The notes under the pieces: model-generated
Database searches by the model: none
The model's input: only the letters and a program-made list of their open reading frames with translations
What the model was told of the DNA's origin: nothing
Shown here: piece by piece, positions 1 through 64,000 of the stretch
Numbering within the stretch: the first letter of the stretch is position 1
Layout: each line of letters starts with the position of its first letter
NCBI GenBank assembly: GCA_015056325.1
Contig: SVGL01000004.1
Coordinates: forward strand, 1-64,000
Direction of reading: 5' to 3'
DNA: 64,000 bases
From: Clostridiales bacterium
GTDB taxonomy: Bacteria > Bacillota > Clostridia > Christensenellales > Aristaeellaceae
Made by a program: the position numbers and the translations under genes

Positions 1-1032
1 GGACTCGTAGCCGTTCTCGGCAGCGCCGTCACCGGGGAAGTGCTTGATGGACAGGGAAACGCCCTCGAGCTTCACGCCCTCGGTGCCCTGCTGGTAGCCA
101 GCGACCAGAGCGGTGGTGATGCCGGCGACGACCTCGGGCACTTCGCCGTAGGTACCGGAGTTACGGGCCCAGCGGGGATCGGAGGCCAGGTCGATCTGGG
201 GACCGTACATCTGACGGATACCCTGGGTGACCCACATCTCGCGGTCCATCTCAGCGTACTCTTCAACCATGGTGTAATCGCCGCCGTTGGCAACGTCACC
301 CATGACAGCAGCAGCCAGAGCCATGTTGTTCACGTGGCCGGAGCTGATGGGGTTGGAGATCAGGGTCCAGGGCAGCATGGTCTCGCCGCGGACGACGCCG
401 GCGTACTCAGCGTACTGGTTGCCAACGTTGTTCAGCAGAGCGACGACAGAGGCGTCATAGCCCATGTTGCCACGGTACACAGCGTGACGCAGGCCCAGGT
501 TCAGGATGGCAGCGTCATCGGGAGCGGAGAAGCCGCTCATGACCATGCCCTTGGGAGCGCCGGGGATGGAGTCGCCACCGGCGGCGGCGGCATCGCCGGA
601 GTGCTTCACGATCTTCTGGGGATCGATGGTGCCGTCTTCCTTCTTGGCCTCAGCCAGAGTCTTGACGACGGGGTTGCACATCAGATTGTTGAAGATGAAC
701 TGGGACATCTGCTCGGTGGTCAGGGTAGCGACCATGGCATTGGCACGCTCTTCAGCGGGCAGGCGCCAGTCTTCGAAGGTGTCCAGCTGCTTGTTGTTGT
801 TGGAGTCCTTGAAATACTTGCCGTCAACCTTCAGCACGCCAACGGTGGTCACACCGATGGTGGGCTCGCCTTCGCCATTGGCGTAGACGACGGGCTCAAG
901 GTAGATGTCGAAGATGTTCTCGCCCTCAGCCAGGGTGTAGGGAGCAGGAATGTACTCCACGCCTTCGGCCATCGCGGGAACCAGGGACAGGACCATCATC
1001 AGCGCGATGGCCAGGCTCAGAAACCGCTTCAT
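1..1032 (-). CDS. Secreted family 3 glycoside hydrolase (beta-glucosidase type), 3' end outside window
   Basis: 344 codons are visible and the frame is still open at position 1, so the C-terminal part lies outside the window. The start ATG (1032-1030) follows a GAGGAG ribosome site. Residues 1-22 form a signal peptide (basic MKRF start, hydrophobic core, cleavage near AMA). The mature part matches the N-terminal TIM-barrel domain of GH3 enzymes: a segment resembling VYRGNMGYD, then near the edge the SIKHFPGDG motif, whose Lys-His pair binds the substrate sugar. The nucleophile Asp would lie beyond the window. GH3 enzymes release terminal beta-linked glucose or xylose. With the second GH3 gene nearby it suggests extracellular glycan degradation. 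Family assignment is firm; substrate is unknown. Confidence 0.88.
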   Translation of the reverse strand, partial: MKRFLSLAIALMMVLSLVPAMAEGVEYIPAPYTLAEGENIFDIYLEPVVYANGEGEPTIGVTTVGVLKVDGKYFKDSNNNKQLDTFEDWRLPAEERANAMVATLTTEQMSQFIFNNLMCNPVVKTLAEAKKEDGTIDPQKIVKHSGDAAAAGGDSIPGAPKGMVMSGFSAPDDAAILNLGLRHAVYRGNMGYDASVVALLNNVGNQYAEYAGVVRGETMLPWTLISNPISSGHVNNMALAAAVMGDVANGGDYTMVEEYAEMDREMWVTQGIRQMYGPQIDLASDPRWARNSGTYGEVPEVVAGITTALVAGYQQGTEGVKLEGVSLSIKHFPGDGAAENGYES

Positions 1033-1107
1033 GTGCAATCTCCTCACTTAGTATGAATTTTTGTTGGGCGGATGGGCGCGCGCTGCTTCTCCGCCAAACC
1101 TGTCGTT

Positions 1108-1136
1108 ATTATACCATATTTGTCCCACATTGGAAA
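1108..1136 (-). promoter_or_regulatory. Sigma-A type promoter for the GH3 gene at 1-1032
   Basis: On the minus strand TTTCCA (1136-1131) and a perfect TATAAT (1113-1108) are 17 bp apart. The transcript would have a leader of about 70 nt before the GAGGAG site. The -35 box is weak (4 of 6). Confidence 0.6.
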
Positions 1137-1165
1137 GGGGTTTCCTTGAAAGAATTGATTAAAGG

Positions 1166-1222
1166 CGAAAAAATAACAGGATGAGTGTTCACGACAAAAA
1201 CATGACGTGAATGCTCATCCTG
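1166..1222 (-). terminator. Rho-independent terminator of the AgrC/LytTR-type operon
   Basis: A 17-bp stem (arms 1177-1193 and 1206-1222, two wobble pairs) is followed on the minus strand by a T-rich run (1176-1166). It lies about 55 bp after the stop of the histidine kinase gene. Confidence 0.8.
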
Positions 1223-1277
1223 GATTTGCGTAACGTGTGATATTTGTTTCCAATGGGAGAAAAATGGGGAGAAAAGG

Positions 1278-2621
1278 TCAATTCTTCGGGTGATGAGGCT
1301 TCATCAGCACGGTCAGCTTGAACAGGCCATTTTCCGCATTTACTGTGGCGACGCCGCCGTATTTTTCTGCGATATTCTGGATGGAGCGTAATCCGAAACC
1401 ATGCCCGCTGCCCGCCTTGGTGGTCTGCGGCATGCCGTCCACCATGGTCAGCGCCTGCTCGAAGCAGTTTTCCACATGGAGCACCACCATATCGCCCCGG
1501 GCGGCGGCCTTCAGGGAGATGACGCGTTTCTCCGGGTCAGCCACCTTGGAGCAGCTCTCCAGGGCATTGTCCAGCGCGTTTCCGAAGAGGGAGTAGATCT
1601 CCATCTCGGTCATGAAGTTGAACAGCGTGCCGTCCAGAATGTAGGAAAACTTCACCCCGCTGGTGGTGCAGAGGATATTCTTCTCCGTCAGCACAACGTT
1701 GATGGTTTCGTGTCCGCATTCTACCACAGTGCCGTACTCGATGATGGAGTCCTCCAGGCGGTCCAGGTACTTGTTGAAGTTTTCTTGCTCTGTCTTGGTA
1801 CGGATGGCGGCAATCTGATGCTTCAGGTCGTGACATTTGATCTGCAGGGAGGTGATGCCGTCGCGGGACATCTGGTAATACTGCATCTTGTTACGGATGA
1901 AGTTCTGCATGTCCTCACTGCTGCGGCGGTAGTAGGTCAACTGGCTGATGGCCAGAATGACAACGTAGGTGATGAGGGTGTACAGCAGCGCACACAGGTA
2001 GTACAGGAAGAGGGCTGCGTTATCCGCCGTGAAGACACGGCCGCAGAACTCCAGTACGATCTGGCAGCCCATGAAGGCGCTCATGGTGATGCCCATGGCG
2101 CCGGGGGAGGAGTCGTCGGGGATTTTCTTGACGATCCGCTGGTGGAGCCAGCAGGTCAGCAGACAGACCAGAGTATACACGCCGTAGGAAACTAACGAGC
2201 CGATAATGCTGTAGCTGGTCCACAGCTGTGGAACGCCCGTGATCAGCTTGCCGGCGGCTGCGAAGACCTTGAAGGTGTTCCAGGCCAGCTTGTATATGGT
2301 TAGGGCCAGCAGATCCAGGTAGATCAGTTCGGGGAAAGTGACCTCATAGCACAGCCAGTAGGCGCCCATGTACAAAAGGCTCAGCGACAGTAAGTAGAAG
2401 CCGTGCCCGATGCCGATCCACACGACGCCGGTCAGGTAGACGTCCACCACTGTGCGGATGGCCCAGCTGACCAGGCACATGCAGCACAGCGAAATAAGCG
2501 CCCGGATGGTGAACATCGGGCGCTTCTTGCCGTTGTCGGTAAGGAGCAACAGGAGGAAGAAGATCAGCGCAGAGGAAATCCGGTGATCGATCGCACTGAT
2601 AAACCAATGATCTGTCATCAT
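1278..2621 (-). CDS. AgrC/GHKL-type membrane sensor histidine kinase
   Basis: 447 aa. The first 235 residues hold about six hydrophobic segments with no clear extracellular sensor domain. They are followed by a phospho-acceptor motif CHDLKHQI (His264) and a GHKL ATPase domain with the N-box EIYSLFGNALDNALES and a G-box SGHGFGLRSI. This arrangement is that of peptide-sensing AgrC/ComD-like kinases that signal to LytTR regulators. Its ATG overlaps the stop of the upstream regulator gene by four bases (ATGA), so the two are translationally coupled. No precursor peptide or AgrB-like protease gene is next to it, so the signal sensed is unknown. Confidence 0.88.
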   Translation of the reverse strand: MMTDHWFISAIDHRISSALIFFLLLLLTDNGKKRPMFTIRALISLCCMCLVSWAIRTVVDVYLTGVVWIGIGHGFYLLSLSLLYMGAYWLCYEVTFPELIYLDLLALTIYKLAWNTFKVFAAAGKLITGVPQLWTSYSIIGSLVSYGVYTLVCLLTCWLHQRIVKKIPDDSSPGAMGITMSAFMGCQIVLEFCGRVFTADNAALFLYYLCALLYTLITYVVILAISQLTYYRRSSEDMQNFIRNKMQYYQMSRDGITSLQIKCHDLKHQIAAIRTKTEQENFNKYLDRLEDSIIEYGTVVECGHETINVVLTEKNILCTTSGVKFSYILDGTLFNFMTEMEIYSLFGNALDNALESCSKVADPEKRVISLKAAARGDMVVLHVENCFEQALTMVDGMPQTTKAGSGHGFGLRSIQNIAEKYGGVATVNAENGLFKLTVLMKPHHPKN

Positions 2622-3322
2622 AGATTTTCACCCAGGAAATTGGAGAAATGTTTCATGATCTCCTTGGAATGGGATTTTGAAATATACACCTTTTTGCCAT
2701 CGACCACCAGATACTCGCTGCAGGCGCTGGAGACATAGCGCAGATTGACCACGAAGGAGCGGTTGCACATAATGAAGCGCTTCTGGTCCAGCTTCTGGAT
2801 GACGTCGGAGAGCCGGCCGCGCACCTCGTAATTGCCCTTGGTGGTGTGATAGGCCAGGTTGTGGTCAAACACCTCGACGTAGGTGATATCGTTGGAGGAG
2901 AGGCTGACAATGCCATCGGAGGTCTTCAGGGCAAAGATGGTGGAGGAGGTGTTCTCCAGCCTCGTCAGGGCCTTGGAGAGGACATAGTTAATCGAGCCCT
3001 GGTCGGCGGGCTTGACGATGAAGTCCAGCGCGTCCACTTCATAGCCCTTGATGGCCAGCTGGGCCATGGCGGTAACAAATACCAGCACCGAGTCCGTATT
3101 GATCTTGCGCATGATGCGTGCGACTTCCAGCCCGTCCAGCTTGTCCATGCGGATATCCATGAATACGATGTCATGATTTTCCGTGGAGCGGATGAAGTCC
3201 ATCGGTGCATTGAATACCTGGATCATATGGGCATGGTTGTTCTTTGTCAAATAATCTGCCACAAGCGCACGAAGGGCAGCAGAATCATTCGGATTGTCGT
3301 CCACGATTGCAAGCCGCAGCAT
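2618..3322 (-). CDS. LytTR-family response regulator
   Basis: 234 aa. The receiver domain (1-120) has the acidic pair at Asp8-Asp9, the phospho-acceptor Asp56 in VFMDIRMD, and the Lys of VKPAD. A LytTR DNA-binding domain (about 135-234) follows, with the family pattern FIMCNRSFVVNLRYV. I start at 3322 because GAGAGGAG lies just upstream; an in-frame ATG at 3394 would add 24 residues and has no ribosome site. It forms a two-gene operon with the AgrC-type kinase. LytTR regulators of this class commonly control secreted factors; the flanking secreted glycosidases are possible targets, but that is inference. Confidence 0.9.
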   Translation of the reverse strand: MLRLAIVDDNPNDSAALRALVADYLTKNNHAHMIQVFNAPMDFIRSTENHDIVFMDIRMDKLDGLEVARIMRKINTDSVLVFVTAMAQLAIKGYEVDALDFIVKPADQGSINYVLSKALTRLENTSSTIFALKTSDGIVSLSSNDITYVEVFDHNLAYHTTKGNYEVRGRLSDVIQKLDQKRFIMCNRSFVVNLRYVSSACSEYLVVDGKKVYISKSHSKEIMKHFSNFLGENL

Positions 3323-3359
3323 AATGTTCTCCTCTCTTGTATCGGTCATCATTGACAAT

Positions 3360-3388
3360 ATGATAACACATGAGAACAATTTCGACAA
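3360..3388 (-). promoter_or_regulatory. Promoter of the LytTR/AgrC-type operon
   Basis: Minus-strand TTGTCG (3388-3383), 17-bp spacer, TATCAT (3365-3360), about 38 bp before the chosen ATG. No clear LytTR direct repeat was seen upstream, so autoregulation is not evident. Confidence 0.6.
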
Positions 3389-3418
3389 GTGCATTTTTGG
3401 CGTTAAATGAAGGAAGAC

Positions 3419-3450
3419 AAAAAAAGCACACGGCGGTGAAGCCGTGTGCC
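3419..3450 (-). terminator. Rho-independent terminator after the GH3 gene
   Basis: GCACACGGC and GCCGTGTGC form a 9-bp stem (3426-3449), followed on the minus strand by seven T. It lies directly after the stop at 3477. Confidence 0.85.
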
Positions 3451-3476
3451 GGGGAATGAATTGCTTGTTTCTGGGA

Positions 3477-6400
3477 TTACTGTTCCTTCTTGCCGCACTT
3501 CTTGCACAGACCCTTTTCCTTGCAGATGTCCAGGGTCAGCAGCAGGCCGAAGAGCACGCTCAGGGCCAGAGAAGCATACTGGGCGATGTTCAGGCTCATC
3601 TGCCACCAGGTGGTGACGGCCACAACCTGGGAGTTGGCGGAGATGCCGTCCATGCCGCGGGAGTGCAGCACGGTGTACAGCACGCGCTTGGAGGACTCGC
3701 GCAGGCGGTTGACGACCACGGGGTTGTTCTCGTAGTTCTTGAACTCGGAGATATCCTCGCCCACCAGGTTGTCGGGGATGTCGTTGCCAGCCAGCACCTC
3801 ATGCACCTTGACCATGTAGCCGGTATCGTACATGTCGGTGACGGCAAAGCCGGTCATGCCAGCCTCGCCGCGCAGCCAGTCGGTCAGCAGCTCGCGGTAG
3901 GAGCCGGCCCAGATGGCGCCCAGACGGTTGAAGGCGGTCATCACGCACTTGGCGTCAGCGTGGATGATCGGCAGCTCGAAGGCGCGCAGGTAGATCTCGC
4001 GCAGGGCCTGCTCGTTGATCCAGGTGCCGATGCCGGCGCGGTTCTTCTCCTGGTCGTTCAGGACGAAGTGCTTGTTGTAGACGTACACGCCCTTCTCCTG
4101 GATACCCAGGGTCTCGACGGTGTCGATCAGACCGGTCAGGGTGCCGTCCTCAGAGTAGTACTCGAAGACGCGGCCGGCGTAGGGAGAGCGGTGGATGTTC
4201 AGACCAGTGCCATACAGGCCGGCGTAGCCCGCCCACATGGAGTCTTCGCCGATCAGCTGACCCACGCGGTAGACCAGCTCATCATTGAAAGTAGCGGCGA
4301 CGATGCCGTTGCAGGGGAAGCAGGTGCCCTTCATGCCCATGTTGGGATCATTGTTCACCTTGGCATAGCCATTGTCGCCGATGGAGTAGGCCTGGGTCAC
4401 GCCGGAGGGGCCGTTGTGATCCACGGTCTGGGGCTTGCCGATGGAGGGGATGTTGTAGGTCATGCGCAGGCCGTTGGCGCAGATCTTGGCAAGCTCAGCG
4501 AAGGTCAGCTGATCCATGAAGGTATCCCATTCGGGCGCATCGTAGGCGTAGTCCATCATGTGGATCAGCTGGGTGCCGTTGACCTTGCCCAGGGTGGGCA
4601 TATCCTGCTCGGCGGCAGGAGCAGCGGCGGAGATGGCGGTAACGTCAGCGTCGTCCAGCATCACGTCGGCGGCAATGGCATCGTTCATGGTCAGCTTGAC
4701 ATAGCCGGGGGTGACGGTGCCTTCCCAGTTGGAACGGGAGTAGTACACGACGGTGTTGTCGCCGCGGCCTTCGTAGCGGTTCACGTCGGCCTCGTCGAAC
4801 ATGGAGACGACCTGCTCGCCGGTGCCGTAGGCCTTGGAATAGGTCTCGGCGTCGAAGGTGTAGTCGATGGCATGCACCAGGGCAGTGTTGCCCTCGGCGG
4901 TCATGCCGTCAGCCACGGTCTTGCCCTTCACGGCCAGGATGTTGTTGGCAGCCTCGTGGGAGTTGTCAGCCACGGTCAGGTAATGGGTGCCTTCCGCGAT
5001 GACATACACGCCGGTGTTCAGCGCGTCATAGGAGGTGAGGAAATACTCGGGCACAGTGACGGTCACGACTTCGCTCTCACCGGGCTGGAGCAGCTTGGTC
5101 TTGCCATAGCCGGCCAGTTCCACGGCAGCCTTTTCGATCTGCCACTGCTTGTCGTACTCGGTGTAGGGCTTCTGGGCGTAGACCTGCACGGCCTTCTTGC
5201 CGGCCACAGAGCCGGTGTTGGTAACCTTCACGGTCACGGTGTAGACGGTCTCGGTGCGGTCTGCCTGGGCGTCGATATCCGCCTGGGCGGCGATGGTGAG
5301 GTATTCCTTGGTGGTCTTCTCGCCCTTGGTGACGGTCAGATCAGACATCTCAAAGGAGGTGTAGCTCTGGCCGTAGCCGAAGGGGTAGGCAACCACGTTG
5401 TTGTACACATAGTTGCCGGCATTGGGGGTGCCCAGAACGACATCCTCATAGCGGGTCTCGGTGTACTTGTAGCCCAGGTAGATGCCTTCCTGGTACACGA
5501 CGTACTGGTCGTAGCGGTTGCCCATGTTGTAGGCGGCGGCGCCTTCGTAGGTGTAGGAGCCGAAGTTGTTCTGCACGGGGTTGAGCTGGTTGTCGATCCA
5601 CCAGGTATCCGGCAGAGAACCGGAGGGGTTGACGGCGCCGGTCAGGACGTCGCCCACGGCCCACAGACCGGTCTGGCCCACAGAACCGACCCACAGCGCG
5701 GCGTCAACACCGTACTCGGGATCGTTCAGGAAGCCCACGGAGATGGGGTTGGCGCTGTTGATCACCACGGTGATGGAGGCGATGTCGCCATCGGCCTTCA
5801 TTTCGGCCAGGCCCATCAGGGTGTCGCGCTCGTTCTCGTTCAGGGTCAGGTAATCCGGCGCGAGATCTTCGTCTTCACCGGTCCAGGCGCCTTCGATGGC
5901 CTTGGTCATGTCGTCGCCTTCACCGCCGACGCGGCCGATGACGTACACGACGTGCTCGCCGTTGCCCAGGGTCATCTCGTCGTCCTCGTTCTTGGCTTCG
6001 CGCTTGATCTTGGACCACTTGGGCTCCATCATATCAGTGGCGGTACGCTTGTCGGTCTCGGCGTAGAAGGTCAGCAGGGGCTTGTCAACCAGCTCATAGC
6101 CAGCGCCTTCCAGCACGTCCACAAAGTTGGGGGCGTCGGAGGCGTCCACAGCGCCGGAGCCGGTGCCGCCGTAGACGGGATCCAGGGCGGTCAGGCCCAC
6201 CAGGCTCACCTTGGAGCCGACGGCCAGGGGCAGGGTGTTGGCGTCGTTCTTCAGCAGAACGATACCTTCGCTTTCCACCTCGCGCACCAGCGCATTGCCG
6301 GCGGCCTTCAGCTCCTCAACGGAGGCGTAGGCGCTCTCGTAGTAACGCTTGTAGCCTTCGTCCTCGGCGCCTTCCTTCATGACGACCTTGGTGGGGGAGG

Positions 6401-6530
6401 TGTTGAAGAACTTATGCACTTCGCCGGCGTTGGCAGCGGCGATGGTGCTGCCGGTGTAGACCACCACGCACAGGATGGCCATGATATTCAGCAGCACTTT
6501 CTTGAGCGTTCTGTGCTTGGAAACCTTCAT
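3477..6530 (-). CDS. Membrane-anchored family 3 glycoside hydrolase with reversed domain order
   Basis: 1017 aa. An N-terminal hydrophobic anchor (about 11-33) is followed by the GH3 alpha/beta sandwich domain (about 80-400, entry motif SEGIVLLKN at 87-95, exit PFGYGQSYTSFE), a fibronectin III-like domain (to about 520), a spacer, and only then the TIM barrel (about 640-960). The barrel has the KHF motif near residue 820 and the nucleophile Asp899 in GFAVTDMYD. A second membrane helix (about 978-1002) and a short Cys/Lys-rich tail end the protein. Ordinary GH3 enzymes have the barrel first; the swapped order is known for some rumen clostridial beta-glucosidases. Both ends appear membrane-anchored with the catalytic part outside. 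The start at 6530 follows GGAGA. Confidence 0.88.
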   Translation of the reverse strand: MKVSKHRTLKKVLLNIMAILCVVVYTGSTIAAANAGEVHKFFNTSPTKVVMKEGAEDEGYKRYYESAYASVEELKAAGNALVREVESEGIVLLKNDANTLPLAVGSKVSLVGLTALDPVYGGTGSGAVDASDAPNFVDVLEGAGYELVDKPLLTFYAETDKRTATDMMEPKWSKIKREAKNEDDEMTLGNGEHVVYVIGRVGGEGDDMTKAIEGAWTGEDEDLAPDYLTLNENERDTLMGLAEMKADGDIASITVVINSANPISVGFLNDPEYGVDAALWVGSVGQTGLWAVGDVLTGAVNPSGSLPDTWWIDNQLNPVQNNFGSYTYEGAAAYNMGNRYDQYVVYQEGIYLGYKYTETRYEDVVLGTPNAGNYVYNNVVAYPFGYGQSYTSFEMSDLTVTKGEKTTKEYLTIAAQADIDAQADRTETVYTVTVKVTNTGSVAGKKAVQVYAQKPYTEYDKQWQIEKAAVELAGYGKTKLLQPGESEVVTVTVPEYFLTSYDALNTGVYVIAEGTHYLTVADNSHEAANNILAVKGKTVADGMTAEGNTALVHAIDYTFDAETYSKAYGTGEQVVSMFDEADVNRYEGRGDNTVVYYSRSNWEGTVTPGYVKLTMNDAIAADVMLDDADVTAISAAAPAAEQDMPTLGKVNGTQLIHMMDYAYDAPEWDTFMDQLTFAELAKICANGLRMTYNIPSIGKPQTVDHNGPSGVTQAYSIGDNGYAKVNNDPNMGMKGTCFPCNGIVAATFNDELVYRVGQLIGEDSMWAGYAGLYGTGLNIHRSPYAGRVFEYYSEDGTLTGLIDTVETLGIQEKGVYVYNKHFVLNDQEKNRAGIGTWINEQALREIYLRAFELPIIHADAKCVMTAFNRLGAIWAGSYRELLTDWLRGEAGMTGFAVTDMYDTGYMVKVHEVLAGNDIPDNLVGEDISEFKNYENNPVVVNRLRESSKRVLYTVLHSRGMDGISANSQVVAVTTWWQMSLNIAQYASLALSVLFGLLLTLDICKEKGLCKKCGKKEQ

Positions 6531-7084
6531 CTATTATATCTCCTTTCCAGATGGGTCTTGATCCATGGAAATGAATAGACCTTTGCCGCACGGCCAATGC
6601 GGTGACCTGCGGCGCGCGCCTGGCGGCTGACGACTTGTCAAAAGCGGTCGGCGGCTTGCCATGCAACGCATGCTGTCCATATTTTATCTGAATCAACGGG
6701 GAAAGGAAAGGCATTTGTCGTACACCGCCTGCGCGTTGACGCGACATGGCGAAAACACAATTTGCGACATAAAAACGACGCGAACGAGGAGGAATGGCAA
6801 AAAAAAGATGCGATTTGACGTGAATTACAGAGAACGTGTCGTGATCTGTTATCACTCGTGCAGAAATGATATTGCATCGCAGGCGCAAGTGTGTCATAAT
6901 AAACACAGCGAAATCGGAAAGAACGCAGCGGCGGTGAAGGAAATGCGGTTCCTTTAACGGTGAGGCGGCTATTTCCGGCATGCTGCATGGGCAGCGTGAT
7001 TTTTGCGTATCATCACCAGCATTGCAGGTTCTGCAAGGCTTTGGTTTCTGTCCAATTTCACAGACGTGGAAAGGAGCTCCTCTC
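6531..7084. other. Gene-free divergent intergenic region
   Basis: About 550 bp separate the minus-strand GH3 gene from the plus-strand small membrane protein. I find no convincing gene here: the 98-residue open frame at 6661 has no ribosome site and no protein-like composition. The stretch is poorer in GC around 6740-6900, carries a short inverted repeat GTGAT-N5-ATCAC (6841-6855) that could be an operator, and a forward promoter at 6872-6900. Confidence 0.6.
6872..6900 (+). promoter_or_regulatory. Probable promoter for the gene at 7085
   Basis: TTGCAT (6872-6877), 17-bp spacer, CATAAT (6895-6900). The leader would be about 180 nt. The inverted repeat GTGAT-N5-ATCAC lies 16 bp before the -35 box, a plausible regulator site. 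Confidence 0.5.
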
Positions 7085-7504
7085 ATGTCCAAGAAGTTCA
7101 ATTTCAGCTCGATCGTGATCCTGCTGTCGGGCCTTCTGTCCTGCGCGGCGGGCGTGCTGTTCCAGAAGGTGAACGGCCGCTTCGGCACGATGAACTATGA
7201 CTACTACAATCCCTACATTGCTTATGGTCTGATGGCGGTGGCGGCTGTTGCCCTGGTGCTGATGCTGTGCAAGCTGCACGGTCTGGCTTCCCTGGCGGTG
7301 ACTGCGGTGCCCGGATTTGCCTTCTGCGCTTTCTTCATCGGCTTCGGCAAGCGTGCTGCTTACTGGCATGTGGCTGACGTTTTCATGCAGATTGACGAGC
7401 AGGCCTTCGATCCCAACTACCTGTGGTTCTGCGGCCTGATGGTTGCTGCCTTCCTGGTGGGCGAGATCGCCGTCTACCTGCGCAAGCCCGGCCAGGCCAA
7501 GTAA
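7085..7504 (+). CDS. Small four-helix membrane protein of unknown function
   Basis: 139 aa with four hydrophobic segments (about 8-27, 43-62, 66-88, 110-131) and short loops; the C-terminus is basic. I do not recognise the family. The ATG follows AAGGAGCTCCTCTC; almost the same sequence (AAGGAGGCTCCTCTC) precedes the symporter gene at 9800. It is closed by its own terminator, so it is likely transcribed apart from the GH2 gene. Position between two glycosidases suggests a role linked to sugar use, but nothing in the sequence proves it. Confidence 0.7.
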   Translation: MSKKFNFSSIVILLSGLLSCAAGVLFQKVNGRFGTMNYDYYNPYIAYGLMAVAAVALVLMLCKLHGLASLAVTAVPGFAFCAFFIGFGKRAAYWHVADVFMQIDEQAFDPNYLWFCGLMVAAFLVGEIAVYLRKPGQAK

Positions 7505-7821
7505 GGTTTCGCCTGAGCGTGTGATCCCAAAAGCTCCGTCCGGCACAAGGACGGGGCTTTTTCCTTTGCCGGGGCAAAAGCGCTTGCAACAGATTCTGAC
7601 GCAGAGGTTCTCGCCCCTTTGCGTTTTCCCCTCTGAGGAGCATTCGCGACAAAAAAACGGCGCGGATGAATGCAGTGGGCGTTTTCGCGCCCCTGATCTG
7701 TTTTTTTAAGGTTTTCCCCTTCCTTTTCTTATGGAAATGTGGTACATTACACGGTGAGTAAATTTGTCCTTTTTTATATCAAATTCTGCCAGGAAATAAA
7801 AGTTTGCCAAGGAGGAGTACC
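7505..7821. other. Intergenic region before the GH2 gene
   Basis: Contains the terminator of the preceding gene (7529-7564), then about 250 bp without a coding signal. A TACATT (7743-7748) preceded by GG resembles the -10 boxes elsewhere in the window, but the matching -35 is poor. The GH2 ribosome site AAGGAGGAG lies at its end. Confidence 0.5.
7529..7564 (+). terminator. Rho-independent terminator
   Basis: AAAAGCTCCGTCC and GGACGGGGCTTTTT form a stem around a 7-nt loop, ending in a T run. It separates the small membrane protein gene from the GH2 gene. Confidence 0.85.
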
Positions 7822-9744
7822 ATGCGCCAAAAGATTGACCTGCTCCGCGGCTGGCAGTTCACCGGCCTGGATGGTCAGACCGTGCCTGTCAGCATCCCTC
7901 ATACCTGGAACAACATTGACGGCCAGGACGGCGGCAACGACTACAAGCGCGGCGCCTGCCGTTATGAGACTGTGTTCCCCATGCCTGCCTTTGATTCCGA
8001 GACCCAGGAGGTCTGGGTGGAGTTCGACGGCGTCAACTCCTCTTCCAAGGTTGAGGTGAATGGCGTCACCGTTGCCACCCACGACGGTGGCTACTCCACC
8101 TTCCGCGCGGAGATCACCTCCCTGCTGGAGGAGGAGAACACCCTTGTCGTGACTGCGGACAACTCCGTCAACGACAAGGTTTATCCCCAGAAGGCGGATT
8201 TCACCTTCTACGGCGGCATCTACCGCGGCGTGCGCCTGCTGGTGGTGAACAAGGCTCACTTCGTGCTGGATTATCTGGGATCTGCCGGCATCCGCGTGAC
8301 CGCTACTCCCGAAGGGAAGGGTGCGAAGGTTCGCGTGCAGAGCCGTGTGACCGCCGGCGATGTGGTCATCACCCTGAAGGATCACAAGGAACGCGTGGTC
8401 GGCACCGCCAATGGCGCTGATGTCACCATCGAGCTGGAGAAGGCTCACCGCTGGCATGGCGTGGAGGATCCTTACCTTTACACCTGCCATGCAGAGGTTG
8501 TGGTGGACGGCGTTGTCACTGACGCGCTGGACATCCCCTTCGGCGTGCGCTCCTTCCGTGTGGATCCCAAGATCGGCTTCGTGCTCAATGACAAGCCCTA
8601 CCCTCTGCACGGCGTCTCCCGCCATCAGGACCGCAAGGGCCTGGGCAACGCCATCACCAGGGCGGAGCACGATGAGGACATGAAGCTCATCGCCGAGATG
8701 GGCTGCAACACCGTCCGTCTGGCCCACTATCAGCACGATCAGTACTTCTATGATCTGTGTGACAAGTACGGCATGGTCGTCTGGGCGGAGATCCCCTATA
8801 TCTCCGAGCACATGCCCAATGGCCGCGAGAACACCATCTCCCAGATGAAGGAGCTCATCGAGCAGAACTATAACCACGCCTGCATCGTCTGCTGGGGCGT
8901 GTCCAACGAGATCACCATCTCCACCAAGGACAAGAAGGACATGCTGGACAACCACCACGTCCTCAACGACCTGATCCACGAGACTGATCCCAGCCGCTTC
9001 ACCACCCTGGCCTGCTACGCCATGTGCGGCCCCTTCAATCCCGTGGCCCACATCACCGATGTGGTCAGCTGGAACCTGTACCTGGGCTGGTATGTTCCCG
9101 GTCTGTTCCTGAACGATCTGTGGATCAGCTTCTTCCATCTGTGCTACCCCAAGACGCCCCTGGGCTATTCCGAGTACGGCGCTGAGGGCATGCCCAATCT
9201 GCATTCCTCCCATCCCCGACGCAACGATCACACCGAGGAATATCAGGCCAAGTACCATGAGTTCATGCTCAAGTGCTTCAAGCGTCACCCCTACATGTGG
9301 GCAAACCATGTGTGGAACATGTTCGACTTTGCGGCGGACGCCCGCGATCAGGGCGGCGAGCCCGGCATGAACCACAAGGGCCTGGTCACCTTCGACCGCA
9401 AGACGAAGAAGGATTCCTTCTATCTCTATAAGGCCTGGTGGAGCAAGGAGCAGTTTGTGCACATCTGCTCCAAGCGTTACGCCGAGCGCGCTGACAAGGT
9501 GACCACCATCAAGGTCTACTCCACCGAGAAGGAAGTCACCCTGTACGTCAACGGCAAGACCTTCGCTACGAAGAAGAGCGACGACCACATCTTCACCTTC
9601 AAGGTCCCCATGGAGGACGTGCTGAAGGTCGAGGCTGTCTGCGGCCGCCACAAGGATACCGCCACCTTCACCAAGGTGGAGGCGCTTCCTGAGAAGTACA
9701 TCCTGCCCAAGAAGAAGAATCCGCAGAAGTCCAACTGGGTGTAA
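7822..9744 (+). CDS. Family 2 glycoside hydrolase, beta-glucuronidase or beta-galactosidase
   Basis: 640 aa. Residues 1-160 are the sugar-binding beta-sandwich, 165-260 the immunoglobulin-like domain, 265-530 the TIM barrel, and about 540-620 an added C-terminal beta domain. Acid/base Glu363 lies in GVSNEIT and the nucleophile Glu451 in YSEYGAEG. Asn517-x-Lys519 (NHKG) is at the place of the N-x-K motif used to recognise glucuronidases, but many related galactosidases have a similar NxKG, so it is not decisive. No signal peptide, so the enzyme is cytoplasmic and acts on imported substrate. The ATG at 7822 follows AAGGAGGAG; upstream in-frame starts lack such a site. The following symporter and UxuB-like reductase favour a glucuronide as substrate. 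Confidence 0.88.
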   Translation: MRQKIDLLRGWQFTGLDGQTVPVSIPHTWNNIDGQDGGNDYKRGACRYETVFPMPAFDSETQEVWVEFDGVNSSSKVEVNGVTVATHDGGYSTFRAEITSLLEEENTLVVTADNSVNDKVYPQKADFTFYGGIYRGVRLLVVNKAHFVLDYLGSAGIRVTATPEGKGAKVRVQSRVTAGDVVITLKDHKERVVGTANGADVTIELEKAHRWHGVEDPYLYTCHAEVVVDGVVTDALDIPFGVRSFRVDPKIGFVLNDKPYPLHGVSRHQDRKGLGNAITRAEHDEDMKLIAEMGCNTVRLAHYQHDQYFYDLCDKYGMVVWAEIPYISEHMPNGRENTISQMKELIEQNYNHACIVCWGVSNEITISTKDKKDMLDNHHVLNDLIHETDPSRFTTLACYAMCGPFNPVAHITDVVSWNLYLGWYVPGLFLNDLWISFFHLCYPKTPLGYSEYGAEGMPNLHSSHPRRNDHTEEYQAKYHEFMLKCFKRHPYMWANHVWNMFDFAADARDQGGEPGMNHKGLVTFDRKTKKDSFYLYKAWWSKEQFVHICSKRYAERADKVTTIKVYSTEKEVTLYVNGKTFATKKSDDHIFTFKVPMEDVLKVEAVCGRHKDTATFTKVEALPEKYILPKKKNPQKSNWV

Positions 9745-9799
9745 TCAAGCCTGCGTGAAGCAGACTGGGTGATAAAGAATAACAAAGGAGGCTCCTCTC

Positions 9800-11392
9800 A
9801 TGTCTGAGAACCAGAACATGAATCGCGCTAAATTCTATCAGCTGGCGATGTTCCCCATGAACAACGGCGCGACGAATGTGTACTATGTCCTGATCCTGTC
9901 CTTCATTGCCACCTTCGGCAACCGCGTGCTCGGCCTGGGCATGGCGTTTGCGTCCTTCATGATCACCGGCATGCGCGTCTTTGACGCCGTTACCGATCCC
10001 ATCATCGGCGCCCTGATGGACAAGACCGACGGTAAGTTTGGCAAGTTCCGTCCCTTCATGGTCATCGGTAACCTGATCATGGCGGTCTCCGTTATCCTGC
10101 TGTACATGGTGACTCCTCTGATTCCCGAGACCATGATGTGGCTGCGCTATGTGCTGTTTGTGGGCCTGTACGCGGTGTGGGTTATCGGCTATACCTTCCA
10201 GACCTCCGTCACCCGTTCCGCTCAGCCCGTGCTGACCAATGATCCCAAGCAGCGTCCCCTGTTCACCGTCTTCAACACCATCGGCTCCCTGGCCGGCATG
10301 GGTCTGATCCAGGTGCTGGGCATGCTGATCGCCTCCGACGGCATCGCGGGCGACTACAATGCCACCTGGTTCAACATCATGACCCCCATCGGTATCGTGG
10401 TGTCCATCCTGCTGACCATCGTTGCCATCATCGGCATCTGGGAGAAGGATCAGACCAAGTACTTCGGCATGGGCAACAAGCAGGAGAACCTCAAGATCCG
10501 CGAGTATGTGCAGATCATCAAGGCCAACAAGCCTCTGCAGCGCCTGATGGTCGCCGGCGGCGGCTGCAAGCTGGCCCTGTCCATCGCCACCAACCTGACC
10601 GTGCTGTGCATGATCTATGGCTGCATGACCCAGTTCGGCGTGATCACCAACGAGGCGGGCGAGCTGGCCAGCCAGAACCGCTACGACACCCTGAATGCGC
10701 TGATGATGGTGCTGGGCTATGTGTTCTCCGCGCCCTTCTTCGCACTGACCGTCCGCACCTCCCAGAAGTTTGGCCAGAAGAAGTCCCTGATGACCTACGT
10801 GGCTGTGGCCCTGGCCTGCTACGTGGGCGTGCTGGCCCTGCTGCTGATCTGGAAGCCTGAGACCACCGCGCTGAACCTGATCATCTTCGGTCAGGAAGGC
10901 GGTCTGGCCATCAACCTGTACACCATCGCCTTCATCCTGTTCTTCGGCGTGGGCTACGGCGCTTACTATGCTACTGCTGATATGCCCATCCCCATGGTTG
11001 CTGACTGCGCTGACTACGAGACCTACCGCTCCGGTAAGTTCATCCCCGGCATCATGGGCACCCTGTTCTCCCTGGTGGACAAGCTGGTGTCCTCCCTGTC
11101 CGCGACCGTCGTGGCGGTGGTCATCACCCTGACCGTCGGCCTGAAGGATCTGCCCACCAAGTCCACCCCCTATGTGGATGGCATGAACTGGGCGGTTATC
11201 ATCTGCTTCTGCGTGATTCCCATGCTGGCGTGGATCGCCACCCTGTGGGCCATGAAGGGCTACGAGCTGGACGGCAAGCGCATCAAGGAAATCCAGGCTG
11301 TCAATGCTGCCCGTAAGGCTTACATCGCTGACGGTCATACCCTGGAAGAAGCCATGCAGACTTACAAGACCGTTGAGGACGTGCAGGCTTAA
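9800..11392 (+). CDS. GPH-family glycoside:cation symporter
   Basis: 530 aa with about 12 transmembrane helices. The N-terminal helices carry the family pattern VFDAVTDPIIGALMDKT with Asp residues that bind the coupling cation in MelB-type carriers; RPFMVIGN and DMPIPMVADCADYE are further GPH signatures. The family imports melibiose, lactose, xylosides or glucuronides (UidB) with Na+ or H+. It lies 55 bp after the GH2 gene and 42 bp before the reductase gene, consistent with one catabolic operon in which this protein brings in the glycoside cut by the GH2 enzyme. Start chosen at the ATG preceded by AAAGGAGG. Confidence 0.9.
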   Translation: MSENQNMNRAKFYQLAMFPMNNGATNVYYVLILSFIATFGNRVLGLGMAFASFMITGMRVFDAVTDPIIGALMDKTDGKFGKFRPFMVIGNLIMAVSVILLYMVTPLIPETMMWLRYVLFVGLYAVWVIGYTFQTSVTRSAQPVLTNDPKQRPLFTVFNTIGSLAGMGLIQVLGMLIASDGIAGDYNATWFNIMTPIGIVVSILLTIVAIIGIWEKDQTKYFGMGNKQENLKIREYVQIIKANKPLQRLMVAGGGCKLALSIATNLTVLCMIYGCMTQFGVITNEAGELASQNRYDTLNALMMVLGYVFSAPFFALTVRTSQKFGQKKSLMTYVAVALACYVGVLALLLIWKPETTALNLIIFGQEGGLAINLYTIAFILFFGVGYGAYYATADMPIPMVADCADYETYRSGKFIPGIMGTLFSLVDKLVSSLSATVVAVVITLTVGLKDLPTKSTPYVDGMNWAVIICFCVIPMLAWIATLWAMKGYELDGKRIKEIQAVNAARKAYIADGHTLEEAMQTYKTVEDVQA

Positions 11393-11434
11393 TCTTGTGA
11401 ACCCATAATCAAATATAGAAAGGAATTGATCCCT

Positions 11435-12280
11435 ATGATGAATCTGCCTCTGAATGTTGATTTTACCGGTAAGGTCGTCGTCGTGACCGGCGCCGGCGGC
11501 GTGCTGTGCGGCGATATGGCCCGCGCCTATGCCCAGGCCGGCGCGAAGGTCGCTGCCCTGGACCTGAACGAGGATGCCGTGAAGAAGCTGGCTGACGAGC
11601 TGAAGGCCGAAGGCTTCATCTGCGAAGGCTACAAGGCGAACGTCCTGGATCCCGAAGCCCTCGAAGTGGTGCACCAGCAGGTTCTGGCTGATCTGGGCCC
11701 CTGCGACATTCTGGTCAACGGCGCCGGCGGCAACAATCCCCGTGCTACCACCGACAATGAGTACCAGCACGAGGCCAAGGAAGGCCAGAAGACCTTCTTC
11801 GACCTGGAGGCCAACGGCATCGACTTCGTGTTCAAGCTCAACTACCAGGGCACCCTGCTGCCCACCCAGGTGTTCGCCAAGGACATGGTCGCCAAGAAGA
11901 GCGGCAACATTCTGAACATCTCCTCGATGAACGCCTACATCCCGCTGACCAAGATCCCCGCCTACTCCGGCGCGAAGGCTGCCATCTCCAACTTCACCCA
12001 GTGGCTGGCTACCCACTTCGCCGGCACCGGCATCCGCTGCAACGCCATCGCTCCCGGCTTCCTGGTGTCCAATCAGAACCGCGCGCTGCTGTTCAACCCC
12101 GATGGCACCCCCACTGCCCGTTCCGCCAAGATCCTCAACGGCACCCCCATGGGCCGTTTCGTGGATTCCGAGGAGCTGCTGGGCGGCCTGTTCTTCCTGA
12201 CCGACGACAAGGCTGCCTCCGCCATCACCGGCGTGGTGCTGCCCATCGACTGCGGCTTCGCTGCCTACTCCGGTGTGTAA
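11435..12280 (+). CDS. Short-chain dehydrogenase, UxuB-like D-mannonate oxidoreductase
   Basis: 281 aa. A Rossmann fold with TGAGGVLCG for NAD(P), the NGAGGNNP segment, catalytic Ser in NISSMN and the YSGAK Tyr/Lys pair. The stretch GTLLPTQVFAKDM, the APGFLVSNQNRALL block and the end DCGFAAYSGV are, as I recall them, hallmarks of the short-chain-type D-mannonate oxidoreductases of Bacillota (B. subtilis UxuB type), which interconvert fructuronate and mannonate in glucuronate breakdown. The start at 11435 follows AAGGAA; an upstream TTG in frame is ignored. As third gene after GH2 and symporter it points to hexuronate use. Substrate is inferred from family similarity and context. Confidence 0.82.
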   Translation: MMNLPLNVDFTGKVVVVTGAGGVLCGDMARAYAQAGAKVAALDLNEDAVKKLADELKAEGFICEGYKANVLDPEALEVVHQQVLADLGPCDILVNGAGGNNPRATTDNEYQHEAKEGQKTFFDLEANGIDFVFKLNYQGTLLPTQVFAKDMVAKKSGNILNISSMNAYIPLTKIPAYSGAKAAISNFTQWLATHFAGTGIRCNAIAPGFLVSNQNRALLFNPDGTPTARSAKILNGTPMGRFVDSEELLGGLFFLTDDKAASAITGVVLPIDCGFAAYSGV

Positions 12281-12307
12281 CGCAAGTGTAAATTCTGCCG
12301 GAATCCC

Positions 12308-12336
12308 TTGCAAATGCCGCTTGAAACTGGTATAAT
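12308..12336 (+). promoter_or_regulatory. Strong sigma-A type promoter
   Basis: TTGCAA (12308-12313), 17-bp spacer, TATAAT (12331-12336), preceded by CTGG. It drives the secreted protein gene at 12391. Confidence 0.8.
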
Positions 12337-12390
12337 GATAACAGAAATGAATATCCTCCGGGATGTTCTGATATGAAAGGAGATACCCCC

Positions 12391-13134
12391 ATGAAGAAGA
12401 TTCTTGCTCTGGTTCTGGCCGCGATGATGCTGCTGGCCTGCACTGCTTTCGCTGAGCCCACCAAGATCGAGTACGGCACCGAGAACACCCTGGTCTATGC
12501 CCGCGAAGTGGCTTACGCCGCTGAGCCCGGCGCTGTGGACGCTCTGGGCAATCCCACCGACGCTGACAAGGTTCCCACCGGCATCGCTCACGTGACCGCT
12601 TGGGCTGGCGAGTGGGTGCTGGTCGCTGCGTACGTCTCCGAGGCCGGCCTGGAGGAGTATGACCTGGATGGCGAAGAGGGTTTCTACGCTGTGCCCGAGA
12701 ACGCTGTGTTCCTGAACCTGGTGCCCGCTTACGACGCTTCCGCTAACGATCCCTCCGGTCCCCTGGTTGACGTGGCCAACTACTTCCACGCCCACTGCTA
12801 CGATCTGAACGGCACCATCACCCTGCCCGAAGATATCGACGAGGACGGCTTCAAGGTCAAGAATGTCTGGTCTGACTGGGCCAGCGTTGTCCGCGGCAAT
12901 GCCGATGGCGACTTCAACTTCGGCCCCGCCAAGGTCAACATCAAGGGCGACGACGACTACATCTACTGGAACGAGCTGACTGGCTTTGACTTCGAGGAGA
13001 TCGAGGAGTTCAAGTACATCGGCATGAATCTGGATGGCCAGATCGTCATCACTGCCTGCGAGAAGAACCCCGTCACCAAGCCCGATACCGACGTCTGGTT
13101 CGCGCTGGTGTTCGACAAGGTTGTCGCTGAGTAA
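12391..13134 (+). CDS. Secreted protein of unknown function
   Basis: 247 aa with a clear N-terminal signal (basic MKKI, hydrophobic stretch, likely cut after TAFA; LLAC could also be read as a lipobox). The mature protein is acidic, beta-rich in appearance and rich in Asp, Glu, Val and Tyr, with no Cys pair motif and no repeat. I do not recognise a family. It has its own strong promoter, an AAAGGAG ribosome site and its own terminator, so it is an independent, probably well-expressed gene. Codon use is strongly biased to C-ending codons, which also hints at high expression. Confidence 0.75.
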   Translation: MKKILALVLAAMMLLACTAFAEPTKIEYGTENTLVYAREVAYAAEPGAVDALGNPTDADKVPTGIAHVTAWAGEWVLVAAYVSEAGLEEYDLDGEEGFYAVPENAVFLNLVPAYDASANDPSGPLVDVANYFHAHCYDLNGTITLPEDIDEDGFKVKNVWSDWASVVRGNADGDFNFGPAKVNIKGDDDYIYWNELTGFDFEEIEEFKYIGMNLDGQIVITACEKNPVTKPDTDVWFALVFDKVVAE

Positions 13135-13145
13135 TTGATCCTCAT

Positions 13146-13175
13146 GGGCTGCATCCGCGTGATGCGGCCCTTTTT
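13146..13175 (+). terminator. Rho-independent terminator
   Basis: GGGCTGCATC and GATGCGGCCC pair (one wobble) and are followed by TTTTT, 11 bp after the stop of the secreted protein gene. Confidence 0.85.
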
Positions 13176-13180
13176 CGTGC

Positions 13181-13209
13181 TTGCAATCCGGCAGAAAATC
13201 CGGTATAAT
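13181..13209 (+). promoter_or_regulatory. Promoter of the YitT-family gene
   Basis: TTGCAA (13181-13186), 17-bp spacer, TATAAT (13204-13209), immediately after the preceding terminator. The leader is about 75 nt. Confidence 0.8.
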
Positions 13210-13288
13210 GTCATTATCAGTTGGTACGCACAGCGCCTGCCCGATGCGGCAGGTGCTTTTCATGGCCATGGGGATGGAAGGAGTCAAC

Positions 13289-14158
13289 ATGAACTGGAAG
13301 CAGATCCTCAAAACGTTGCCGATTGTAGCCTTCGGCAATACGGTGATGGCTGCAGGCATCGTGCTGTTCATATTGCCGATGGGTTTGATCACCGGGGGCA
13401 CCACGGGTTTGGGCATTATCGCGGAGAAGCTCACAGGCCTGTCTATCCCGGTGTTTACGGCTATTTTCAACATCGCGATGTTTCTGCTGGGCTTCGTTTG
13501 CCTGGGCAAGACCTTTGCGGCCACGACGCTGGTGAGCACCGTCCTGTCGCCGGTGATGCTGGCCGTGATGCAGGCGATTGTAGGGGATTTTGTCCTCTGC
13601 GAGGATCTGCTGATGAACGTCCTCTTCGGCGGTATTTGCGTGGGCATTGCCATTGCTATCGTGGTGCGGGCAGGCTCTTCCACCGGCGGTATGGATATCC
13701 CGCCGCTGCTGCTGCAGAAGTATGCGGGCATTCCGGTTTCACGCAGCCTGTATGTGTTTGACTTCGTGATCGTCTGCGGGCAGGCGCTGATCGTTGCGCC
13801 GGATATGCTGCTCTACGGCGTGCTGATGGTGATGGCCTATACCGTGGTCATCGACAAGATGATGGCCATGGGCGATGCGCAGATCCAGCTGCAGATTGTC
13901 AGCCCTGAGGCGGACAAAATCCGCCAGGCCATCCTGCAGGACGTAGACCGCGGCGTGACGCTGCTCCACGGGCAGACGGGCTATTTCCAGCGGGAGACGG
14001 ATGTGCTCTTCACCATCATCTCCCCCCGCGAACGCCACCGCACCGAGCAGCTCATCCGCAGGATCGACCCCCATGCGTTTATTATCATCAGCCATGTGAC
14101 GAGGGTCAGCGGCGGCGGATTCTCCGTCCCGAAAAAGCGACTGCCCCTGGATCAATGA
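13289..14158 (+). CDS. YitT-family membrane protein
   Basis: 289 aa. Five to six hydrophobic segments fill residues 8-185, with the family motif LITGGTTGLGII and the repeat-like RAGSSTGGMDIPPLLLQK. The C-terminal soluble domain (about 195-280) matches the DUF2179 domain that follows the YitT membrane part and contains TIISPRERHRTEQLIRRIDP. The molecular role of YitT proteins is not known; transport has been proposed. The ATG at 13289 follows GGAAGGAG; the longer upstream frame overlaps the promoter and is discounted. It stands alone between a promoter and a terminator. Confidence 0.88.
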   Translation: MNWKQILKTLPIVAFGNTVMAAGIVLFILPMGLITGGTTGLGIIAEKLTGLSIPVFTAIFNIAMFLLGFVCLGKTFAATTLVSTVLSPVMLAVMQAIVGDFVLCEDLLMNVLFGGICVGIAIAIVVRAGSSTGGMDIPPLLLQKYAGIPVSRSLYVFDFVIVCGQALIVAPDMLLYGVLMVMAYTVVIDKMMAMGDAQIQLQIVSPEADKIRQAILQDVDRGVTLLHGQTGYFQRETDVLFTIISPRERHRTEQLIRRIDPHAFIIISHVTRVSGGGFSVPKKRLPLDQ

Positions 14159-14167
14159 TATACGAAA

Positions 14168-14200
14168 GCTCCCGCAGAGCGAATCTGCGGGAGCATTTTT
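14168..14200. terminator. Terminator between converging genes
   Basis: An 11-bp perfect stem GCTCCCGCAGA / TCTGCGGGAGC followed by ATTTTT on the plus strand. On the minus strand the T run is short, so it mainly stops the YitT transcript, but it also overlaps the end of the minus-strand gene. Confidence 0.85.
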
Positions 14201-15456
14201 CATGCCTTCTTCATTTCGTACAGCAATTCCGCGGCGATGCGGGCCTTGGTGACGCTCACGTCCGCCTTGGGGAAGCAGTAGTACAGCGCATCCTTGTTGC
14301 CGATGGAGATCACGTCGCCGATCTCGTACCAGTGGTAGTCCACGTTGAGGCTGTGGCTGGCCAGAGGGGACTGCTCGTAGTGCAGCTTTCCCTCGCAGCC
14401 GGTGAGGATGAAGCCATTTTCGTCGTGGACGAGACGGCCTTCGCCCACCATGTACAGCGCCTTGTGATCCACCATCATGCCGATGGAGACGGCGGTATCC
14501 AGGCGGTAGGATCCGTTCTGGATGGCGGTGCGCACCTGCTCCCGCTGCCAGTCGTACCAGTCGGGGATGTGGGGGAAGCGGGTCTCGCCGGTTGTGCAAT
14601 GGAGCTGGCCGTATTCGTCCATCTCATGCACCTGTCCGCAGGCGTGGCAGATCAGCTGGGTGCCATTGCCCTCCATCTGGCCCTCCGTGCCGCAGTTGTG
14701 GCAGTGGTAGAGCACCCGGTGGAGACCGTCGGCGCGGAAGGCTTCGGTGATGGCGACGCGGTTGTCCCGCTGCCAGGCGAACTGGTCAAAGGCGAAAACC
14801 TTGTCGATCATCGCGTCCAGCTCGGCGATGGACTTTACCTCGATTTCCTCCGGGGTGAGGAGACACTTCACGTCCGCAGAGACCTCTACTTTGCGGATTT
14901 GCAGGCAGTTGTACAGAGGGTCGCGGGCGAAGGCGCCCCAGGTGGTCACCGTCACCACCGGAACCTTGAAGCGCTTGAGGATTGCGCCCAGGCCGCGGGG
15001 AAGAACGGTCCTGCGGCCATCCAGGGTGTAGCCGGCCTCGGGGAACATGAGGACGCTGCTCTTTTTTTCATTCAGGGCGTAGCGCATGTCCCGCACCAGG
15101 GTGAGGTCGCTGACGAACTTCTGCGTGGGGATGCAGCCGATCAACGGCATCAGCCAGCGCTTGCCCACGTAGCTGTCCGTGGTGGAGACGATGCACAGGG
15201 GCTTAGGGAAAAAGATGCCATAAGCCAGCTTCAAATCGGTGAAGCTGGAGTGGTTCATGAGGATGAGACAGGGCTGATCGCCCACGAGCTCCATCCGCTC
15301 CCGGCGGACGGTGTAGTGAATCTTCTTCAGCGTCGGCGCGGACAAAACACGAATCAGCCCCCTGAAGAAAGGATGGGGGCGCATGGGGTTCATGTGCTTG
15401 GGGCGGGGGAGCGCCATGACTTGCTCATAGGGCAGCTTCTTCGTCCGGATTTTCAC
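14200..15456 (-). CDS. PlsC-type acyltransferase with a C-terminal zinc ribbon
   Basis: 418 aa. Residues 60-205 are a 1-acylglycerol-3-phosphate acyltransferase-like domain: the catalytic HX4D is His69-Asp74 in NHSSFTD, and FPEAG (138-142) is the phosphate-binding block. A second part (about 245-418) begins with four cysteines, Cys252/Cys255 and Cys270/Cys273, spaced as a zinc ribbon, then a beta-rich region. PlsC enzymes add the second acyl chain to glycerophospholipids, but this one lacks membrane helices, is longer than the usual 240 aa, and the tail is not part of the standard enzyme. The start is GTG at 15456 with GCGAGGT upstream. Acceptor unknown. Confidence 0.82.
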   Translation of the reverse strand: MKIRTKKLPYEQVMALPRPKHMNPMRPHPFFRGLIRVLSAPTLKKIHYTVRRERMELVGDQPCLILMNHSSFTDLKLAYGIFFPKPLCIVSTTDSYVGKRWLMPLIGCIPTQKFVSDLTLVRDMRYALNEKKSSVLMFPEAGYTLDGRRTVLPRGLGAILKRFKVPVVTVTTWGAFARDPLYNCLQIRKVEVSADVKCLLTPEEIEVKSIAELDAMIDKVFAFDQFAWQRDNRVAITEAFRADGLHRVLYHCHNCGTEGQMEGNGTQLICHACGQVHEMDEYGQLHCTTGETRFPHIPDWYDWQREQVRTAIQNGSYRLDTAVSIGMMVDHKALYMVGEGRLVHDENGFILTGCEGKLHYEQSPLASHSLNVDYHWYEIGDVISIGNKDALYYCFPKADVSVTKARIAAELLYEMKKA

Positions 15457-15500
15457 GGGGTGTACCTCGCAGTCTTTTCATTTGTGACAATGCTGCATCC

Positions 15501-15529
15501 ATTATGGCATATCCTGCAGGAATTGTCAA
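15501..15529 (-). promoter_or_regulatory. Strong promoter of the PlsC-like gene
   Basis: Minus strand TTGACA (15529-15524), exact consensus, 17-bp spacer, CATAAT (15506-15501). The leader is about 38 nt. Confidence 0.8.
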
Positions 15530-15625
15530 CGAAGGTTGAAAAAAGGTTATATCCGGCAGGAAAAGGTTCGCTTGCGGCGAACTATTCAGGCAGCAAATCC
15601 CGTTTGTTTTGAAGGAGGAATATAT

Positions 15626-16474
15626 ATGGCCAAGTTTATTCTTTCCGCCTTTGCGGATGAAGCCAGCCCCATGCTGGACGAGCAGATCAAGGCGCTCCAG
15701 GAGGAGGGTATCTCCCTGATTGAGCTGCGCGGCGTGGACTGCAAGAACGTCTCCGCCCTGACCATCGAGGAAGCACAAGCCATCAAGGCCAAGCTGGACG
15801 CCGCGGGCATCCGCCTGTCCGCGCTGGGCTCCCCCTACGGCAAGGCATCCCTGGGCGTTGCCTTTGACGAGCACCTGGCGCTGTTCAAGCACGGCCTGGA
15901 GCTGTGCAAGGTGCTGGATACCAAGCGCATCCGCATGTTCAGCTTCCACCCGGCGGAGGGCGTCTCCCCGGAGGACAGCCGCGATGAGGTGCTGCGCCGC
16001 CTGGAGATCATGGTGAAGCTGGCCAAGGAAGCCGGCGTGCAGCTCGTCCATGAGAACGAGAAGGGCATCTACGGCGATATCGCTGAGCGCAACGCGGATG
16101 TGCTGAACGCTTTCGGGGATTTAGGCTTTGCCTTCGACCCGGCGAACTTCATCCAGTGCGGCGTCAACACCCTGGAGGCCTACGAGCTGCTCCATGACCG
16201 TATCACCTACATGCACATCAAGGACGCGCTGCTGGCCGACGGCGCGGTGGTCTGCGCGGGCAACGGCGACGGCAACGTGCCGGAGATCCTGCGCCGCCTG
16301 AACGCCGAGCGGGACGGCGAGGTCATCCTGACCGTGGAGCCCCACCTGACTGTCTTCAAGGGCCTCAATGACCTGCAGGACGAGGAACTCAAGCATCACG
16401 AGAGTTACCCTGACAGCCGCACCGCCTTCCATGCTGCGGTGACTGCGCTCAAGGGTATTATCGAACAGCTGTAA
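15626..16474 (+). CDS. Sugar phosphate isomerase/epimerase-type TIM barrel protein
   Basis: 282 aa, AP-endonuclease-2/xylose-isomerase-like barrel. Metal-ligand positions typical of the fold are visible: Glu in LIELRGVD, His in FSFHPAEG, Glu in LVHENEKG, Asp in FAFDPANF, His-x-Lys-Asp in YMHIKDA, and Glu in LTVEPH. Members isomerise or epimerise sugars or cyclitols. The next gene (12 bp downstream) is a Gfo/Idh/MocA oxidoreductase, a pairing common in inositol and rare-sugar catabolism. The start at 15626 follows GAAGGAGGA; in-frame codons further upstream overlap the divergent promoter. Substrate unknown. Confidence 0.85.
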   Translation: MAKFILSAFADEASPMLDEQIKALQEEGISLIELRGVDCKNVSALTIEEAQAIKAKLDAAGIRLSALGSPYGKASLGVAFDEHLALFKHGLELCKVLDTKRIRMFSFHPAEGVSPEDSRDEVLRRLEIMVKLAKEAGVQLVHENEKGIYGDIAERNADVLNAFGDLGFAFDPANFIQCGVNTLEAYELLHDRITYMHIKDALLADGAVVCAGNGDGNVPEILRRLNAERDGEVILTVEPHLTVFKGLNDLQDEELKHHESYPDSRTAFHAAVTALKGIIEQL

Positions 16475-16486
16475 GGAGGCAAAAAT

Positions 16487-17650
16487 ATGCTCAAGCTTGG
16501 TATCATCGGCGTTGGCAACATCGGCTCCAGCCATGTGAACCGCGTCAAGGAGGGCCAGTGCCCTGGTATCGTCATCACCGCCATTGCGGATCGCCGCGCT
16601 TCCCGCCGTGAATGGGCCAAGGAGCAGGCGCCCGATGCACAGCTCTTTGTGGAGGGCAGCGACCTGATCAAGTCCGGCGCCTGTGAAGCTGTACTGATCT
16701 GCACGCCCCATTACCAGCATCCCACCCTGGCGGTGGAGGCCTTCGAAAACGGTCTGCACGTGCTGTGCGAGAAGCCCGCGGGCGTGTACACCCTGCAGGT
16801 GCGCGAGATGATGGCTGCGGCGGACAAGCGCCCCGACCTCACCTTCGGCATGATGTTCAACCAGCGTACCAACTGCGTCTACCGCAAGCTGAAGGAAATG
16901 ATCGATGGCGGCGAGATCGGTCAGATCAAGCGCATGAACTGGATCGTCACCGACTGGTACCGCACCCAGTTCTACTATGATTCCGGCGCCTGGCGCGCCA
17001 CCTGGAAGGGCGAGGGCGGCGGCGTGCTGCTCAACCAGTGCCCCCATCAGCTGGATCTGCTGCAGTGGCTGTGCGGTCTGCCTGCCAAGGTGCATGCCTT
17101 CGCCCACGAGGGAAAGTGGCATGACGTGGAGGTTGAGGACGACGTCACCGCCTACCTGGAGTTCCCGGGCGGCGCGACCGGCGTGTTCATCACCACCACC
17201 GGCGACGCCCCCGGTACCAACCGTCTGGAGATCACCGGCACCCTGGGCAAGGTGGTCTGCGAGAACGATGTGCTGACCTTCCAGAAGCTGGCAGCCAACG
17301 AGCGCGAGTGGTGTGCCACCTGCAAGGAAGGCTTCAAGAAGCCCGACTGCGAGACCATCACCGTGGAGACCGATGGCAGGAATCCTCAGCACACGGGCAT
17401 CATGAACGCCTTCGCCGCGGCGATCGCCGAGGGTGCGCCCCTGGTGGCTGACGGCCGCGAGGGCATCAACGGCCTGATGCTGTCCAACGCCATTCACCTC
17501 TCCGCCTGGACCGGCGAAACCGTGTCCCTGCCCATTGACGAAAAGAAGTTCTATGACCTGCTGATGGAGAAGTGCAAGACCTCCCGTCACAAGGAGGAAG
17601 TCGATGTGACGGAGGATACATCGGACAGCTACGGCTCCAAGGTGAAGTAA
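16487..17650 (+). CDS. Gfo/Idh/MocA-family NAD(P)-dependent oxidoreductase
   Basis: 387 aa. The N-terminal Rossmann domain starts LGIIGVGNIGSSHV (GxGxxG) and has the family CEKPAG motif with the catalytic Lys; the C-terminal alpha/beta domain (from about 130) includes GGGVLLNQCPHQLD, the second conserved block. The enzymes oxidise or reduce ring carbons of sugars and inositols. It follows the TIM-barrel gene by 12 bp with ribosome site TAAGGAGG, so both belong to one operon ended by a terminator at 17694. The last 25 residues are charged and probably disordered. Exact substrate cannot be read from the sequence. Confidence 0.87.
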   Translation: MLKLGIIGVGNIGSSHVNRVKEGQCPGIVITAIADRRASRREWAKEQAPDAQLFVEGSDLIKSGACEAVLICTPHYQHPTLAVEAFENGLHVLCEKPAGVYTLQVREMMAAADKRPDLTFGMMFNQRTNCVYRKLKEMIDGGEIGQIKRMNWIVTDWYRTQFYYDSGAWRATWKGEGGGVLLNQCPHQLDLLQWLCGLPAKVHAFAHEGKWHDVEVEDDVTAYLEFPGGATGVFITTTGDAPGTNRLEITGTLGKVVCENDVLTFQKLAANEREWCATCKEGFKKPDCETITVETDGRNPQHTGIMNAFAAAIAEGAPLVADGREGINGLMLSNAIHLSAWTGETVSLPIDEKKFYDLLMEKCKTSRHKEEVDVTEDTSDSYGSKVK

Positions 17651-17693
17651 AAGGCTGCGGGTGGACGATGCTCCGGAAACGCGTTTTGGCAAA

Positions 17694-17724
17694 GGCTGTG
17701 CATCTCAGAAATGCACGGCCTTTT
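17694..17724 (+). terminator. Rho-independent terminator
   Basis: GGCTGTGCAT and ATGCACGGCC pair around a 7-nt loop, followed by TTTT. It ends the isomerase/oxidoreductase operon. Confidence 0.75.
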
Positions 17725-17776
17725 GCCGTGTGCGGGGCAAAGGCGGCAAATGTGCGGCGTTTTCGTCTGTCAAGGC

Positions 17777-17805
17777 TTGCCAGGTGTTGACGGATGTGCT
17801 ATACT
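17777..17805 (+). promoter_or_regulatory. Promoter of the vWA-like membrane protein operon
   Basis: TTGCCA (17777-17782), 17-bp spacer, TATACT (17800-17805), 35 bp before the ATG. Confidence 0.65.
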
Positions 17806-17840
17806 GTTTGAAACTGATTGTCACAAAAGGGGATATACCG

Positions 17841-19355
17841 ATGTCTGAGTTTGATTTCAATGATGAAAGCACAATGCGCTCCGGATCCGGTGCGCGACAG
17901 GCAAAGCGGGGCAGCCATCGCGGCTGGTATTTTCCGCTGACGATTCTGGGCCTGGTGCTGGTGGGCGGCCTTTCGATCCTCATGTGTTTCCTGACCAAGG
18001 ATGTGAAGGATCGCCCGCTGTGGCTGATGGGCCTGATTTTCATGGTGCCTGCCGGCGCGATGTTCTTCAGCGCCATGCTGCTGGAATTCGGCACAGGCGT
18101 GATGACTCCTGCTACCAGCCGCAAGCCCCAGGTGATTGTTGCGGTGGTGGCAACGCTTCTGACGTTCATGGTCGGCTGCATCTGTGATGCGATTTATCTC
18201 TATGGCGGCGTACGCAATGCCGGCGTGAACTTTGTCCTGGCGGTGGATCGCGGCGATACCATCGGATGGGATGCCTATGAACAGGAGAACAGCCCGACCC
18301 GAGGAGAGGAGATCAATGCCTGCGCAGAGCGTCTGCTGATGAAGATGCCGGCCTATACGGACGTGGGCGCCTTTGCATTCCAGTGGAATATGCCGGTCAA
18401 TGCATTGCCGATTCAGAAGGCGAAGAAGGCTTTCCTGGAGGCGTTCCCCAATCTGCTGACGGAGGGCGGCGAGTATGGCGTAAGCTATTTCAATGCCCTT
18501 GAACATGCGCTTTCTATGTCGGAGGCAGCCAATAATAACCTGCCTACCCGCATCATTCTGCTGACGGGCGGCAATGAGGCTGTCTATCTGCTGGATGACA
18601 ACGGCGACGTGCATAACACCATTGCGAATGAGTCGGCTTATGATGCGAAGACGCTGAAGAATGAGGCGGCCCGGCAGGATATTGTCAACCGCCTCAAGGC
18701 TGCGGGCTGCACGCTGTATGTGGTATCGCCCACCGGTACGGTTGACGACGCGCTCAAGCAGGCGGCGCTGGCAACTGGTGGCTTGTGCGTCTCCATTGCT
18801 GAAGCGGAAACGATGCCCCAGTTTGTATCCATCATTACCATTGATGGCGATATGCTCCGTGCGACCAGCACACCTGCGAAGATCCTCACAGGTGTGATGC
18901 TGCTGCTGGAGGGCTTGGTGATGGGCATCTGCATCTCCCTGATGCTGTCTGTGTCGGGCCAGAAGCGCTTCCAGATGATTCTGTCTCCCCTGATGGCAGC
19001 GCTGAGCTTTGTGATGGTTAAGTTCCTGGGTACGCCGGACAGCAATCCGGTGGATCTGTGGTGGCTGTGGGAAGGCTTGTCCTTCCTGCCGCTGGGCTTG
19101 ATCTTCATGAATGGCAACGATACGGCGTCCATGAAGTCCCGGGCTGTGACCGGCGGTGAGTGGGATAGTGTGGGCGGTTTTGCTGGCGGATTTGGTGCTG
19201 ATGCCGGCTTTGACGGCGGAACGAGCGCTTCGTCCGGGCTGGATGATTGGGGCAGCGCCTCGGTGGACAGCTGGGATGTCAAGCCTTCCGGAAAGAAATC
19301 CAAAGGGAAGAAAGCCAAAGGAAACCAGTCTTCCGGTTCTGACTTTGGTTGGTAA
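17841..19355 (+). CDS. Membrane protein with a degenerate vWA-like domain
   Basis: 504 aa. Residues 1-28 are charged and probably cytoplasmic, then three hydrophobic segments (about 30-50, 55-78, 88-112). A vWA-like alpha/beta domain (about 125-330) follows: a strand NFVLAVDRGDTIGWD in the position of the MIDAS loop but without the classical DxSxS, and later TRIILLTGG. Three more helices lie at about 340-425, then a Gly/Ser/Asp tail ending in Lys-rich repeats (GKKSKGKKAKG). Start chosen at ATG 17841 after AAAGGGGAT. It is followed 12 bp later by a secreted YfaP-like gene. Molecular role unknown; calling the domain vWA is by pattern and should be tested. Confidence 0.7.
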   Translation: MSEFDFNDESTMRSGSGARQAKRGSHRGWYFPLTILGLVLVGGLSILMCFLTKDVKDRPLWLMGLIFMVPAGAMFFSAMLLEFGTGVMTPATSRKPQVIVAVVATLLTFMVGCICDAIYLYGGVRNAGVNFVLAVDRGDTIGWDAYEQENSPTRGEEINACAERLLMKMPAYTDVGAFAFQWNMPVNALPIQKAKKAFLEAFPNLLTEGGEYGVSYFNALEHALSMSEAANNNLPTRIILLTGGNEAVYLLDDNGDVHNTIANESAYDAKTLKNEAARQDIVNRLKAAGCTLYVVSPTGTVDDALKQAALATGGLCVSIAEAETMPQFVSIITIDGDMLRATSTPAKILTGVMLLLEGLVMGICISLMLSVSGQKRFQMILSPLMAALSFVMVKFLGTPDSNPVDLWWLWEGLSFLPLGLIFMNGNDTASMKSRAVTGGEWDSVGGFAGGFGADAGFDGGTSASSGLDDWGSASVDSWDVKPSGKKSKGKKAKGNQSSGSDFGW

Positions 19356-19367
19356 AGGAGAATGCAA

Positions 19368-20144
19368 ATGAAGAAGCTGATCGCTGCGCTGCTGGCGGCT
19401 ATGGTTGCCCTTTGCGGGATGGCGCTGGCAGATTATCGTCCGGCAACGGCGTCGCCTACGCCTGCGCCCTTTGGCCGGGTACATGGTGTTGTTTCAGATG
19501 CAACGGATCCCTCAGTCAAGCTGGCCGGGGTGCAGGTCTCTTCGCAGGGCCAGTCCGCAACGACGGATGCGCAGGGCAATTATACGCTGCAGCTCATGCC
19601 CGGCTCCCATACCCTGACCTTTGAAAAGGATGGGTATATCCGTACGACCGCAGACGTCCGCATTACTCAGGGCGGTGATGCGCAGCGGGATTGCTCGATG
19701 TCCCGGGAACTGAGCAGCAATGAATTCCGTGTGGTGCTGACCTGGGGCTCTGCCCCCAGCGACCTGGATTCCCATCTGCGGGGCGCGAGTGCCCGCGGCC
19801 GGGAATATCACGTGTCCTATAAGGATATCAAGCCCGCTGACGCCAACAATGAAGCGCAGCTGGATGTGGATGATACCACCAGTTACGGCCCGGAAACCAC
19901 GACCTTCACGGTGACAAATAACTCCACATATGTGTACTATGTGCATGATTTCACCAACAGGCAGAACTCTCGTGCCACGGGTTTGCAGAATTCCAGCGCA
20001 AAGGTGGAGGTGTACAGCGGCAATGAGCAGATCGCTGTATATACTGTTCCGAGCGGGACAGGGCGCTACTGGGAGGTCTTCCGAATTGAGAATACTTCGG
20101 TAAGGACCATCAACCGAATCGTTGATTCGGAGCCTTCGAGGTAA
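19368..20144 (+). CDS. Secreted carboxypeptidase-regulatory-like plus YfaP/DUF2135-like protein
   Basis: 258 aa. A signal peptide ends near MALA. Residues about 35-110 look like a carboxypeptidase regulatory-like (transthyretin-type) domain: GRVHGVVSDAT, TTDAQGNYTLQLMPGSHT. Residues 120-258 begin with VVLTWGSAPSDLDSHLRG, a signature of YfaP-like proteins (DUF2135), which often accompany vWA proteins. The second of two near ATGs is preferred (AAGGAG seven bases upstream). It shares an operon with the vWA-like membrane protein, so the two may work together at the cell surface. No enzymatic residues are evident. Confidence 0.78.
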   Translation: MKKLIAALLAAMVALCGMALADYRPATASPTPAPFGRVHGVVSDATDPSVKLAGVQVSSQGQSATTDAQGNYTLQLMPGSHTLTFEKDGYIRTTADVRITQGGDAQRDCSMSRELSSNEFRVVLTWGSAPSDLDSHLRGASARGREYHVSYKDIKPADANNEAQLDVDDTTSYGPETTTFTVTNNSTYVYYVHDFTNRQNSRATGLQNSSAKVEVYSGNEQIAVYTVPSGTGRYWEVFRIENTSVRTINRIVDSEPSR

Positions 20145-20158
20145 CACGAATTTGATCA

Positions 20159-20190
20159 ACTGCCGTGCCATGATGGCGCGGCAGTTTTTA
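20159..20190 (+). terminator. Rho-independent terminator
   Basis: ACTGCCGTGCCA and TGGCGCGGCAGT form a 12-bp stem with a three-base loop, followed by TTTTA. Confidence 0.85.
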
Positions 20191-20204
20191 CAATGCGGCG
20201 AAAC

Positions 20205-20234
20205 TTGACGAATTCCCACAAAATAAGGTATAAT
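20205..20234 (+). promoter_or_regulatory. Promoter of the secDF-recJ-relA operon
   Basis: TTGACG (20205-20210), 18-bp spacer, TATAAT (20229-20234), 39 bp before the secD start. Confidence 0.8.
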
Positions 20235-20273
20235 AATCGTTCAGTGATTACTCCCAAGAGAGGAAGAATGCTC

Positions 20274-21581
20274 ATGAAGAAAGCCAAGACCAGCTCCCGT
20301 ATGACGCTGGCTTCGATTCTCCTGCTGACCGTCATTCTGGCAGTGATCGGCGTGACGGGCATCCCTGCCATCGGCGTGAAGAACTGGCTCCCCACCACCG
20401 ATGCGGAAGTCTGGCCTGAAGCCCTGCCCCTGGGCCTTGATCTGCGGGGCGGCGTGTATGTGGAGTACTCCGCGCAGCAGCCCGAGGGCGGCGAGGGCGA
20501 CTTTGCTTACCTGCTGGAGACCACCATTTCTGTCATCCGTGCGCGTCTGAGTGATAAGGGCTACTCCGAAGCTACGGTGCAGACCCTGGGCGATGACGGC
20601 ATCCGCGTGGAGATCCCCGATGTGACCGATACAGCCTTTGTGCTGGAGCTCATCGGCGAGCCCGCTCTGCTGGAGTTCACCACTCCCGACGGTACGGTCT
20701 TCATGACTGGCGACGCCGTCTCCAGCGCCGAGCCCGTCCTGTCCCAGGATCCGGCCACTATCGGCCAGTACCTCATCAGCCTCAAGCTCAACAAGTCCGG
20801 TACCGAGCTGTTCAAGGAGATGACCACCAAGTACGTTGGCCAGGTGCTGTACATCCTGCTGGATGGCGAAGTGCTGCTGGCTCCCAAGGTCAACGAGCCC
20901 ATCCCCAACGGCAGCTGCACCATCTCCGGCATGGCGAATTTCGAAGAAGCTGACAAGATTGCTGCGCAGATCCAGTCCGGCGCGCTGCCGCTGGTGCTGA
21001 CCCAGCAGAAGGTTGATACCGTTTCCGCTACCCTGGGTGACGACGCTCTCTCTACCTCCGTCCTGGCGGCGCTGATCGGCATGGTCATCATCATGGCCCT
21101 GCTTTGCTGGCGCTACCGCATGAACGGCCTGGTGGCTTCCTGGGCGCTGGTGATCTACATGATCCTGCTGTTCCTGCTGATTTACCTGGTGCCGGGCATC
21201 CAACTGACGCTAGCGGGCTTGGCGGGTATCGTGCTGGGCATCGGAATGGCGGTGGACGCCAATGTCATCATCTTCGAGCGTTTCAATGAGGAAGTCCGCA
21301 AGGGCCGCAGCCTGAAGGCGGCCGTCCGCAACGGCTTCAAGAACGCCTCCACTGCTGTGCTGGACGGCAATATTACGACGCTGATTGCGGCGGTGGTGCT
21401 GTTTGCCTTCGGTACGGGAACCATTCGCGGCTTCGGCATGACGCTGGGGCTGAGCGTGCTGGTATCCATGTTTACGGCGGTGTTCGTGACCCGCATGCTG
21501 CTGAAAAACCTGGTGGCGGTCCGCAAGTGGCAGCCCGCCGCCTTCACCTCGGGTGAAATCATGGAAGAGGAGGCTGAGTAA
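20274..21581 (+). CDS. secD: Protein translocase subunit SecD
   Basis: 435 aa. One N-terminal helix (about 12-34), the LPLGLDLRGGVYVEY motif of SecD, a periplasmic-type P1 domain (about 45-245), and five helices in the last 190 residues with the conserved GIGMAVDANVIIFERFNEE block. SecD with SecF uses the proton gradient to pull exported proteins through SecYEG. The protein is shorter than enterobacterial SecD, as usual in Clostridia. Start at 20274 is favoured over 20268 because the AGAGAGG site then has normal spacing. secF follows after one base. Confidence 0.95.
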   Translation: MKKAKTSSRMTLASILLLTVILAVIGVTGIPAIGVKNWLPTTDAEVWPEALPLGLDLRGGVYVEYSAQQPEGGEGDFAYLLETTISVIRARLSDKGYSEATVQTLGDDGIRVEIPDVTDTAFVLELIGEPALLEFTTPDGTVFMTGDAVSSAEPVLSQDPATIGQYLISLKLNKSGTELFKEMTTKYVGQVLYILLDGEVLLAPKVNEPIPNGSCTISGMANFEEADKIAAQIQSGALPLVLTQQKVDTVSATLGDDALSTSVLAALIGMVIIMALLCWRYRMNGLVASWALVIYMILLFLLIYLVPGIQLTLAGLAGIVLGIGMAVDANVIIFERFNEEVRKGRSLKAAVRNGFKNASTAVLDGNITTLIAAVVLFAFGTGTIRGFGMTLGLSVLVSMFTAVFVTRMLLKNLVAVRKWQPAAFTSGEIMEEEAE

Positions 21582-21582
21582 G

Positions 21583-22494
21583 ATGAACATGAAACGATTC
21601 TTCAAGCCGGCCCTTCTGATTTCCCTGGCGGTGATCCTCCTGGCTGTTGTGCTGACCCTGTGCGGACGCGGCATGAATCTGGGCCTGGACTTTACCGGCG
21701 GTCTTTCGATGCATTTTGATCTGGGCCAGAGTGTCACCCGCGACGAGGTTGCCAAGGTGCTGGGCGGAGTGGAATACGCTGTGACGATCCAGGGTGCTGG
21801 CAAGAATGAAGCCCTGGTGCGCACTTATCTGGAGAGCGGCGTGGATGAGGTGCAGGAGCTTTTTACCTATACGCTGGAAAAGCTGCAGAAGACTTATCCT
21901 GCAACGGTGGCGGTGGGCGACGTCAGCTATGTCGGCCCTGTTGCTGGCGCGACCCTTATCAAGAATGCCATCACCTCCGTGATGATTGCCTCTGTGCTGA
22001 TGCTGGCCTACATCGCCTGGCGGTTTGATTTCCACTCCGGCGTGGCGGCGGTGCTGGCGCTCCTCCATGACGTGGCGGTTATGCTGGCCTTCATGGTGAT
22101 CCTGCGGGACCTGATCGAAATGAACTCTTCCTTCATTGCGGCGGCGCTGACCATCGTGGGCTATTCCATTAACGACACCATCGTGGTGTTCGACCGTATC
22201 CGCGAGAATGCGAAGAACAAGCCCGAGCTGCCTAAGGCTGATATTGTCAGTCTCTCCGTGCGTGAGTGCCTGGGCCGCACCATCATGACCACCGTTACCA
22301 CTTTGGTGACCATCACGGCCCTGTACATCCTGGGCGTGGCAGCCATCAGGGAATTTGCGCTGCCCATTATCGTGGGCGTGATCGCGGGCACCTGGTCCTC
22401 CAACCTGATCAGCGGCTATATCTGGGCCTGGCTGGAGGAGAAGTTCCCCAAGAAGGAAAAGGCCCCCGTCGAAGACGACGAGGACGACGAATAA
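21583..22494 (+). CDS. secF: Protein translocase subunit SecF
   Basis: 303 aa with six helices. The N-terminal MNLGLDFTGGLSM motif and the block GYSINDTIVVFDRIREN are diagnostic of SecF; the tail is acidic. It forms a complex with SecD to complete protein export. The start overlaps the region of the secD stop (one base apart) and uses GAGGAGG within the end of secD. recJ follows after 21 bp, as in many clostridial genomes. Confidence 0.95.
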   Translation: MNMKRFFKPALLISLAVILLAVVLTLCGRGMNLGLDFTGGLSMHFDLGQSVTRDEVAKVLGGVEYAVTIQGAGKNEALVRTYLESGVDEVQELFTYTLEKLQKTYPATVAVGDVSYVGPVAGATLIKNAITSVMIASVLMLAYIAWRFDFHSGVAAVLALLHDVAVMLAFMVILRDLIEMNSSFIAAALTIVGYSINDTIVVFDRIRENAKNKPELPKADIVSLSVRECLGRTIMTTVTTLVTITALYILGVAAIREFALPIIVGVIAGTWSSNLISGYIWAWLEEKFPKKEKAPVEDDEDDE

Positions 22495-22515
22495 GTCCAG
22501 GAAAGGAAGCCGGAC

Positions 22516-24837
22516 ATGCTCCAGTTCATCAAGCGCGGACCCAAGGATGCGTCACCGATCGGCGATCTGCCTATCTGGCTGAGCGCTCTTTTGCGTGCCC
22601 GCGGCGTGGACACAGAGGAGAAGGCACGGCGGTTCCTCCATCCCTCGGTGGAGCACCTGCACGATCCCTTCCTCATGCAGGGCATGGACAAGGCGGTGCG
22701 TATCATCAGGGAGGCCATCGCGGGAGATTTTTCCATCATCGTCTACGGCGATTATGATGTGGACGGCGTGTGCGCGACCTCCATCATGCTGGAGACCCTG
22801 CGGGAAATGGGTGCGAACCCGGATTTCCGCATCCCCAGCCGCCACGGCGAGGGCTACGGCCTGAACTGCGACGCAGTGCGGGAGATGGCGGAACACTACC
22901 GGCTGCTCATCACCGTGGACTGCGGCGTCACCAACCACGAGGAGGTCAAGCTGGCCCAAATGCTGGGCATGACCGTCATCGTGACCGACCACCATCAACT
23001 TGCGGATACCCCGTCCCCGGCGGATGTGGTGCTGAACCCCTTGCTGGGGGATTACCCCTTCCGCCGTCTGTGCGGCGCGGGCGTGGCGCTCAAGCTCACC
23101 CAGGCGCTGCTGGGTATGGAGGCCGTCATGCGCCGCATTGACCTTGCTGCGCTGGCCACCGTGGCGGACATCGTGCCGCTGATTGACGAGAACCGCATCA
23201 TCGTCCGAGAAGGGCTTCGCCTCATGGCGGACAGCCAGCGGTCTGGCCTCAAGGCGCTCATGGCCGTGAGCGATGTGCATCCCCCGGTGAACGCCGGGCA
23301 TGTGGGCTTCCGTCTGGCGCCCCGCATCAATGCCGGCGGACGCCTGGAGGACGCCTCCCAGGGCGTGCTGCTGCTGACTGCCCCGGACGCGACAACCGCT
23401 GACCCCATTGCCATGCACCTGGAGGCTGCCAATCAGCAGCGCCAGGCTATGGAACAGGACATTACCCAGCAGGCGCTCAGCATGATTCCTGAGTGCGTGG
23501 ATTTCCTGACTGACCGGGTCATCATCCTGATGGGGGAGGGCTGGAACCACGGCGTGATCGGCCTGGCTGCCGGGCGCATCTGCGAGCGATACCATTTCCC
23601 CACCATCGTGCTGACGAAGAATGACGAGGGCGTTGCGGTGGGCTCCTGCCGCTCCATCCCCGGCGTGAATATCCACGGGATGCTCATGACCTGCAAGGAT
23701 CTCTTTATCCGCTTTGGCGGACACGAGCAGGCTGCGGGTCTGACCATGCAGGCGGAATTCCTGCCGGAGCTGCGCCGGCGCCTCAACCTGGCCATCAACG
23801 AGAACTGCGATCTGCGCTGCTACATCCCCACGAAGGAGTACGACGACGCCGTGCGCCTGGCGGAGGTGGATCTGGGCATGATCGACCAGCTCGAATTGCT
23901 CCAGCCCACGGGCTACGCCAACCCTCACCCGGTGTTCCTGGCGCGGGATGCACACTTGCAGCAGGCCGTGCGCGTGGGCAAGACCCGTACCCACCTGAAG
24001 GTCATGCTGCTGGAGGGCCAAACGATCCGCGACGGCATCGCCTTTGGCAAGGGTGATCTGGCCGACGAGGGTCTCGAGCGGGTGGACGTGATCTTTACCC
24101 CGGAGCGCAACGAATTCCGCGGGCGCGTCACGCCCCAGCTGATGGTGGAGGCTATTACTCCTGCAGCAGGCGCCGTGACCATCCCTGGCGCGGAAGATTT
24201 GTTTTCCTCCTTTTTGCAGGAAATTGCCCGTCTTGCGTCGAACAATAAACAAATTCCAGCAAATGCTGTCAGCATGACTGCTGCGGGCGTGAGGAAGCTC
24301 ACCCAAACCGGGCGGAACGTGCTGCTGGTCGGCCACGAGCGGGAGCATGCTGCCCGCATGCTGGTGGACAACACGCTGGACACTGCCATTAGCCGGGTGA
24401 AAGACGAACGTGCTTTCAACACCCTGCTGATGAACCCTGATATCGACAAGCTGACCGACGTGTGGACGGATATCGTCCTCATTGACGGTGACGTACTGCC
24501 TGGGGAGGCCGCATCCATTGCGGAAAAATGCCCCCGGGCGCGTATCCATATCATGAAGCCCAACCCCGCAATGACGGCGCTCTTGTCCGATCTTGCGATG
24601 GATGATGATACGCTGCGCATGCTGTATCGGCGCGTCCGCATGGGCGGAACGATGGCGCCCAGCCAGCTGGCTGCGGACACGGGTCTCACCCCGGCGCAGG
24701 TGCTGACGGGGCTCCTTGCATTCCAGCAGGTGAAACTGGTGGAACTGTCCCTGGATCCCTATGCGGTGAAGCTGTTGCCCCCGGAAAAGTGCCGCATGGA
24801 CGACAGTGTGGTCGTGCGGTATTTGAGGAATATCTAA
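22516..24837 (+). CDS. recJ: Single-stranded-DNA-specific exonuclease RecJ
   Basis: 773 aa. The DHH phosphoesterase core has motif I VYGDYDVDGVCATS (about 75-88), the DHH motif VTDHHQLAD (about 155), and the DHHA1 domain with a GG-H signature FGGHEQAAGLTM (about 400). An OB-fold domain follows and an extra 250-residue C-terminal part, common in Bacillota RecJ. It degrades single-stranded DNA 5' to 3' in repair and recombination. The gene sits between secF and relA; the apt gene that often lies between recJ and relA is absent here. ATG follows GAAAGGAAG. Confidence 0.93.
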   Translation: MLQFIKRGPKDASPIGDLPIWLSALLRARGVDTEEKARRFLHPSVEHLHDPFLMQGMDKAVRIIREAIAGDFSIIVYGDYDVDGVCATSIMLETLREMGANPDFRIPSRHGEGYGLNCDAVREMAEHYRLLITVDCGVTNHEEVKLAQMLGMTVIVTDHHQLADTPSPADVVLNPLLGDYPFRRLCGAGVALKLTQALLGMEAVMRRIDLAALATVADIVPLIDENRIIVREGLRLMADSQRSGLKALMAVSDVHPPVNAGHVGFRLAPRINAGGRLEDASQGVLLLTAPDATTADPIAMHLEAANQQRQAMEQDITQQALSMIPECVDFLTDRVIILMGEGWNHGVIGLAAGRICERYHFPTIVLTKNDEGVAVGSCRSIPGVNIHGMLMTCKDLFIRFGGHEQAAGLTMQAEFLPELRRRLNLAINENCDLRCYIPTKEYDDAVRLAEVDLGMIDQLELLQPTGYANPHPVFLARDAHLQQAVRVGKTRTHLKVMLLEGQTIRDGIAFGKGDLADEGLERVDVIFTPERNEFRGRVTPQLMVEAITPAAGAVTIPGAEDLFSSFLQEIARLASNNKQIPANAVSMTAAGVRKLTQTGRNVLLVGHEREHAARMLVDNTLDTAISRVKDERAFNTLLMNPDIDKLTDVWTDIVLIDGDVLPGEAASIAEKCPRARIHIMKPNPAMTALLSDLAMDDDTLRMLYRRVRMGGTMAPSQLAADTGLTPAQVLTGLLAFQQVKLVELSLDPYAVKLLPPEKCRMDDSVVVRYLRNI

Positions 24838-25036
24838 TTTGCCGTCGGCAGACGATAAATCGAAAATCGGCGACATGTGCGGCGGTTTTCGCGCGATTCC
24901 CATAGGAATCGTTTCCTTACACGAGAGAACGGCCGGGCGGACGACTTGGCGTCCGACTAGTGAACGAGTGCAAATCCTCGCAAAAATGCCATATGCATTT
25001 TTGCGAAGCCCGAAGGAAAGGAGGATGTTCGAACGT
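24838..25036 (+). repeat. Hairpin-rich relA leader, possible diverged copy of the three-hairpin repeat
   Basis: Between recJ and relA lie a GGACG/CGTCC hairpin followed by CTAGTGA, and a perfect 10-bp inverted repeat GCAAAAATGC / GCATTTTTGC followed by GAAGCC. The order hairpin, CTAG(C/T)GA, hairpin, GCGAAGCC resembles the 89-bp elements at 30104 and 63629, but the third hairpin and the GATGGCCGAAA end are missing. I treat it as a candidate relative only. Confidence 0.4.
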
Positions 25037-27238
25037 ATGTATACGGTTTACGAAGCGATGCCGCTCAACGCCATGCTCGCCCGCGTGGAGAAGTATATCC
25101 CCGGTGACGGCGCGGAGCTGGTCAAGAAGGCCTACCTCTTCGCCCAGGAAGCCCACAAGGACCAGAAGCGCAAGAGTGGCGAGCCCTATTTTATCCATCC
25201 CTGCTTCGTGGCGAGCATCCTGACGGAACTGATGATCGACCCGCCCACCATCGCAGCGGGCCTGCTCCATGACACCGTGGAGGACTGCGAGAACATCACC
25301 CTGGAGACCCTTCGCCGGGAATTCGGCGATGAGGTGGCCTGGCTGGTGGATGGTGTGACCAAGCTGGATAAGCTGGACTTTGCCGATAAGGAGGAGGCTC
25401 AGGCCGAATCCCTGCGCAAGATGATCATGGCCATGGCCAAGGACATCCGCGTGGTGCTCATCAAGCTGGCGGACCGTCTCCACAACATGCGCACCATGAA
25501 GTTCCAGAAGCCGGAGCGCCAGGTAGCCATCGCCCGCGAGACGCTGGATATTTATGCGCCGCTGGCCCACCGCCTGGGCGTGTATGCCATCAAACAGGAG
25601 CTGGAGGATCTCTCCCTGCGCTATATCGACCCCGCCGGCTATCAGAACCTGGTGCAGAAGGTGGGTCAGAAGCGCTCCGAGCGCCAGGAGAACATCCGCA
25701 CCGTGATCGCGGAGCTCTCCGAAAAGCTGGACGAGATGCACATCCATTATGACATCGACGGCCGCCCGAAGCATTTCTACTCCATCTACCGCAAGATGGT
25801 GCTGCAGAACAAGCCCTTCGACCAGATTTATGACCTGATTGCCATCCGCGTGCTGGTGGATTCCGTGCCGGACTGCTACATGGTGCTTGGCATCGTCCAC
25901 ACCCTGTGGAACCAGATCCCGGGCCGCTTCAAGGACTACATCTCCGTCCCCAAGGGCAATATGTACCAATCCCTTCACACCACGGTGGTCGGCGGCCGCA
26001 AGCTGCCCTTCCCCTTCGAGGTGCAGATCCGCACCTGGGAGATGCACCGCGTGGCGGAATACGGCATCGCAGCCCACTGGCGCTACAAGGAAAAGGGAAG
26101 CGGCGACGACCTGGACTCCAAGCTGACCTGGGTGCGTCAGATTCTGGACTGGCAGAGCGACACCCGTGACTCCAAGGAGTTCATGGACACCCTGAAAACC
26201 GACCTTTTCGCCGAGGAGGTCTTCCTCTTCACCCCCAAGGGCGACGTCATCTCCATGCCCAAGGGCGCGACCCCGCTGGACTTTGCCTACCGCATCCATT
26301 CGGGTGTGGGCAACAAGTGCGTGGGCTCCAAGATCAACGGCAAGATCATGCCCCTGGATACCACGCTCCAGACCGGCGACCGGGTGGAGATCATCACCAG
26401 CGCGTCGTCGAAGGGCCCGTCTACCGACTGGCTGCGCATCTGCAAGACTCCCCAGGCCAAGTCGAAGATCCGCGCCTTCCTGAAGAAGGAATTCAAGGTC
26501 GAGAACATCGATCTGGGCCGCTCCATGGTGGAGCGCGAGTGCCGTCGACGCGGCATGAGCCCTGCTGACCTGATCAAGCCGGAGTTCTATGACTCCATCA
26601 TGCGTAAGTACGGCTTCACCCAGCTGGAGGACATCTTTGCTGCGGTGGGCTACGGCGGCATGGCGGCGGTATACGTCGTCAGCCGTCTGGTGGAAGAGCA
26701 GCGCGCCGCCCAGGCTGCTGCTGCGCCCAAAATCGAGGATCTTATCGCGCCCCAGCAGCCTACGCCCGCCAAGCGCCGCGCCAACGCCAAGGCTAACCAC
26801 GGCATCTTCATGCCCGGCAATGAGGATATGGACATCCCCGTGCGCTTCGGCCGCTGCTGCACCCCCGTGCCCGGCGACGACATTGTGGGCTACATCACCC
26901 GCGGCCGCGGCGTGACCATCCATAAGGCGGACTGCGTCAACGCCCTCTCCGGTGAGGAGGAGCGCCGCGTGGAGGTGGAGTGGGCGGACGAGAACATCGG
27001 CGCCTTCACCGCGTCCATCAAGATTGCGGCCTACGACAAGCCCAACCTGCTGGTGGAGATCGCCTCCATCATCAGCGAGATGAACATCAGCATCAAGAAC
27101 GTCTCCGCCTCCCTGGACGAGAAGACGCAAATCGCCACCTTCCGCTTTGCGGTAGAGGTCAAGTCCCGCGAGCAGATGGACAAGGTGGTCAAGCAGCTGA
27201 TGAAGAAGTCCGACGTCATCGACGTGTTTAGAGCTTGA
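25037..27238 (+). CDS. relA: Bifunctional (p)ppGpp synthetase/hydrolase RelA/SpoT
   Basis: 733 aa, the usual length of the Rel enzyme of Bacillota. The HD hydrolase domain has HDTVED; the synthetase domain has the YKEKGSG and YQSLHTTV blocks; then TGS (about 390-450), a zinc-finger-like region with RFGRCCTPVPGD, and a C-terminal ACT domain. It makes and degrades the alarmone (p)ppGpp in the stringent response. The start is uncertain: ATG 25025 touches the AAGGAGG site, whereas ATG 25037 has a spacing of about 12 and gives MYTVYEAM; I prefer the latter. The open frame continues upstream through the hairpin leader but is not protein-like there. Confidence 0.94.
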   Translation: MYTVYEAMPLNAMLARVEKYIPGDGAELVKKAYLFAQEAHKDQKRKSGEPYFIHPCFVASILTELMIDPPTIAAGLLHDTVEDCENITLETLRREFGDEVAWLVDGVTKLDKLDFADKEEAQAESLRKMIMAMAKDIRVVLIKLADRLHNMRTMKFQKPERQVAIARETLDIYAPLAHRLGVYAIKQELEDLSLRYIDPAGYQNLVQKVGQKRSERQENIRTVIAELSEKLDEMHIHYDIDGRPKHFYSIYRKMVLQNKPFDQIYDLIAIRVLVDSVPDCYMVLGIVHTLWNQIPGRFKDYISVPKGNMYQSLHTTVVGGRKLPFPFEVQIRTWEMHRVAEYGIAAHWRYKEKGSGDDLDSKLTWVRQILDWQSDTRDSKEFMDTLKTDLFAEEVFLFTPKGDVISMPKGATPLDFAYRIHSGVGNKCVGSKINGKIMPLDTTLQTGDRVEIITSASSKGPSTDWLRICKTPQAKSKIRAFLKKEFKVENIDLGRSMVERECRRRGMSPADLIKPEFYDSIMRKYGFTQLEDIFAAVGYGGMAAVYVVSRLVEEQRAAQAAAAPKIEDLIAPQQPTPAKRRANAKANHGIFMPGNEDMDIPVRFGRCCTPVPGDDIVGYITRGRGVTIHKADCVNALSGEEERRVEVEWADENIGAFTASIKIAAYDKPNLLVEIASIISEMNISIKNVSASLDEKTQIATFRFAVEVKSREQMDKVVKQLMKKSDVIDVFRA

Positions 27239-27482
27239 GCGGGGCAGCCCCCGCGGGCGATTCGCGATTTGGTTGAACGCCTTCGGTTTGGCTGTGCTCG
27301 CGTGTGGCTTGGCATGTGGACTGGCGTTGACTTCCCGCGCGCTCATCGCGCGGGCTGCATGGTTCGCTGCCGTTGAAGAGAAATGTACATGGCTCTCCCA
27401 TCGCGGAGGGCCTTTCTTGAAGGAGGTCGGCGGGACTGACTGCCACTTGAGTTGTTTCTAGGCGTAAGAAGGAGGTTTTTCT
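27239..27482. other. Intergenic region between relA and dtd
   Basis: About 245 bp without a gene. It has a CCCGCGCG/CGCGCGGG hairpin near 27335-27355 and a weak terminator-like stem GGCTCTCC/GGAGGGCC with TTTCTT at 27391-27417. No clear promoter was found before dtd. Confidence 0.5.
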
Positions 27483-27932
27483 ATGCGCTGCGTGATTCAG
27501 CGGGTTACATCTGCATCCGTCGCCATCGACGGCGAAGTCGTCGGCAAGTGCGGTAAGGGCTACATGATTCTGATCGGCGTGTCTGCAGAGGACACGGAGA
27601 AGGACCTCGAATACATGGCGACAAAAATCCCGACCCTGCGCATCTTCGAGGACGAGAACGGCAAGATGAACAGGTCCATCCTGGATGTGGGCGGCGAGAT
27701 CCTGGCCATCAGCCAGTTCACGCTGTACGGAGACGCCCGCAGCCAGCGCCGCCCCGGCTTCACCGCCGCTGCCCGCCCGGACAAGGCCATCCCCATGTAC
27801 GAGGGCCTCGTCAAGGCCTGGCGCGACCAGGGCATCCACGTGGAGACCGGCGTTTTCGGCGCGGATATGCAGGTCAGCCTGGTCAATGACGGCCCGGTCA
27901 CCATGCTGATGGATTCGACCAAGCTTTTCTAA
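27483..27932 (+). CDS. dtd: D-aminoacyl-tRNA deacylase
   Basis: 149 aa, full length for the family. The N-terminus [13 protein letters not shown], the active-site SQFTLYGD block and the cross-subunit Gly-Pro motif NDGPVT are all present. The enzyme removes D-amino acids (and glycine from tRNA-Ala) wrongly attached to tRNA. ATG follows AGAAGGAGG. It is followed 12 bp later by a metallo-hydrolase gene, the usual clostridial order after relA. Confidence 0.96.
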
Positions 27933-27944
27933 CGAGGTGCTCCC

Positions 27945-28505
27945 ATGCTGCACATGAAAACTCTCTCCGTCGGTGAACTTGCCACCTCCTGCTACATCGT
28001 GTGGGATGACAGCACCGACACCTGCGTCGTTATCGACCCCGGCGCGGAGCCGGAGCGCATCCTCGCAGCCTGCGGGGAGCGCAAAATCGATGCCATCCTG
28101 CTGACCCATGGCCATTTCGACCACATCGGCGCGGTTGCGGAGCTGGCGAAAACCGGCGCGGAGATTGTCATCCACCGGGAGGACGCACCCATGCTGGGCG
28201 ATACCCGGCTCAACGCGAGCTGGCTGGTAGGCTGGAACGTCACCTCTCCGGAGGCTACCCGCACCGTCCGCGAGGGCGAGAAGTTCACCTATGCGGGGGT
28301 GAACTTCACCGTGCTGCACACGCCGGGACACACGCCGGGCAGTGTGTGCTACCGGGCAGGGGAGAAGCTTTTCACCGGGGACACGCTGTTCCACTTTGGC
28401 TACGGGCGCACTGATTTGCCGGGCGGCAGTATGCATCAGCTGGCGGAGTCCCTGCGCAGGCTGCAGACGGTGGTACGCGAGTGTGAGATCTATCCTGGGC
28501 ACTGA
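27945..28505 (+). CDS. Metallo-beta-lactamase-fold hydrolase, glyoxalase II-like
   Basis: 186 aa. Zinc-binding motif THGHFDHIG (HxHxDH), the later His in HTPGHTPGS, and Asp in FTGDTLF define the metallo-beta-lactamase fold of the short YcbL/glyoxalase II-like type. Likely a thioester or phosphoester hydrolase; natural substrate unknown. The conserved position between dtd and hemZ in Clostridia is matched here. The stop overlaps the next frame, indicating coupled translation. ATG 27945 follows GAGGTG. Confidence 0.9.
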   Translation: MLHMKTLSVGELATSCYIVWDDSTDTCVVIDPGAEPERILAACGERKIDAILLTHGHFDHIGAVAELAKTGAEIVIHREDAPMLGDTRLNASWLVGWNVTSPEATRTVREGEKFTYAGVNFTVLHTPGHTPGSVCYRAGEKLFTGDTLFHFGYGRTDLPGGSMHQLAESLRRLQTVVRECEIYPGH

Positions 28506-28516
28506 TGAGGTACATT

Positions 28517-29944
28517 ATGACGCAATACCTGGACACCATCCAGCCGGAGCTGATGAACATCACCCGGCTATTCGGCATCCCGGACAGCGCATGGGACGCC
28601 CCGGATTACACCTTCACAGCCTGGGAAGGGGAGGGGGCATACCATTGTCGCTTCACCGATGGTACCCACGCTGCTGAGCGTGCCGTGGCCATCCCGCCCC
28701 ATGAGGAAGACGAGCGCCTGCTGACGCTCCACCGCAAGCGCGCAGCCCGCCGCCTCGTCCGGCAGACACTCTACGACCTGTGCCGCGAGGTGACGGGTAT
28801 CCATCCGCCATGGGGGAGCCTGACCGGCATCCGTCCCACCCATCTGATGTACGAGGCCATCGGCCTTGGCCTGACCGGCGATGTGGCCAAGCAGTACGTT
28901 ATTGACAACTTTGATGTTTGCCCTGACCAGGCGGACATCCTCTGGGAAATCGCCCAGGTGCAGGGTGCACTTCCTCCGCCGGCGGACAAGTGGATGGACG
29001 TATACATCGGCATCCCCTTCTGCACCACGCGATGCACCTACTGCTCCTTCTCCTCGGGCGAGCTGGGGAAGGGCAAAATGGTCGAGCCCTACCTGACGGC
29101 ACTCTTCCGCGAGATGGAGGAATGCAGCGGCATGATCGCCGCAACGGGGCGGCAGCTGCGCGCAGTGTACGTCGGCGGCGGTACGCCTACCAGCCTCAAT
29201 GAGGAGCAGCTCGCCCGATTGCTGGACAAGATGATGCAGTGCTTCCCCGGCGCGATGGAATACACCGTGGAGGCCGGCCGCCCGGATACCATCACCCCCG
29301 GCAAGCTGGCGGCCATCAAGGCTGCCGGCGTGGGCCGCATCAGCATCAACCCGCAGACCATGAACGACGAGACGCTGCGCATCATCGGGCGTGCCCATAC
29401 GGCCCAGCAGGTGATCGACGCCTACGCCATGGCCCGGGAGGCGGGCATCCACCATATCAACATGGACGTGATTGCGGGGCTTCCCGGCGAGACGGTGGAG
29501 GACTTCGCCCGCACGATGGAATACGCCAGGCAGCTCCGCCCGGAGAGCCTGACGGTGCATACCCTGGCGATCAAGCGCTCCACGCGGCTGCACTTTGAGA
29601 ACTACCGCTTCCCCACGGGCGTGGAGGCGGCCCAGATGGTGCAGCTCGGTCTGGAGACGGCCCGTGCGCTGGGCATGCAGCCCTATTATCTCTACCGGCA
29701 GAAAAACATGGCCGGCAACCAGGAGAACATCGGCTATGCGATCCCCGGCCACGCCTGCCAGTACAATGTGGACATCATGGAGGAGACCACCCACATCCTG
29801 GCACTGGGCGCGGGCGGCATCTCCAAGCGGGTGTATGAGGACGAAGGCCATATCGGTCGTGCGCCGAATGTGGCCAATATCGAGCATTACATCAGCCGGG
29901 TGGATGAGATGATCCAGCGCAAACGGGAGCTTTTCGGCTGCTGA
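28517..29944 (+). CDS. hemZ: HemZ-type coproporphyrinogen dehydrogenase-like radical SAM protein
   Basis: 475 aa. An N-terminal domain of about 155 residues is followed by a radical SAM barrel with CTTRCTYCSF (Cx3Cx2C, the 4Fe-4S ligands) at about 168-177 and the GGGTP motif. The C-terminal region has SGHA-like PGHACQYN. This layout is that of clostridial HemZ, a HemN relative thought to act on coproporphyrinogen III without oxygen; some relatives instead handle heme. The ATG at 28517 follows TGAGGT; the frame also has an ATG at 28505 overlapping the previous stop. No other heme genes are nearby. Confidence 0.9.
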   Translation: MTQYLDTIQPELMNITRLFGIPDSAWDAPDYTFTAWEGEGAYHCRFTDGTHAAERAVAIPPHEEDERLLTLHRKRAARRLVRQTLYDLCREVTGIHPPWGSLTGIRPTHLMYEAIGLGLTGDVAKQYVIDNFDVCPDQADILWEIAQVQGALPPPADKWMDVYIGIPFCTTRCTYCSFSSGELGKGKMVEPYLTALFREMEECSGMIAATGRQLRAVYVGGGTPTSLNEEQLARLLDKMMQCFPGAMEYTVEAGRPDTITPGKLAAIKAAGVGRISINPQTMNDETLRIIGRAHTAQQVIDAYAMAREAGIHHINMDVIAGLPGETVEDFARTMEYARQLRPESLTVHTLAIKRSTRLHFENYRFPTGVEAAQMVQLGLETARALGMQPYYLYRQKNMAGNQENIGYAIPGHACQYNVDIMEETTHILALGAGGISKRVYEDEGHIGRAPNVANIEHYISRVDEMIQRKRELFGC

Positions 29945-30030
29945 TAACCACATTCGGGCACGATTTGCGGTTGAAATCCCCGGAAAACCCCACTGATTTT
30001 GCCGGAAGACCGCGAAATTGCACGGAAAAC

Positions 30031-30059
30031 TTGCATTTCTAAGCAAATGCTGGTACAAT
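30031..30059 (+). promoter_or_regulatory. Promoter for the cyclophilin gene
   Basis: TTGCAT (30031-30036), 17-bp spacer, TACAAT (30054-30059). The transcript would begin with a leader of about 145 nt that contains the whole three-hairpin repeat at 30104. Confidence 0.7.
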
Positions 30060-30103
30060 AGGAGCGTTACAGAAGCGGCGCGCAACAGCTGGCGTGCATA
30101 TAA

Positions 30104-30192
30104 AGGTCGGGCGATAGCCCCGACTAGCGAGAGCCAATGCGTGCATTGGCCGAGCGTAGCCAGCACCGCTCAAGGAGCGGGGATGGCCGAAA
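30104..30192 (+). repeat. Three-hairpin repeat element, copy A (5' leader of cyclophilin gene)
   Basis: 89 bp from AGGTCGGG to GATGGCCGAAA. Hairpin 1 GTCGGGC/GCCCCGAC (one bulged base), hairpin 2 GCCAATGC/GCATTGGC, hairpin 3 CGCTC/GAGCG, with constant linkers GCGAGA and GAGCGTAGCCAGCAC. It ends four bases before the AAAGGAG ribosome site of the cyclophilin gene. Copies B, C and D are at 62868, 63629 and 61003. Confidence 0.85.
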
Positions 30193-30211
30193 CTAGAAAG
30201 GAGTGTCATTT

Positions 30212-30730
30212 ATGGCACAGAATCCCATTTTTGTCATCACCATGGAAGACGGCCGCGAGATGAAGGGTGAGCTCTACCCCGATGTCGCGCCCCAGTCCGT
30301 GGGCAACTTCATCGCGCTGGCGAATTCCGGCTTCTACGATGGCCTGATCTTCCACCGCGTCATCCCTGGCTTCATGATCCAGGGCGGCGACCCCAAGGGT
30401 GTGGGCATCGGCGGTCCCGGCTACCACATCAAGGGCGAGTTCGCCATGAACGGCTGGAACAACCCCCTGAAGCACACCTATGGCGTGCTGTCCATGGCCC
30501 GCAGCATGATGCCCGATTCCGCCGGCAGCCAGTTCTTCATCATGACCTCCGACAGCCCCCACCTGGACGGCCAGTACGCCGCCTTCGGCAAGGTGCTGGA
30601 GGGCATGGAGACCGCCGATGCTATTGTGAGCGTCAAGCGCGACATGCGCGACAAGCCCGTGGTGGATCAGCGGATGAAGTCCATCCGCGTGGAGACCTTC
30701 GGCCAGGTTTATCCTTTTGATCAAATGTAA
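30212..30730 (+). CDS. Cyclophilin-type peptidyl-prolyl cis-trans isomerase
   Basis: 172 aa, a single cyclophilin domain. Catalytic Arg in [16 protein letters not shown], plus [17 protein letters not shown] and the [12 protein letters not shown] segment. No signal peptide or lipobox, so cytoplasmic. It accelerates proline isomerisation in protein folding. The preferred ATG at 30212 has AAAGGAG at normal spacing. Its leader carries a copy of the three-hairpin element, so expression might be affected at RNA level. A terminator follows. Confidence 0.95.
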
Positions 30731-30754
30731 GACACTTTGTGGTGTTTAACAATC

Positions 30755-30807
30755 GGCGCAGACCGTGGCGATAATGGGTCATAGACTCCGCCGGTTTGCG
30801 CCGTTTT
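30755..30807 (+). terminator. Terminator between cyclophilin gene and zapA
   Basis: GGCGCAGACCGTGGCG pairs with CGCCGGTTTGCGCC (small bulge and mismatch) around an 18-nt loop, followed by TTTTGATTTT. The stem is imperfect, so read-through into zapA is possible. Confidence 0.65.
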
Positions 30808-30828
30808 GATTTTCCTCAAGGAGAAAAT

Positions 30829-31086
30829 ATGGATAAGCAGAAAACCACCGTCCGGGTGGCGGGCAAGGAGTATACCCTTGTCTCCTCCGACAGCCCGGAG
30901 TACATCAGCCGCGTGGCGAATTATGTGGATCGCCGCATTATGGAGACCGCCTTCGCCACCCGCATGAACAAGGAAAACGCCGCTGTATTGGTGTCCCTCA
31001 ACATGGCGGACGAGCTGATGAAGGTCCAGGACGAAAACGCCCGCCTCCGCCGCGAACTGAACGCACTGCGCGAGGCGGCAAAGTGA
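30829..31086 (+). CDS. zapA: Cell division protein ZapA
   Basis: 85 aa. N-terminal globular part TVRVAGKEYTLVSSDSPEYI, then VANYVDRRI, followed by a long C-terminal helix rich in Glu/Arg/Leu (coiled coil). ZapA binds FtsZ and bundles its filaments at the division site. ATG follows CAAGGAG. The gene lies 15 bp before the U32 peptidase gene, a neighbourhood frequently seen in Bacillota. Confidence 0.92.
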   Translation: MDKQKTTVRVAGKEYTLVSSDSPEYISRVANYVDRRIMETAFATRMNKENAAVLVSLNMADELMKVQDENARLRRELNALREAAK

Positions 31087-31101
31087 CCGGAGAAAACACT
31101 T

Positions 31102-33417
31102 ATGAAGTTGGAAAATTTGGCCCCTGCGGGCAACCGGGAAGCCCTCGACAGGGCCGTGGCAGCAGGCGCTGACGCGGTCTATTTGGGCTACGCTGCGTTT
31201 TCAGCCAGGGCCGGCGCAGGCAATTTCGATGAGGAGCAGCTCCGTGAGGCGGTGCATTTTGCCCACCTGCACCACGTCCGCGTGCATGTGACGGTCAATA
31301 CCCTCATTAAGGACGGCGAGCTTGCCGGCGTGTATGAAGTGCTGCGGCTGCTTAACGAGGTGAAGGTGGATGCCGTCCTCGTGCAGGACCTGGGCGTGAT
31401 GCATCTGTGCCGCACCTGCTTCCCCGACCTGCCCGTCCATGCGTCCACCCAGATGGCGCTGCACAATGCCTCCGGCGTGGCCTTTGTCAAGCGTCATGGC
31501 TTGACCCGCGCGGTGCTGGCCCGCGAGTGCTCCCTGGCGGAGATCTGCAAAGCGTCTGCCGTGGGTATTGAGATCGAGGTGTTCGGTCATGGTGCGCAGT
31601 GCGTTGCTGTCAGCGGACAATGTCTGTTTTCCTCCATGATCGGCGGCCGCAGCGGCAACCGTGGCCGCTGCGCCCAGCCCTGCCGTCTGCCCTATACCTA
31701 CCGGGGGAAGACCGCCGCCTGGCTCAGCCCCCGCGATGTGTGCATGCGGGATTACCTGCCCGACCTGGTGAAGGCCGGCGCCTGCTCCGTGAAGCTGGAG
31801 GGCCGCCTCAAGCGCCCTGAATATGTGGCGACCATCGCTGCCAGCTACCGCAAGGGCATCGACCTGCTGGAGGTTGGCGCCTTCCGTCCGGCGGATGAAG
31901 CTGAGCGCGATGGCCTCACCCAGATTTTCTCCCGAGGTGGATTCATGAACGGGTATGCCATGGGTGCGCAGGACGCGGGCGTGATCTACCCCGAGCGTGT
32001 CAATCACGGCGGTGTGCCGATCGGCGTAGTCGAAGCCATCGCTGGAGGCATGGCCCGCGTAAAGCTGACCCGCGACCTGCATGACGGTGACGGGCTGCAA
32101 ATCCGCAACGATCGCGGCGACCACGAGATGATCTATGCCGGGCATGATACGCCTGCCGGGAGCATCGCTGTGCTGCGTCTGCGCCCGGATATGAAGGTGC
32201 GTGCGGGAGATACCGTCCACCGCCTGACCAGCAGCGTCCAGCTTGAGGCCGCCCGCGCGATGACCATCCCGGCCATCCCCTGTGACTTGACCCTCGTGGC
32301 CCTGCCCGGCGAGCCGCTGACCCTCACTGCGACGGATGGTACGTCCAACGTGACGGTGACGGGCGATGTGGTCTCTACAGCTCAGAAGCGCGCACTGACG
32401 TCTGAGGATGCAGAGAAGTCCCTCGCAAAAATGGGCGACACGGCTTTCAAATTGCGGGACTGCACCGTCTTCACCGACAATGCCTTTGTGCCTGTGTCGG
32501 CGCTCAACGCCATCCGCCGCGATGCGCTGATCGCTCTGGAAAACCAGCGTGTCGAAGATTTCGCCCGTGAGAACGCCCGTGAATGTGAGGCGGATGAATG
32601 CATCCTGCCCACCGGCAGTGTCCCGGAAACCATCGTCTTCCGCGACATGGCCCAATATGAGGCCGTGAAGGGCCTTTCTGCGCGCTTGGTGTGGTACCCG
32701 GAGGATTTCCGTGAGGCCGCGCTGGAACGCGATATACAGGCTCTGGAGAACGGCATTTGGCTGCACCTGCCCATGAAGTGCGAGCAAGCCACCCTTGATA
32801 TGCTGCAACGCTTCGTCACCGCCCATGCGGAGAAACTTGGCGGCGTGGTGCTGGGGAGCGTGGGCCAGCTGGGCATGAAATGGCCCGTCCGCATCGGTGC
32901 GGGCGAGGGGATTCCTGTCACCAACCGGCGCGCGGCGCAGGTGCTCTACGCGGAGGGCTGCGAGTTCGTCACGGCCAGCAGCGAGCTGTCCGCTGCGGAG
33001 CTGACGACCCTCATGGCGGGCGATCCGCCGATGCTGGTGCCCGCTTACGGGCGCGCCCAGCTGATGCTGCTCCACCATTGCCCGGCCCGCACCTGTCTGG
33101 GCCTGTCGAAGGGGCATGCCAGCTGCCGCCTGTGCGACGATGGCAAGCCTGACGCGCTGGCTGGCACGGCGCTGATTGATCGGCGGAATACCGCCTTCCC
33201 GCTGCTGCGGCAGAGGCTCCCGGAGGGCTGCCTCGTCCGGCTGATGAACAGCGTCCCGACGGATATTGTGACCCGCGTCCGGGCTGCTGGCTGGCCCGCG
33301 ATGATGACCCTGAACGGGGAATCCGGCGCGGAGATTGAATCCGCCATCGCCGTCTGGAACGGCGAAAAGGGAAGGGGAGAGACAACCTCCGCCCATTGGA
33401 ACAGGCCTGTTGAATAA
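31102..33417 (+). CDS. U32-family peptidase with C-terminal DUF3656-like domain
   Basis: 771 aa. The N-terminal domain starts ENLAPAGNREALDRAVAAGAD and has the U32 signature EIEVFGHGAQCVAVSGQC and GNRGRCAQPCR; four conserved cysteines in this region fit iron-sulfur binding. Members of this family include proteins needed for tRNA hydroxylation (TrhP) and 23S rRNA hydroxylation (RlhA), so an RNA-modification role is more likely than peptidase action. The long C-terminal extension includes another Cys cluster near GLSKGHASCRLC. ATG 31102 follows CGGAG. Followed by mutS2 after 27 bp. Confidence 0.88.
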   Translation: MKLENLAPAGNREALDRAVAAGADAVYLGYAAFSARAGAGNFDEEQLREAVHFAHLHHVRVHVTVNTLIKDGELAGVYEVLRLLNEVKVDAVLVQDLGVMHLCRTCFPDLPVHASTQMALHNASGVAFVKRHGLTRAVLARECSLAEICKASAVGIEIEVFGHGAQCVAVSGQCLFSSMIGGRSGNRGRCAQPCRLPYTYRGKTAAWLSPRDVCMRDYLPDLVKAGACSVKLEGRLKRPEYVATIAASYRKGIDLLEVGAFRPADEAERDGLTQIFSRGGFMNGYAMGAQDAGVIYPERVNHGGVPIGVVEAIAGGMARVKLTRDLHDGDGLQIRNDRGDHEMIYAGHDTPAGSIAVLRLRPDMKVRAGDTVHRLTSSVQLEAARAMTIPAIPCDLTLVALPGEPLTLTATDGTSNVTVTGDVVSTAQKRALTSEDAEKSLAKMGDTAFKLRDCTVFTDNAFVPVSALNAIRRDALIALENQRVEDFARENARECEADECILPTGSVPETIVFRDMAQYEAVKGLSARLVWYPEDFREAALERDIQALENGIWLHLPMKCEQATLDMLQRFVTAHAEKLGGVVLGSVGQLGMKWPVRIGAGEGIPVTNRRAAQVLYAEGCEFVTASSELSAAELTTLMAGDPPMLVPAYGRAQLMLLHHCPARTCLGLSKGHASCRLCDDGKPDALAGTALIDRRNTAFPLLRQRLPEGCLVRLMNSVPTDIVTRVRAAGWPAMMTLNGESGAEIESAIAVWNGEKGRGETTSAHWNRPVE

Positions 33418-33444
33418 CGACCGACCTTTACCGAGGAATTATTT

Positions 33445-35811
33445 ATGATGAAAGAACGAACTTTGCGAGTCCTGGAGTTCACCAAAATCCGGGAGCGCCT
33501 GGCCTCCAAGGCCATGACACCCATGGGCGCGGAGCTTTGCATGGCCCTCGTGCCCTCCTGCAACCTGCCGGAAATCGAGGCCTGGCAGGCAGAAACCGAG
33601 GAGGCCACGGTCATTCTGCAGTACCTGGGCGGCTCGCCCCTGGTGGCCTTCGAGGATGTGCGCGTGTCCATTTCCCTGGCGGAAAAGGGCGCGACGCTGT
33701 CCCCCAAGGCGCTGCTGACCATTGCGAGCCTGCTGGCATCCGCCCGGGCAGCCCGCTCCGCGCTGGATACCGAGCGGGAGAACACCCCCCTGCTGAAGAG
33801 CAAGGCCCAGGGCATCGTGTCCCTGCGCCACATTGAGCAGGATATCACCAATGCCATCATCTCCGAGGAGGAGATCGCTGATCGCGCGTCCTCCGAGCTG
33901 ATGAACATCCGCCGCCACCTGCGCGGAGCCACCGAGCGAATCAAGGAAAAGCTCAATCAGATGGTGCACAACCCCAATTTCCAGAAGTACCTGAGCGATT
34001 CCATCATCACCGTGCGCAACGACCGGTACGTTATTCCCGTGCGCGCTGACTGCCGCAGCATGGTGCCGGGTCTTGTGCATGACCAGTCTGCCACCGGCGC
34101 GACGCTGTTCATCGAGCCCATGGCGGCGGTGGAGATGGGAAACGAGCTGCGCCAGTGGGAGGCCAAGGAAAAGCAGGAGATCGAGCGCATCCTGGCTGCT
34201 TTGTCCGCTGAGGTCGCCCCTCATGCGGACGAAATGCGCGCCACGGTGGAGATCCTGGCGGAGCTGGACTTCATCTTTGCCAAGGGTCTGCTGAGCCGCG
34301 AGATGTACGCCGTCACGCCCAAGCTCAATCAGAACGGCTACCTGAACATCATCCGCGGCCGTCATCCGCTGATCGACCCGGAGAAGGTCGTGCCCTCCAA
34401 CCTGTGGCTGGGCAAGGACTTTACCAGTCTCATCATCACCGGCCCCAACACCGGCGGCAAGACGGTGACGCTGAAAACGGTGGGCCTGTTCACCCTGATG
34501 GCGCAGGCGGGCCTGCAGGTTCCAGCCGATCTGGGTACGGAGCTGGCGGTATTCGAGCAGGTCTTTGCGGACATCGGCGACGAGCAGTCCATCGAGCAGA
34601 GCCTGTCCACCTTCTCCAGCCACATGACCAACATCGTGTCCATCATGCAGGAGGTCACGCCCAAGGACCTCGTCCTCTTTGACGAGCTGGGCGCGGGCAC
34701 CGATCCCACCGAGGGCGCGGCGCTGGCCCAGGCTATCCTGACCCGGTTGCGCAACATCCGCGTGCGGACGATGGCCACCACCCATTACAGCGAATTGAAG
34801 GCCTTTGCCCTGTCCACCCCTGGCGTGGAGAACGCCTCGGTGGAGTTCAGCGTGGAGACCCTGCGGCCTACCTATCGCCTGTCCATCGGCGTGCCGGGCA
34901 AGTCCAACGCCTTTGAGATCAGCCGCAAGCTGGGCCTGATGGAGAACCTCATCGAGGACGCAAAGAAGCTGCTCTCCGGCGATTCCATCCGCTTTGAGGA
35001 CGTCATTGCCAACGCGGAATACCACCGGCAAGTTGCCGAGCGTGAGCGGGAGATCGCCCGTCAGGCCAGCGAGGAGACCATCAAGCTGCGCGACGAGGCT
35101 GAGCGCCTGCGCAAGGAGATCGAGGAAAAGCGTGAGTCTGCCCTGCGCAAGGCCAAGGAGGACGCCCGCCGCATCATGGAGCAGACCCGCCGCGAGGCTG
35201 AGGGCATCATCTCTGACCTCAAGCGCATGAAGAAGGAACAACAGAGCCCCGATGCGGGGATCAACGCTGTCCGTAAGCAGATCGAAAAGAGCGTTGACAA
35301 CCTTTCCGAGGGTCTGGTGCAGAAGGTCGATAACGGCCTTGCGCCCAAAACCGTCAAGCCCGGCGACAAGGTCGACATCCTGACCATCGGCAGCCAGGGC
35401 ACGGTGCTGGGTACGCCCAATGCTAAGGGCGAGGTCGAGGTGCAGGCCGGCATCATGAAGCTCAAGGTGAATCTTACGCAGCTGCGGCTGATCAAGGAGA
35501 AGCCTGCCGCGAACCAGAAGCCCAAGCAGTCCAGCGTGCGCATGCACACCGGCGCCATGGAACGCACCGTCCGCATGGAGTGCGACGTGCGCGGCATGAC
35601 CCTGGACGAGGCCCTGGCCCAGGTGGATATCTACCTGGACAACGCGATTCTTGCCGGCATGGGCGAAGTGAGCATCATCCACGGCAAGGGCACGGGCGTT
35701 CTGCGCAGCGGCATTCAGCAGCATCTGCGCCGCCATATGCACGTCGCCAGCAGCCGTCTGGGCGTGTATGGCGAGGGCGAGAGCGGCGTGACCATCGTGA
35801 CGCTGAAATAA
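33445..35811 (+). CDS. mutS2: MutS2 endonuclease/ribosome-collision ATPase
   Basis: 788 aa. Walker A GPNTGGKTVTLK (about 333), Walker B-like LVLFDELGAGTDPTEG, a long coiled-coil (about 515-605) and a C-terminal Smr domain with VRGMTLDEAL and HGKGTGVLR. MutS2 lacks the mismatch-recognition domain of MutS; it suppresses recombination and, in B. subtilis, splits collided ribosomes. Two adjacent ATGs are possible (33445 or 33448). Upstream is the U32 gene, downstream a small P-loop gene with a non-standard start. Confidence 0.95.
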   Translation: MMKERTLRVLEFTKIRERLASKAMTPMGAELCMALVPSCNLPEIEAWQAETEEATVILQYLGGSPLVAFEDVRVSISLAEKGATLSPKALLTIASLLASARAARSALDTERENTPLLKSKAQGIVSLRHIEQDITNAIISEEEIADRASSELMNIRRHLRGATERIKEKLNQMVHNPNFQKYLSDSIITVRNDRYVIPVRADCRSMVPGLVHDQSATGATLFIEPMAAVEMGNELRQWEAKEKQEIERILAALSAEVAPHADEMRATVEILAELDFIFAKGLLSREMYAVTPKLNQNGYLNIIRGRHPLIDPEKVVPSNLWLGKDFTSLIITGPNTGGKTVTLKTVGLFTLMAQAGLQVPADLGTELAVFEQVFADIGDEQSIEQSLSTFSSHMTNIVSIMQEVTPKDLVLFDELGAGTDPTEGAALAQAILTRLRNIRVRTMATTHYSELKAFALSTPGVENASVEFSVETLRPTYRLSIGVPGKSNAFEISRKLGLMENLIEDAKKLLSGDSIRFEDVIANAEYHRQVAEREREIARQASEETIKLRDEAERLRKEIEEKRESALRKAKEDARRIMEQTRREAEGIISDLKRMKKEQQSPDAGINAVRKQIEKSVDNLSEGLVQKVDNGLAPKTVKPGDKVDILTIGSQGTVLGTPNAKGEVEVQAGIMKLKVNLTQLRLIKEKPAANQKPKQSSVRMHTGAMERTVRMECDVRGMTLDEALAQVDIYLDNAILAGMGEVSIIHGKGTGVLRSGIQQHLRRHMHVASSRLGVYGEGESGVTIVTLK

Positions 35812-35825
35812 GGGAGGGGATTCCC

Positions 35826-36338
35826 ATCATCACCCTGATCGCCGGTACGAGCCATACTGGCAAGACATTTCTGGCGCAGCGTCTGCTGGAGAAGCACGGC
35901 TGGCCCTATCTGTCCCTTGACCATCTGAAGATGGGACTGATCCGCTCCGGTTACACCGATTTGACTGTGGAGCAGGACGATGAACTCACCGCCCTGATGT
36001 GGCCCATCGTGCGGGAAATGATCAAGACCGCCATCGAAAATGAGCAGCACATGGTCATCGAGGGCTGTTATCTGCCCTTTGACTGGCGCAAGGACTTCGG
36101 CGAGGAATACCTGCCGCATATCCGTTTTGTGTGTCTGGTAATGACCGAGGAATATCTGCGGAACCATTTTTCTGACGTGCGTCATTATGCCAGCGTGGTG
36201 GAAAACCGCGAAGAGGAGCCGGAGCTTGATCTGCCAGAACTCATCCGTGATAACGCGGCGAACCTGACCAAATGCCGCGAGCATGGCTGCGAGGTCATCC
36301 TCATTGATGACGAATATCGGGTCGAACTGCCGAATTAA
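35826..36338 (+). CDS. P-loop nucleoside/nucleotide kinase-like protein, non-AUG start
   Basis: About 170 aa. The N-terminal IAGTSHTGKTF is a Walker A motif; LSLDHLKMGLIRSG and VIEGCYLPFD follow, as in small AAA/zeta-toxin-like kinases of clostridia. The frame begins right after mutS2 but holds no ATG, GTG or TTG before the Walker motif. The strong site GGGAGGGG (35812-35819) is followed by ATT (35820), ATC (35826) and ATC (35829); ATC 35826 has the best spacing and matches where relatives begin. So either a rare AUU/AUC start is used or the sequence carries an error. Substrate unknown. Confidence 0.7.
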   Translation: MITLIAGTSHTGKTFLAQRLLEKHGWPYLSLDHLKMGLIRSGYTDLTVEQDDELTALMWPIVREMIKTAIENEQHMVIEGCYLPFDWRKDFGEEYLPHIRFVCLVMTEEYLRNHFSDVRHYASVVENREEEPELDLPELIRDNAANLTKCREHGCEVILIDDEYRVELPN

Positions 36339-36398
36339 CACTCCCTTCACACCTGTGTCACACTTCCATGTTATCCTACCCTCGGAGGTGTCCTACCT

Positions 36399-37091
36399 AT
36401 GAAAGACAAGCCTTACATCCTCATTGTGGATGATGATCCCAATATTGCCCATCTGGTGCAGCTCTATCTGGAGAAGGAGGGCTTCACCGTCAAGGTGGCC
36501 CAGCGCGGCGACGATGCGCTGAATGAGTTCCGCAAGCTTCCGCCGGATCTGATGCTCCTTGACCTGATGCTTCCCGGCGTGGATGGCTGGCAGGTGCTCA
36601 AGACCGTCCGAAAGACCAGCACCATCCCGGTCATTATGCTCACCGCGAAGGATGAGACCTTCGACAAGGTGCTGGGCCTGGAGCTGGGCGCGGACGACTA
36701 TGTGACCAAGCCCTTCGATGCCAAGGAGCTGGTGGCCCGCGTGAAGGCGGTACTGCGCCGTACCAAGGGCACGGAGGAGGAAAAGAGCGACAGCCTGAGC
36801 TTTCCGGGGCTGACCGTCAGCCTTTCCCGTTACGAGGTGTTCTACGAGGGTGAGAAGGTTGACATGCCGCCCAAGGAGCTGGAGGTACTCTACTTCCTGG
36901 CCAGCCACCCCAATCAGCTCTTCACCCGCGGCCAGCTGCTGGACCGGGTGTGGGGCTACGACATCGAGGTGGAGTCCCGCACGGTGGACGTGCATGTCAA
37001 GCGTCTGCGCGACAAGCTTCCCGAGTGCGAGAAGCATGGCTGGGGCATCACCACCATCTGGCGCAGGGGCTACAAATTCGAGGTGCAGTAA
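36399..37091 (+). CDS. OmpR/PhoB-family response regulator
   Basis: 230 aa. Receiver domain 1-118 with Asp11-Asp12-Asp13, phospho-acceptor Asp55 in MLLDLMLPG and Lys in VTKPFD; winged-helix domain about 135-230 with SRTVDVHVKRLRDKL recognition helix. Paired with the histidine kinase gene 51 bp downstream. ATG follows CGGAGGTG. A possible weak promoter (TTCACA, 17 bp, TGTTAT) lies just upstream. A terminator-like hairpin sits between the two genes and may reduce kinase expression. Signal and targets unknown. Confidence 0.93.
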   Translation: MKDKPYILIVDDDPNIAHLVQLYLEKEGFTVKVAQRGDDALNEFRKLPPDLMLLDLMLPGVDGWQVLKTVRKTSTIPVIMLTAKDETFDKVLGLELGADDYVTKPFDAKELVARVKAVLRRTKGTEEEKSDSLSFPGLTVSLSRYEVFYEGEKVDMPPKELEVLYFLASHPNQLFTRGQLLDRVWGYDIEVESRTVDVHVKRLRDKLPECEKHGWGITTIWRRGYKFEVQ

Positions 37092-37097
37092 GATCAG

Positions 37098-37128
37098 GGC
37101 CGGGCGGCGTACAGCTTCCCGGCCTTTT
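37098..37128 (+). terminator. Terminator-like hairpin between regulator and kinase genes
   Basis: GGCCGGG and CCCGGCC form a 7-bp GC stem around a 13-nt loop, followed by TTTT. It overlaps neither coding region and ends just before the AAGGAG site of the kinase gene. Confidence 0.6.
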
Positions 37129-37142
37129 AAGGAGTGTGAACG

Positions 37143-38570
37143 ATGTTTGCGCGCATCATGGCCGTGGTGCTCACGGTGATATTGCTGCTGACGACGGTTT
37201 TGTCCGGCATTGGCTGGGTGACGCTGCGGGAGCAGCAGACTGAGGTCGTCATGGAGACATTGCGCACCGAGGCCCGCGAGATTGCCTACCTGGCAGCCCA
37301 ACGGCGGTCGCTTCCCGTCTTTTTTGGAAGCAGTCAGATGGAACAGGAGTACATTCACTGGAAGGCCAGCGAGGTCTATGAGGAGTACGGCGCGTATATT
37401 CTGGTTGTGGACCGCACGGGCCGTATGATGGATAACATGAACATGGCCTATGCCGACAACCCGGACTTCGCCCAGACGCTTGACCGCGAGGACATCATGG
37501 AGGCGCTGAGTGTGGTACTGGCTGGCGAGGAAATCGACCTCCATGTCAGCATGGACGGCAACGACTATTTCACCGTGGGCATACCTTTTGTGCAGAACCA
37601 GATAGTGCGGGGCGCGGTGCTCATGCAGACGCCGGCGCAGGTGATTGAAGCCGGTGCATCGGAGCTGCTGCTGCCGGTCGTCATGGTGGCGGCGGCCGCG
37701 AGTATCCTGGCGGGACTGGTGCTGTTTTTCATTCTGCGCGGGATGATGAAGCCCCTGGCCCGACTGACAGACGCAGCCCGTGCCATGGCGGAGGGCGAAT
37801 TTGCCGTCAGGGTGCCGGAAACCAAGTCCACCCGCGAAGTGGAGGAACTCTCGGTGGCCTTCAATTCCATGGCGGATGAATTGAGTCAGGTGGAGGACAG
37901 CCGCCGCGAATTCGTGGCCAATGTCAGCCACGAGCTGCGCAGCCCCATCACGGCAATCCGCGGCTACATTGAGGGCATGCGTGACGGCGTGATCCCCCTG
38001 GAGGAGCAGGACAAATACTTGGGCATCGTGTCGGATGAGTCCAAGCGACTCAGCCACCTCATCGGCGAGCTGCTGGCCCTGTCCCGTCTGGAGCGCGAAG
38101 ACACAGACCTGGAGTGCACTGACTTTGATATCTGCGACCTGATGGAGCGGGTGTTCCTGCGCCGCACCGGCGATTTGGAAAGGCGCGGTATGGATGTCGA
38201 ATGCGACTTTGACCCGGAGCCCTGCTTCGTCCACGCGGACATGGCCCGCATTGATCAGGTGCTGGTCAATCTCATCGACAACGCCATCAAGTTCACCCCT
38301 GATGGCGGGCTGATTACGCTGCGTGTGCGGGCGGAGAACGGTCTTTGCACCGTGATGGTGGCGGACAATGGCGTGGGCGTCCTCCCGGAGGACAGGCCCC
38401 GCGTGTTTGAACGCTTCTTCACGGCGGACAGGGCGCATACCTCCGGCAAGGGCACAGGCCTGGGCCTCTCCATCTGCCAGCGCATCATGGAGATGCACGG
38501 GCAGAAGATCCGCCTGCTGGATACCGAGGAAGGCGCGGCTTTCGCCTTCACCCTGGCGCTGAAAAAGTGA
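37143..38570 (+). CDS. HisKA-type sensor histidine kinase
   Basis: 475 aa. Transmembrane helix about 5-26, an extracellular sensor region (about 27-178), second helix about 180-202, HAMP domain (about 203-256), then the phospho-acceptor His263 in NVSHELRSPI, and an ATPase domain with the N-box LVNLIDNAIKF, DNGVGV and GKGTGLGLSI. The partner is the OmpR-type regulator upstream. ATG follows AAGGAGTG. The sensor region has no motif I can name. The gene ends at a strong terminator. Confidence 0.93.
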   Translation: MFARIMAVVLTVILLLTTVLSGIGWVTLREQQTEVVMETLRTEAREIAYLAAQRRSLPVFFGSSQMEQEYIHWKASEVYEEYGAYILVVDRTGRMMDNMNMAYADNPDFAQTLDREDIMEALSVVLAGEEIDLHVSMDGNDYFTVGIPFVQNQIVRGAVLMQTPAQVIEAGASELLLPVVMVAAAASILAGLVLFFILRGMMKPLARLTDAARAMAEGEFAVRVPETKSTREVEELSVAFNSMADELSQVEDSRREFVANVSHELRSPITAIRGYIEGMRDGVIPLEEQDKYLGIVSDESKRLSHLIGELLALSRLEREDTDLECTDFDICDLMERVFLRRTGDLERRGMDVECDFDPEPCFVHADMARIDQVLVNLIDNAIKFTPDGGLITLRVRAENGLCTVMVADNGVGVLPEDRPRVFERFFTADRAHTSGKGTGLGLSICQRIMEMHGQKIRLLDTEEGAAFAFTLALKK

Positions 38571-38575
38571 ATATG

Positions 38576-38608
38576 AAAACGGACGGGCATGATGCTCGTC
38601 CGTTTTTG
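38576..38608. terminator. Strong rho-independent terminator, probably bidirectional
   Basis: ACGGACGGGCA / TGCTCGTCCGT stem with a three-base loop, flanked by AAAA on the left and TTTTT on the right, so it can act in both directions. Confidence 0.85.
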
Positions 38609-38648
38609 CGCACGTTATGCGCTGCTGATGTCTGCAGCGCGTTTTCCA

Positions 38649-38858
38649 GGCAGGAGGCCGCTTTCGCGTGTCGAAAGCGGCGCAAAGCCGCCGGGGTGAA
38701 TCGCAAATACGGCGATTCACCCCGGTCCCCCCTGGGGCGCGGCTGCATTCGGGGCGGCTCTGGTTGCAGAAGATTCCTTGAATTTCCGCTTAGCGCGGAA
38801 GGAATCCTCTGCAAAATCGCCGCTCGGGTCCTTTTGAAGGTTTCGGTGCAGCCGCGTG
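38649..38858. repeat. Cluster of large inverted repeats
   Basis: From left to right: a 9-bp stem CCGCTTTCG/CGAAAGCGG; a 14-bp stem CCGGGGTGAATCGC with GCGATTCACCCCGG; then an outer stem GCGCGGCTGCA / TGCAGCCGCG that encloses TTGCAGAAGATTCC / GGAATCCTCTGCAA, which itself encloses TTCCGC / GCGGAA. Could be a mobile palindromic unit or an RNA fold at the 3' end of the minus-strand uvrC operon. Confidence 0.6.
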
Positions 38859-38894
38859 GGGCTGTGCTTGTGCGGCTTGTTTGTTGTTTGCTGC

Positions 38895-40844
38895 TTATTC
38901 GCTGCGGGCCAGGGTATCGAAATCAAAGTGCAGCTTCGCGCCGTCGCAATCGACGTCCATGCGGCGGGCGTCGAAGGGCATCTGACAGCAGGGATTGTCG
39001 TAGCGCTGGTAGTTGTGGATGGTGATTTCTTCTCCGGCCACGATGAGGGGCTTGCCCCAGCCGCAGCGCATCTCGCCGTGGGTGGGAGAGGTGAAGGTGA
39101 AGGTGTGGGTGTCGCCCTGCAGCGCACCGGGCTTGAAGCCATCCATGAAAGCCTGGAAGGAGCTGTTCTCCTTCTCGCTGCCCATTTCGATGGCCCAGAC
39201 GGTGGCGTGGCCCTGCACCACGTATTCGTAGTCCTGAGCTTTTTCAAACATCGCGTCGCCGTCCTTGCCGTACACATGGCGGAAGAGGGCTGCATCCTTG
39301 GGCTCCCAGTAGCTGTCGCCCAGGCCCATGGAGGTCACGGCGATGTATCCCTTGCCCTTGCGGCCGAAGATGAAGCCGTCCCGCTCCACCACCTCGTCCA
39401 TCTCATGCTTGGGGAAGTAGAGGTGGCTGTTCAGGTAGTCCGCAAAATCGGGAAGCAGGCGGTAGATGCAGAACAGCGTGTTTTCATGCTGCACGGCCTT
39501 GGGCAGCACCAGGTTGCCGGCCCAGCGGTTGGGGCGGTTCTGGTACTCCAGGGAGGCGGGATTGGTGGTAAAGATCACCGCGCGTCCGCCCAGGGAAGCC
39601 GTCCAGGGGTGCTGCTGATAGCCCATGCGGCCCTTGCGGAAATCCTGGGCGCAGGAGAGGATATAGTCCTCCGTGCGGCGGGTGTGGATGTCCACCTGGG
39701 TCATGGCGGTGAAGTCCGGTGCATCGGGGCAGGGGACGCCCGCCTCGTCGCAGAGCTCATAGCGCTCCTTGTAGGCGCGGATGCGGTTGGTCATCCAGTT
39801 CCACTGGGGGAAGACCCGCAAGGAATTGTCGATGCACACCCGGTCGGAGTAGGTCTGCATGCCCCAGAAGAACATGATGTTGTCGAAATCCTTGGGGTCG
39901 ATGCCGAAAGATGCCGCGTCCGCTGCGTCCACGCTCATACGCTGGCGGGTGGACAGCTCCTTTTGCCGGTACACGTTCAGGATGACCTGAGGGAGCTGAT
40001 AATCCACGGCGGCCAGCAGCACGGCGGCGCTGCACAGGCCCTCGTTGCTGCCCTCATCAAAGAGGAAACGCATCAGGTGGGAGCAATCCTCGTGGTCGGG
40101 CTCGATGATGAAGTCGGTGTACACGCGGCCATGGGTGGTGGGCAGGTGGCCGCGAAAGCCGTGGACGGCCAGGTCGAAGATCAGCATGTCGATGAGCATG
40201 CGGCTCTTGATGCGGATGTCCTCATCCCTGGCGTAGACCATCAGATTGGTCAGGCCCAGGATGTCTTCCATGTAATAGCCCTGGGTGAGCCACTCGGCAA
40301 AGCCAAAGCGAATGCGCCAGTCCAGCCAGCGGCGCAGGAAGCTTTCGCCGTGGGTCTGATGCTCGCGGCCGGACATACCGTTGTTGGGGAAAACGGTGTC
40401 GGGGAACATCTGGCCCACCAGGTATTCGCAGCTGTAAAAGAGAATTTGGTGGTTCTCGGTGAAGAAGCAGGCCTGAATGTCGCCGGGCTCGTCCAGCCAG
40501 TACTTGAAGCCGATGAGGCTCTTTTCGATGCGCTGGGCCATCTCCTCGGGCAGGCGGGGCGTGCCGCGGTGGGCCATCAGCATGCGGATCAGGCCGGGGA
40601 TGATGAAATCCGCACAGTCCAGCCGGGTATCGATGCGGTCGAGCGCCTTGTCCATGATATGTGTGCGCAGGGGCGGCACGGTGCCGTTCTCGGCGGCCAG
40701 CTCCATCAGTGCCAGCTCATAGTACATGCCCTGGAAGGAATCCACGCCATGATAGGACTTCTGGGCCATTGCCTCTTCCACCGTGGCGGCCATGTGGGCC
40801 TTGCCGGAAGCGACCACGTCCTGCAGATATTGGAGTCTGTCCAT
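38895..40844 (-). CDS. Large protein of unknown function downstream of uvrC
   Basis: 649 aa, no signal peptide and no transmembrane segment. I do not recognise the family with certainty. Residues 130-270 are helix-rich with many aromatic residues and conserved-looking blocks FTENHQILFYSCEYL and GHLPTTHGRVY, while residues 520-649 look beta-rich. A helical toroid followed by beta sandwiches is the layout of several polysaccharide lyases, so a carbohydrate-active role is possible, but that is a guess from texture alone. ATG 40844 follows GAGGAAGGG. It lies 21 bp after uvrC and is probably co-transcribed with it. Confidence 0.7.
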   Translation of the reverse strand: MDRLQYLQDVVASGKAHMAATVEEAMAQKSYHGVDSFQGMYYELALMELAAENGTVPPLRTHIMDKALDRIDTRLDCADFIIPGLIRMLMAHRGTPRLPEEMAQRIEKSLIGFKYWLDEPGDIQACFFTENHQILFYSCEYLVGQMFPDTVFPNNGMSGREHQTHGESFLRRWLDWRIRFGFAEWLTQGYYMEDILGLTNLMVYARDEDIRIKSRMLIDMLIFDLAVHGFRGHLPTTHGRVYTDFIIEPDHEDCSHLMRFLFDEGSNEGLCSAAVLLAAVDYQLPQVILNVYRQKELSTRQRMSVDAADAASFGIDPKDFDNIMFFWGMQTYSDRVCIDNSLRVFPQWNWMTNRIRAYKERYELCDEAGVPCPDAPDFTAMTQVDIHTRRTEDYILSCAQDFRKGRMGYQQHPWTASLGGRAVIFTTNPASLEYQNRPNRWAGNLVLPKAVQHENTLFCIYRLLPDFADYLNSHLYFPKHEMDEVVERDGFIFGRKGKGYIAVTSMGLGDSYWEPKDAALFRHVYGKDGDAMFEKAQDYEYVVQGHATVWAIEMGSEKENSSFQAFMDGFKPGALQGDTHTFTFTSPTHGEMRCGWGKPLIVAGEEITIHNYQRYDNPCCQMPFDARRMDVDCDGAKLHFDFDTLARSE

Positions 40845-40865
40845 GATATCGCCCTTCCTCTTCAG

Positions 40866-42788
40866 TTATTTCGTCTTGCTGGCTTCCGCCCATTTGAGGA
40901 CGGCGTTCACCGCCGTCTTGTTCATGCCGGGAACGGCAAGCAGCTGCTCTTCTGTTGCTTCTTTGATGGCCTTGAGACTGCCGAGTTTGGTCAGCAGAGC
41001 CTTTCGCCGCTTGGGGCCGATGCCGGGGATATCCTCCAGCTGGCTGTGGATGCTTGCCTTGCCGCGCAGACCCCGGTGGTGGGTGATGCAGAACCGGTGC
41101 GCCTCATCGCGGATGCGCTGGATCAGGTGCAGCTCCGGCGTGTGGTGATCCAGGAGGATGGGCTCCTCCCGATCGGGCAGGAAGATCTCCTCCTGCTTCT
41201 TCGCCAGGCCGAACATATCCACCTCAGCGCCCATATCCAGCAGCGCCTGCCTTGCAAACCGCAGCTGCTGCGGGCCGCCGTCGATCAGCACCAAGTCGGG
41301 CAGATCGCTGAACTTGCCGCCGATAGGGGAGAGTCCTGCAGCCTCGCGCTCGGCTTTTTCCTTCAGGCCGTGCTCAAAGCGGCGGCCAAGTACTTCATTG
41401 AGGGATGCAAAGTCATTGGCGCCTTCCACCGTCTTGATGCGGAAGCGGCGGTACTCCTTCTTCGCAGCTACGCCGTCGATAAAGACGACCATGCTGGCCA
41501 CGCTCAGCACGCCCTGCGTGTTGGAAATGTCGTAGCCCTCGATGCGCCGGGGCGGCTTCGGGAGGCCCAGCGCCCTGCCCAGCGCGGCAGCCGCGCCAGT
41601 GGTGCGTTCCTCCCGGATGGAGGCCTTGGCGTTGCGCTTCTCCAGCGCGTCGGCGGCGTTCTTGGCAGCCAGGAGGATGAGATCGTGCTTCTCGCCGCGC
41701 TTGGGAGTAGCGAGGCTCACCGTCTGCCGGGAGGCGCCTGACGCGCCCTTCTGCTGCCTGAGCCATGCTTCAATCTGCTCGCGGCTGCCCTCGGGAAGGG
41801 CCTGCACCAGCACATGCCGGGGGATGAGGTTGCCGTCCTCGTAGTACTGGGTGATGAACTCTGCCAGCACCTCGCCGGGATCCTCGCTGCCCTCGCGGGG
41901 GAGAGCGAAGTGGTCGCCGCCGATCATGCGTCCGCCGCGGACGTAGAAGATGTGCACCATTGCGTCCAGACCGTCCTGGGCCAGAGCGATAATGTCCTGC
42001 TCGCTGCGGTCGGTCTGGATGGCGATCTGACGTTCCATCAGTCCTTCCACGTCGCGGATTTTATCCCGAAGTGCGGCGGCCCGCTCGTACTGCATCTTCG
42101 CAGCGCAGTCCATCATGTCCTTATGCAGCACCTTCAGCACCTGGTCGTAATCGCCGCCCAGGAAGGCCAGCACGCCGTCCATCATGTCCCAGTACTGCTC
42201 CTCGGTGCACTTGCCTGCGCAGGGGGCCATGCACTTGCCGATCTCGTAGTTTACGCAGGGGCGGCTGGGCTTTTTCAGCGGCAGCTCCTTGCGGCAGGTG
42301 CGCAGGGGGAAAACGCCCCGCACCGCCTCGATCACCTGTCGCACAGCCGTTGCGCCAATGTAGGGGCCGAAGTACTTCGCGCCGTCCTTGCCGGCGCCCT
42401 CAGGCATGCGGCGGGCCAGCTCCAGCCGGGGGAAGGGCTCCTTCAGGTTCACCCGCAGATAGGGGTAGTGCTTGTCATCCTTCAGGAGAATGTTGTAATG
42501 GGGCCTGTGCAGCTTGATGAGATTGCACTCCAGGCACAGGGCCTCTAGGTTGGAATCGCACAGCAGAATGTCGAAATCGTCGATATTGGCGACCATCGCG
42601 GCCACCTTGGGGGTATGCTCGCTGTCGCGGAAGTAGGAACGCACCCGGTTTTTCAGGTTTACCGCCTTGCCGACGTAGATGATCGTGCCCTCCGCGTCCT
42701 TCATCAGGTAGCAGCCGGGGGATTCGGGCAGCATGGCAATCTTGGTTTCCAGTTTTTCGCCCCAATATAGCTTGGCCACGGAGTTCAC
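40866..42788 (-). CDS. uvrC: Excinuclease ABC subunit C
   Basis: 640 aa. GIY-YIG nuclease domain with SPGCYLMKD and TIIYVGKAVNLKNRV (1-95), a Cys-containing block and UVR motif (about 205-240), the RNase H-like endonuclease domain with EGYDISNTQG, LVLIDGGPQQL, and C-terminal helix-hairpin-helix motifs (LEDIPGIGPKRRKALL). UvrC makes both cuts around bulky DNA lesions. The start is a GTG at 42788 with AGAGGA upstream. It has its own consensus promoter and is followed by the unrecognised gene at 38895. Confidence 0.96.
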   Translation of the reverse strand: MNSVAKLYWGEKLETKIAMLPESPGCYLMKDAEGTIIYVGKAVNLKNRVRSYFRDSEHTPKVAAMVANIDDFDILLCDSNLEALCLECNLIKLHRPHYNILLKDDKHYPYLRVNLKEPFPRLELARRMPEGAGKDGAKYFGPYIGATAVRQVIEAVRGVFPLRTCRKELPLKKPSRPCVNYEIGKCMAPCAGKCTEEQYWDMMDGVLAFLGGDYDQVLKVLHKDMMDCAAKMQYERAAALRDKIRDVEGLMERQIAIQTDRSEQDIIALAQDGLDAMVHIFYVRGGRMIGGDHFALPREGSEDPGEVLAEFITQYYEDGNLIPRHVLVQALPEGSREQIEAWLRQQKGASGASRQTVSLATPKRGEKHDLILLAAKNAADALEKRNAKASIREERTTGAAAALGRALGLPKPPRRIEGYDISNTQGVLSVASMVVFIDGVAAKKEYRRFRIKTVEGANDFASLNEVLGRRFEHGLKEKAEREAAGLSPIGGKFSDLPDLVLIDGGPQQLRFARQALLDMGAEVDMFGLAKKQEEIFLPDREEPILLDHHTPELHLIQRIRDEAHRFCITHHRGLRGKASIHSQLEDIPGIGPKRRKALLTKLGSLKAIKEATEEQLLAVPGMNKTAVNAVLKWAEASKTK

Positions 42789-42814
42789 AGTCCTCTCATG
42801 ATTGCTTTGTTGCT

Positions 42815-42843
42815 ATTATACGGGATACTTGATATGAAGTCAA
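42815..42843 (-). promoter_or_regulatory. Promoter of uvrC
   Basis: Minus strand TTGACT (42843-42838), 17-bp spacer, TATAAT (42820-42815). It diverges from the sigma-factor operon promoter about 85 bp away. Confidence 0.85.
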
Positions 42844-42928
42844 CTGAACCACTGATGTATTTGCAATGAATATAACAAAAACGTGTCAAAAATAACAAAA
42901 CGTTGAGTAAAGTGTTGCGTTGTGAACG

Positions 42929-42957
42929 TTGCGGAAAAAGCGGATAAGATGTATAAT
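42929..42957 (+). promoter_or_regulatory. Promoter of the sigma factor / peptide export operon
   Basis: TTGCGG (42929-42934), 17-bp spacer, TATAAT (42952-42957), about 63 bp before the sigma factor ATG. The region around it is AT-rich compared with the rest of the window. Confidence 0.6.
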
Positions 42958-43020
42958 ATTCCAAATATACAGGCTTTTTTTGTCGTGCAAAAGAAATGGT
43001 CAGAGGAGGGCGCAGCGCAT

Positions 43021-43533
43021 ATGAGCGAGGTGCAGATCCGGGTGGAATTTGAGGATTTTTATCGCGAGAATTATCGGAAAGTGCTCATGTATTTGTGCAA
43101 ACACGGCATGCGGACGGATGATGCTGCCGATATGACGCATGACATCTTTGTGTATTGCTGGAATAAGTGGGACAGCTATGATCCAAGCAAGAGTGCGCCC
43201 AGCACCTGGCTGTTCATGATTGTGCGCTGCCGGTTCAAAAACTACCTGCGCGGCCGCAGGGAGAGTGTGGATATCGACGAGCTCTCCGGCGTGCTGGCGG
43301 ATGAAAATGCAACCGATATGGATCGGGCCATGTACCTGACGCAGCTGCGTGAAGAGCTGGCAGTGGCACTGGAGCAGCTGCCGGAGGTGCCGCGGCAGAT
43401 TGTGATTCTGCGGTATTTCAAGAACCTGTCCTGGGAGGAGACGGCATTGCGGGTGGGCGTGAGCCAGGGCAATGCCCGCGTGATCCTGTCACGGACGCTC
43501 AAAAAACTGGAAGCATTGCTGCAAACTGCTTGA
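43021..43533 (+). CDS. ECF-type RNA polymerase sigma factor
   Basis: 170 aa. Region 2 (about 10-80) with FEDFYRENYRKVLMYL and the -10 recognition stretch DMTHDIFVYCWNKW; region 4 (about 110-165) with LPEVPRQIVILRYFKNLSWEE and a helix-turn-helix GVSQGNARVILSRTLKKLE. No region 3, as in ECF sigmas. First gene of a long operon for peptide export and phospho-signalling; no membrane anti-sigma gene is adjacent, but a STAS-FHA protein is encoded downstream. The ATG at 43021 follows GAGGAGGG; longer in-frame starts overlap the promoter. It may drive the precursor peptide promoters. Confidence 0.88.
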   Translation: MSEVQIRVEFEDFYRENYRKVLMYLCKHGMRTDDAADMTHDIFVYCWNKWDSYDPSKSAPSTWLFMIVRCRFKNYLRGRRESVDIDELSGVLADENATDMDRAMYLTQLREELAVALEQLPEVPRQIVILRYFKNLSWEETALRVGVSQGNARVILSRTLKKLEALLQTA

Positions 43534-43545
43534 TGAGGTGATCGT

Positions 43546-44436
43546 ATGGCTGATCTGTACAGAAAGTCCGCGCTGGAGAAGATTTCCAACCCTGAACAGC
43601 TGGACAAGGCCCTGGTGGTGACCAGTCCGCTTTCCTGGCTGGCCCTAGTGGCGGTGACGCTGATCCTGGTGGTGACGGTTGTGTGGTCCATCGTGGGCCG
43701 CATCCCGGAGACGCTGACGCTGGGCGGATATGTGGTGGCCGGCAACGGCAATGTGAGCGCCGTTTATTCCGATTGGACTGGTGTTGTTCAGAAAGTCCAT
43801 GTGCACAAGGGCGACCTGATTTACGATAAGTCGCCGTTGGTGGATATTATGTTGCCCGATGGTAACCTAAAAACGATTGAGTCCGTTATGAATGGTCGTG
43901 TGACCACTGTGGCGGTGCAGGAAAGACAGGAACCGAGCAGCGGCTCGCTCATTCTGTATTTTGCACCGACGGACGGCAAGCTGAATCAGGCGAACGGTCA
44001 GCCTGTGCTGCGAAATCAGCTGGTGGTCTGCTATGTTCCTTCAAAGGCTGGCAGCGACATGTCCGGTCAGCTGCAGAAGGGTAATCGTGTGCATCTGACC
44101 CCTGCGGGCGAGAATAGTCAGTCTGCTGGTCACATGATGGGCACGGTTTTGTGTGTGGAGAAGTACGACGCCTCGCAGGATAGCGTGAAGCTGGTGACTG
44201 GTAGCGAACAGGCTTACAGCGATAACGCCGGCAACGGTGCGATCAAGGCAGTCGTTGTCCTGCTGGATGAACGCCAGGACGGCACCCCCGGCAAAAACCC
44301 CTATGTCTGGTCCAATCCCAAGGGACAGAATCTGACGGTGGATAACGGCGATACCTTCACTGTGCGCATCATCGTCAAGGAAGTGCGGCCGATTGAGAAG
44401 CTCTTTGCCAAGATCGGCGAAGTGTTGGGGTGGTAA
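43546..44436 (+). CDS. NHLM-type exporter: HlyD-like membrane fusion protein
   Basis: 296 aa. Short cytoplasmic start, one transmembrane helix (about 30-52), then an extracellular part with the biotinyl-lipoyl-like hairpin signature SDWTGVVQKVHVHKGDLIY and a C-terminal beta region. The family normally stands with two ABC transporters in NHLM bacteriocin clusters, exactly as here (ABC genes 3 bp and 2.2 kb downstream). It probably forms the extracellular extension of the exporter. ATG preceded by TGAGGTG. It lacks the long coiled coil of Gram-negative HlyD, as expected for a Gram-positive envelope. Confidence 0.85.
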   Translation: MADLYRKSALEKISNPEQLDKALVVTSPLSWLALVAVTLILVVTVVWSIVGRIPETLTLGGYVVAGNGNVSAVYSDWTGVVQKVHVHKGDLIYDKSPLVDIMLPDGNLKTIESVMNGRVTTVAVQERQEPSSGSLILYFAPTDGKLNQANGQPVLRNQLVVCYVPSKAGSDMSGQLQKGNRVHLTPAGENSQSAGHMMGTVLCVEKYDASQDSVKLVTGSEQAYSDNAGNGAIKAVVVLLDERQDGTPGKNPYVWSNPKGQNLTVDNGDTFTVRIIVKEVRPIEKLFAKIGEVLGW

Positions 44437-44439
44437 GCA

Positions 44440-46587
44440 ATGAAGAGCAATTACCGGAAAACGCCGGTCATCTATCAGATGGAAGCCACCGAGTGCGGCG
44501 CGGCTTCGCTGTCGATGGTCTTTGCCTACTATGGGCGCTATATGCCCCTGGAGGAGATGCGCGTGGAGACCGGCGTCTCCCGCGATGGCTGCAATGCGGC
44601 CAATATCATCCGCGCCGCCCGTAAATACGGCCTGGAGGGCAAGGGACGCCGCTGTGAGCCGGACAAGCTTCGTACCCTCAGAACGCCCTGCATCCTCCAT
44701 TGGAATTTCAATCACTTTGTGGTGCTGGAAGGTTTCAAGGGAAAGGTAGCCTATATCAACGACCCGGCTGTGGGCCGACGCCGTGTCACCTGGGAGGAGC
44801 TGGATGACTGCTTCACCGGCGTGGTGCTGACCTTTGAAAAGACCCCTGCGTTCATAAAAAACAAGAAGAAGGACACCCTCGGGCGCTTCATCCGCGGCAG
44901 AATCCGCGGACAGTATGGCGTGATCTTCAAGCTCATGTACATCGGTATGCTGCTGGTGTTCCCGGGCCTTATTCTGTCGGTGCTGTCCCAGGTGTTTATT
45001 GATGACGTCCTGGGACGCGGCTTTACGGACTGGGTGGTCAAAATCCTCCTGGCGATGGGCGCGTGTGTGCTGCTGAAGATAGGCCTGAGCTATTATCGTG
45101 ACCTGATGCTGCAGAAGCTCAAGAGCAAGATGTCCCTGTTGTCTAGCTATGGCTTCCTGAGCCATCTGCTCAAGCTGCCCATGGTCTTCTTTGATCAGCG
45201 CTACCCTGGTGATCTGGTGGATCGCATGGGCAACAATGATGAGGTGAACGACTTCCTTGCCGGCGAACTGGCGGAAACGGTGCTGAACATTGGCATCGCG
45301 CTGTTCTATCTGGTTATCCTCCTGCTCTATGACTGGCGGCTGACCCTGGTGGGCATGATCTCGGTGGTGGTATGTATTGCCACGACGATCCTCAGCCGCA
45401 GGCGGATGGCGGATGCAAACATGAAGATGCAGATGACCGGCGGTAAGCTCTATGGCGCGCTGTGTGCGGGCATCGGCATCACTGACACCATCAAGGCCTC
45501 CGGCGTGGAGCATGAGTATGCCACGAAGATCCTGGGCTACCAGGCGAAGGTGGCCAACGATGAACAAAAGACCAACCGCTTCCAGCAGCTGATCGGCGTG
45601 ATCCCGGACGCTGCCAGCGCAGTGACGGACATCCTGCTGCTTCTGACTGGCGGTCTGCTGGTCATCAACGGCGAGATGACCACCGGTATGCTGGTGGCCT
45701 TTAACACGCTGTTTGACTCTTTTGCGGAGCCTGTTAATTCCCTGGTGAACTTTGCCAACAAGATTCAGGCGCTCAAGTCCAACATGAGCCGCGTGGAGGA
45801 TATCGTCAGCTATCCTGCGGATGATGAAGAAAACAGCCGGGAGGATGCAGCCATTCGCTACCGCAAGCTCAGCGGCCGGGTGGAACTGCAGGATGTGGCC
45901 TTTGGCTACAGCCGCCTCAAGCCGCCGCTGGTGGAGCATTTCGACTTCAGCCTTCTGCCGGGACAGTCCATCGCTTTTGTCGGTCCCTCCGGTTGCGGCA
46001 AGTCCACCGTGGGCAAACTGGTGTCCGGCCTGTATCACCCCTGGGAGGGCCGCGTGCTTTTTGATGGAAGCACCCGTGCTGACATTGCCAAGGAGGATCT
46101 GAACGCATCCATCCAGACCGTCAGCCAGAAGATCACCCTGTTCTCCGGCACCGTCAAGGACAACCTGACCATGTGGAATGACGCTATCCCCGAGGAGGAC
46201 ATGGTCCAGGCGGCCAAGGACGCCTGCATTCATGACTTTATTGTCTCCCAGCCCGGCGGGTATCAGTATATGCTGACGGAGAATGCCTCCAACCTGTCCG
46301 GCGGCCAGCGCCAGCGCATGGAAATTGCCCGCGCGCTGACCACCAACCCCACCATTCTGATCATGGATGAGGCCACGAGTGCTCTGGATGCGCTGGTGGA
46401 AAAGCAAATCCTGGATAATATCCGCCGCCGCGGCTGCACCTGCATCATCGTGGCGCACCGCCTCAGCGCCTTCCGTGACTGTGACCAGATCCTGGTCATG
46501 AAGCAGGGCAAGATTGTGCAGCGCGGCAACCATGAATCGCTGATCGATGTGGACGGTCTGTACCGTGACATGATCGGCAGTCTGTGA
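44440..46587 (+). CDS. NHLM-type ABC transporter with C39 leader peptidase
   Basis: 715 aa. Residues 1-135 are a C39 cysteine peptidase: Cys19 in ATECGAAS, His92 in FNHFVVL, Asp108 in INDPAVG, a complete active site. Membrane domain about 150-430 (six helices). ATPase domain about 470-715 with Walker A VGPSGCGKST, signature NLSGGQRQR, Walker B LIMDEATSALD and His-loop VAHRLS. This class cuts precursor leaders after a two-Gly-type site and exports the core. The precursors at 54088-55665 carry such sites, so they are the likely cargo. The gene starts 3 bp after the HlyD-like gene. Confidence 0.95.
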   Translation: MKSNYRKTPVIYQMEATECGAASLSMVFAYYGRYMPLEEMRVETGVSRDGCNAANIIRAARKYGLEGKGRRCEPDKLRTLRTPCILHWNFNHFVVLEGFKGKVAYINDPAVGRRRVTWEELDDCFTGVVLTFEKTPAFIKNKKKDTLGRFIRGRIRGQYGVIFKLMYIGMLLVFPGLILSVLSQVFIDDVLGRGFTDWVVKILLAMGACVLLKIGLSYYRDLMLQKLKSKMSLLSSYGFLSHLLKLPMVFFDQRYPGDLVDRMGNNDEVNDFLAGELAETVLNIGIALFYLVILLLYDWRLTLVGMISVVVCIATTILSRRRMADANMKMQMTGGKLYGALCAGIGITDTIKASGVEHEYATKILGYQAKVANDEQKTNRFQQLIGVIPDAASAVTDILLLLTGGLLVINGEMTTGMLVAFNTLFDSFAEPVNSLVNFANKIQALKSNMSRVEDIVSYPADDEENSREDAAIRYRKLSGRVELQDVAFGYSRLKPPLVEHFDFSLLPGQSIAFVGPSGCGKSTVGKLVSGLYHPWEGRVLFDGSTRADIAKEDLNASIQTVSQKITLFSGTVKDNLTMWNDAIPEEDMVQAAKDACIHDFIVSQPGGYQYMLTENASNLSGGQRQRMEIARALTTNPTILIMDEATSALDALVEKQILDNIRRRGCTCIIVAHRLSAFRDCDQILVMKQGKIVQRGNHESLIDVDGLYRDMIGSL

Positions 46588-46597
46588 GGTGAACGAA

Positions 46598-49183
46598 ATG
46601 AACAAGATTCTCGTCACCCCAACGCGCCCCTTTGAAACGGTCAATGAGTCTGTTCAGGACGCCTTCCTGGTTGTCAGCGGCATGGCGCTGGTGTTCATTG
46701 AGCAGGAGCTCAAGGGCGAAAAGCGCCGGACGAGCTGCATTGCGCAGGTGAGCGAAGGCCAGATGATTCCGGGCTTCCGCTTTTCCCGTGGAGAAGAACA
46801 GTGGGGCTTCTTTGTGGTTCCCCAGGGGGAAGAGCTGCAGCTGGAGCGTTATCCTGGCTTTGCCACCCGTCGCTTACAGCAGGGATTCCTCAGCCAGTGC
46901 GGCGTGACGGCTGCAGCCGGGGTGTCCTTTGAGGAAAGCATGACCGAAATTCTGCATGCTCAGGCCCTGGTGGAGTCGATCACCATTATCCAGACGCAGA
47001 AGGGCGGCCAGCAGCTGAAGGCTGGCACAGCGGATCAGATCAAGCGCGCCTTTGAGGGCGATATGATGCCCGCCCTCGGCGTGGATGCGCAGAAGGACCC
47101 TATGTACAAGGCGGTGGCCTATGCCTGCCACTCGGCAAAGATTCCCCTGGCTGCGAAGGAGAAGCTGGATCGGATCAGGGCGAAAAAGCTGACGGTGATG
47201 GACATCGCCAAGGCTTCTGGCTTCCTGTGCCGCGATGTGGTGCTGGAAAAAGAATGGTACCACAATGACTGCGGTGTGATCATCAGCGACTTGGACGGTG
47301 TGCCGGTGGCCTGCATCCCCAAGACCTCAGGCCGGTACTACCTGTACCGCAGCGACACGGGGGAGAAGGAACTGCTGGATAGAAAGACTGCTGCGGAGAT
47401 TAACCCCAAGGCGTTTGCCATCGGTCGTGCCCTGCCCAAGGGCAAGGTGAGCAAGAAGGATATTGTTTCCTTCGCCGTAAAGAGCGTACTGCCAGGCGAT
47501 ATCTTCTGGGTGGTACTGCTGGGCGTGGTGGGCGTGCTGATCGGCATGCTGCTCCCCACGCTGAACCAGCAGGTCTTTGACGAGTACATCCCCGTGGCAC
47601 AGACGTCGCCGCTGTTTTCCCTGTGCATGCTGATCCTGACATTCACCATCGGCAACCTGTTTTTCAGCATGACCAAGAGCCTGTCCGAGCACCGCATTTC
47701 CAGCCGGGTTTCTTATGATTTGCAGAATGCGATTTATTACCGTCTGTTCAGCATGCCGGAAGCCTTCTTTCGCAAGCATAGCAGTGCGGATCTGGCGCAG
47801 CGGATGATGGGCTTCGGCTCGGTTGCTGGCCAATTTGTTAATGCCGTTGTGGTGACCGGTGTTTCCACGCTGTTCTCCATGATTTACCTGTTCCAGATGA
47901 TCGGCTATTCCGGCAAGCTGACGGGGATCTCCCTGCTGATGGTGCTGGTGTATGTGGTGGCGGTGTTTGTTATCTCCCTGTGCTCCATGAAGCTCAATGC
48001 ATCCATCATGGAGGAGGATGGCGAGGCCACAGGCATGCTGTACCAGTTCCTCAGCGGCGTTGACAAGATCCGCATGGCCGGCTGCGAGCAGCGTGTGATC
48101 TATGAATACATGGTGCCTTACAGCTCGGTACAGGCCAAGGGAATCCGCAAGAACCGCATCGACAGCGTGGGTCAGACCCTGGGCGGCGTGATCTCCTCTG
48201 TTTTCTCCATGGTGCTGTATTACCTGATTGTCAACAAAAAGCTGGAGATTTCCATCGGCACCTTCATGGCCTTCAACTCGGCCTTCGGTGCGCTGTCTTC
48301 GGCGCTTTTGTCCTTTGCATCCACGGCAATTCAGCTCTATGCCACCAAACCCATGCTCAAGCGCATCAGTCCTATCCTGCAGGAAGCCACTGAGGGCAGC
48401 CGCACGGAAGGGGAAAGCACCATTCCCGGCGATATCTCGGGTGCGGTTTCGGTGCAGAATGTATCCTTTGCCTATGACAAGGACGGCCCCCTGGTGCTCC
48501 ATGACATTAATCTGGAGATCAAGGCCGGTGAGTATATCGGTATCGTCGGTCCGTCGGGCTGCGGCAAATCCACGCTGATGAAGCTGCTCCTGGGTTTTGA
48601 AACCCCGGACAAGGGCAGCGTCAGCTATGACAATTTCGACATGGCCAGCACGGATAAGCGGGAGATCCGCAAGCAGCTGGGCGTGGTGCTGCAAAACGGC
48701 GGCTTGATCAGCGGCAGCATCCATGAGAACATCACCATCACCAATCCCAAGGCTACCATGCGCCAGGTGCGCGAGGTGATCCGCAAGGTCGGCTTGAAAG
48801 AGGACATCGACGCGATGCCCATGGGTGTGCATACCATCGTCAGCGAGAGCGCCAGCATGCTCTCCGGCGGCCAGCAGCAGCGCATTCTGATTGCCCGCGC
48901 AATTATGAACAATCCCCAGGTGCTGCTCTTTGACGAGGCCACCAGTGCGCTGGACAACGTGACCCAGAAGATGGTCTGCGATAACCTGGACGCGATGAAC
49001 ATCACCCGTATCGTGATCGCGCACCGCCTGTCGACCATTGAGCATTGTGACCGCATCATCTTCCTCAACCGCGGCCGGATTGAGGAACAAGGAACCTTTG
49101 AGCAGTTGATGGCCAACCGGGGTATGTTCTACCAGATGGCTATCCGTCAGCTGCACGGAGACGAGGAGGAAGAGTACGAATGA
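46598..49183 (+). CDS. NHLM-type ABC transporter, second ATPase without peptidase
   Basis: 861 aa. The first about 280 residues form a soluble N-terminal region typical of this second NHLM transporter and contain no C39 active site; its function is not known. Membrane domain about 300-570 with six helices. ATPase domain about 610-861 with GPSGCGKST, MLSGGQQQR, LLFDEATSALD and IAHRLS. It likely forms a heteromer or tandem pump with the preceding transporter. The ATG at 46598 is preferred (GTGAGGTG seven bases before). The stop overlaps the next gene start by four bases. Confidence 0.92.
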   Translation: MNKILVTPTRPFETVNESVQDAFLVVSGMALVFIEQELKGEKRRTSCIAQVSEGQMIPGFRFSRGEEQWGFFVVPQGEELQLERYPGFATRRLQQGFLSQCGVTAAAGVSFEESMTEILHAQALVESITIIQTQKGGQQLKAGTADQIKRAFEGDMMPALGVDAQKDPMYKAVAYACHSAKIPLAAKEKLDRIRAKKLTVMDIAKASGFLCRDVVLEKEWYHNDCGVIISDLDGVPVACIPKTSGRYYLYRSDTGEKELLDRKTAAEINPKAFAIGRALPKGKVSKKDIVSFAVKSVLPGDIFWVVLLGVVGVLIGMLLPTLNQQVFDEYIPVAQTSPLFSLCMLILTFTIGNLFFSMTKSLSEHRISSRVSYDLQNAIYYRLFSMPEAFFRKHSSADLAQRMMGFGSVAGQFVNAVVVTGVSTLFSMIYLFQMIGYSGKLTGISLLMVLVYVVAVFVISLCSMKLNASIMEEDGEATGMLYQFLSGVDKIRMAGCEQRVIYEYMVPYSSVQAKGIRKNRIDSVGQTLGGVISSVFSMVLYYLIVNKKLEISIGTFMAFNSAFGALSSALLSFASTAIQLYATKPMLKRISPILQEATEGSRTEGESTIPGDISGAVSVQNVSFAYDKDGPLVLHDINLEIKAGEYIGIVGPSGCGKSTLMKLLLGFETPDKGSVSYDNFDMASTDKREIRKQLGVVLQNGGLISGSIHENITITNPKATMRQVREVIRKVGLKEDIDAMPMGVHTIVSESASMLSGGQQQRILIARAIMNNPQVLLFDEATSALDNVTQKMVCDNLDAMNITRIVIAHRLSTIEHCDRIIFLNRGRIEEQGTFEQLMANRGMFYQMAIRQLHGDEEEEYE

Positions 49184-50397
49184 GCCAGCGAAGCGCAGGC
49201 AACAACTGGATCATATATACCACGGCAGACGGCGCAACGCTTGCGGTGGATCAGGCGGAGAAGAATCAGTCTGCCATTTGGTGGCTCAGCGGCGTGGCCC
49301 GCGGTGACATCTGTCAGCAGCTGGAGGCTGATTTGCAGGCGTGTGCAGCCCGGATGGATCTGCTGGTGCTGGTGCTCAAGGATGTTACCGATATCAGCAG
49401 CGAGTGCCTGCAGATGCTTGTGCGCCTGCAAAAGGAAGTGCTGGATTGTACCGATGGCGAGCTGCGGCTGGTCAATGCTGGCGGTGCAGTGGCGGAAAAG
49501 CTGACCCGGCTGCGCGTCCATCTGGCGCTGAATGTGACAGAGGAAACCCTGGAGCAGCCCAAGACAGATCGTCCGGCGGTTGATACAGCGGGGAAAAAAT
49601 CGGTTAGGCACGAGCTGTTCACTGATTACGCCGCTGTGGAGCAGCAGGAAACTGCAGCGCAGCAGACCACCCCGGAACAGGAAGCGCCCGCCACGCCTGT
49701 GGAATCCGGCCTACTGGTGAAGTCCAGCGAGTCGGATGGTGCAGCGACGAAGTGGATGCTGATTGACCATAGAAATGGAACCATTTACCGCGGCGGCAGG
49801 TCGGAAGTGGTAATCGGCCGCCTGCAGGAGTGCGATATCACCCTGCCGATGCCGTCTATCAGCCGCAGCCATGTGAAAATCACCTTCCGCGAGGACAAGT
49901 GGTGGGTGGAGGATCTGAACTCCAAGTTCGGCACCAAGGTGGATGGTCAACTGCTGACTGCCAATACCCCTGTGGCGCTGGCGCGGCGCACGGCTTCCAT
50001 CCAGCTTTCCCGGTTCACCTTCGAGTGGGTATCAGGCGCTTGCTGCGCGTTGATTGATGCGCAGGAGGCTGCGCAAGGCCCTGTGGGTAAGCTGGTTCAT
50101 GAGGCCAGCGGTGAATCCGTGTGTATCGTGGGAAAACAGATGAAGATCGGCCGCCGGTATCTGCCTCAGGGGCACCAGTGGAACTGCTCCCAGGTGGTCA
50201 GCGGTGAACACGCTCAGATCTGCCGGGAGCAGGATGGCTGGTACCTTGTTGATCTGAACTCCAGGAACGGTACGTATCTGGATGATGCCAAGCTGACAGC
50301 AGATGTACCTGCCAAGCTGCAGGACGGTGCCCGGATCAGCCTGGGTATGATGGGCGAAAAGTTCCGCTGGATGGAAGGAAGAGGAGAGGAAGCTTGA
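49180..50397 (+). CDS. STAS-like domain fused to two FHA domains
   Basis: 405 aa, cytoplasmic. Residues 1-130 resemble a STAS/anti-anti-sigma fold (alternating strands and helices; LLVLVLKDVTDISSECLQML in the place of the phospho-switch helix). A variable linker follows. FHA1 (about 195-280) has VIGRLQECDITLP and SISRSHVKITF, the phospho-threonine binding residues Arg, Ser and His present. FHA2 (about 305-400) has KIGRRYL, VSGEHAQI and NSRNGTYLDD. FHA domains bind phospho-threonine made by Ser/Thr kinases, one of which is encoded 2 genes downstream. A STAS-FHA-FHA protein beside a sigma factor suggests phospho-dependent control of transcription or export; this is inference. Confidence 0.85.
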   Translation: MSQRSAGNNWIIYTTADGATLAVDQAEKNQSAIWWLSGVARGDICQQLEADLQACAARMDLLVLVLKDVTDISSECLQMLVRLQKEVLDCTDGELRLVNAGGAVAEKLTRLRVHLALNVTEETLEQPKTDRPAVDTAGKKSVRHELFTDYAAVEQQETAAQQTTPEQEAPATPVESGLLVKSSESDGAATKWMLIDHRNGTIYRGGRSEVVIGRLQECDITLPMPSISRSHVKITFREDKWWVEDLNSKFGTKVDGQLLTANTPVALARRTASIQLSRFTFEWVSGACCALIDAQEAAQGPVGKLVHEASGESVCIVGKQMKIGRRYLPQGHQWNCSQVVSGEHAQICREQDGWYLVDLNSRNGTYLDDAKLTADVPAKLQDGARISLGMMGEKFRWMEGRGEEA

Positions 50398-52043
50398 TGA
50401 ACCGTAAACACTGGATGATGCTGGCGGCGCTGCTGCTGTGCATCCCTCTCATGACGGGCTGCAACGCGATGGATGCGCAGGAGACCTCAGGTGATTTGTC
50501 TGTGCTGGATGCATCGACAGCACCGCCCATCGTGCAGGAACATGCGGCGTCCACCCAGCCGCCCCAGACGGAGAATACGGCCAACACAGCACCCAATGCC
50601 GGCCTGCGGACGGACGAGGCGTACAGGGAGGCGGAGGGTGTGGATCTGGGCGTTGCCTGGTATACGACCCGCTATGGTCAGGGGTATGAGCTGCACGTAA
50701 GCGGCACCGCCATCCCGGACCGCTGGATTAACAGTGTAGCCCACTTCACGAACAAGGACGGCAATGGCAACAACCTGATGAACCAGATTGTCTCTCTGGT
50801 GGTGCAGGATGATGTGATGAGCATTGGCGAGCGTGCCTTTGCCAACTGCAGCGAGTTGGAGTATGTCGAGCTGGGCGCCGGCCTGACCGGCATGGGCAAC
50901 CAGGTGTTCTTCGGCTGTCAGAAGCTGTACAAGGTGGAGTTTTCCGGCGCCGAGGTGCCTGCTGCCGCTTTGAAGGGTAACCAGGTAGTTCAGGCAGTAA
51001 GCATCCGCGGCGGATGTACGTCTGTTGGCAAAGAAGCCTTCAGCGGCTGTACTGCGCTGAGCACTGTGGAGGGCGCAATGGCTGATTTGGTGCAGCTGGG
51101 GGAAGGCGCCTTCGCAGGCTGCACGGCGTTGACGGCAATGCCGGCGATGACCAGCCTGCACCAGTTGGGGGACAGCGCATTTGCAAAGTGTACTGCGCTG
51201 AAGGCGGCGCCGCACATGCCCGAACTGCGGCTGATGGGTGAGTATGCCTTCGCCGGCTGCACAGCGCTGCAGCATATTGCTTTCCCTGAGACGCTGATCA
51301 GCGTTGGGAACTACGCCTTTCAGAACTGCAGCGAGCTGCGGGAGATATCCTTCCCGGCATGGGGCGATCTGAAGGTAGGCAACAATGCCTTTGAAAAGTG
51401 CACCGCGCTCAGCACCGTCGTGCTCACCAAGGCTGTGTATGCCATAGGCAATGAAGGCTTCCGCGGCTGCAGCTCTCTGACCTCCCTGACGCTGGAGGGT
51501 CAGGACAGCCTGGGCAGCAATCTGCTCTCTGAATGCAGCAACGTGTTGGTGATTGTCAAGGGCCGTGTGCCTGCGGCGGCACTGAAGGACAGCGGCGCGG
51601 TCGTGGGAGTCAGCTTTGAAGGGAATACGGTGATCCCTGCCCAGGCCTTCAGTGGCTGCACGGCGCTCAAGGAATTGAACTTCAGCGAGAAACAGCCGGT
51701 GCGGATCATCGGGGAAGAAGCCTTCTATGGCTGCACGGCGCTGGGCGCTGTGCAGCTTGGCGAGGGCCTGGAGGCGCTTGGCAGCCGTGCCTTTGCGGAT
51801 TGCACCAATATGACCGAAATCACCATGCCCCGCAGCCTGAAGAAGATCGGCTCGGCAGTGTTTGCCCGAGTTCAGGCGTTTGCAGAGGATCATCGGAAGA
51901 AGATCCGCTTTGCCGGCAGCGAGGCGGAATGGAACAAGGTGGAGAAGCCTGCCCAGAAGACTGGCGTCAGCTGGAGTGCAGGTATCACTGCCAGCGATAC
52001 AGCTACGCTTACGATTACTTATCTGAACCAGAAAAACCCCTGA
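50397..52043 (+). CDS. BspA-like leucine-rich repeat lipoprotein
   Basis: 548 aa. Signal peptide with lipobox LMTGC (lipidated Cys22), a Thr/Pro/Asn-rich linker to about residue 85, then about twelve LRR_5 repeats of 22-24 residues (about 130-500) with the core GxxAFxxCxxL, for example GEYAFAGCTALQHI. The C-terminal 40 residues form a beta-rich tail. BspA-type repeats bind proteins or glycans at the cell surface. In this operon it could be the sensor or target-recognition part of the exporter system. Start overlaps the FHA gene stop by one base (TGATGA); GAGGAGAGGA is the ribosome site. Confidence 0.87.
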   Translation: MNRKHWMMLAALLLCIPLMTGCNAMDAQETSGDLSVLDASTAPPIVQEHAASTQPPQTENTANTAPNAGLRTDEAYREAEGVDLGVAWYTTRYGQGYELHVSGTAIPDRWINSVAHFTNKDGNGNNLMNQIVSLVVQDDVMSIGERAFANCSELEYVELGAGLTGMGNQVFFGCQKLYKVEFSGAEVPAAALKGNQVVQAVSIRGGCTSVGKEAFSGCTALSTVEGAMADLVQLGEGAFAGCTALTAMPAMTSLHQLGDSAFAKCTALKAAPHMPELRLMGEYAFAGCTALQHIAFPETLISVGNYAFQNCSELREISFPAWGDLKVGNNAFEKCTALSTVVLTKAVYAIGNEGFRGCSSLTSLTLEGQDSLGSNLLSECSNVLVIVKGRVPAAALKDSGAVVGVSFEGNTVIPAQAFSGCTALKELNFSEKQPVRIIGEEAFYGCTALGAVQLGEGLEALGSRAFADCTNMTEITMPRSLKKIGSAVFARVQAFAEDHRKKIRFAGSEAEWNKVEKPAQKTGVSWSAGITASDTATLTITYLNQKNP

Positions 52044-52063
52044 ATGTTTGAGGAGGAACCCAC

Positions 52064-54070
52064 ATGATGCACGAAGGCGAGCGCAGCCAGGATTTTGAGT
52101 TCCAATGGGACAACTGGCGCGTGAAGGATGTCATAGGCAGAGGCTCCTTCAGCACGGTGTACACAGTGGTCAAAGAAGAATTCGGTACGACCTATGAAGC
52201 GGCGCTCAAGCACATTTCCATCCCGAAAAGTGAAGCTGAGTACAGAGAAGCCTTCAACGTATCGTTTTCCTCGGAGGAGCAGGCCTGGAACTATTACAGA
52301 GATGGTGCTCAGCGGCTGAAAAAAGAGATCGATCTGATGTTCATGCTGCAGGGACATAGCCACATTGTGAATTATCAGGCCCACAAGGTCACAGAAAAAA
52401 AGAATATGCCGGGCTATGATGTGTACATCCGCATGGAAAAGCTCAGGACTTTGCCCCAGATCATTCGGGAAAAGGGGGATCTGAGCCAGGAGGAAGTGCT
52501 CAAAGTCGGCCTGGACATTTGTGATGCGCTCAAAGCCGTTCATGCTGAATACGTTCTGCACAGAGATATCAAGCTGGAGAATGTTTTCTTCGGTAAGGGT
52601 GAATACAAGCTGGGCGACTTTGGCGTGTCCCGCACACTGGGGCATATGGACAAGGTGACGACCGCTGGTACGCCCCACTACATGGCGCCGGAGATCTTCC
52701 GGCGTGCAGCGGTGGATTATTCGGCGGATATCTACTCCCTGGGCATCATGCTATATCGGCTGCTCAATGGCAATCGGGTGCCTTTCCTGCCGGCAGACAG
52801 GTCGATTGCGCCGACTTGGGATCAGGAGCAGGAGGCGTTCAGCCGCCGCATGAATGGTGAAACGCTGCCAATGATTCCCGGTGTTCGGGAGGACCTGATG
52901 CAGGTGGTGCTCAAGGCTTGTGCTTACCGGCCTGAAGATCGCTATCAGAGCGCGTTGGAGATGGCAGCGGAGCTGGAAGGCTGCCGCGGGCCGAAACCGG
53001 TGCAGTATCCGAATCAGGGCAATTCGGTGGACTGGGGGGGCGACTGGTCTTTCAATCATTCGTCCTCTGACCAGAACTTGAACGGCCACATAGATCCCAA
53101 CGCAACGGTGATCGTTCCGGTCAATGACGGACCCGCGCAGGGGATGGAATCAGGCGGGCAAGGTGCGTCTACGGCTGATACGGAGCAACCTCCCGAAAAG
53201 CCGCAAGTTCCACCAGCGGTGGAAAAGGAAAAGCCTGCTAAGCCGGACAAGAAAACCAAGCATACGAAACGGCCTGCGAATCGCAAGAAGCTCCCGATTG
53301 GTGCCGTGTTCGCAGTAATCGCCCAGCTGGTCAAGGAATGCGGCGCGGCGATTGCCAAGGGCGCGAAGGCTGCGGTGACCGCATGCGCAGGAATTTTTGC
53401 AGCGATTGTCGGTTTGTTCAAGAGAAAGCCGAAAACGAAGCCTCCGATACAGGCAACGACAGCGACCAAACGTCCACAGCCTCAAAGGCAGCCTGCAAGC
53501 AATGATATCTGGAATGGGGAGAATGATCCTTGGGGATTGGGCGGCAGCACTGCAGCTGTAACCCCTGACCTTGGTGGTTCTCGTAAGGCTGTGTCACCCG
53601 GTGACTGGAACACAGGGGCAATATCGAATGGGAATCATTGGGACCCCTTCACGCCCCAGAGTTCTCGCAGAAGGCGGTTCTCCCTTTCGCCGGAACTGCT
53701 CAAGATTGGCGGCATTGCAGCGGTGGCGCTTGCAGTTGTGGTGCTGCTGATTGTGATGCTGGGTTCGGGCGGCCGGGCGGACTCGCTGGAGCTGAAGTAT
53801 TCCATCACAGCCGAGGGCAATGTCTTCCTGACATGGGAAGCGCTGCCGAAGGCGGACTGCTACGAAGTCTATGGCGGCGAGGCGGATGGCAATATGTCTG
53901 TCGACTGGCAGCTGCTGGCGGAGCGTGACGACAAGCAGAACTACCATATCAGCAATAAGTTCCTGCAGGCAGAGCAGGCGGGCTATCAGGTGAAGGCGAT
54001 CCTCAGGAACGGGGAAGAAATCATCTCCAACACCGTGTATGTGACGCAGCAGGAACGTACGGCCAAATGA
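52064..54070 (+). CDS. Transmembrane Ser/Thr protein kinase
   Basis: 668 aa. Kinase domain about 18-300: glycine loop GRGSFSTVY, Lys49 in AALKHI, catalytic Asp168 in HRDIKLEN, Asp185 in DFGVSR, APE motif. All catalytic residues are present. A Pro/Lys-rich linker contains a moderately hydrophobic Ala-rich stretch (about 412-447), then a clear membrane helix (about 545-567), and an outside C-terminal domain of about 100 residues with fibronectin III-like pattern (GNVFLTWEALPKADCYEVY). Unlike PASTA kinases it has no PASTA repeats. Its probable substrates are Thr residues in proteins of the same operon that are read by FHA domains. ATG follows TTGAGGAGG. Confidence 0.9.
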   Translation: MMHEGERSQDFEFQWDNWRVKDVIGRGSFSTVYTVVKEEFGTTYEAALKHISIPKSEAEYREAFNVSFSSEEQAWNYYRDGAQRLKKEIDLMFMLQGHSHIVNYQAHKVTEKKNMPGYDVYIRMEKLRTLPQIIREKGDLSQEEVLKVGLDICDALKAVHAEYVLHRDIKLENVFFGKGEYKLGDFGVSRTLGHMDKVTTAGTPHYMAPEIFRRAAVDYSADIYSLGIMLYRLLNGNRVPFLPADRSIAPTWDQEQEAFSRRMNGETLPMIPGVREDLMQVVLKACAYRPEDRYQSALEMAAELEGCRGPKPVQYPNQGNSVDWGGDWSFNHSSSDQNLNGHIDPNATVIVPVNDGPAQGMESGGQGASTADTEQPPEKPQVPPAVEKEKPAKPDKKTKHTKRPANRKKLPIGAVFAVIAQLVKECGAAIAKGAKAAVTACAGIFAAIVGLFKRKPKTKPPIQATTATKRPQPQRQPASNDIWNGENDPWGLGGSTAAVTPDLGGSRKAVSPGDWNTGAISNGNHWDPFTPQSSRRRRFSLSPELLKIGGIAAVALAVVVLLIVMLGSGGRADSLELKYSITAEGNVFLTWEALPKADCYEVYGGEADGNMSVDWQLLAERDDKQNYHISNKFLQAEQAGYQVKAILRNGEEIISNTVYVTQQERTAK

Positions 54071-54087
54071 TGCAGCAAGGAGAGCCT

Positions 54088-54351
54088 ATGGACAACAAGG
54101 AAATGCTTTTCGAGCAGATGAAGAATCCGGCCTTTGTGGATGCGCTGGGCCAGGCAAAATCCCTGGAGGAAGCAGTGCGTCTGTTGAATCACATGGGCAT
54201 AGCAGTAGCGCCGCAGGAGCTGCAGCGGGTTCAGCTGGGGGAGGACCGGGAGGGATACCTGACTGAGGATGCGTTGGAGTTCGTTTCTGGCGGCGCCCCG
54301 GAGGTCGGTGTCACACAGCTGCTGATGCCCAAACTTTTGCAAAAAAAGTGA
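54088..54351 (+). CDS. Nif11-like leader precursor peptide with a short core
   Basis: 87 aa. The leader (1-69) has the Nif11-like pattern: Phe/Met-rich start, NPAFVDALGQAKSLEEAV, HMGIAVAPQEL, then LTEDALEFVSGG ending in Gly-Gly. The predicted core is 18 residues (APEVGVTQLLMPKLLQKK), basic at the end, without Cys or Ser. It follows the kinase gene by 17 bp, with AAGGAG before the ATG at 54088. It has no leader-repeat promoter in front, unlike the next three peptide genes. Likely cut and exported by the C39 transporter. Confidence 0.82.
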   Translation: MDNKEMLFEQMKNPAFVDALGQAKSLEEAVRLLNHMGIAVAPQELQRVQLGEDREGYLTEDALEFVSGGAPEVGVTQLLMPKLLQKK

Positions 54352-54369
54352 GAAAAGATTTGCAAACGG

Positions 54370-54401
54370 TGTAACAGCGTGTCGCGCAGCGTGTATATAA
54401 G
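54370..54401 (+). promoter_or_regulatory. Repeated promoter-like block before precursor gene 2a
   Basis: TGTAACA (54370-54376) and GCAGCGTGTATATAAG (ending 54401). The same pair with identical spacing recurs at 54808 and 55246. It can be read as an ECF-type promoter (TGTAAC, 14 nt, CGTGTA) or as a weak sigma-A type (GTAACA, 17 nt, TATATA). Confidence 0.55.
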
Positions 54402-54456
54402 AGTGAAAGCACACAAGTGCAAAAGACAAAACAGAAAGATGAGAGGAGAACAAAAC

Positions 54457-54786
54457 ATGGAAAAGAAGATCATTAATCAGGAAGAACTGCTGGAGCGACT
54501 GGAAGATGCGCAGACTACGGAAGAAGTCATGGAACTGATGGCGGAAGTAGGCGTGGAACTGAACCCTGAAGAGGTTGCCAAGGCACAGGCAGAGGCGGAA
54601 GCTGAGCTGAACGAGGAAGACCTTGAAGAGGTGACCGGCGGGAGCATCATTGGTACTGCGGTTGTGATCGCCAAGACGATCGCTGCAATCGCGTCCGGCA
54701 TCAAGGCTGCGATTTGGCTTGCCAAGCTGTCTGGCCAGGCGTACAAGACCGCCAAGAACTGGCTGAAGAAGAACGGTTACATTTAA
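54457..54786 (+). CDS. Nif11-like precursor peptide, duplicated gene copy 1
   Basis: 109 aa. Leader 1-62: acidic, with LLERLEDAQTTEEVMELMAE, GVELNPEEV, an Ala-Glu-rich helix and LNEEDLEEVTGG. After the Gly-Gly (61-62) comes a 47-residue core rich in Ala, Ile and Lys (begins SIIGTAVVIAK, ends AKNWLKKNGYI), with no Cys. It looks like a cationic membrane-active helix, as in unmodified class II bacteriocins. The ATG follows GAGAGGAG. An upstream in-frame extension is the transcribed leader and not protein. Protein identical to copy 2. Confidence 0.88.
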   Translation: MEKKIINQEELLERLEDAQTTEEVMELMAEVGVELNPEEVAKAQAEAEAELNEEDLEEVTGGSIIGTAVVIAKTIAAIASGIKAAIWLAKLSGQAYKTAKNWLKKNGYI

Positions 54787-54807
54787 TCGAAAAAAGTTTA
54801 GAAAGCC

Positions 54808-54839
54808 TGTAACAACACGTAGTGCAGCGTGTATATAAG
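54808..54839 (+). promoter_or_regulatory. Repeated promoter-like block before precursor gene 2b
   Basis: TGTAACA (54808-54814) and GCAGCGTGTATATAAG, same spacing as at 54370 and 55246. The bases between the boxes differ among copies while the boxes are kept. Confidence 0.55.
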
Positions 54840-54894
54840 AGTGAAAGCACACAAGTGCAAAAGACAAAACAGAAAGATGAGAGGAGAACAAAAC

Positions 54895-55224
54895 ATGGAA
54901 AAGAAGATCATTAATCAGGAAGAACTGCTGGAGCGACTGGAAGATGCGCAGACTACGGAAGAAGTCATGGAACTGATGGCGGAAGTAGGCGTGGAACTGA
55001 ACCCTGAAGAGGTTGCCAAGGCACAGGCAGAGGCGGAAGCTGAGCTGAACGAGGAAGACCTTGAAGAGGTGACCGGCGGGAGCATCATTGGTACTGCGGT
55101 TGTGATCGCCAAGACGATCGCTGCAATCGCGTCCGGCATCAAGGCTGCGATTTGGCTTGCCAAGCTGTCTGGTCAGGCGTACAAGACCGCCAAGAACTGG
55201 CTGAAGAAGAACGGTTACATTTAA
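54895..55224 (+). CDS. Nif11-like precursor peptide, duplicated gene copy 2
   Basis: 109 aa, the same protein as copy 1 (leader 62 aa ending TGG, core 47 aa). Differences from copy 1 are silent. It has its own promoter-like block and GAGAGGAG ribosome site 110 bp after copy 1. Duplication doubles gene dosage and gives each gene its own promoter, suggesting that the peptide is needed in large amounts. Probable substrate of the C39-ABC exporter encoded upstream. Confidence 0.88.
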   Translation: MEKKIINQEELLERLEDAQTTEEVMELMAEVGVELNPEEVAKAQAEAEAELNEEDLEEVTGGSIIGTAVVIAKTIAAIASGIKAAIWLAKLSGQAYKTAKNWLKKNGYI

Positions 55225-55245
55225 TCGAAAAAAGTTTAGAAAGCC

Positions 55246-55277
55246 TGTAACAACACGCAGTGCAGCGTGTATATAAG
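55246..55277 (+). promoter_or_regulatory. Repeated promoter-like block before precursor gene 3
   Basis: TGTAACA (55246-55252) and GCAGCGTGTATATAAG. The block and the untranslated leader through the ribosome site are almost identical to those of the two preceding genes, although the coding region differs. Confidence 0.55.
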
Positions 55278-55332
55278 AGTGAAAGCACACAAGTACAAAA
55301 GACAAAACAGAAAGATGAGAGGAGAACAAATC

Positions 55333-55665
55333 ATGGATAAGCAGATGCTGACTGCCGAAGAGCTTCAGGCGAAGGCAAAGGAACAGGGCTACGAGCTGTC
55401 TCTGGAGGACTGTGAAGAGGCGATTGATGCTCTGGAAAATACCGATATGTCTGATGTGGAGAATATGAGTGAAGATTCTCTGGAGAATGTTGTCGGTGGT
55501 GCGGTGACCAAGGCTTACATCACCGCGTATATTCGTCCGTGGTTCGGCATTCGGGGTTCGTTTGGCAAGATTACCGCTTCTGAGCGAGAGATGATTGCAA
55601 AGGCCCAGAAGCTCTTTGGCAAAGTGGGCCTAGCCGTTGCGACTGCCATTGCTTTGACCAAGTAA
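55333..55665 (+). CDS. Third precursor peptide with divergent core
   Basis: 110 aa. Leader 1-56: LTAEELQAKAKEQGYELSLEDCEEAID, then acidic DMSDVENMSEDSLENVVGG ending in Gly-Gly. Core of 54 residues (starts AVTKAYITAYIRPWFGIRG, ends GLAVATAIALTK), cationic, aromatic at its N-terminal part, hydrophobic at its C-terminal part, no Cys. The leader differs from the Nif11-like ones but keeps an ELSLEDC/GG style. The 5' untranslated leader is shared with the duplicated genes, which points to cassette-like exchange of coding parts. The core could be the partner peptide of a two-component bacteriocin; not proven. Confidence 0.84.
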   Translation: MDKQMLTAEELQAKAKEQGYELSLEDCEEAIDALENTDMSDVENMSEDSLENVVGGAVTKAYITAYIRPWFGIRGSFGKITASEREMIAKAQKLFGKVGLAVATAIALTK

Positions 55666-55707
55666 TGGTATCCCACCCGCATCCATTAGATGAATCGAGG
55701 TTCCGTT

Positions 55708-55890
55708 ATGATTGAGAAGCTGCTGTTTTTGATGAGGGATATGGAGGATAACTTCTCGCCTAAGGATCGGCTGAGCAAGCTGATCAAGCGGGAAGACGAA
55801 ATGACCGAACTGGCGCTGGATGACCTCTATGAGGTGGCTGCGGCGGCGCAGATTCCCCCCTTCAATCCGGAGAAGAAGCGGGAAAAGTAA
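55708..55890 (+). CDS. Small leader-like protein without Gly-Gly site
   Basis: 60 aa, starting at the ATG preceded by GAGGT (55695-55699). Acidic-basic helix MIEKLLFLMRDMEDNF, then ELALDDLYEVAAAAQ, which mimics the ELSLDDLEEVAGG end of leader peptides but has Ala in place of both Gly. A short Pro/Lys-rich tail follows (IPPFNPEKKREK). Could be a degenerate precursor, an immunity or a regulatory peptide. It lies between the precursors and the vWA-FHA gene. Confidence 0.65.
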   Translation: MIEKLLFLMRDMEDNFSPKDRLSKLIKREDEMTELALDDLYEVAAAAQIPPFNPEKKREK

Positions 55891-55954
55891 ACGGGTACAC
55901 ATGGGGGGCAAAGCGAGGCTTTGCTTCCTATTGTTGTGCTTTGAAGGAGTGTTG

Positions 55955-58216
55955 ATGATGGAGCATACGGGCGTGTGGGCCAGATTGGCGTTGCTGTTGG
56001 CAGCGCTGATGCTGATGTGCTCCTTTGCCTTGGCAGAGGAGGCGTCACTGGAGATCCTGTCCTGCGTGCAGCAGGGGGATCAGGTGGTGCTGAACTTTGT
56101 GTGCCTGGATGAGCATAACGCACAGGTGGCATTGTCGCTGAACGCTGCGGATTGGACCGTCCGCGGCGCGGAAAGCCATGCGGACATGCGGGTGGATGGT
56201 GTCAGCCGCAACAATGGCGGGGTACACTACATCTTTGTCTATGAGACGTCCGCTGCGGTTGGCAGTGAGGCCTACAACGCCAGAACGCAGGCCCAGTGCA
56301 TTGAAGCGATGAAAGCGAGTGTCGATGAGCTCAAGCTGGGCGACAGCGTGAGCGTTGTTCAGCTGGGAAAGAAGCTGGAGATCATCCTCAACCATGCGGG
56401 CGACAAGGCAGGCATCGTTACGGCCTTGAATAAGCTGAAAAAGAACAGCGAAGGCGATGCTCCCAAGCTCTATGATCAGATTGGCGAAGCGCTTGATCAG
56501 CTGACAACCAAGGCTGGCGAGCGCACGGTAATGATCATCCTCTCTACAGGCATTGACAGCGGAAGCAAGCTGACAAAGTATGAGCTGGCCCAGCGTCTGG
56601 AAAATGCCCAGGTGTCAGTATATCCTGTGCTGGTGAAGGCAAGAAATGATACGCAAAGTGCCAGCGGCCTGGAGGCACTGTGTGTCCGCGGCGGTTACAT
56701 GCTGCAGGCGGACAGGGTCAAGAACCAGAATGAGATGGTGACTTTCCTCAAGGAGCTCCTGCCTGCTGTGCGCGACGTCTACACTTTGACTGCTCGGGCG
56801 ACAGATGCATCCTATAATGATCAAGCGGGGATGCTGCTTCGTGTATTCGTCCGCCACAATGGGGGCAAGATCAGCGGTGAAGCCCATCTGACGACGGATG
56901 ACCGGATGTACACGGTTGTCAGCGTTCCGGTGGCGGCAGCAACGGCTGCGCCTCAGACGGTGGAACCCATCGCAACCGCCACGGTTGAACCTCCTGTGCC
57001 GCAGGCGAGCGAGCCTGCAGCCACCGTGGGGGAGACAGTGAATGCAGAGGATAATACTCCTGTGCAGGAGGAGCCTGAAGCGACAGAGCCCATGCAGGAG
57101 GAACAGCCGGCACCAGCTGAAGTGACGCCTGTAACGGACTCCGACGCTGGTTCCGGGCTGATGACATACATCCTGCTGGGCGGCGGCGCGCTGGTTGTGC
57201 TGGCGGCGGTTGTGCTGGTGGTTGTGCTGGTCATGGGCAAGTCCAAGAAGGCAAAGGTACAGAAGCATGAAAAGGAGCGTCCTGCGGCATCGATCAATCC
57301 GCAATTTGGTGTGATGAAGGCAGGGACGGCGCCCGCGCCCACGACAGCTTCCGCTAAGGCAGAAAAGCCTGCAGAGTCTTCCAAGCCGACGTCCGCACCG
57401 GCCCCGACTTCGACGACGAATCCGGCGGATTTCTTTAACTCTGATCCCGCGCCAGCTCCTGTGAGTCCGCCAGCAACGGTTCGATCTGCGCCTGTACAGC
57501 AGATTGCCTGGAATATGGCGGTGGATGAGAGGAAGGCAGCGCCTGTGCAGTCCACTGGCTGGGAAAGCACGATGGATGAACGCCAGGCGCAGCAGAAGCA
57601 GCCTGCAAATCTGGATGTGACGCAGGACGAGCGCCAGGTAAAGCCGGCACAGTCTGAAAGTGTTGGCTGGCCGGTAACATCTGCGAATCTGGATGTGACG
57701 CAGGATGAGCGTCATGTGAAGCCGATCCAGTCTGCAAACTTCGATGTGACCAGGGACGAGCGCCAAGTGCAGCCTGCGGGTTTCGATGTAACCCGGGATG
57801 AGCGGCCTGTGCAGCCAGCGGCGTCTGCTGCTGATCAAACGGTCCAGGCCATGCAGTGGGAGCCGCATCTGATCCTGACCATTACTGATGCCAATGGCAC
57901 CCGGGAGATTGCCAAGCCGCTGGCAACCGGTGGTGAGATCACCCTGGGCCGAGAAAACACAGATATCCTTCTGGATCGCCATGACCATTCTATCAGCCGC
58001 AGCCATTTGTCCATCAAACTGACGGCCAGCAGCCTGGCGGTGGTGGATCATTCTGGAAACGGTACGATGGTGGACGGCCATCTTCTGCGCCACGGTGAGA
58101 CAAGACTGACCATCGGCAGTGAGATGCAGCTGGGCGGTCTGGATGAAGCCGCTGCAAACAGAGTGGCTACGGTTATCCGGGTGAAGGAGTTCCGGTATCC
58201 TGGTGCAACCCGCTGA
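55955..58216 (+). CDS. vWA domain, membrane helix, DVTxDER repeats and FHA domain
   Basis: 753 aa. Signal peptide (to about 27), extracellular vWA-like domain (about 30-340; FVYETSAAVGS in the MIDAS loop position, MIILSTGIDSG), a Pro/Glu/Thr-rich stalk, a membrane helix (about 402-428), and a cytoplasmic part. This contains a disordered Ala/Pro region, six loose repeats of the type DVTQDERQVKP (about 517-625), and a C-terminal FHA domain (about 635-740: ITLGRENTDILL, SISRSHLSI, NGTMVDG). Thr residues in the repeats are candidate kinase targets. So one protein links the outside (vWA) to phospho-recognition inside. ATG at 55955 or 55958 follows GAAGGAG. Confidence 0.85.
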   Translation: MMEHTGVWARLALLLAALMLMCSFALAEEASLEILSCVQQGDQVVLNFVCLDEHNAQVALSLNAADWTVRGAESHADMRVDGVSRNNGGVHYIFVYETSAAVGSEAYNARTQAQCIEAMKASVDELKLGDSVSVVQLGKKLEIILNHAGDKAGIVTALNKLKKNSEGDAPKLYDQIGEALDQLTTKAGERTVMIILSTGIDSGSKLTKYELAQRLENAQVSVYPVLVKARNDTQSASGLEALCVRGGYMLQADRVKNQNEMVTFLKELLPAVRDVYTLTARATDASYNDQAGMLLRVFVRHNGGKISGEAHLTTDDRMYTVVSVPVAAATAAPQTVEPIATATVEPPVPQASEPAATVGETVNAEDNTPVQEEPEATEPMQEEQPAPAEVTPVTDSDAGSGLMTYILLGGGALVVLAAVVLVVVLVMGKSKKAKVQKHEKERPAASINPQFGVMKAGTAPAPTTASAKAEKPAESSKPTSAPAPTSTTNPADFFNSDPAPAPVSPPATVRSAPVQQIAWNMAVDERKAAPVQSTGWESTMDERQAQQKQPANLDVTQDERQVKPAQSESVGWPVTSANLDVTQDERHVKPIQSANFDVTRDERQVQPAGFDVTRDERPVQPAASAADQTVQAMQWEPHLILTITDANGTREIAKPLATGGEITLGRENTDILLDRHDHSISRSHLSIKLTASSLAVVDHSGNGTMVDGHLLRHGETRLTIGSEMQLGGLDEAAANRVATVIRVKEFRYPGATR

Positions 58217-58235
58217 GACGGAGGAATGAACTAGA

Positions 58236-59033
58236 ATGAGGATTGAAGCTTGTGCGGTGAATCACAAGGGACTTGTCAGGCTAAACAACGAGGATAACTT
58301 CTACCTCTCCGGCAGCTTTATTGCCAAGGAACTGGTGGATCAGCCCTCCTGCCTGACCAAGCTGCTGACGGATCAAAGCCCGGTGATTGCCGCTGTTTGC
58401 GACGGCGTGGGCGGCGCCCAGGCAGGAGAAGTGGCCGCGTATACGGTGGTGAGCGCCCTGGGGGCCCTGATGTCCGGCTTTAATCAGGTGCATGATACGG
58501 AGCAGATCACCATTGCCATGCGCCGCGTTTCTCAGCGGATCGCCAGCCTCCGCCAGAATGACACCGAATCCATGGGCGCAACCATCGTCATGGCGTGCAT
58601 CCAGGGGGAACGCTTGCTGATCACCAACGTGGGTGACAGCCGTGCATACCTGATGCGATCGGACAGGCTTTATCAGCTCAGTGAAGATCACAGCGAAGTA
58701 CAGCGGTTGTACAACATGGGAATCATCACCCGCGAGGAGATGAACACTCACCCCAGGAGACACGTCATTACCCAGTACCTGGGATTGCCGGAGACCGAGC
58801 TGCTGATTGAGCCGGCTTATTCAGAGATCATCCAGCTGCAGCCGGGCGATCGGATACTGCTGTGCTCAGATGGCGTGACGGATATGCTCAGCGACGAGGA
58901 TATTGCGCAGATCCTGCAGAATGTACCCAATTGCGAAACAGCAGCACAGACGCTGGTGACCAGCGCCCTTCAAAACGGCGGCAAGGATAATACCACGGCT
59001 CTGCTTCTGCAGGTGCTGCAGGAAAATGAATAG
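58236..59033 (+). CDS. PP2C-family Ser/Thr phosphatase
   Basis: 265 aa, a single PP2C domain without membrane helix. Metal-binding motifs: NNEDNF, AAVCDGVGGAQAGE, TNVGDSRAYL, LLCSDGVTDML and GGKDNTTAL. It would remove phosphate from Thr/Ser residues modified by the transmembrane kinase of the same operon, making the signal reversible. The last gene of the operon, followed at once by a terminator. ATG follows CGGAGGA. Confidence 0.94.
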   Translation: MRIEACAVNHKGLVRLNNEDNFYLSGSFIAKELVDQPSCLTKLLTDQSPVIAAVCDGVGGAQAGEVAAYTVVSALGALMSGFNQVHDTEQITIAMRRVSQRIASLRQNDTESMGATIVMACIQGERLLITNVGDSRAYLMRSDRLYQLSEDHSEVQRLYNMGIITREEMNTHPRRHVITQYLGLPETELLIEPAYSEIIQLQPGDRILLCSDGVTDMLSDEDIAQILQNVPNCETAAQTLVTSALQNGGKDNTTALLLQVLQENE

Positions 59034-59041
59034 GAACAGAG

Positions 59042-59077
59042 CAAAGCGCCGGAGATATCATGTCTCCGGCGCTTTTA
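59042..59077. terminator. Terminator of the 16-kb operon
   Basis: GCGCCGGAGA / TCTCCGGCGC 10-bp stem with a 7-nt loop, followed by TTTT. It also serves the minus-strand gene ending at 59086, with a shorter T run in that direction. Confidence 0.85.
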
Positions 59078-59085
59078 GATTGGAT

Positions 59086-59730
59086 TTATTCTATCTGGCC
59101 ATGGGTGTAGGTGCTGTCGATCAGGTCAGCAATGGCGGCCAGCAGCATGATCAGACCCTGTACGCGGTGGGGCTGGATGATGTAGCTGCCGCGGCGATGC
59201 AGATCCTCCGCCACCAGGTCGGCGGCGAGAAGGGGCTTCAGGTGATGGTATACCTGGCCGGTGGAGGAGTAACCGCAGTCGCTGACCAGCTCTGCCACGG
59301 TGCGCGGCTTGCGGAGGATGGCCAGGAGCATGTTCAGACGATCATTGTTGCCCACGCAGGCCAACACCTTCTCTGCCGTGCGGTTCTCGATCAAGGGGAG
59401 GAGATCGTCGGTGTTCAGATCATTCTTCACCCAGGTGGACTGCCGCCCGCCGGAGGCAAACACGCCCATGTAGGTGATTCGGCCGGTGCTGCCGTTCTCT
59501 CCGCAGTGATCTTCCAGATCGCTGATGAGGGAAGAGATCCGCGCATCAGGATGCATGCCGGTCATCTTCTCCACCTGGCCGGCAGTGAAGTTGGCGTCTT
59601 GCTGGCTGTTGGCAAGCTGGACCAGCTTTTCTGCGTCAAACTGAGGCGGAAGAACCCTGGCCAGCATGCCCTTCATGTCGTTCATCTGCTGCTTGAGGGT
59701 GTCGAGTTCAGCGGCGAAGTTGCGTTCCAT
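59086..59730 (-). CDS. Winged-helix-like transcriptional regulator (ArsR-like)
   Basis: 214 aa. The N-terminal 30 residues look like a coiled coil; residues about 125-190 fit a winged helix: NNDRLNMLLAILRKPRTVAELVSD (helix-turn-helix) and GQVYHHLKPLLAADLV. The middle region has no motif I recognise. It may be an ArsR- or PadR-like regulator with an unusual N-terminal domain. ATG follows CCGGAGGT. It converges with the peptide operon and could regulate it or the downstream CapA gene, but nothing shows this. Confidence 0.72.
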   Translation of the reverse strand: MERNFAAELDTLKQQMNDMKGMLARVLPPQFDAEKLVQLANSQQDANFTAGQVEKMTGMHPDARISSLISDLEDHCGENGSTGRITYMGVFASGGRQSTWVKNDLNTDDLLPLIENRTAEKVLACVGNNDRLNMLLAILRKPRTVAELVSDCGYSSTGQVYHHLKPLLAADLVAEDLHRRGSYIIQPHRVQGLIMLLAAIADLIDSTYTHGQIE

Positions 59731-59766
59731 AGTGTACCTCCGGAAAAAGTTTGCAATTCCGGAAAA

Positions 59767-59802
59767 GCAAAAAACGGACCGCCATGCATTGCACAGCGGC
59801 CC
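59767..59802 (-). terminator. Terminator after the CapA-like gene
   Basis: Minus strand GGGCCGC and GCGGTCC (one wobble) around a 13-nt loop, followed by G and six T. It lies just after the stop at 59811. Confidence 0.75.
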
Positions 59803-59810
59803 GATGGTGT

Positions 59811-60989
59811 TTACTTCGTCGTCGGCCAGGCGAGGGGGTACTCGTCCACCGCGTATTCGCAGTGTTTACGGCCGTTCTCGCGCAGGGTGTTCAGGATGCT
59901 GTCGATGGTGGATTCCTTCGTCAGCACGGTGGGGATGAAGTCATTCTTGTCCGCGCGGGAGGAAATGCGGATGGGGATGATGATGAAGCCCTCGTTGGTG
60001 ATCTGCTGCTCCTCGCCCTCGCCGCGCACGCGGAAGCGGGTCTGGAACAGGTAGGAGGTCATATCGCTGGGCTTGGAGTTGCCTGCGAAGCAGAAATTGC
60101 CCAGGCTGTAGCAGATGTACACACCGTTGTAGTACTCAATGGGCTGGATGCGGTGACTATGGTGGCCCAGCACCAGGTCAGCGCCGGAATCAACCGCCAG
60201 GCGACCCATTTTGATCTGATTGTCGGTGGGGTAGTACATGAGCTCATTGCCCCAGTGGAAGTTGACGATGACGAGGGGATAGAGCTCCTTGGCGGCCTGA
60301 ATGTCCGCGGGGACGGTATCCCACAGCTGGTCATAGCGGTCGATGCACAGGTAGGACAGCATGGCAATGCTGATGCCCTTGACCTCGATCACGCCCAGCT
60401 CGCCGCCGCCGGACCAGACAACGCCCGCGTTGGACAGGTGGGTCTGGGTCTCAATGTAGGCATCTTCGCCGTGATCCATCACATGATTGTTCTCCAGGGA
60501 GACGGCCTCCACGCCGTTTTCCGTCAGCATGCTCACGTATTCCGGCGGGGCAGAGAAGAGGAACTGGTTGTTCTTCTTGGAGGAGGGCACATAGGTGCTC
60601 TCGGTCAGCGTGCCCTCGAAGTTGACAATGGTCAGGTCATCCGCCAGGAGAATGTCGCGGATGTTCTTCATGGCAAACTGGTAATCGCCCTTGTGCTTCT
60701 TCAGCTCCGTGTCCCAGATGTTGGAGGACTTGCGGGAGTCGCCGCCGACGGTGAAGTCGCCCGTACCGGTAATGGTGATGAGGATGGAACCATCGGCCTC
60801 CTGGATGCTTTCTTCGGTCTCGATGGCCTGTGCATTCTGGGCTTCCTCGGCATTGATGAAGATGTCGGCCACCAGCTCAGGATCCAGGTCAGCAAGCATG
60901 TCCTCCAGCGTCCACTCTTCCTCTTCCTCCGCCATGGCGGGGCACATGAGGAGCATCAGGGCAAGAAGCAGGGAAATGATTTTACGCAT
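59811..60989 (-). CDS. Secreted CapA-like metallophosphatase
   Basis: 392 aa. Signal peptide (basic MRKI start, cut near AMA), an acidic segment EEEEEW, then the CapA/PgsA phosphatase-like domain (about 65-330): GTGDFTVGGD, NFEGTLT, SLENNHVMDHGEDA, NFHWGNELMY, LVLGHHSHRIQP. These His/Asp/Asn blocks fit a calcineurin-like metal centre. Poly-gamma-glutamate capsule proteins have this domain, but no pgsB or pgsC gene is nearby, so the role is open. Start ATG 60989 follows CCGGAGGT; the leader carries repeat copy D. Confidence 0.88.
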   Translation of the reverse strand: MRKIISLLLALMLLMCPAMAEEEEEWTLEDMLADLDPELVADIFINAEEAQNAQAIETEESIQEADGSILITITGTGDFTVGGDSRKSSNIWDTELKKHKGDYQFAMKNIRDILLADDLTIVNFEGTLTESTYVPSSKKNNQFLFSAPPEYVSMLTENGVEAVSLENNHVMDHGEDAYIETQTHLSNAGVVWSGGGELGVIEVKGISIAMLSYLCIDRYDQLWDTVPADIQAAKELYPLVIVNFHWGNELMYYPTDNQIKMGRLAVDSGADLVLGHHSHRIQPIEYYNGVYICYSLGNFCFAGNSKPSDMTSYLFQTRFRVRGEGEEQQITNEGFIIIPIRISSRADKNDFIPTVLTKESTIDSILNTLRENGRKHCEYAVDEYPLAWPTTK

Positions 60990-61002
60990 GGTATACCTCC
61001 GG

Positions 61003-61168
61003 TTTCGGCCATCACTTGACACGGGGTCAAGCGCTGGCATACTCCTTCACTTCGTTTCGGAACCATTCTCCCTGCGGGAGAACTCCACCCTGTGGAGATG
61101 GTTCACCCGGCGATTGGGGTCTTCATCCCATCTATCCAATCGCTCTCCTTAGTCGGGCAGGCCCGACC
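61003..61168 (-). repeat. Three-hairpin repeat element, copy D (extended)
   Basis: 166 bp on the minus strand from GGTCGGGC to GATGGCCGAAA. It keeps hairpin 1 (GTCGGGC/GCCCGAC), a hairpin 2 (GCGATTGG/CCAATCGC) enlarged by an insert with further stems, the GCCAGCGC linker, and hairpin 3 (CTTGAC/GTCAAG). Hairpin 1 overlaps the last codons and stop of the aminotransferase gene; the other end abuts the CapA ribosome site. Confidence 0.8.
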
Positions 61169-62342
61169 GCACTGATTTGACGAAAACCTCCATCCGCTCC
61201 AGGGCGATGGAGAGCTTGTCGATCGATGTGGCGTAGGAGCAGCGGATGTGTCCCTCGCCGGATGCGCCAAAGGCGGTGCCAGGCACGCAGGCAATCTTGT
61301 GCTCCATCAGCAGCCGGGCGCAGAATTCCTCGCTGGAAAGCCCGGTGGACTTGATGGACGGGAAGACGTAGAACGCCCCACGGGGCTCGAAGCAGTCCAG
61401 GCCCATTGCGCGGAAGCCCTCGACCATCAGACGGCGGCGGCGGTCATAGCTCTCGCGCATCTTGCGCACGTCTTCGTAGTCGTTCATCCGGCCGTTTTGC
61501 AGCGCCTCCAGGGCGGCTACCTGGCCCATGCGGCTGGCGCACATGATGCCGTATTGGTGAATCTTGAGCATCACGGAGAGGATGGCCTCCGGGCCGCAGG
61601 CGAAGCCCACGCGCCAGCCGGTCATCGCAAAGGCCTTGGAGAAGCCGTTGAGCGTGATGGTGTAATCCCACATGCCGGGGAGACTGGCGAAGGAGACATG
61701 CGTCTTGCCGCCGTAGGTGAGCTCGGCGTAGATTTCATCGTTGAGCACCATGATCTGCTTTTCACGGATGACCTCGGCGATGGCTTCGAGGTCTTCCTTC
61801 TCCATGATGCCGCCGGTGGGGTTGTTGGGGTAGGGCAGGATGAGGCATTTCGTACGCGGCGTGATGGCTTTGCGCAGGGCCTCGGGGGTCAGGCGGAACT
61901 CATCCTCCGCGCGGGTCTCAATACCCACGGGGGTGCCACCGGCAAAGATCACGCTGGGGGAGTAGCTGACGTAGCTGGGTTCGGGCACCAGCACCTCGTC
62001 GCCGGGGCCGACCATGGCGCGCAGGGCGATGTCGATGGCTTCCGATGCGCCGACGGTCACCATGATCTCCTTCCTGGGGTCATACTTCACGTCGAAACGG
62101 GTAGCCATGTAGTAAGCGATCTCCTCCAGCAGCTGGGGCAGGCCGCGGTTGCCGGTGTACTGAGTTTCGCCGTCGATGATGGAGTTGATGGCGGCGTTGC
62201 GGATGTGATAGGGCGTCACGAAATCCGGCTCGCCAACGCCCAGGGAGATGGCGTCCTTCATCGTGGCGGCGATGTCAAAGAAACGGCGAATTCCGCTGGG
62301 AGGCACCGCTGCGATGGCCTGGTTGATAAACTTGTCGTACAT
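61149..62342 (-). CDS. Class I/II PLP-dependent aminotransferase
   Basis: 397 aa. Fold-type I aminotransferase: SLGVGEPDFVTP near the N-terminus, YPNNPTGG, the PLP Lys in NGFSKAFAMTGWRVG, and Arg in HIRCSYA for the substrate carboxylate. Family members use aspartate, alanine or aromatic amino acids; which one cannot be told. The start overlaps the stop of the upstream Lrp/AsnC gene by one base (TGATG), so the regulator and enzyme are coupled. The last residues (VRSGLPD and the stop) are encoded by the first hairpin of repeat copy D, so the natural end of the protein was changed by the repeat. Confidence 0.93.
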   Translation of the reverse strand: MYDKFINQAIAAVPPSGIRRFFDIAATMKDAISLGVGEPDFVTPYHIRNAAINSIIDGETQYTGNRGLPQLLEEIAYYMATRFDVKYDPRKEIMVTVGASEAIDIALRAMVGPGDEVLVPEPSYVSYSPSVIFAGGTPVGIETRAEDEFRLTPEALRKAITPRTKCLILPYPNNPTGGIMEKEDLEAIAEVIREKQIMVLNDEIYAELTYGGKTHVSFASLPGMWDYTITLNGFSKAFAMTGWRVGFACGPEAILSVMLKIHQYGIMCASRMGQVAALEALQNGRMNDYEDVRKMRESYDRRRRLMVEGFRAMGLDCFEPRGAFYVFPSIKSTGLSSEEFCARLLMEHKIACVPGTAFGASGEGHIRCSYATSIDKLSIALERMEVFVKSVRSGLPD

Positions 62343-62833
62343 CACGGGGAGATCACCAGCCTGTTGTCGGCCTTCTCGCCCTCAAAGACGATGCCGTCCT
62401 CCTTGTAGCGCTTGAGGACGAAGCAGGTCTGGGTGCCTGTGACCTGCTCCAGCGCGCTCAGCTTGGAGGACACGAAGAGCGCCAGCTCCTTGAGGTTCTT
62501 GCCTTCCACCAGCACCAGCAGGTCGTAGCCGCCGCTCATCAAATAAACGGACTTGACCTCTTCAAAGCGGTAGATGCGGCCGGCCACCTCGTCAAAGCCC
62601 TTGTCCCGCTGGGGGGTGACGTTGACCTGGATCATGGCCTCCACGCGCTCGCGGTCGGTCTTGTCCCAGTTGATGGTGGGCGCATAGTGCAGGATAATGC
62701 GCTCCTCCTCCAGGCGGTCGATGGTCTCGGCGACGACCTCGGTGGTGGAGCCCAGCATCACAGCCAGCTTTTCCAAGGGGAGGCGGCAATCTTCACGGAG
62801 CAGATCGATCAGCTCCATTTCAAACTTCGTCAT
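62342..62833 (-). CDS. Lrp/AsnC-family transcriptional regulator
   Basis: 163 aa. N-terminal winged helix (about 1-55: FEMELIDLLREDCRLPLEKLA, STTEVVAETIDRLEEERII) and C-terminal RAM/AsnC ligand-binding domain (about 65-145: VEAMIQVNV, VKSVYLMSGGYDLLVLVEG). These regulators sense amino acids and often control a neighbouring amino-acid enzyme; the coupled aminotransferase gene is the obvious candidate. ATG 62833 has AAAGGCTGA upstream, a modest ribosome site. The leader between queA and this gene holds repeat copy B. Confidence 0.92.
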   Translation of the reverse strand: MTKFEMELIDLLREDCRLPLEKLAVMLGSTTEVVAETIDRLEEERIILHYAPTINWDKTDRERVEAMIQVNVTPQRDKGFDEVAGRIYRFEEVKSVYLMSGGYDLLVLVEGKNLKELALFVSSKLSALEQVTGTQTCFVLKRYKEDGIVFEGEKADNRLVISP

Positions 62834-62867
62834 CAGGAATCAGCCTTTCTGAATCAGGAATAACATA

Positions 62868-62956
62868 TTTCGGCCATCCCTCGGGACAAGCCCGAGTGCT
62901 GGCTACGCTCTGCCAGTGCAAGCATTGGCTGTCGATAGTCGGGCGGTGCCCGACCT
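62868..62956 (-). repeat. Three-hairpin repeat element, copy B
   Basis: 89 bp on the minus strand, AGGTCGGG to GATGGCCGAAA, the same length as copy A. Hairpin 1 GTCGGGC/GCCCGAC, hairpin 2 GCCAATGC/GCACTGGC (G-T wobble), hairpin 3 CTCGGG/CCCGAG, linker GAGCGTAGCCAGCAC identical to copy A. Located between queA and the Lrp/AsnC gene, in their sense. Confidence 0.88.
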
Positions 62957-63005
62957 CCAACTTATTCTACATCATCGGTGGATGATGCGCAAGTTTTTCT
63001 TCTGC

Positions 63006-64000
63006 TTACTCGATGAACATCGCATCGCCGAAGGAGAAGAAGCGATACTTCTCCTCCACGGCCTCGCGGTATACGTCCAGCGCGGTTTCGCGGCCCATGA
63101 AGGTGCTCACCAGCATCAGAAGCGTTGACTGCGGCAGGTGGAAGTTGGTGATCAGCGCGTCCACGGCCTTGATCTTCTTGCCGGGGTAGATGAAGATGGC
63201 CGTGTCGCCCGCGCCGGGGTGGACAATACCGTCTTCGGTGGCGACGGTTTCCAGCGTACGGACGCTGGTCGTGCCCACGCAGATAATGCGTCCGCCCCTG
63301 GCACGGATGCTGTTCAGCGTGTCAGCGGCCTCCTGGGTGACCTGATAATACTCGCTGTGCATGACGTGGGTGTCCACGTCCTCTACCGTCACCGGGCGGA
63401 AGGTACCAAGGCCCACGTGGAGGGTCACCGGCACGATGGTTACGCCCTTTTGCTTGACCTTTTCCAGCAGCTCGGGAGTGAAGTGGAGGCCTGCAGTGGG
63501 CGCGGCGGCGCTGCCTTCGTTCTTCGCGTAGACGGTCTGGTAGCGGCCGCGGTCCTCCAGCTTCTCGTGGATGTAGGGCGGCAGGGGCATCTCGCCCAGC
63601 TTGTCGAGGATCTCCTCGAACACACCATTACCGGCCACCCCTGGGACATGCCCGGTGCTGGCTTCGCCCGGCGATTGCACGCAATCGCTCGGGCTCGTCG
63701 GGCGTTGCCCGACCTGATCCCACATAAACCGCACGATGCGTCCGCCGATTTCCGGCACGCTGCGCATGATCTCACACTTCAGCAGTCCGTCGCCGAAAGA
63801 ACACACCGCGCCCGGTTTCAGGCGGCGGCCCGGCTTGACCAGGGCTTCCCAGTCGGTGGCGTTTTCCCGGCGCAGCAGGAGAATTTCCACGGGCACGCCG
63901 GTATCCTCCTTCACGCCCAGAAGGCGCGCAGGGATGACCTTCGTCTCGTTGATGACCAGCGCATCACCGGGATTGAGGTAGTCGATGATATCATAAAAAT
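63006..64000 (-). CDS. queA: S-adenosylmethionine:tRNA ribosyltransferase-isomerase, 5' end outside window, with in-frame repeat insertion
   Basis: About 331 residues are visible; the N-terminus lies beyond the right edge (the frame is open to 64000 and reads [21 protein letters not shown]). Conserved blocks: [73 protein letters not shown]. QueA transfers the ribosyl part of SAM to preQ1-tRNA to form epoxyqueuosine. Between RIVRFMWD and GVFEEIL about 29 extra residues ([12 protein letters not shown]... to ...GVAGN) are encoded by repeat copy C. Other QueA proteins as I recall them have only a few residues here. The insertion keeps the frame; whether the enzyme stays active is unknown. Confidence 0.93.
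63629..63715 (-). repeat. Three-hairpin repeat element, copy C, inside queA
   Basis: 87 bp on the minus strand: AGGTCGGGC/GCCCGAC hairpin 1, GCGATTGC/GCAATCGC hairpin 2, linker CGGGCGAAGCCAGCAC, hairpin 3 CCGGG with CCCAGG, and GGTGGCCGGTA. The length is a multiple of three and no stop codon occurs in the frame used, unlike copies A, B and D, which contain CTA/TAG or TAA after hairpin 1 (here GAC-GAG). Confidence 0.85.

Follow-up and report, generated by a model that had tools for sequence, protein, structure and literature searches.

Background

Peptide exporters of the NHLM (or NHLP) type, described with their Nif11 precursors by Haft, Basu and Mitchell in 2010 (PMC2887384), comprise an ABC transporter with a C39 peptidase, a second ABC transporter and an HlyD-like protein, and act with precursors that carry Nif11-like leaders. 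In the available part of that article the term 'kinase' occurs once and the terms 'sigma', 'FHA', 'phosphatase' and 'forkhead' do not occur. Secretion is controlled by threonine phosphorylation in type VI systems (PpkA, PppA, Fha), where a kinase, a PP2C phosphatase and an FHA protein are encoded with the secretion machine; according to the accessible portion of PMC3953482, PpkA phosphorylates TssL and Fha binding activates secretion. In the ECF43/Hanks kinase pairs (EcfK/PknS, PMC13147305; EcfP/PknT, PMC8999054), as far as the available parts of these papers go, an ECF gene is linked to that of a transmembrane Ser/Thr kinase. The Xanthomonas regulon takes in a secretion system: there PknS, which phosphorylates EcfK, induces a type VI system (PMC13147305, same portion).

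The locus described here resembles each of these systems and is identical to none. It has the two NHLM-type ABC transporters, an HlyD-like protein and Nif11-like leaders but adds FHA, STAS, kinase, PP2C, vWA and LRR proteins, and differs in its short HlyD-like protein, in a second ABC transporter whose N-terminus is longer than in most controls and in having no visible modifying enzyme. It shares with the type VI pathway the kinase, PP2C and FHA genes encoded with a secretion machine, but this machine is a peptide-exporting pair of ABC transporters, with a STAS domain added and, in three relatives, a TIR domain. Unlike the ECF43 pairs, it largely keeps the acidic sigma 2.2 motif, includes FHA and PP2C proteins and carries the exporter in the same run. 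Among the matches listed in a search of the open-access literature (subscription journals lay outside its scope), none connected FHA, PP2C or ECF control to Nif11/NHLM export. Two candidates for such a link were rejected: the available text of PMC3621798 mentions Nif11 peptides with a citation and takes up a FecI-type ECF factor in the context of methanobactins, and that of PMC8436566 has one expression table in which both Nif11 genes and a TagH gene of type VI secretion are listed.

Organization of the locus and its exporter

The window analysed is a stretch of 64,000 nucleotides of contig SVGL01000004.1, from a metagenome-assembled genome (85% complete, 5% contamination). The run occupies positions 43021 to 59033. 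An earlier, sequence-only reading had described it as a series of genes on one strand with small gaps or overlaps, containing an ECF factor, an exporter trio, a kinase, a PP2C phosphatase, a vWA protein, an LRR protein and three FHA domains in two proteins. Curated models confirm every one of these, all on the + strand, with neighbours spaced by -4 to about 109 nt and 4-nt overlaps at ABC2/STAS-FHA, STAS-FHA/LRR and kinase/precursor 1. A STAS domain and a leader-like ORF of 66 amino acids had been overlooked.

The run opens with an ECF sigma-70 factor (43021-43533, 170 amino acids; TIGR02937, 98.1 bits, cut-off 42.9). There follow a short HlyD-like membrane fusion protein (43546-44436, 296 amino acids), the C39 peptidase/permease/ATPase protein ABC1 (44440-46587, 715 amino acids) and the second ABC transporter, ABC2 (46589-49183, 864 amino acids). 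ABC1 scores 970.6 bits with TIGR03796, the C39 peptidase ABC model (cut-off 853.3), and ABC2 739.5 bits with TIGR03797 (cut-off 709.4), so that both are NHLM proteins. The HlyD-like protein is homologous to TIGR03794 (E 1.9e-29) but is short and, at 102.8 bits, falls below the cut-off of 156.2; for this reason we label the exporter, hitherto simply called NHLM-type, as a divergent clade of that type. The protein is 33-36% identical to its clade homologues, and the four clade homologues are likewise short (275-313 amino acids).

The long N-terminal region of ABC2 places about 205 amino acids ahead of the part common to most control proteins, which begins at residue 69-90 in 37 of 52 controls; a long N-terminus is also present in control loci L061, L062 and L098. 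A cNMP-binding-like fold was considered for this region and set aside, the low-confidence model (mean pLDDT 66) being too weak to build on. Compared with the PDB, it gave 57 matches at E <= 0.001, with TM values to the query of at most 0.25 in the best 50 of the 57.

The phospho-signalling proteins

Directly behind ABC2 lies the gene of a STAS-FHA-FHA adaptor (49180-50397, 405 amino acids), which has no transmembrane segment by hydropathy and matches FHA at 114.4 bits in two stretches and STAS at 24.5 bits (cut-off 22.6). It is followed by a BspA-type LRR protein with a lipoprotein-like signal, LMTGC (50394-52043, 549 amino acids; LRR_5, 214.8 bits, cut-off 27.7), and by a transmembrane Hanks-type Ser/Thr kinase (52064-54070, 668 amino acids; Pkinase, 132.3 bits, cut-off 31.7) with HRD, DFG and APE motifs. 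Hydropathy gives the kinase a strong transmembrane segment at 548-566, an outer part of about 100 amino acids and two weaker hydrophobic stretches at 412-452. The run ends with a PP2C-type Ser/Thr phosphatase (58236-59033, 265 amino acids; 77.7 bits, cut-off 20.3) with the NED, DGVGG, GDSR, SDG and DN motifs.

The gene before the phosphatase (55955-58216) encodes a protein with a signal peptide, a vWA-like outer domain, one transmembrane segment, a cytoplasmic linker and a C-terminal FHA domain (39.4 bits), as judged by profiles and hydropathy. The vWA domain just exceeds its threshold (VWA_2, 27.2 bits, cut-off 27) and by eye its metal site is degenerate. The linker contains repeats around the residues DER (57506-57817), six by eye and five by pattern, with threonine in five of the six (VTxDER or STMDER); these threonines are candidate phosphothreonine docking sites.

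FHA domains 1 and 3 show GR and S..H by pattern. In domain 2 the pattern search gives S..H, and GR was recognized by eye. Domain 1 is without the usual Asn of NGT. All three FHA matches of the genome lie in the locus, as does one of its two Pkinase matches. No type VI core gene was found among the 14 proteins of the run or seven flanking proteins, and the TagH model matches the FHA parts only (57.8 and 26.4 bits, cut-off 120.25).

A partner switch of the SpoIIAA/RsbV type was considered for the STAS domain and discarded, HATPase_c being absent from the run. In an alignment matched by eye, the residues of the five STAS copies at the position taken to be that of the SpoIIAA/RsbV partner-switch serine are E, G, S, G and A. 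The copies are highly divergent (15-20% identity), and that of the related genome G148 lies under the Pfam cut-off (16.6 against 22.6).

Precursors and their promoter elements

Four precursor genes lie between the kinase and the vWA-FHA gene: precursor 1 (54067-54351, 18-residue core), precursor 2 (54457-54786, amphipathic 47-residue core of charge +7), precursor 3 (54895-55224), identical in protein to precursor 2, and precursor 4 (55333-55665, 54-residue core of charge +7). All had been read as leader-bearing, and by eye all four do have double-glycine leaders, but the Nif11-leader model (TIGR03798, cut-off 32.3) is borderline for precursors 2 and 3 (protein scan 31.6 bits, genome search 32.5) and stays under its cut-off for precursors 4 and 1 (genome search 23.8 and 17.9 bits; for precursor 4 the protein scan gave E 1e-4). 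None of the cores contains cysteine. Profile scans of the 14 proteins of the run and seven flanking proteins found no modifying enzyme, so the locus does not qualify as a RiPP cluster with such an enzyme. The exported peptides are probably bacteriocin-like: short, cationic and amphipathic, with no modification visible here. The absence of modifying enzymes holds for this locus but is atypical of its clade: radical SAM proteins occur in two of the four relatives with context (G299 and G280), and G280 also has a YcaO protein.

Behind precursor 4 lies orf66 (55690-55890, 66 amino acids), a leader-like small protein with AAA in place of the precursors' GG. It had no match at E <= 1 in the family libraries tried, and its low-confidence model is helical (pTM 0.30).

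An ECF-type promoter element, TGTAAC-N14-CGTGTATA, stands before precursors 2, 3 and 4 (54370-54397, 54808-54835 and 55246-55273), and also before three further leader-bearing precursors at two distant sites. The exact motif has seven sites in the genome and its reversed control none. Seven Nif11-leader matches were found in the genome: four in the locus, two directly behind distant motif sites and one in a second NHLM system. Matching elements stand ahead of precursors or the orf66 homologue in G280 and G504; there is no exact copy in G299, G148 or G166, and none ahead of the exporter, kinase or PP2C genes within the window.

The run had been thought to be a single 16-kb transcript free of internal terminators. 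With promoter-like elements ahead of precursors 2-4 and of distant precursors, the one-transcript picture is too simple, and as put it is unsupported. The absence of a terminator is doubtful too: a hairpin between orf66 and the vWA-FHA gene (55893-55941; -26.2 kcal/mol, z -3.52) is a candidate terminator or attenuator, although it has a poor T run, and the 17 terminator-like sites counted in the region do not clearly exceed the number expected by chance (13.0, sd 3.4, after shuffling). The likely terminator of the run, recognized by eye, is the hairpin AGCGCCGGAGA/TCTCCGGCGCT followed by Ts (59045-59076). Rfam at gathering thresholds gave no match over 30000-64000.

Conservation of the linkage

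ABC1 belongs to a clade with support of 100/99 in the tree. The five members with readable context (window included) come from two families, and all five have ECF, STAS, FHA, LRR and kinase genes; four have PP2C. The order ABC2-STAS-FHA-LRR, directly behind the second ABC gene, is identical in all five. The kinase and PP2C genes are found at differing places and on differing strands, so the linkage has outlived rearrangement. TIR-FHA proteins occur in three relatives, and LRR outer parts, echoing the separate LRR protein, are present on one of three kinases in G148 and on the kinase of G504.

No kinase, PP2C or FHA gene was found in 57 control NHLM loci outside the clade, of which 34 extend 2 kb or more upstream of ABC1 and 7 kb or more downstream, and 23 do not; an ECF gene was found in 19 of the 57, in none of which a kinase was found. 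The controls include 10 of at least 80 loci from a contig scan with generic ABC motifs. All 80 scan loci were checked for the window proteins, giving one kinase match, at the edge of L150 (itself picked up through a generic ABC match). Loci L078, L079, L081, L087, L112 and L148, distant matches with 26-30% identity over most of the query, were left out of the control count.

The sequence-only reading had staked its proposal on whether the exporter and the signalling genes are ever linked in related genomes. They are: in a single exporter clade the linkage persists across about 40% ABC1 divergence, two families and re-placement of genes. This comparison supports the view that the two sets of genes belong together, and its recurrence in related bacteria makes the combination look like a genuine, if putative, system for controlling peptide release. 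The clade may represent one evolutionary event, in which case the five contexts are not five independent trials.

ABC1 of this clade was found in 5 of 300 family genomes, the window's own included, and in 0 of 17 genus mates. At E <= 1e-8 the STAS-FHA-FHA query recovered 4 of the 300 family genomes, and at E <= 1e-12 a single one of the 396 order genomes, its own genome being counted in both. The impression of a singleton that this query gave was wrong: its FHA and STAS parts are too divergent to find the relatives, which the ABC1 query recovered. Weak FHA matches in G161 and G260 were rejected as relatives since they sit in other loci. These two genomes, of the same family, have vWA next to FHA genes, in G161 beside EssC/WXG100-like genes that by eye we take to be type VII, but the architecture is different and those stretches have no NHLM-level exporter match (one generic ABC match in G161, 25%). 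Plasmids and viral contigs gave no match, the viral scan detecting close relatives only. Third-position GC is 0.45-0.78 in nine genes of the locus, against 0.80-0.86 in four neighbours. The locus is probably a self-contained, horizontally acquired peptide-release system.

Proposed control of peptide release

Our best reading, from sequence, is that of an ECF-transcribed peptide arsenal under a threonine-phosphorylation pathway that would be type VI-like without being a type VI member. The kinase and its LRR partner would sense an outside signal (envelope state, neighbours or the exported peptide) and the kinase would phosphorylate threonine residues such as those of the vWA-FHA linker or of the exporter. 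FHA adaptors would bind the phosphothreonines and switch on the assembled exporter, and PP2C would reset the switch. The ECF factor would load the system through precursor transcription, and the C39 domain would cleave the precursors at the double glycine during export, releasing peptides as weapons or signals. We give the scheme as a whole, with sensing, FHA gating, PP2C reset and ECF loading, an even chance. Its more specific form, in which a type VI-like pathway was recruited to a C39-type exporter and the LRR-input kinase, STAS/(TIR-)FHA adaptors on the ATPase and PP2C reset time the release of ECF-transcribed, partly dispersed precursors, is tentative and falls somewhat short of that.

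The phosphorylation module might act instead on transcription, the kinase activating the ECF factor (either without an intermediary or by way of orf66 or the FHA adaptors) to turn on the precursors and leaving the exporter ungated. We consider this rather unlikely. The ECF gene and the kinase do occur together in all five contexts, ECF-type elements precede precursors here and precursors or the orf66 homologue in G280 and G504, and the available parts of PMC13147305 and PMC8999054 offer PknS/EcfK and PknT/EcfP as precedents; but no kinase was found in the 19 control loci with an ECF gene, and the FHA and STAS genes sit behind the exporter ATPase, not the ECF gene. The factor does not show the ECF43 hallmark, which is loss of the acidic DAED motif with Thr in place: of the six clade factors aligned, that of the window reads DAAD, four have DAED or EAED and one has DAET. 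This is not decisive against control of the ECF factor by the kinase, since other STPK-linked ECF groups retain the acidic motif (PMC8999054, available part).

It is less probable still that the signalling genes form an independent envelope-sensing cassette, sharing a mobile island with the exporter without acting on it. The patchy distribution and lower third-position GC would fit such an island, whereas the overlapping start and stop codons, the constant placement of STAS, FHA and LRR behind ABC2 and a linkage that survives rearrangement would not be expected of mere neighbours. In class III/IV lanthipeptide synthetases kinase domains phosphorylate precursors, and the kinase could in the same way be a peptide-modifying enzyme. 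Its kinase domain has a weak match to the LanL model (62.4 bits, cut-off 650), and according to the accessible text of PMC2887384 the NHLP clusters of Burkholderia come with a large Ser/Thr kinase. This explanation is nevertheless very improbable: profile scans found no lyase or cyclase domain on the kinase, which is membrane-anchored and has FHA and PP2C partners, and the precursor cores lack cysteine.

If phosphorylation does gate export, as we favour, the locus would represent a bacteriocin-type exporter switched by Ser/Thr phosphorylation and would suggest that secretion control by FHA, kinase and PP2C proteins can be carried over from one machine to another, unrelated one. The conserved clade, the defined promoter element and the scattered precursor genes would then allow a prediction of which orphan Nif11-type peptides are its cargo. 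Homologues of orf66, found in three clade loci, belong to a small family ending in AAA or AAG whose members also lie beside the ECF gene in several NHLM loci outside the clade.

Gene content of the locus

A peptide exporter and phosphorylation genes had been noted as joined on one strand, and this was confirmed: positions 43021-59033 carry 14 ORFs, all on the plus strand, with intergenic distances between -4 and about 109 nt. Using Pfam and NCBIfam domain assignments, these encode, in order, an ECF sigma factor, an HlyD-like protein, a C39 peptidase ABC transporter (ABC1), a second ABC transporter (ABC2), a STAS-FHA-FHA protein, a BspA-type LRR lipoprotein, a transmembrane kinase, precursors 1 to 4, a 66-aa leader-like protein (orf66, 55690-55890), a vWA-TM-FHA protein and a PP2C phosphatase. 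A hairpin with a T run was located by eye 3' of the run (59045-59076). Pfam and NCBIfam identified no modifying enzyme among the proteins of the run or seven flanking proteins. The host contig is 173 kb long and the genome (3.06 Mb, 63 contigs) is 84.9% complete with 5.25% contamination. It includes three FHA matches, all within the STAS-FHA-FHA and vWA-TM-FHA proteins, and two Pkinase matches, one of which is the kinase of the locus.

Hydropathy predicts a cytoplasmic kinase with a small external portion and a single strong TM segment (548-566), which is preceded by two stretches of weaker hydrophobicity. The vWA domain is predicted to be outside and its FHA domain inside, the linker between them carrying tandem repeats around VTxDER. 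The LRR lipoprotein is predicted to be outside, and the STAS-FHA-FHA and PP2C proteins to be soluble.

Conservation among related exporters

Relatives were sought with ABC1 as query. The family search (E <= 1e-190) gave 37 matches in 35 of 300 genomes. The window makes up a group of five together with G280 and G299 (both 64%), G148 (62%) and G166 (64%; a 3.2-kb contig without gene context). The first match beyond this group is at 47%. The order search (386 genomes) added one member from another family, G504 (58%), and the class search (391 genomes, E <= 1e-190) gave no further match above 45%. The six form one clade (support 100/99) in a tree of 63 ABC1 proteins, in which the G504 row ends at 681 residues, the limit of the fetched stretch.

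ECF, HlyD, ABC1, ABC2, STAS, FHA, LRR and kinase genes are each present in all five clade loci with context, and PP2C in four; in the exception, G299, the contig stops 0.5 kb past a radical SAM gene. The STAS domain of G148 scores below the Pfam cut-off (16.6 bits), those of the other four above it. The order ABC2, STAS, FHA, LRR is kept in all five, with the STAS/FHA pair directly behind the exporter ATPase gene. In G280, G299 and G148 the FHA protein has an N-terminal TIR domain (L165:15112-16764, L151:9979-11634 and L168:17556-19040, coordinates of fetched loci), whereas in the window STAS is fused to FHA-FHA instead; the G504 FHA protein gave no TIR match. TIR NADases usually have a catalytic Glu, and by eye this residue appears to be lost in G148.

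The placement of the remaining genes varies. G148 encodes three kinases and a PP2C on the opposite strand, G504 has PP2C and kinase genes upstream of its ECF gene, and in G280 the stretch 4 to 10 kb upstream of the exporter contains a kinase gene and two PP2C genes; G280 also has a second ECF gene. LRR outer parts occur on one G148 kinase and on the G504 kinase; the receptor-like kinases at L168:4098-7589 and L184:1973-4999 (both minus strand) combine a kinase domain and TM segment with a large LRR outer part, a layout reminiscent of plant LRR receptor kinases. The G299 locus includes a radical SAM gene, and that of G280 radical SAM and YcaO. The relatives' loci gave no vWA homologue, and the vWA-FHA part is thus special to the window. 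DUF7005 proteins occur in the G299 and G280 loci (L166:2119-3003 and L164:7592-8629; 210 and 223 bits); none of the proteins of the window's run matches this family.

As controls we used 57 other NHLM loci, which cover 0.95 Mb in 58 stretches. The genus contributed 10 (the second system of the window genome among them), the class 10 and the family 27, and a further 10 are named. The set comprises every non-clade ABC1 match of the class and family searches together with loci picked from other searches. The linkage held in the relatives: kinase and FHA genes accompany the exporter in 5/5 clade loci with context and in 0/57 controls. Kinase (five queries), PP2C (five) and FHA (six) were each absent from all 57 at E <= 1e-3, while sequence searches found ECF in 19, STAS in nine (weak), LRR in two and orf66 in one. 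Control ABC1 genes have a median of 6.0 kb of upstream and 10.0 kb of downstream context; it reaches at least 2 kb upstream and at least 7 kb downstream in 34 of the 57, and in the others genes could be missed where contigs are short. Because the clade probably has a single origin, these counts show conserved linkage, not repeated invention.

The second, ordinary NHLM system of the window genome (L034, G000:C27:129185-134275) lies about 70-80 kb off on the same contig. It has a separate ECF gene and a Nif11-type precursor of its own; kinase, PP2C and FHA were not found in it.

Promoter element and peptides

The sequence TGTAAC-N14-CGTGTATA, which we take to have the general shape of ECF promoters, lies upstream of precursors 2, 3 and 4 (54370, 54808 and 55246). 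Precursors 2 and 3 look like products of a 438-bp tandem duplication; precursor 4 differs from them, yet has the same upstream sequence. TGTAAC-N14-CGTGTA has seven exact sites in the window genome against none for the reversed control, and the longer form, when at most one mismatch is allowed, has eight against none. Behind the five distant sites lie a 114-aa Nif11-type precursor (contig C34), a 105-aa precursor (by eye) and a 109-aa precursor (by eye and leader model) on C25. On C11 and C29 the site is followed by a protein whose start looks like a signal sequence, and one of these two proteins has an SH3 domain; one site has no clear gene behind it. The seven Nif11 leader matches of the genome comprise four in the locus, one in the second NHLM system and two behind distant sites.

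Two of 17 genus mates (G005 and G012) each have a single exact site of the short form, in similar sequence that lacks the TATA part. Since 25 genomes gave five exact sites against two for the reversed control, a single exact hit means little alone. Within the clade, the exact element stands ahead of one G504 precursor and, in both G280 and G504, of the orf66 homologue; no exact site was found in G299, G148 or G166. With one mismatch it precedes one G280 and two G504 precursors and occurs once in G148, away from locus genes. Two-mismatch sites precede the HlyD gene of G504 and four further precursors of that genome, and weigh little alone because simple shuffles of the five sequences together (251 kb) predict 0.0 exact sites, 0.4 with at most one mismatch and 18.2 with at most two. 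From this co-occurrence we infer that the locus ECF factor reads the element.

Behind the double glycine, the cores of precursors 2 to 4 and of the second C25 peptide have 35-54 aa, a charge of +4 to +7, no Cys and helical moments of 0.45-0.63. The first C25 core, of 39 aa and charge +5, contains two Cys and has a moment of 0.23, and that of precursor 1 has 18 aa, charge +2 and a moment of 0.13. Most cores resemble unmodified peptides of the bacteriocin type.

The search for orf66 homologues gave matches in G280 (E 1.8e-6), G504 (1.1e-5) and G148 (0.0075), and none in the G299 locus. Inspection by eye reveals orf66-like ORFs in more control loci than the 1/57 from the search. In several NHLM loci of the ordinary kind (L199:15972-16175, L181:10741-10935, L070:7266-7466, L096:1464-1658 and others), the ECF gene is adjoined by a member of a small protein family resembling orf66 (consensus FDFQRF...L..DxLExVxAAG). 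Five short members gave no convincing Pfam match and four gave none in NCBIfam; the proteins of this family may be anti-sigma factors or leader-like regulators that stay uncleaved.

Possible mechanism and origin

We favour a mechanism, plausible overall, in which the phosphorylation pathway would gate the assembled exporter and the ECF factor would supply its cargo. This preference is based on analogy with type VI secretion, where, according to PMC3953482, TssL is phosphorylated by PpkA and Fha binding activates export. The VTxDER repeats of the vWA-FHA linker could plausibly be targets of the kinase and serve FHA domains as docking sites. The main rival, in which the kinase controls the ECF factor, has a model in EcfK/PknS (passages of PMC13147305), but the sigma 2.2 motif speaks against it, not decisively. 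Exporter gating and kinase control of the ECF factor may both act.

Third-position GC is 0.45-0.78 in nine locus genes versus 0.80-0.86 in four neighbours, which, with the patchy distribution, suggests that the locus was horizontally acquired. The G148 locus is followed (L169, beyond 80 kb on G148:C2) by phage-like genes and an ORF resembling a recombinase, which were seen by eye and hint at mobility.
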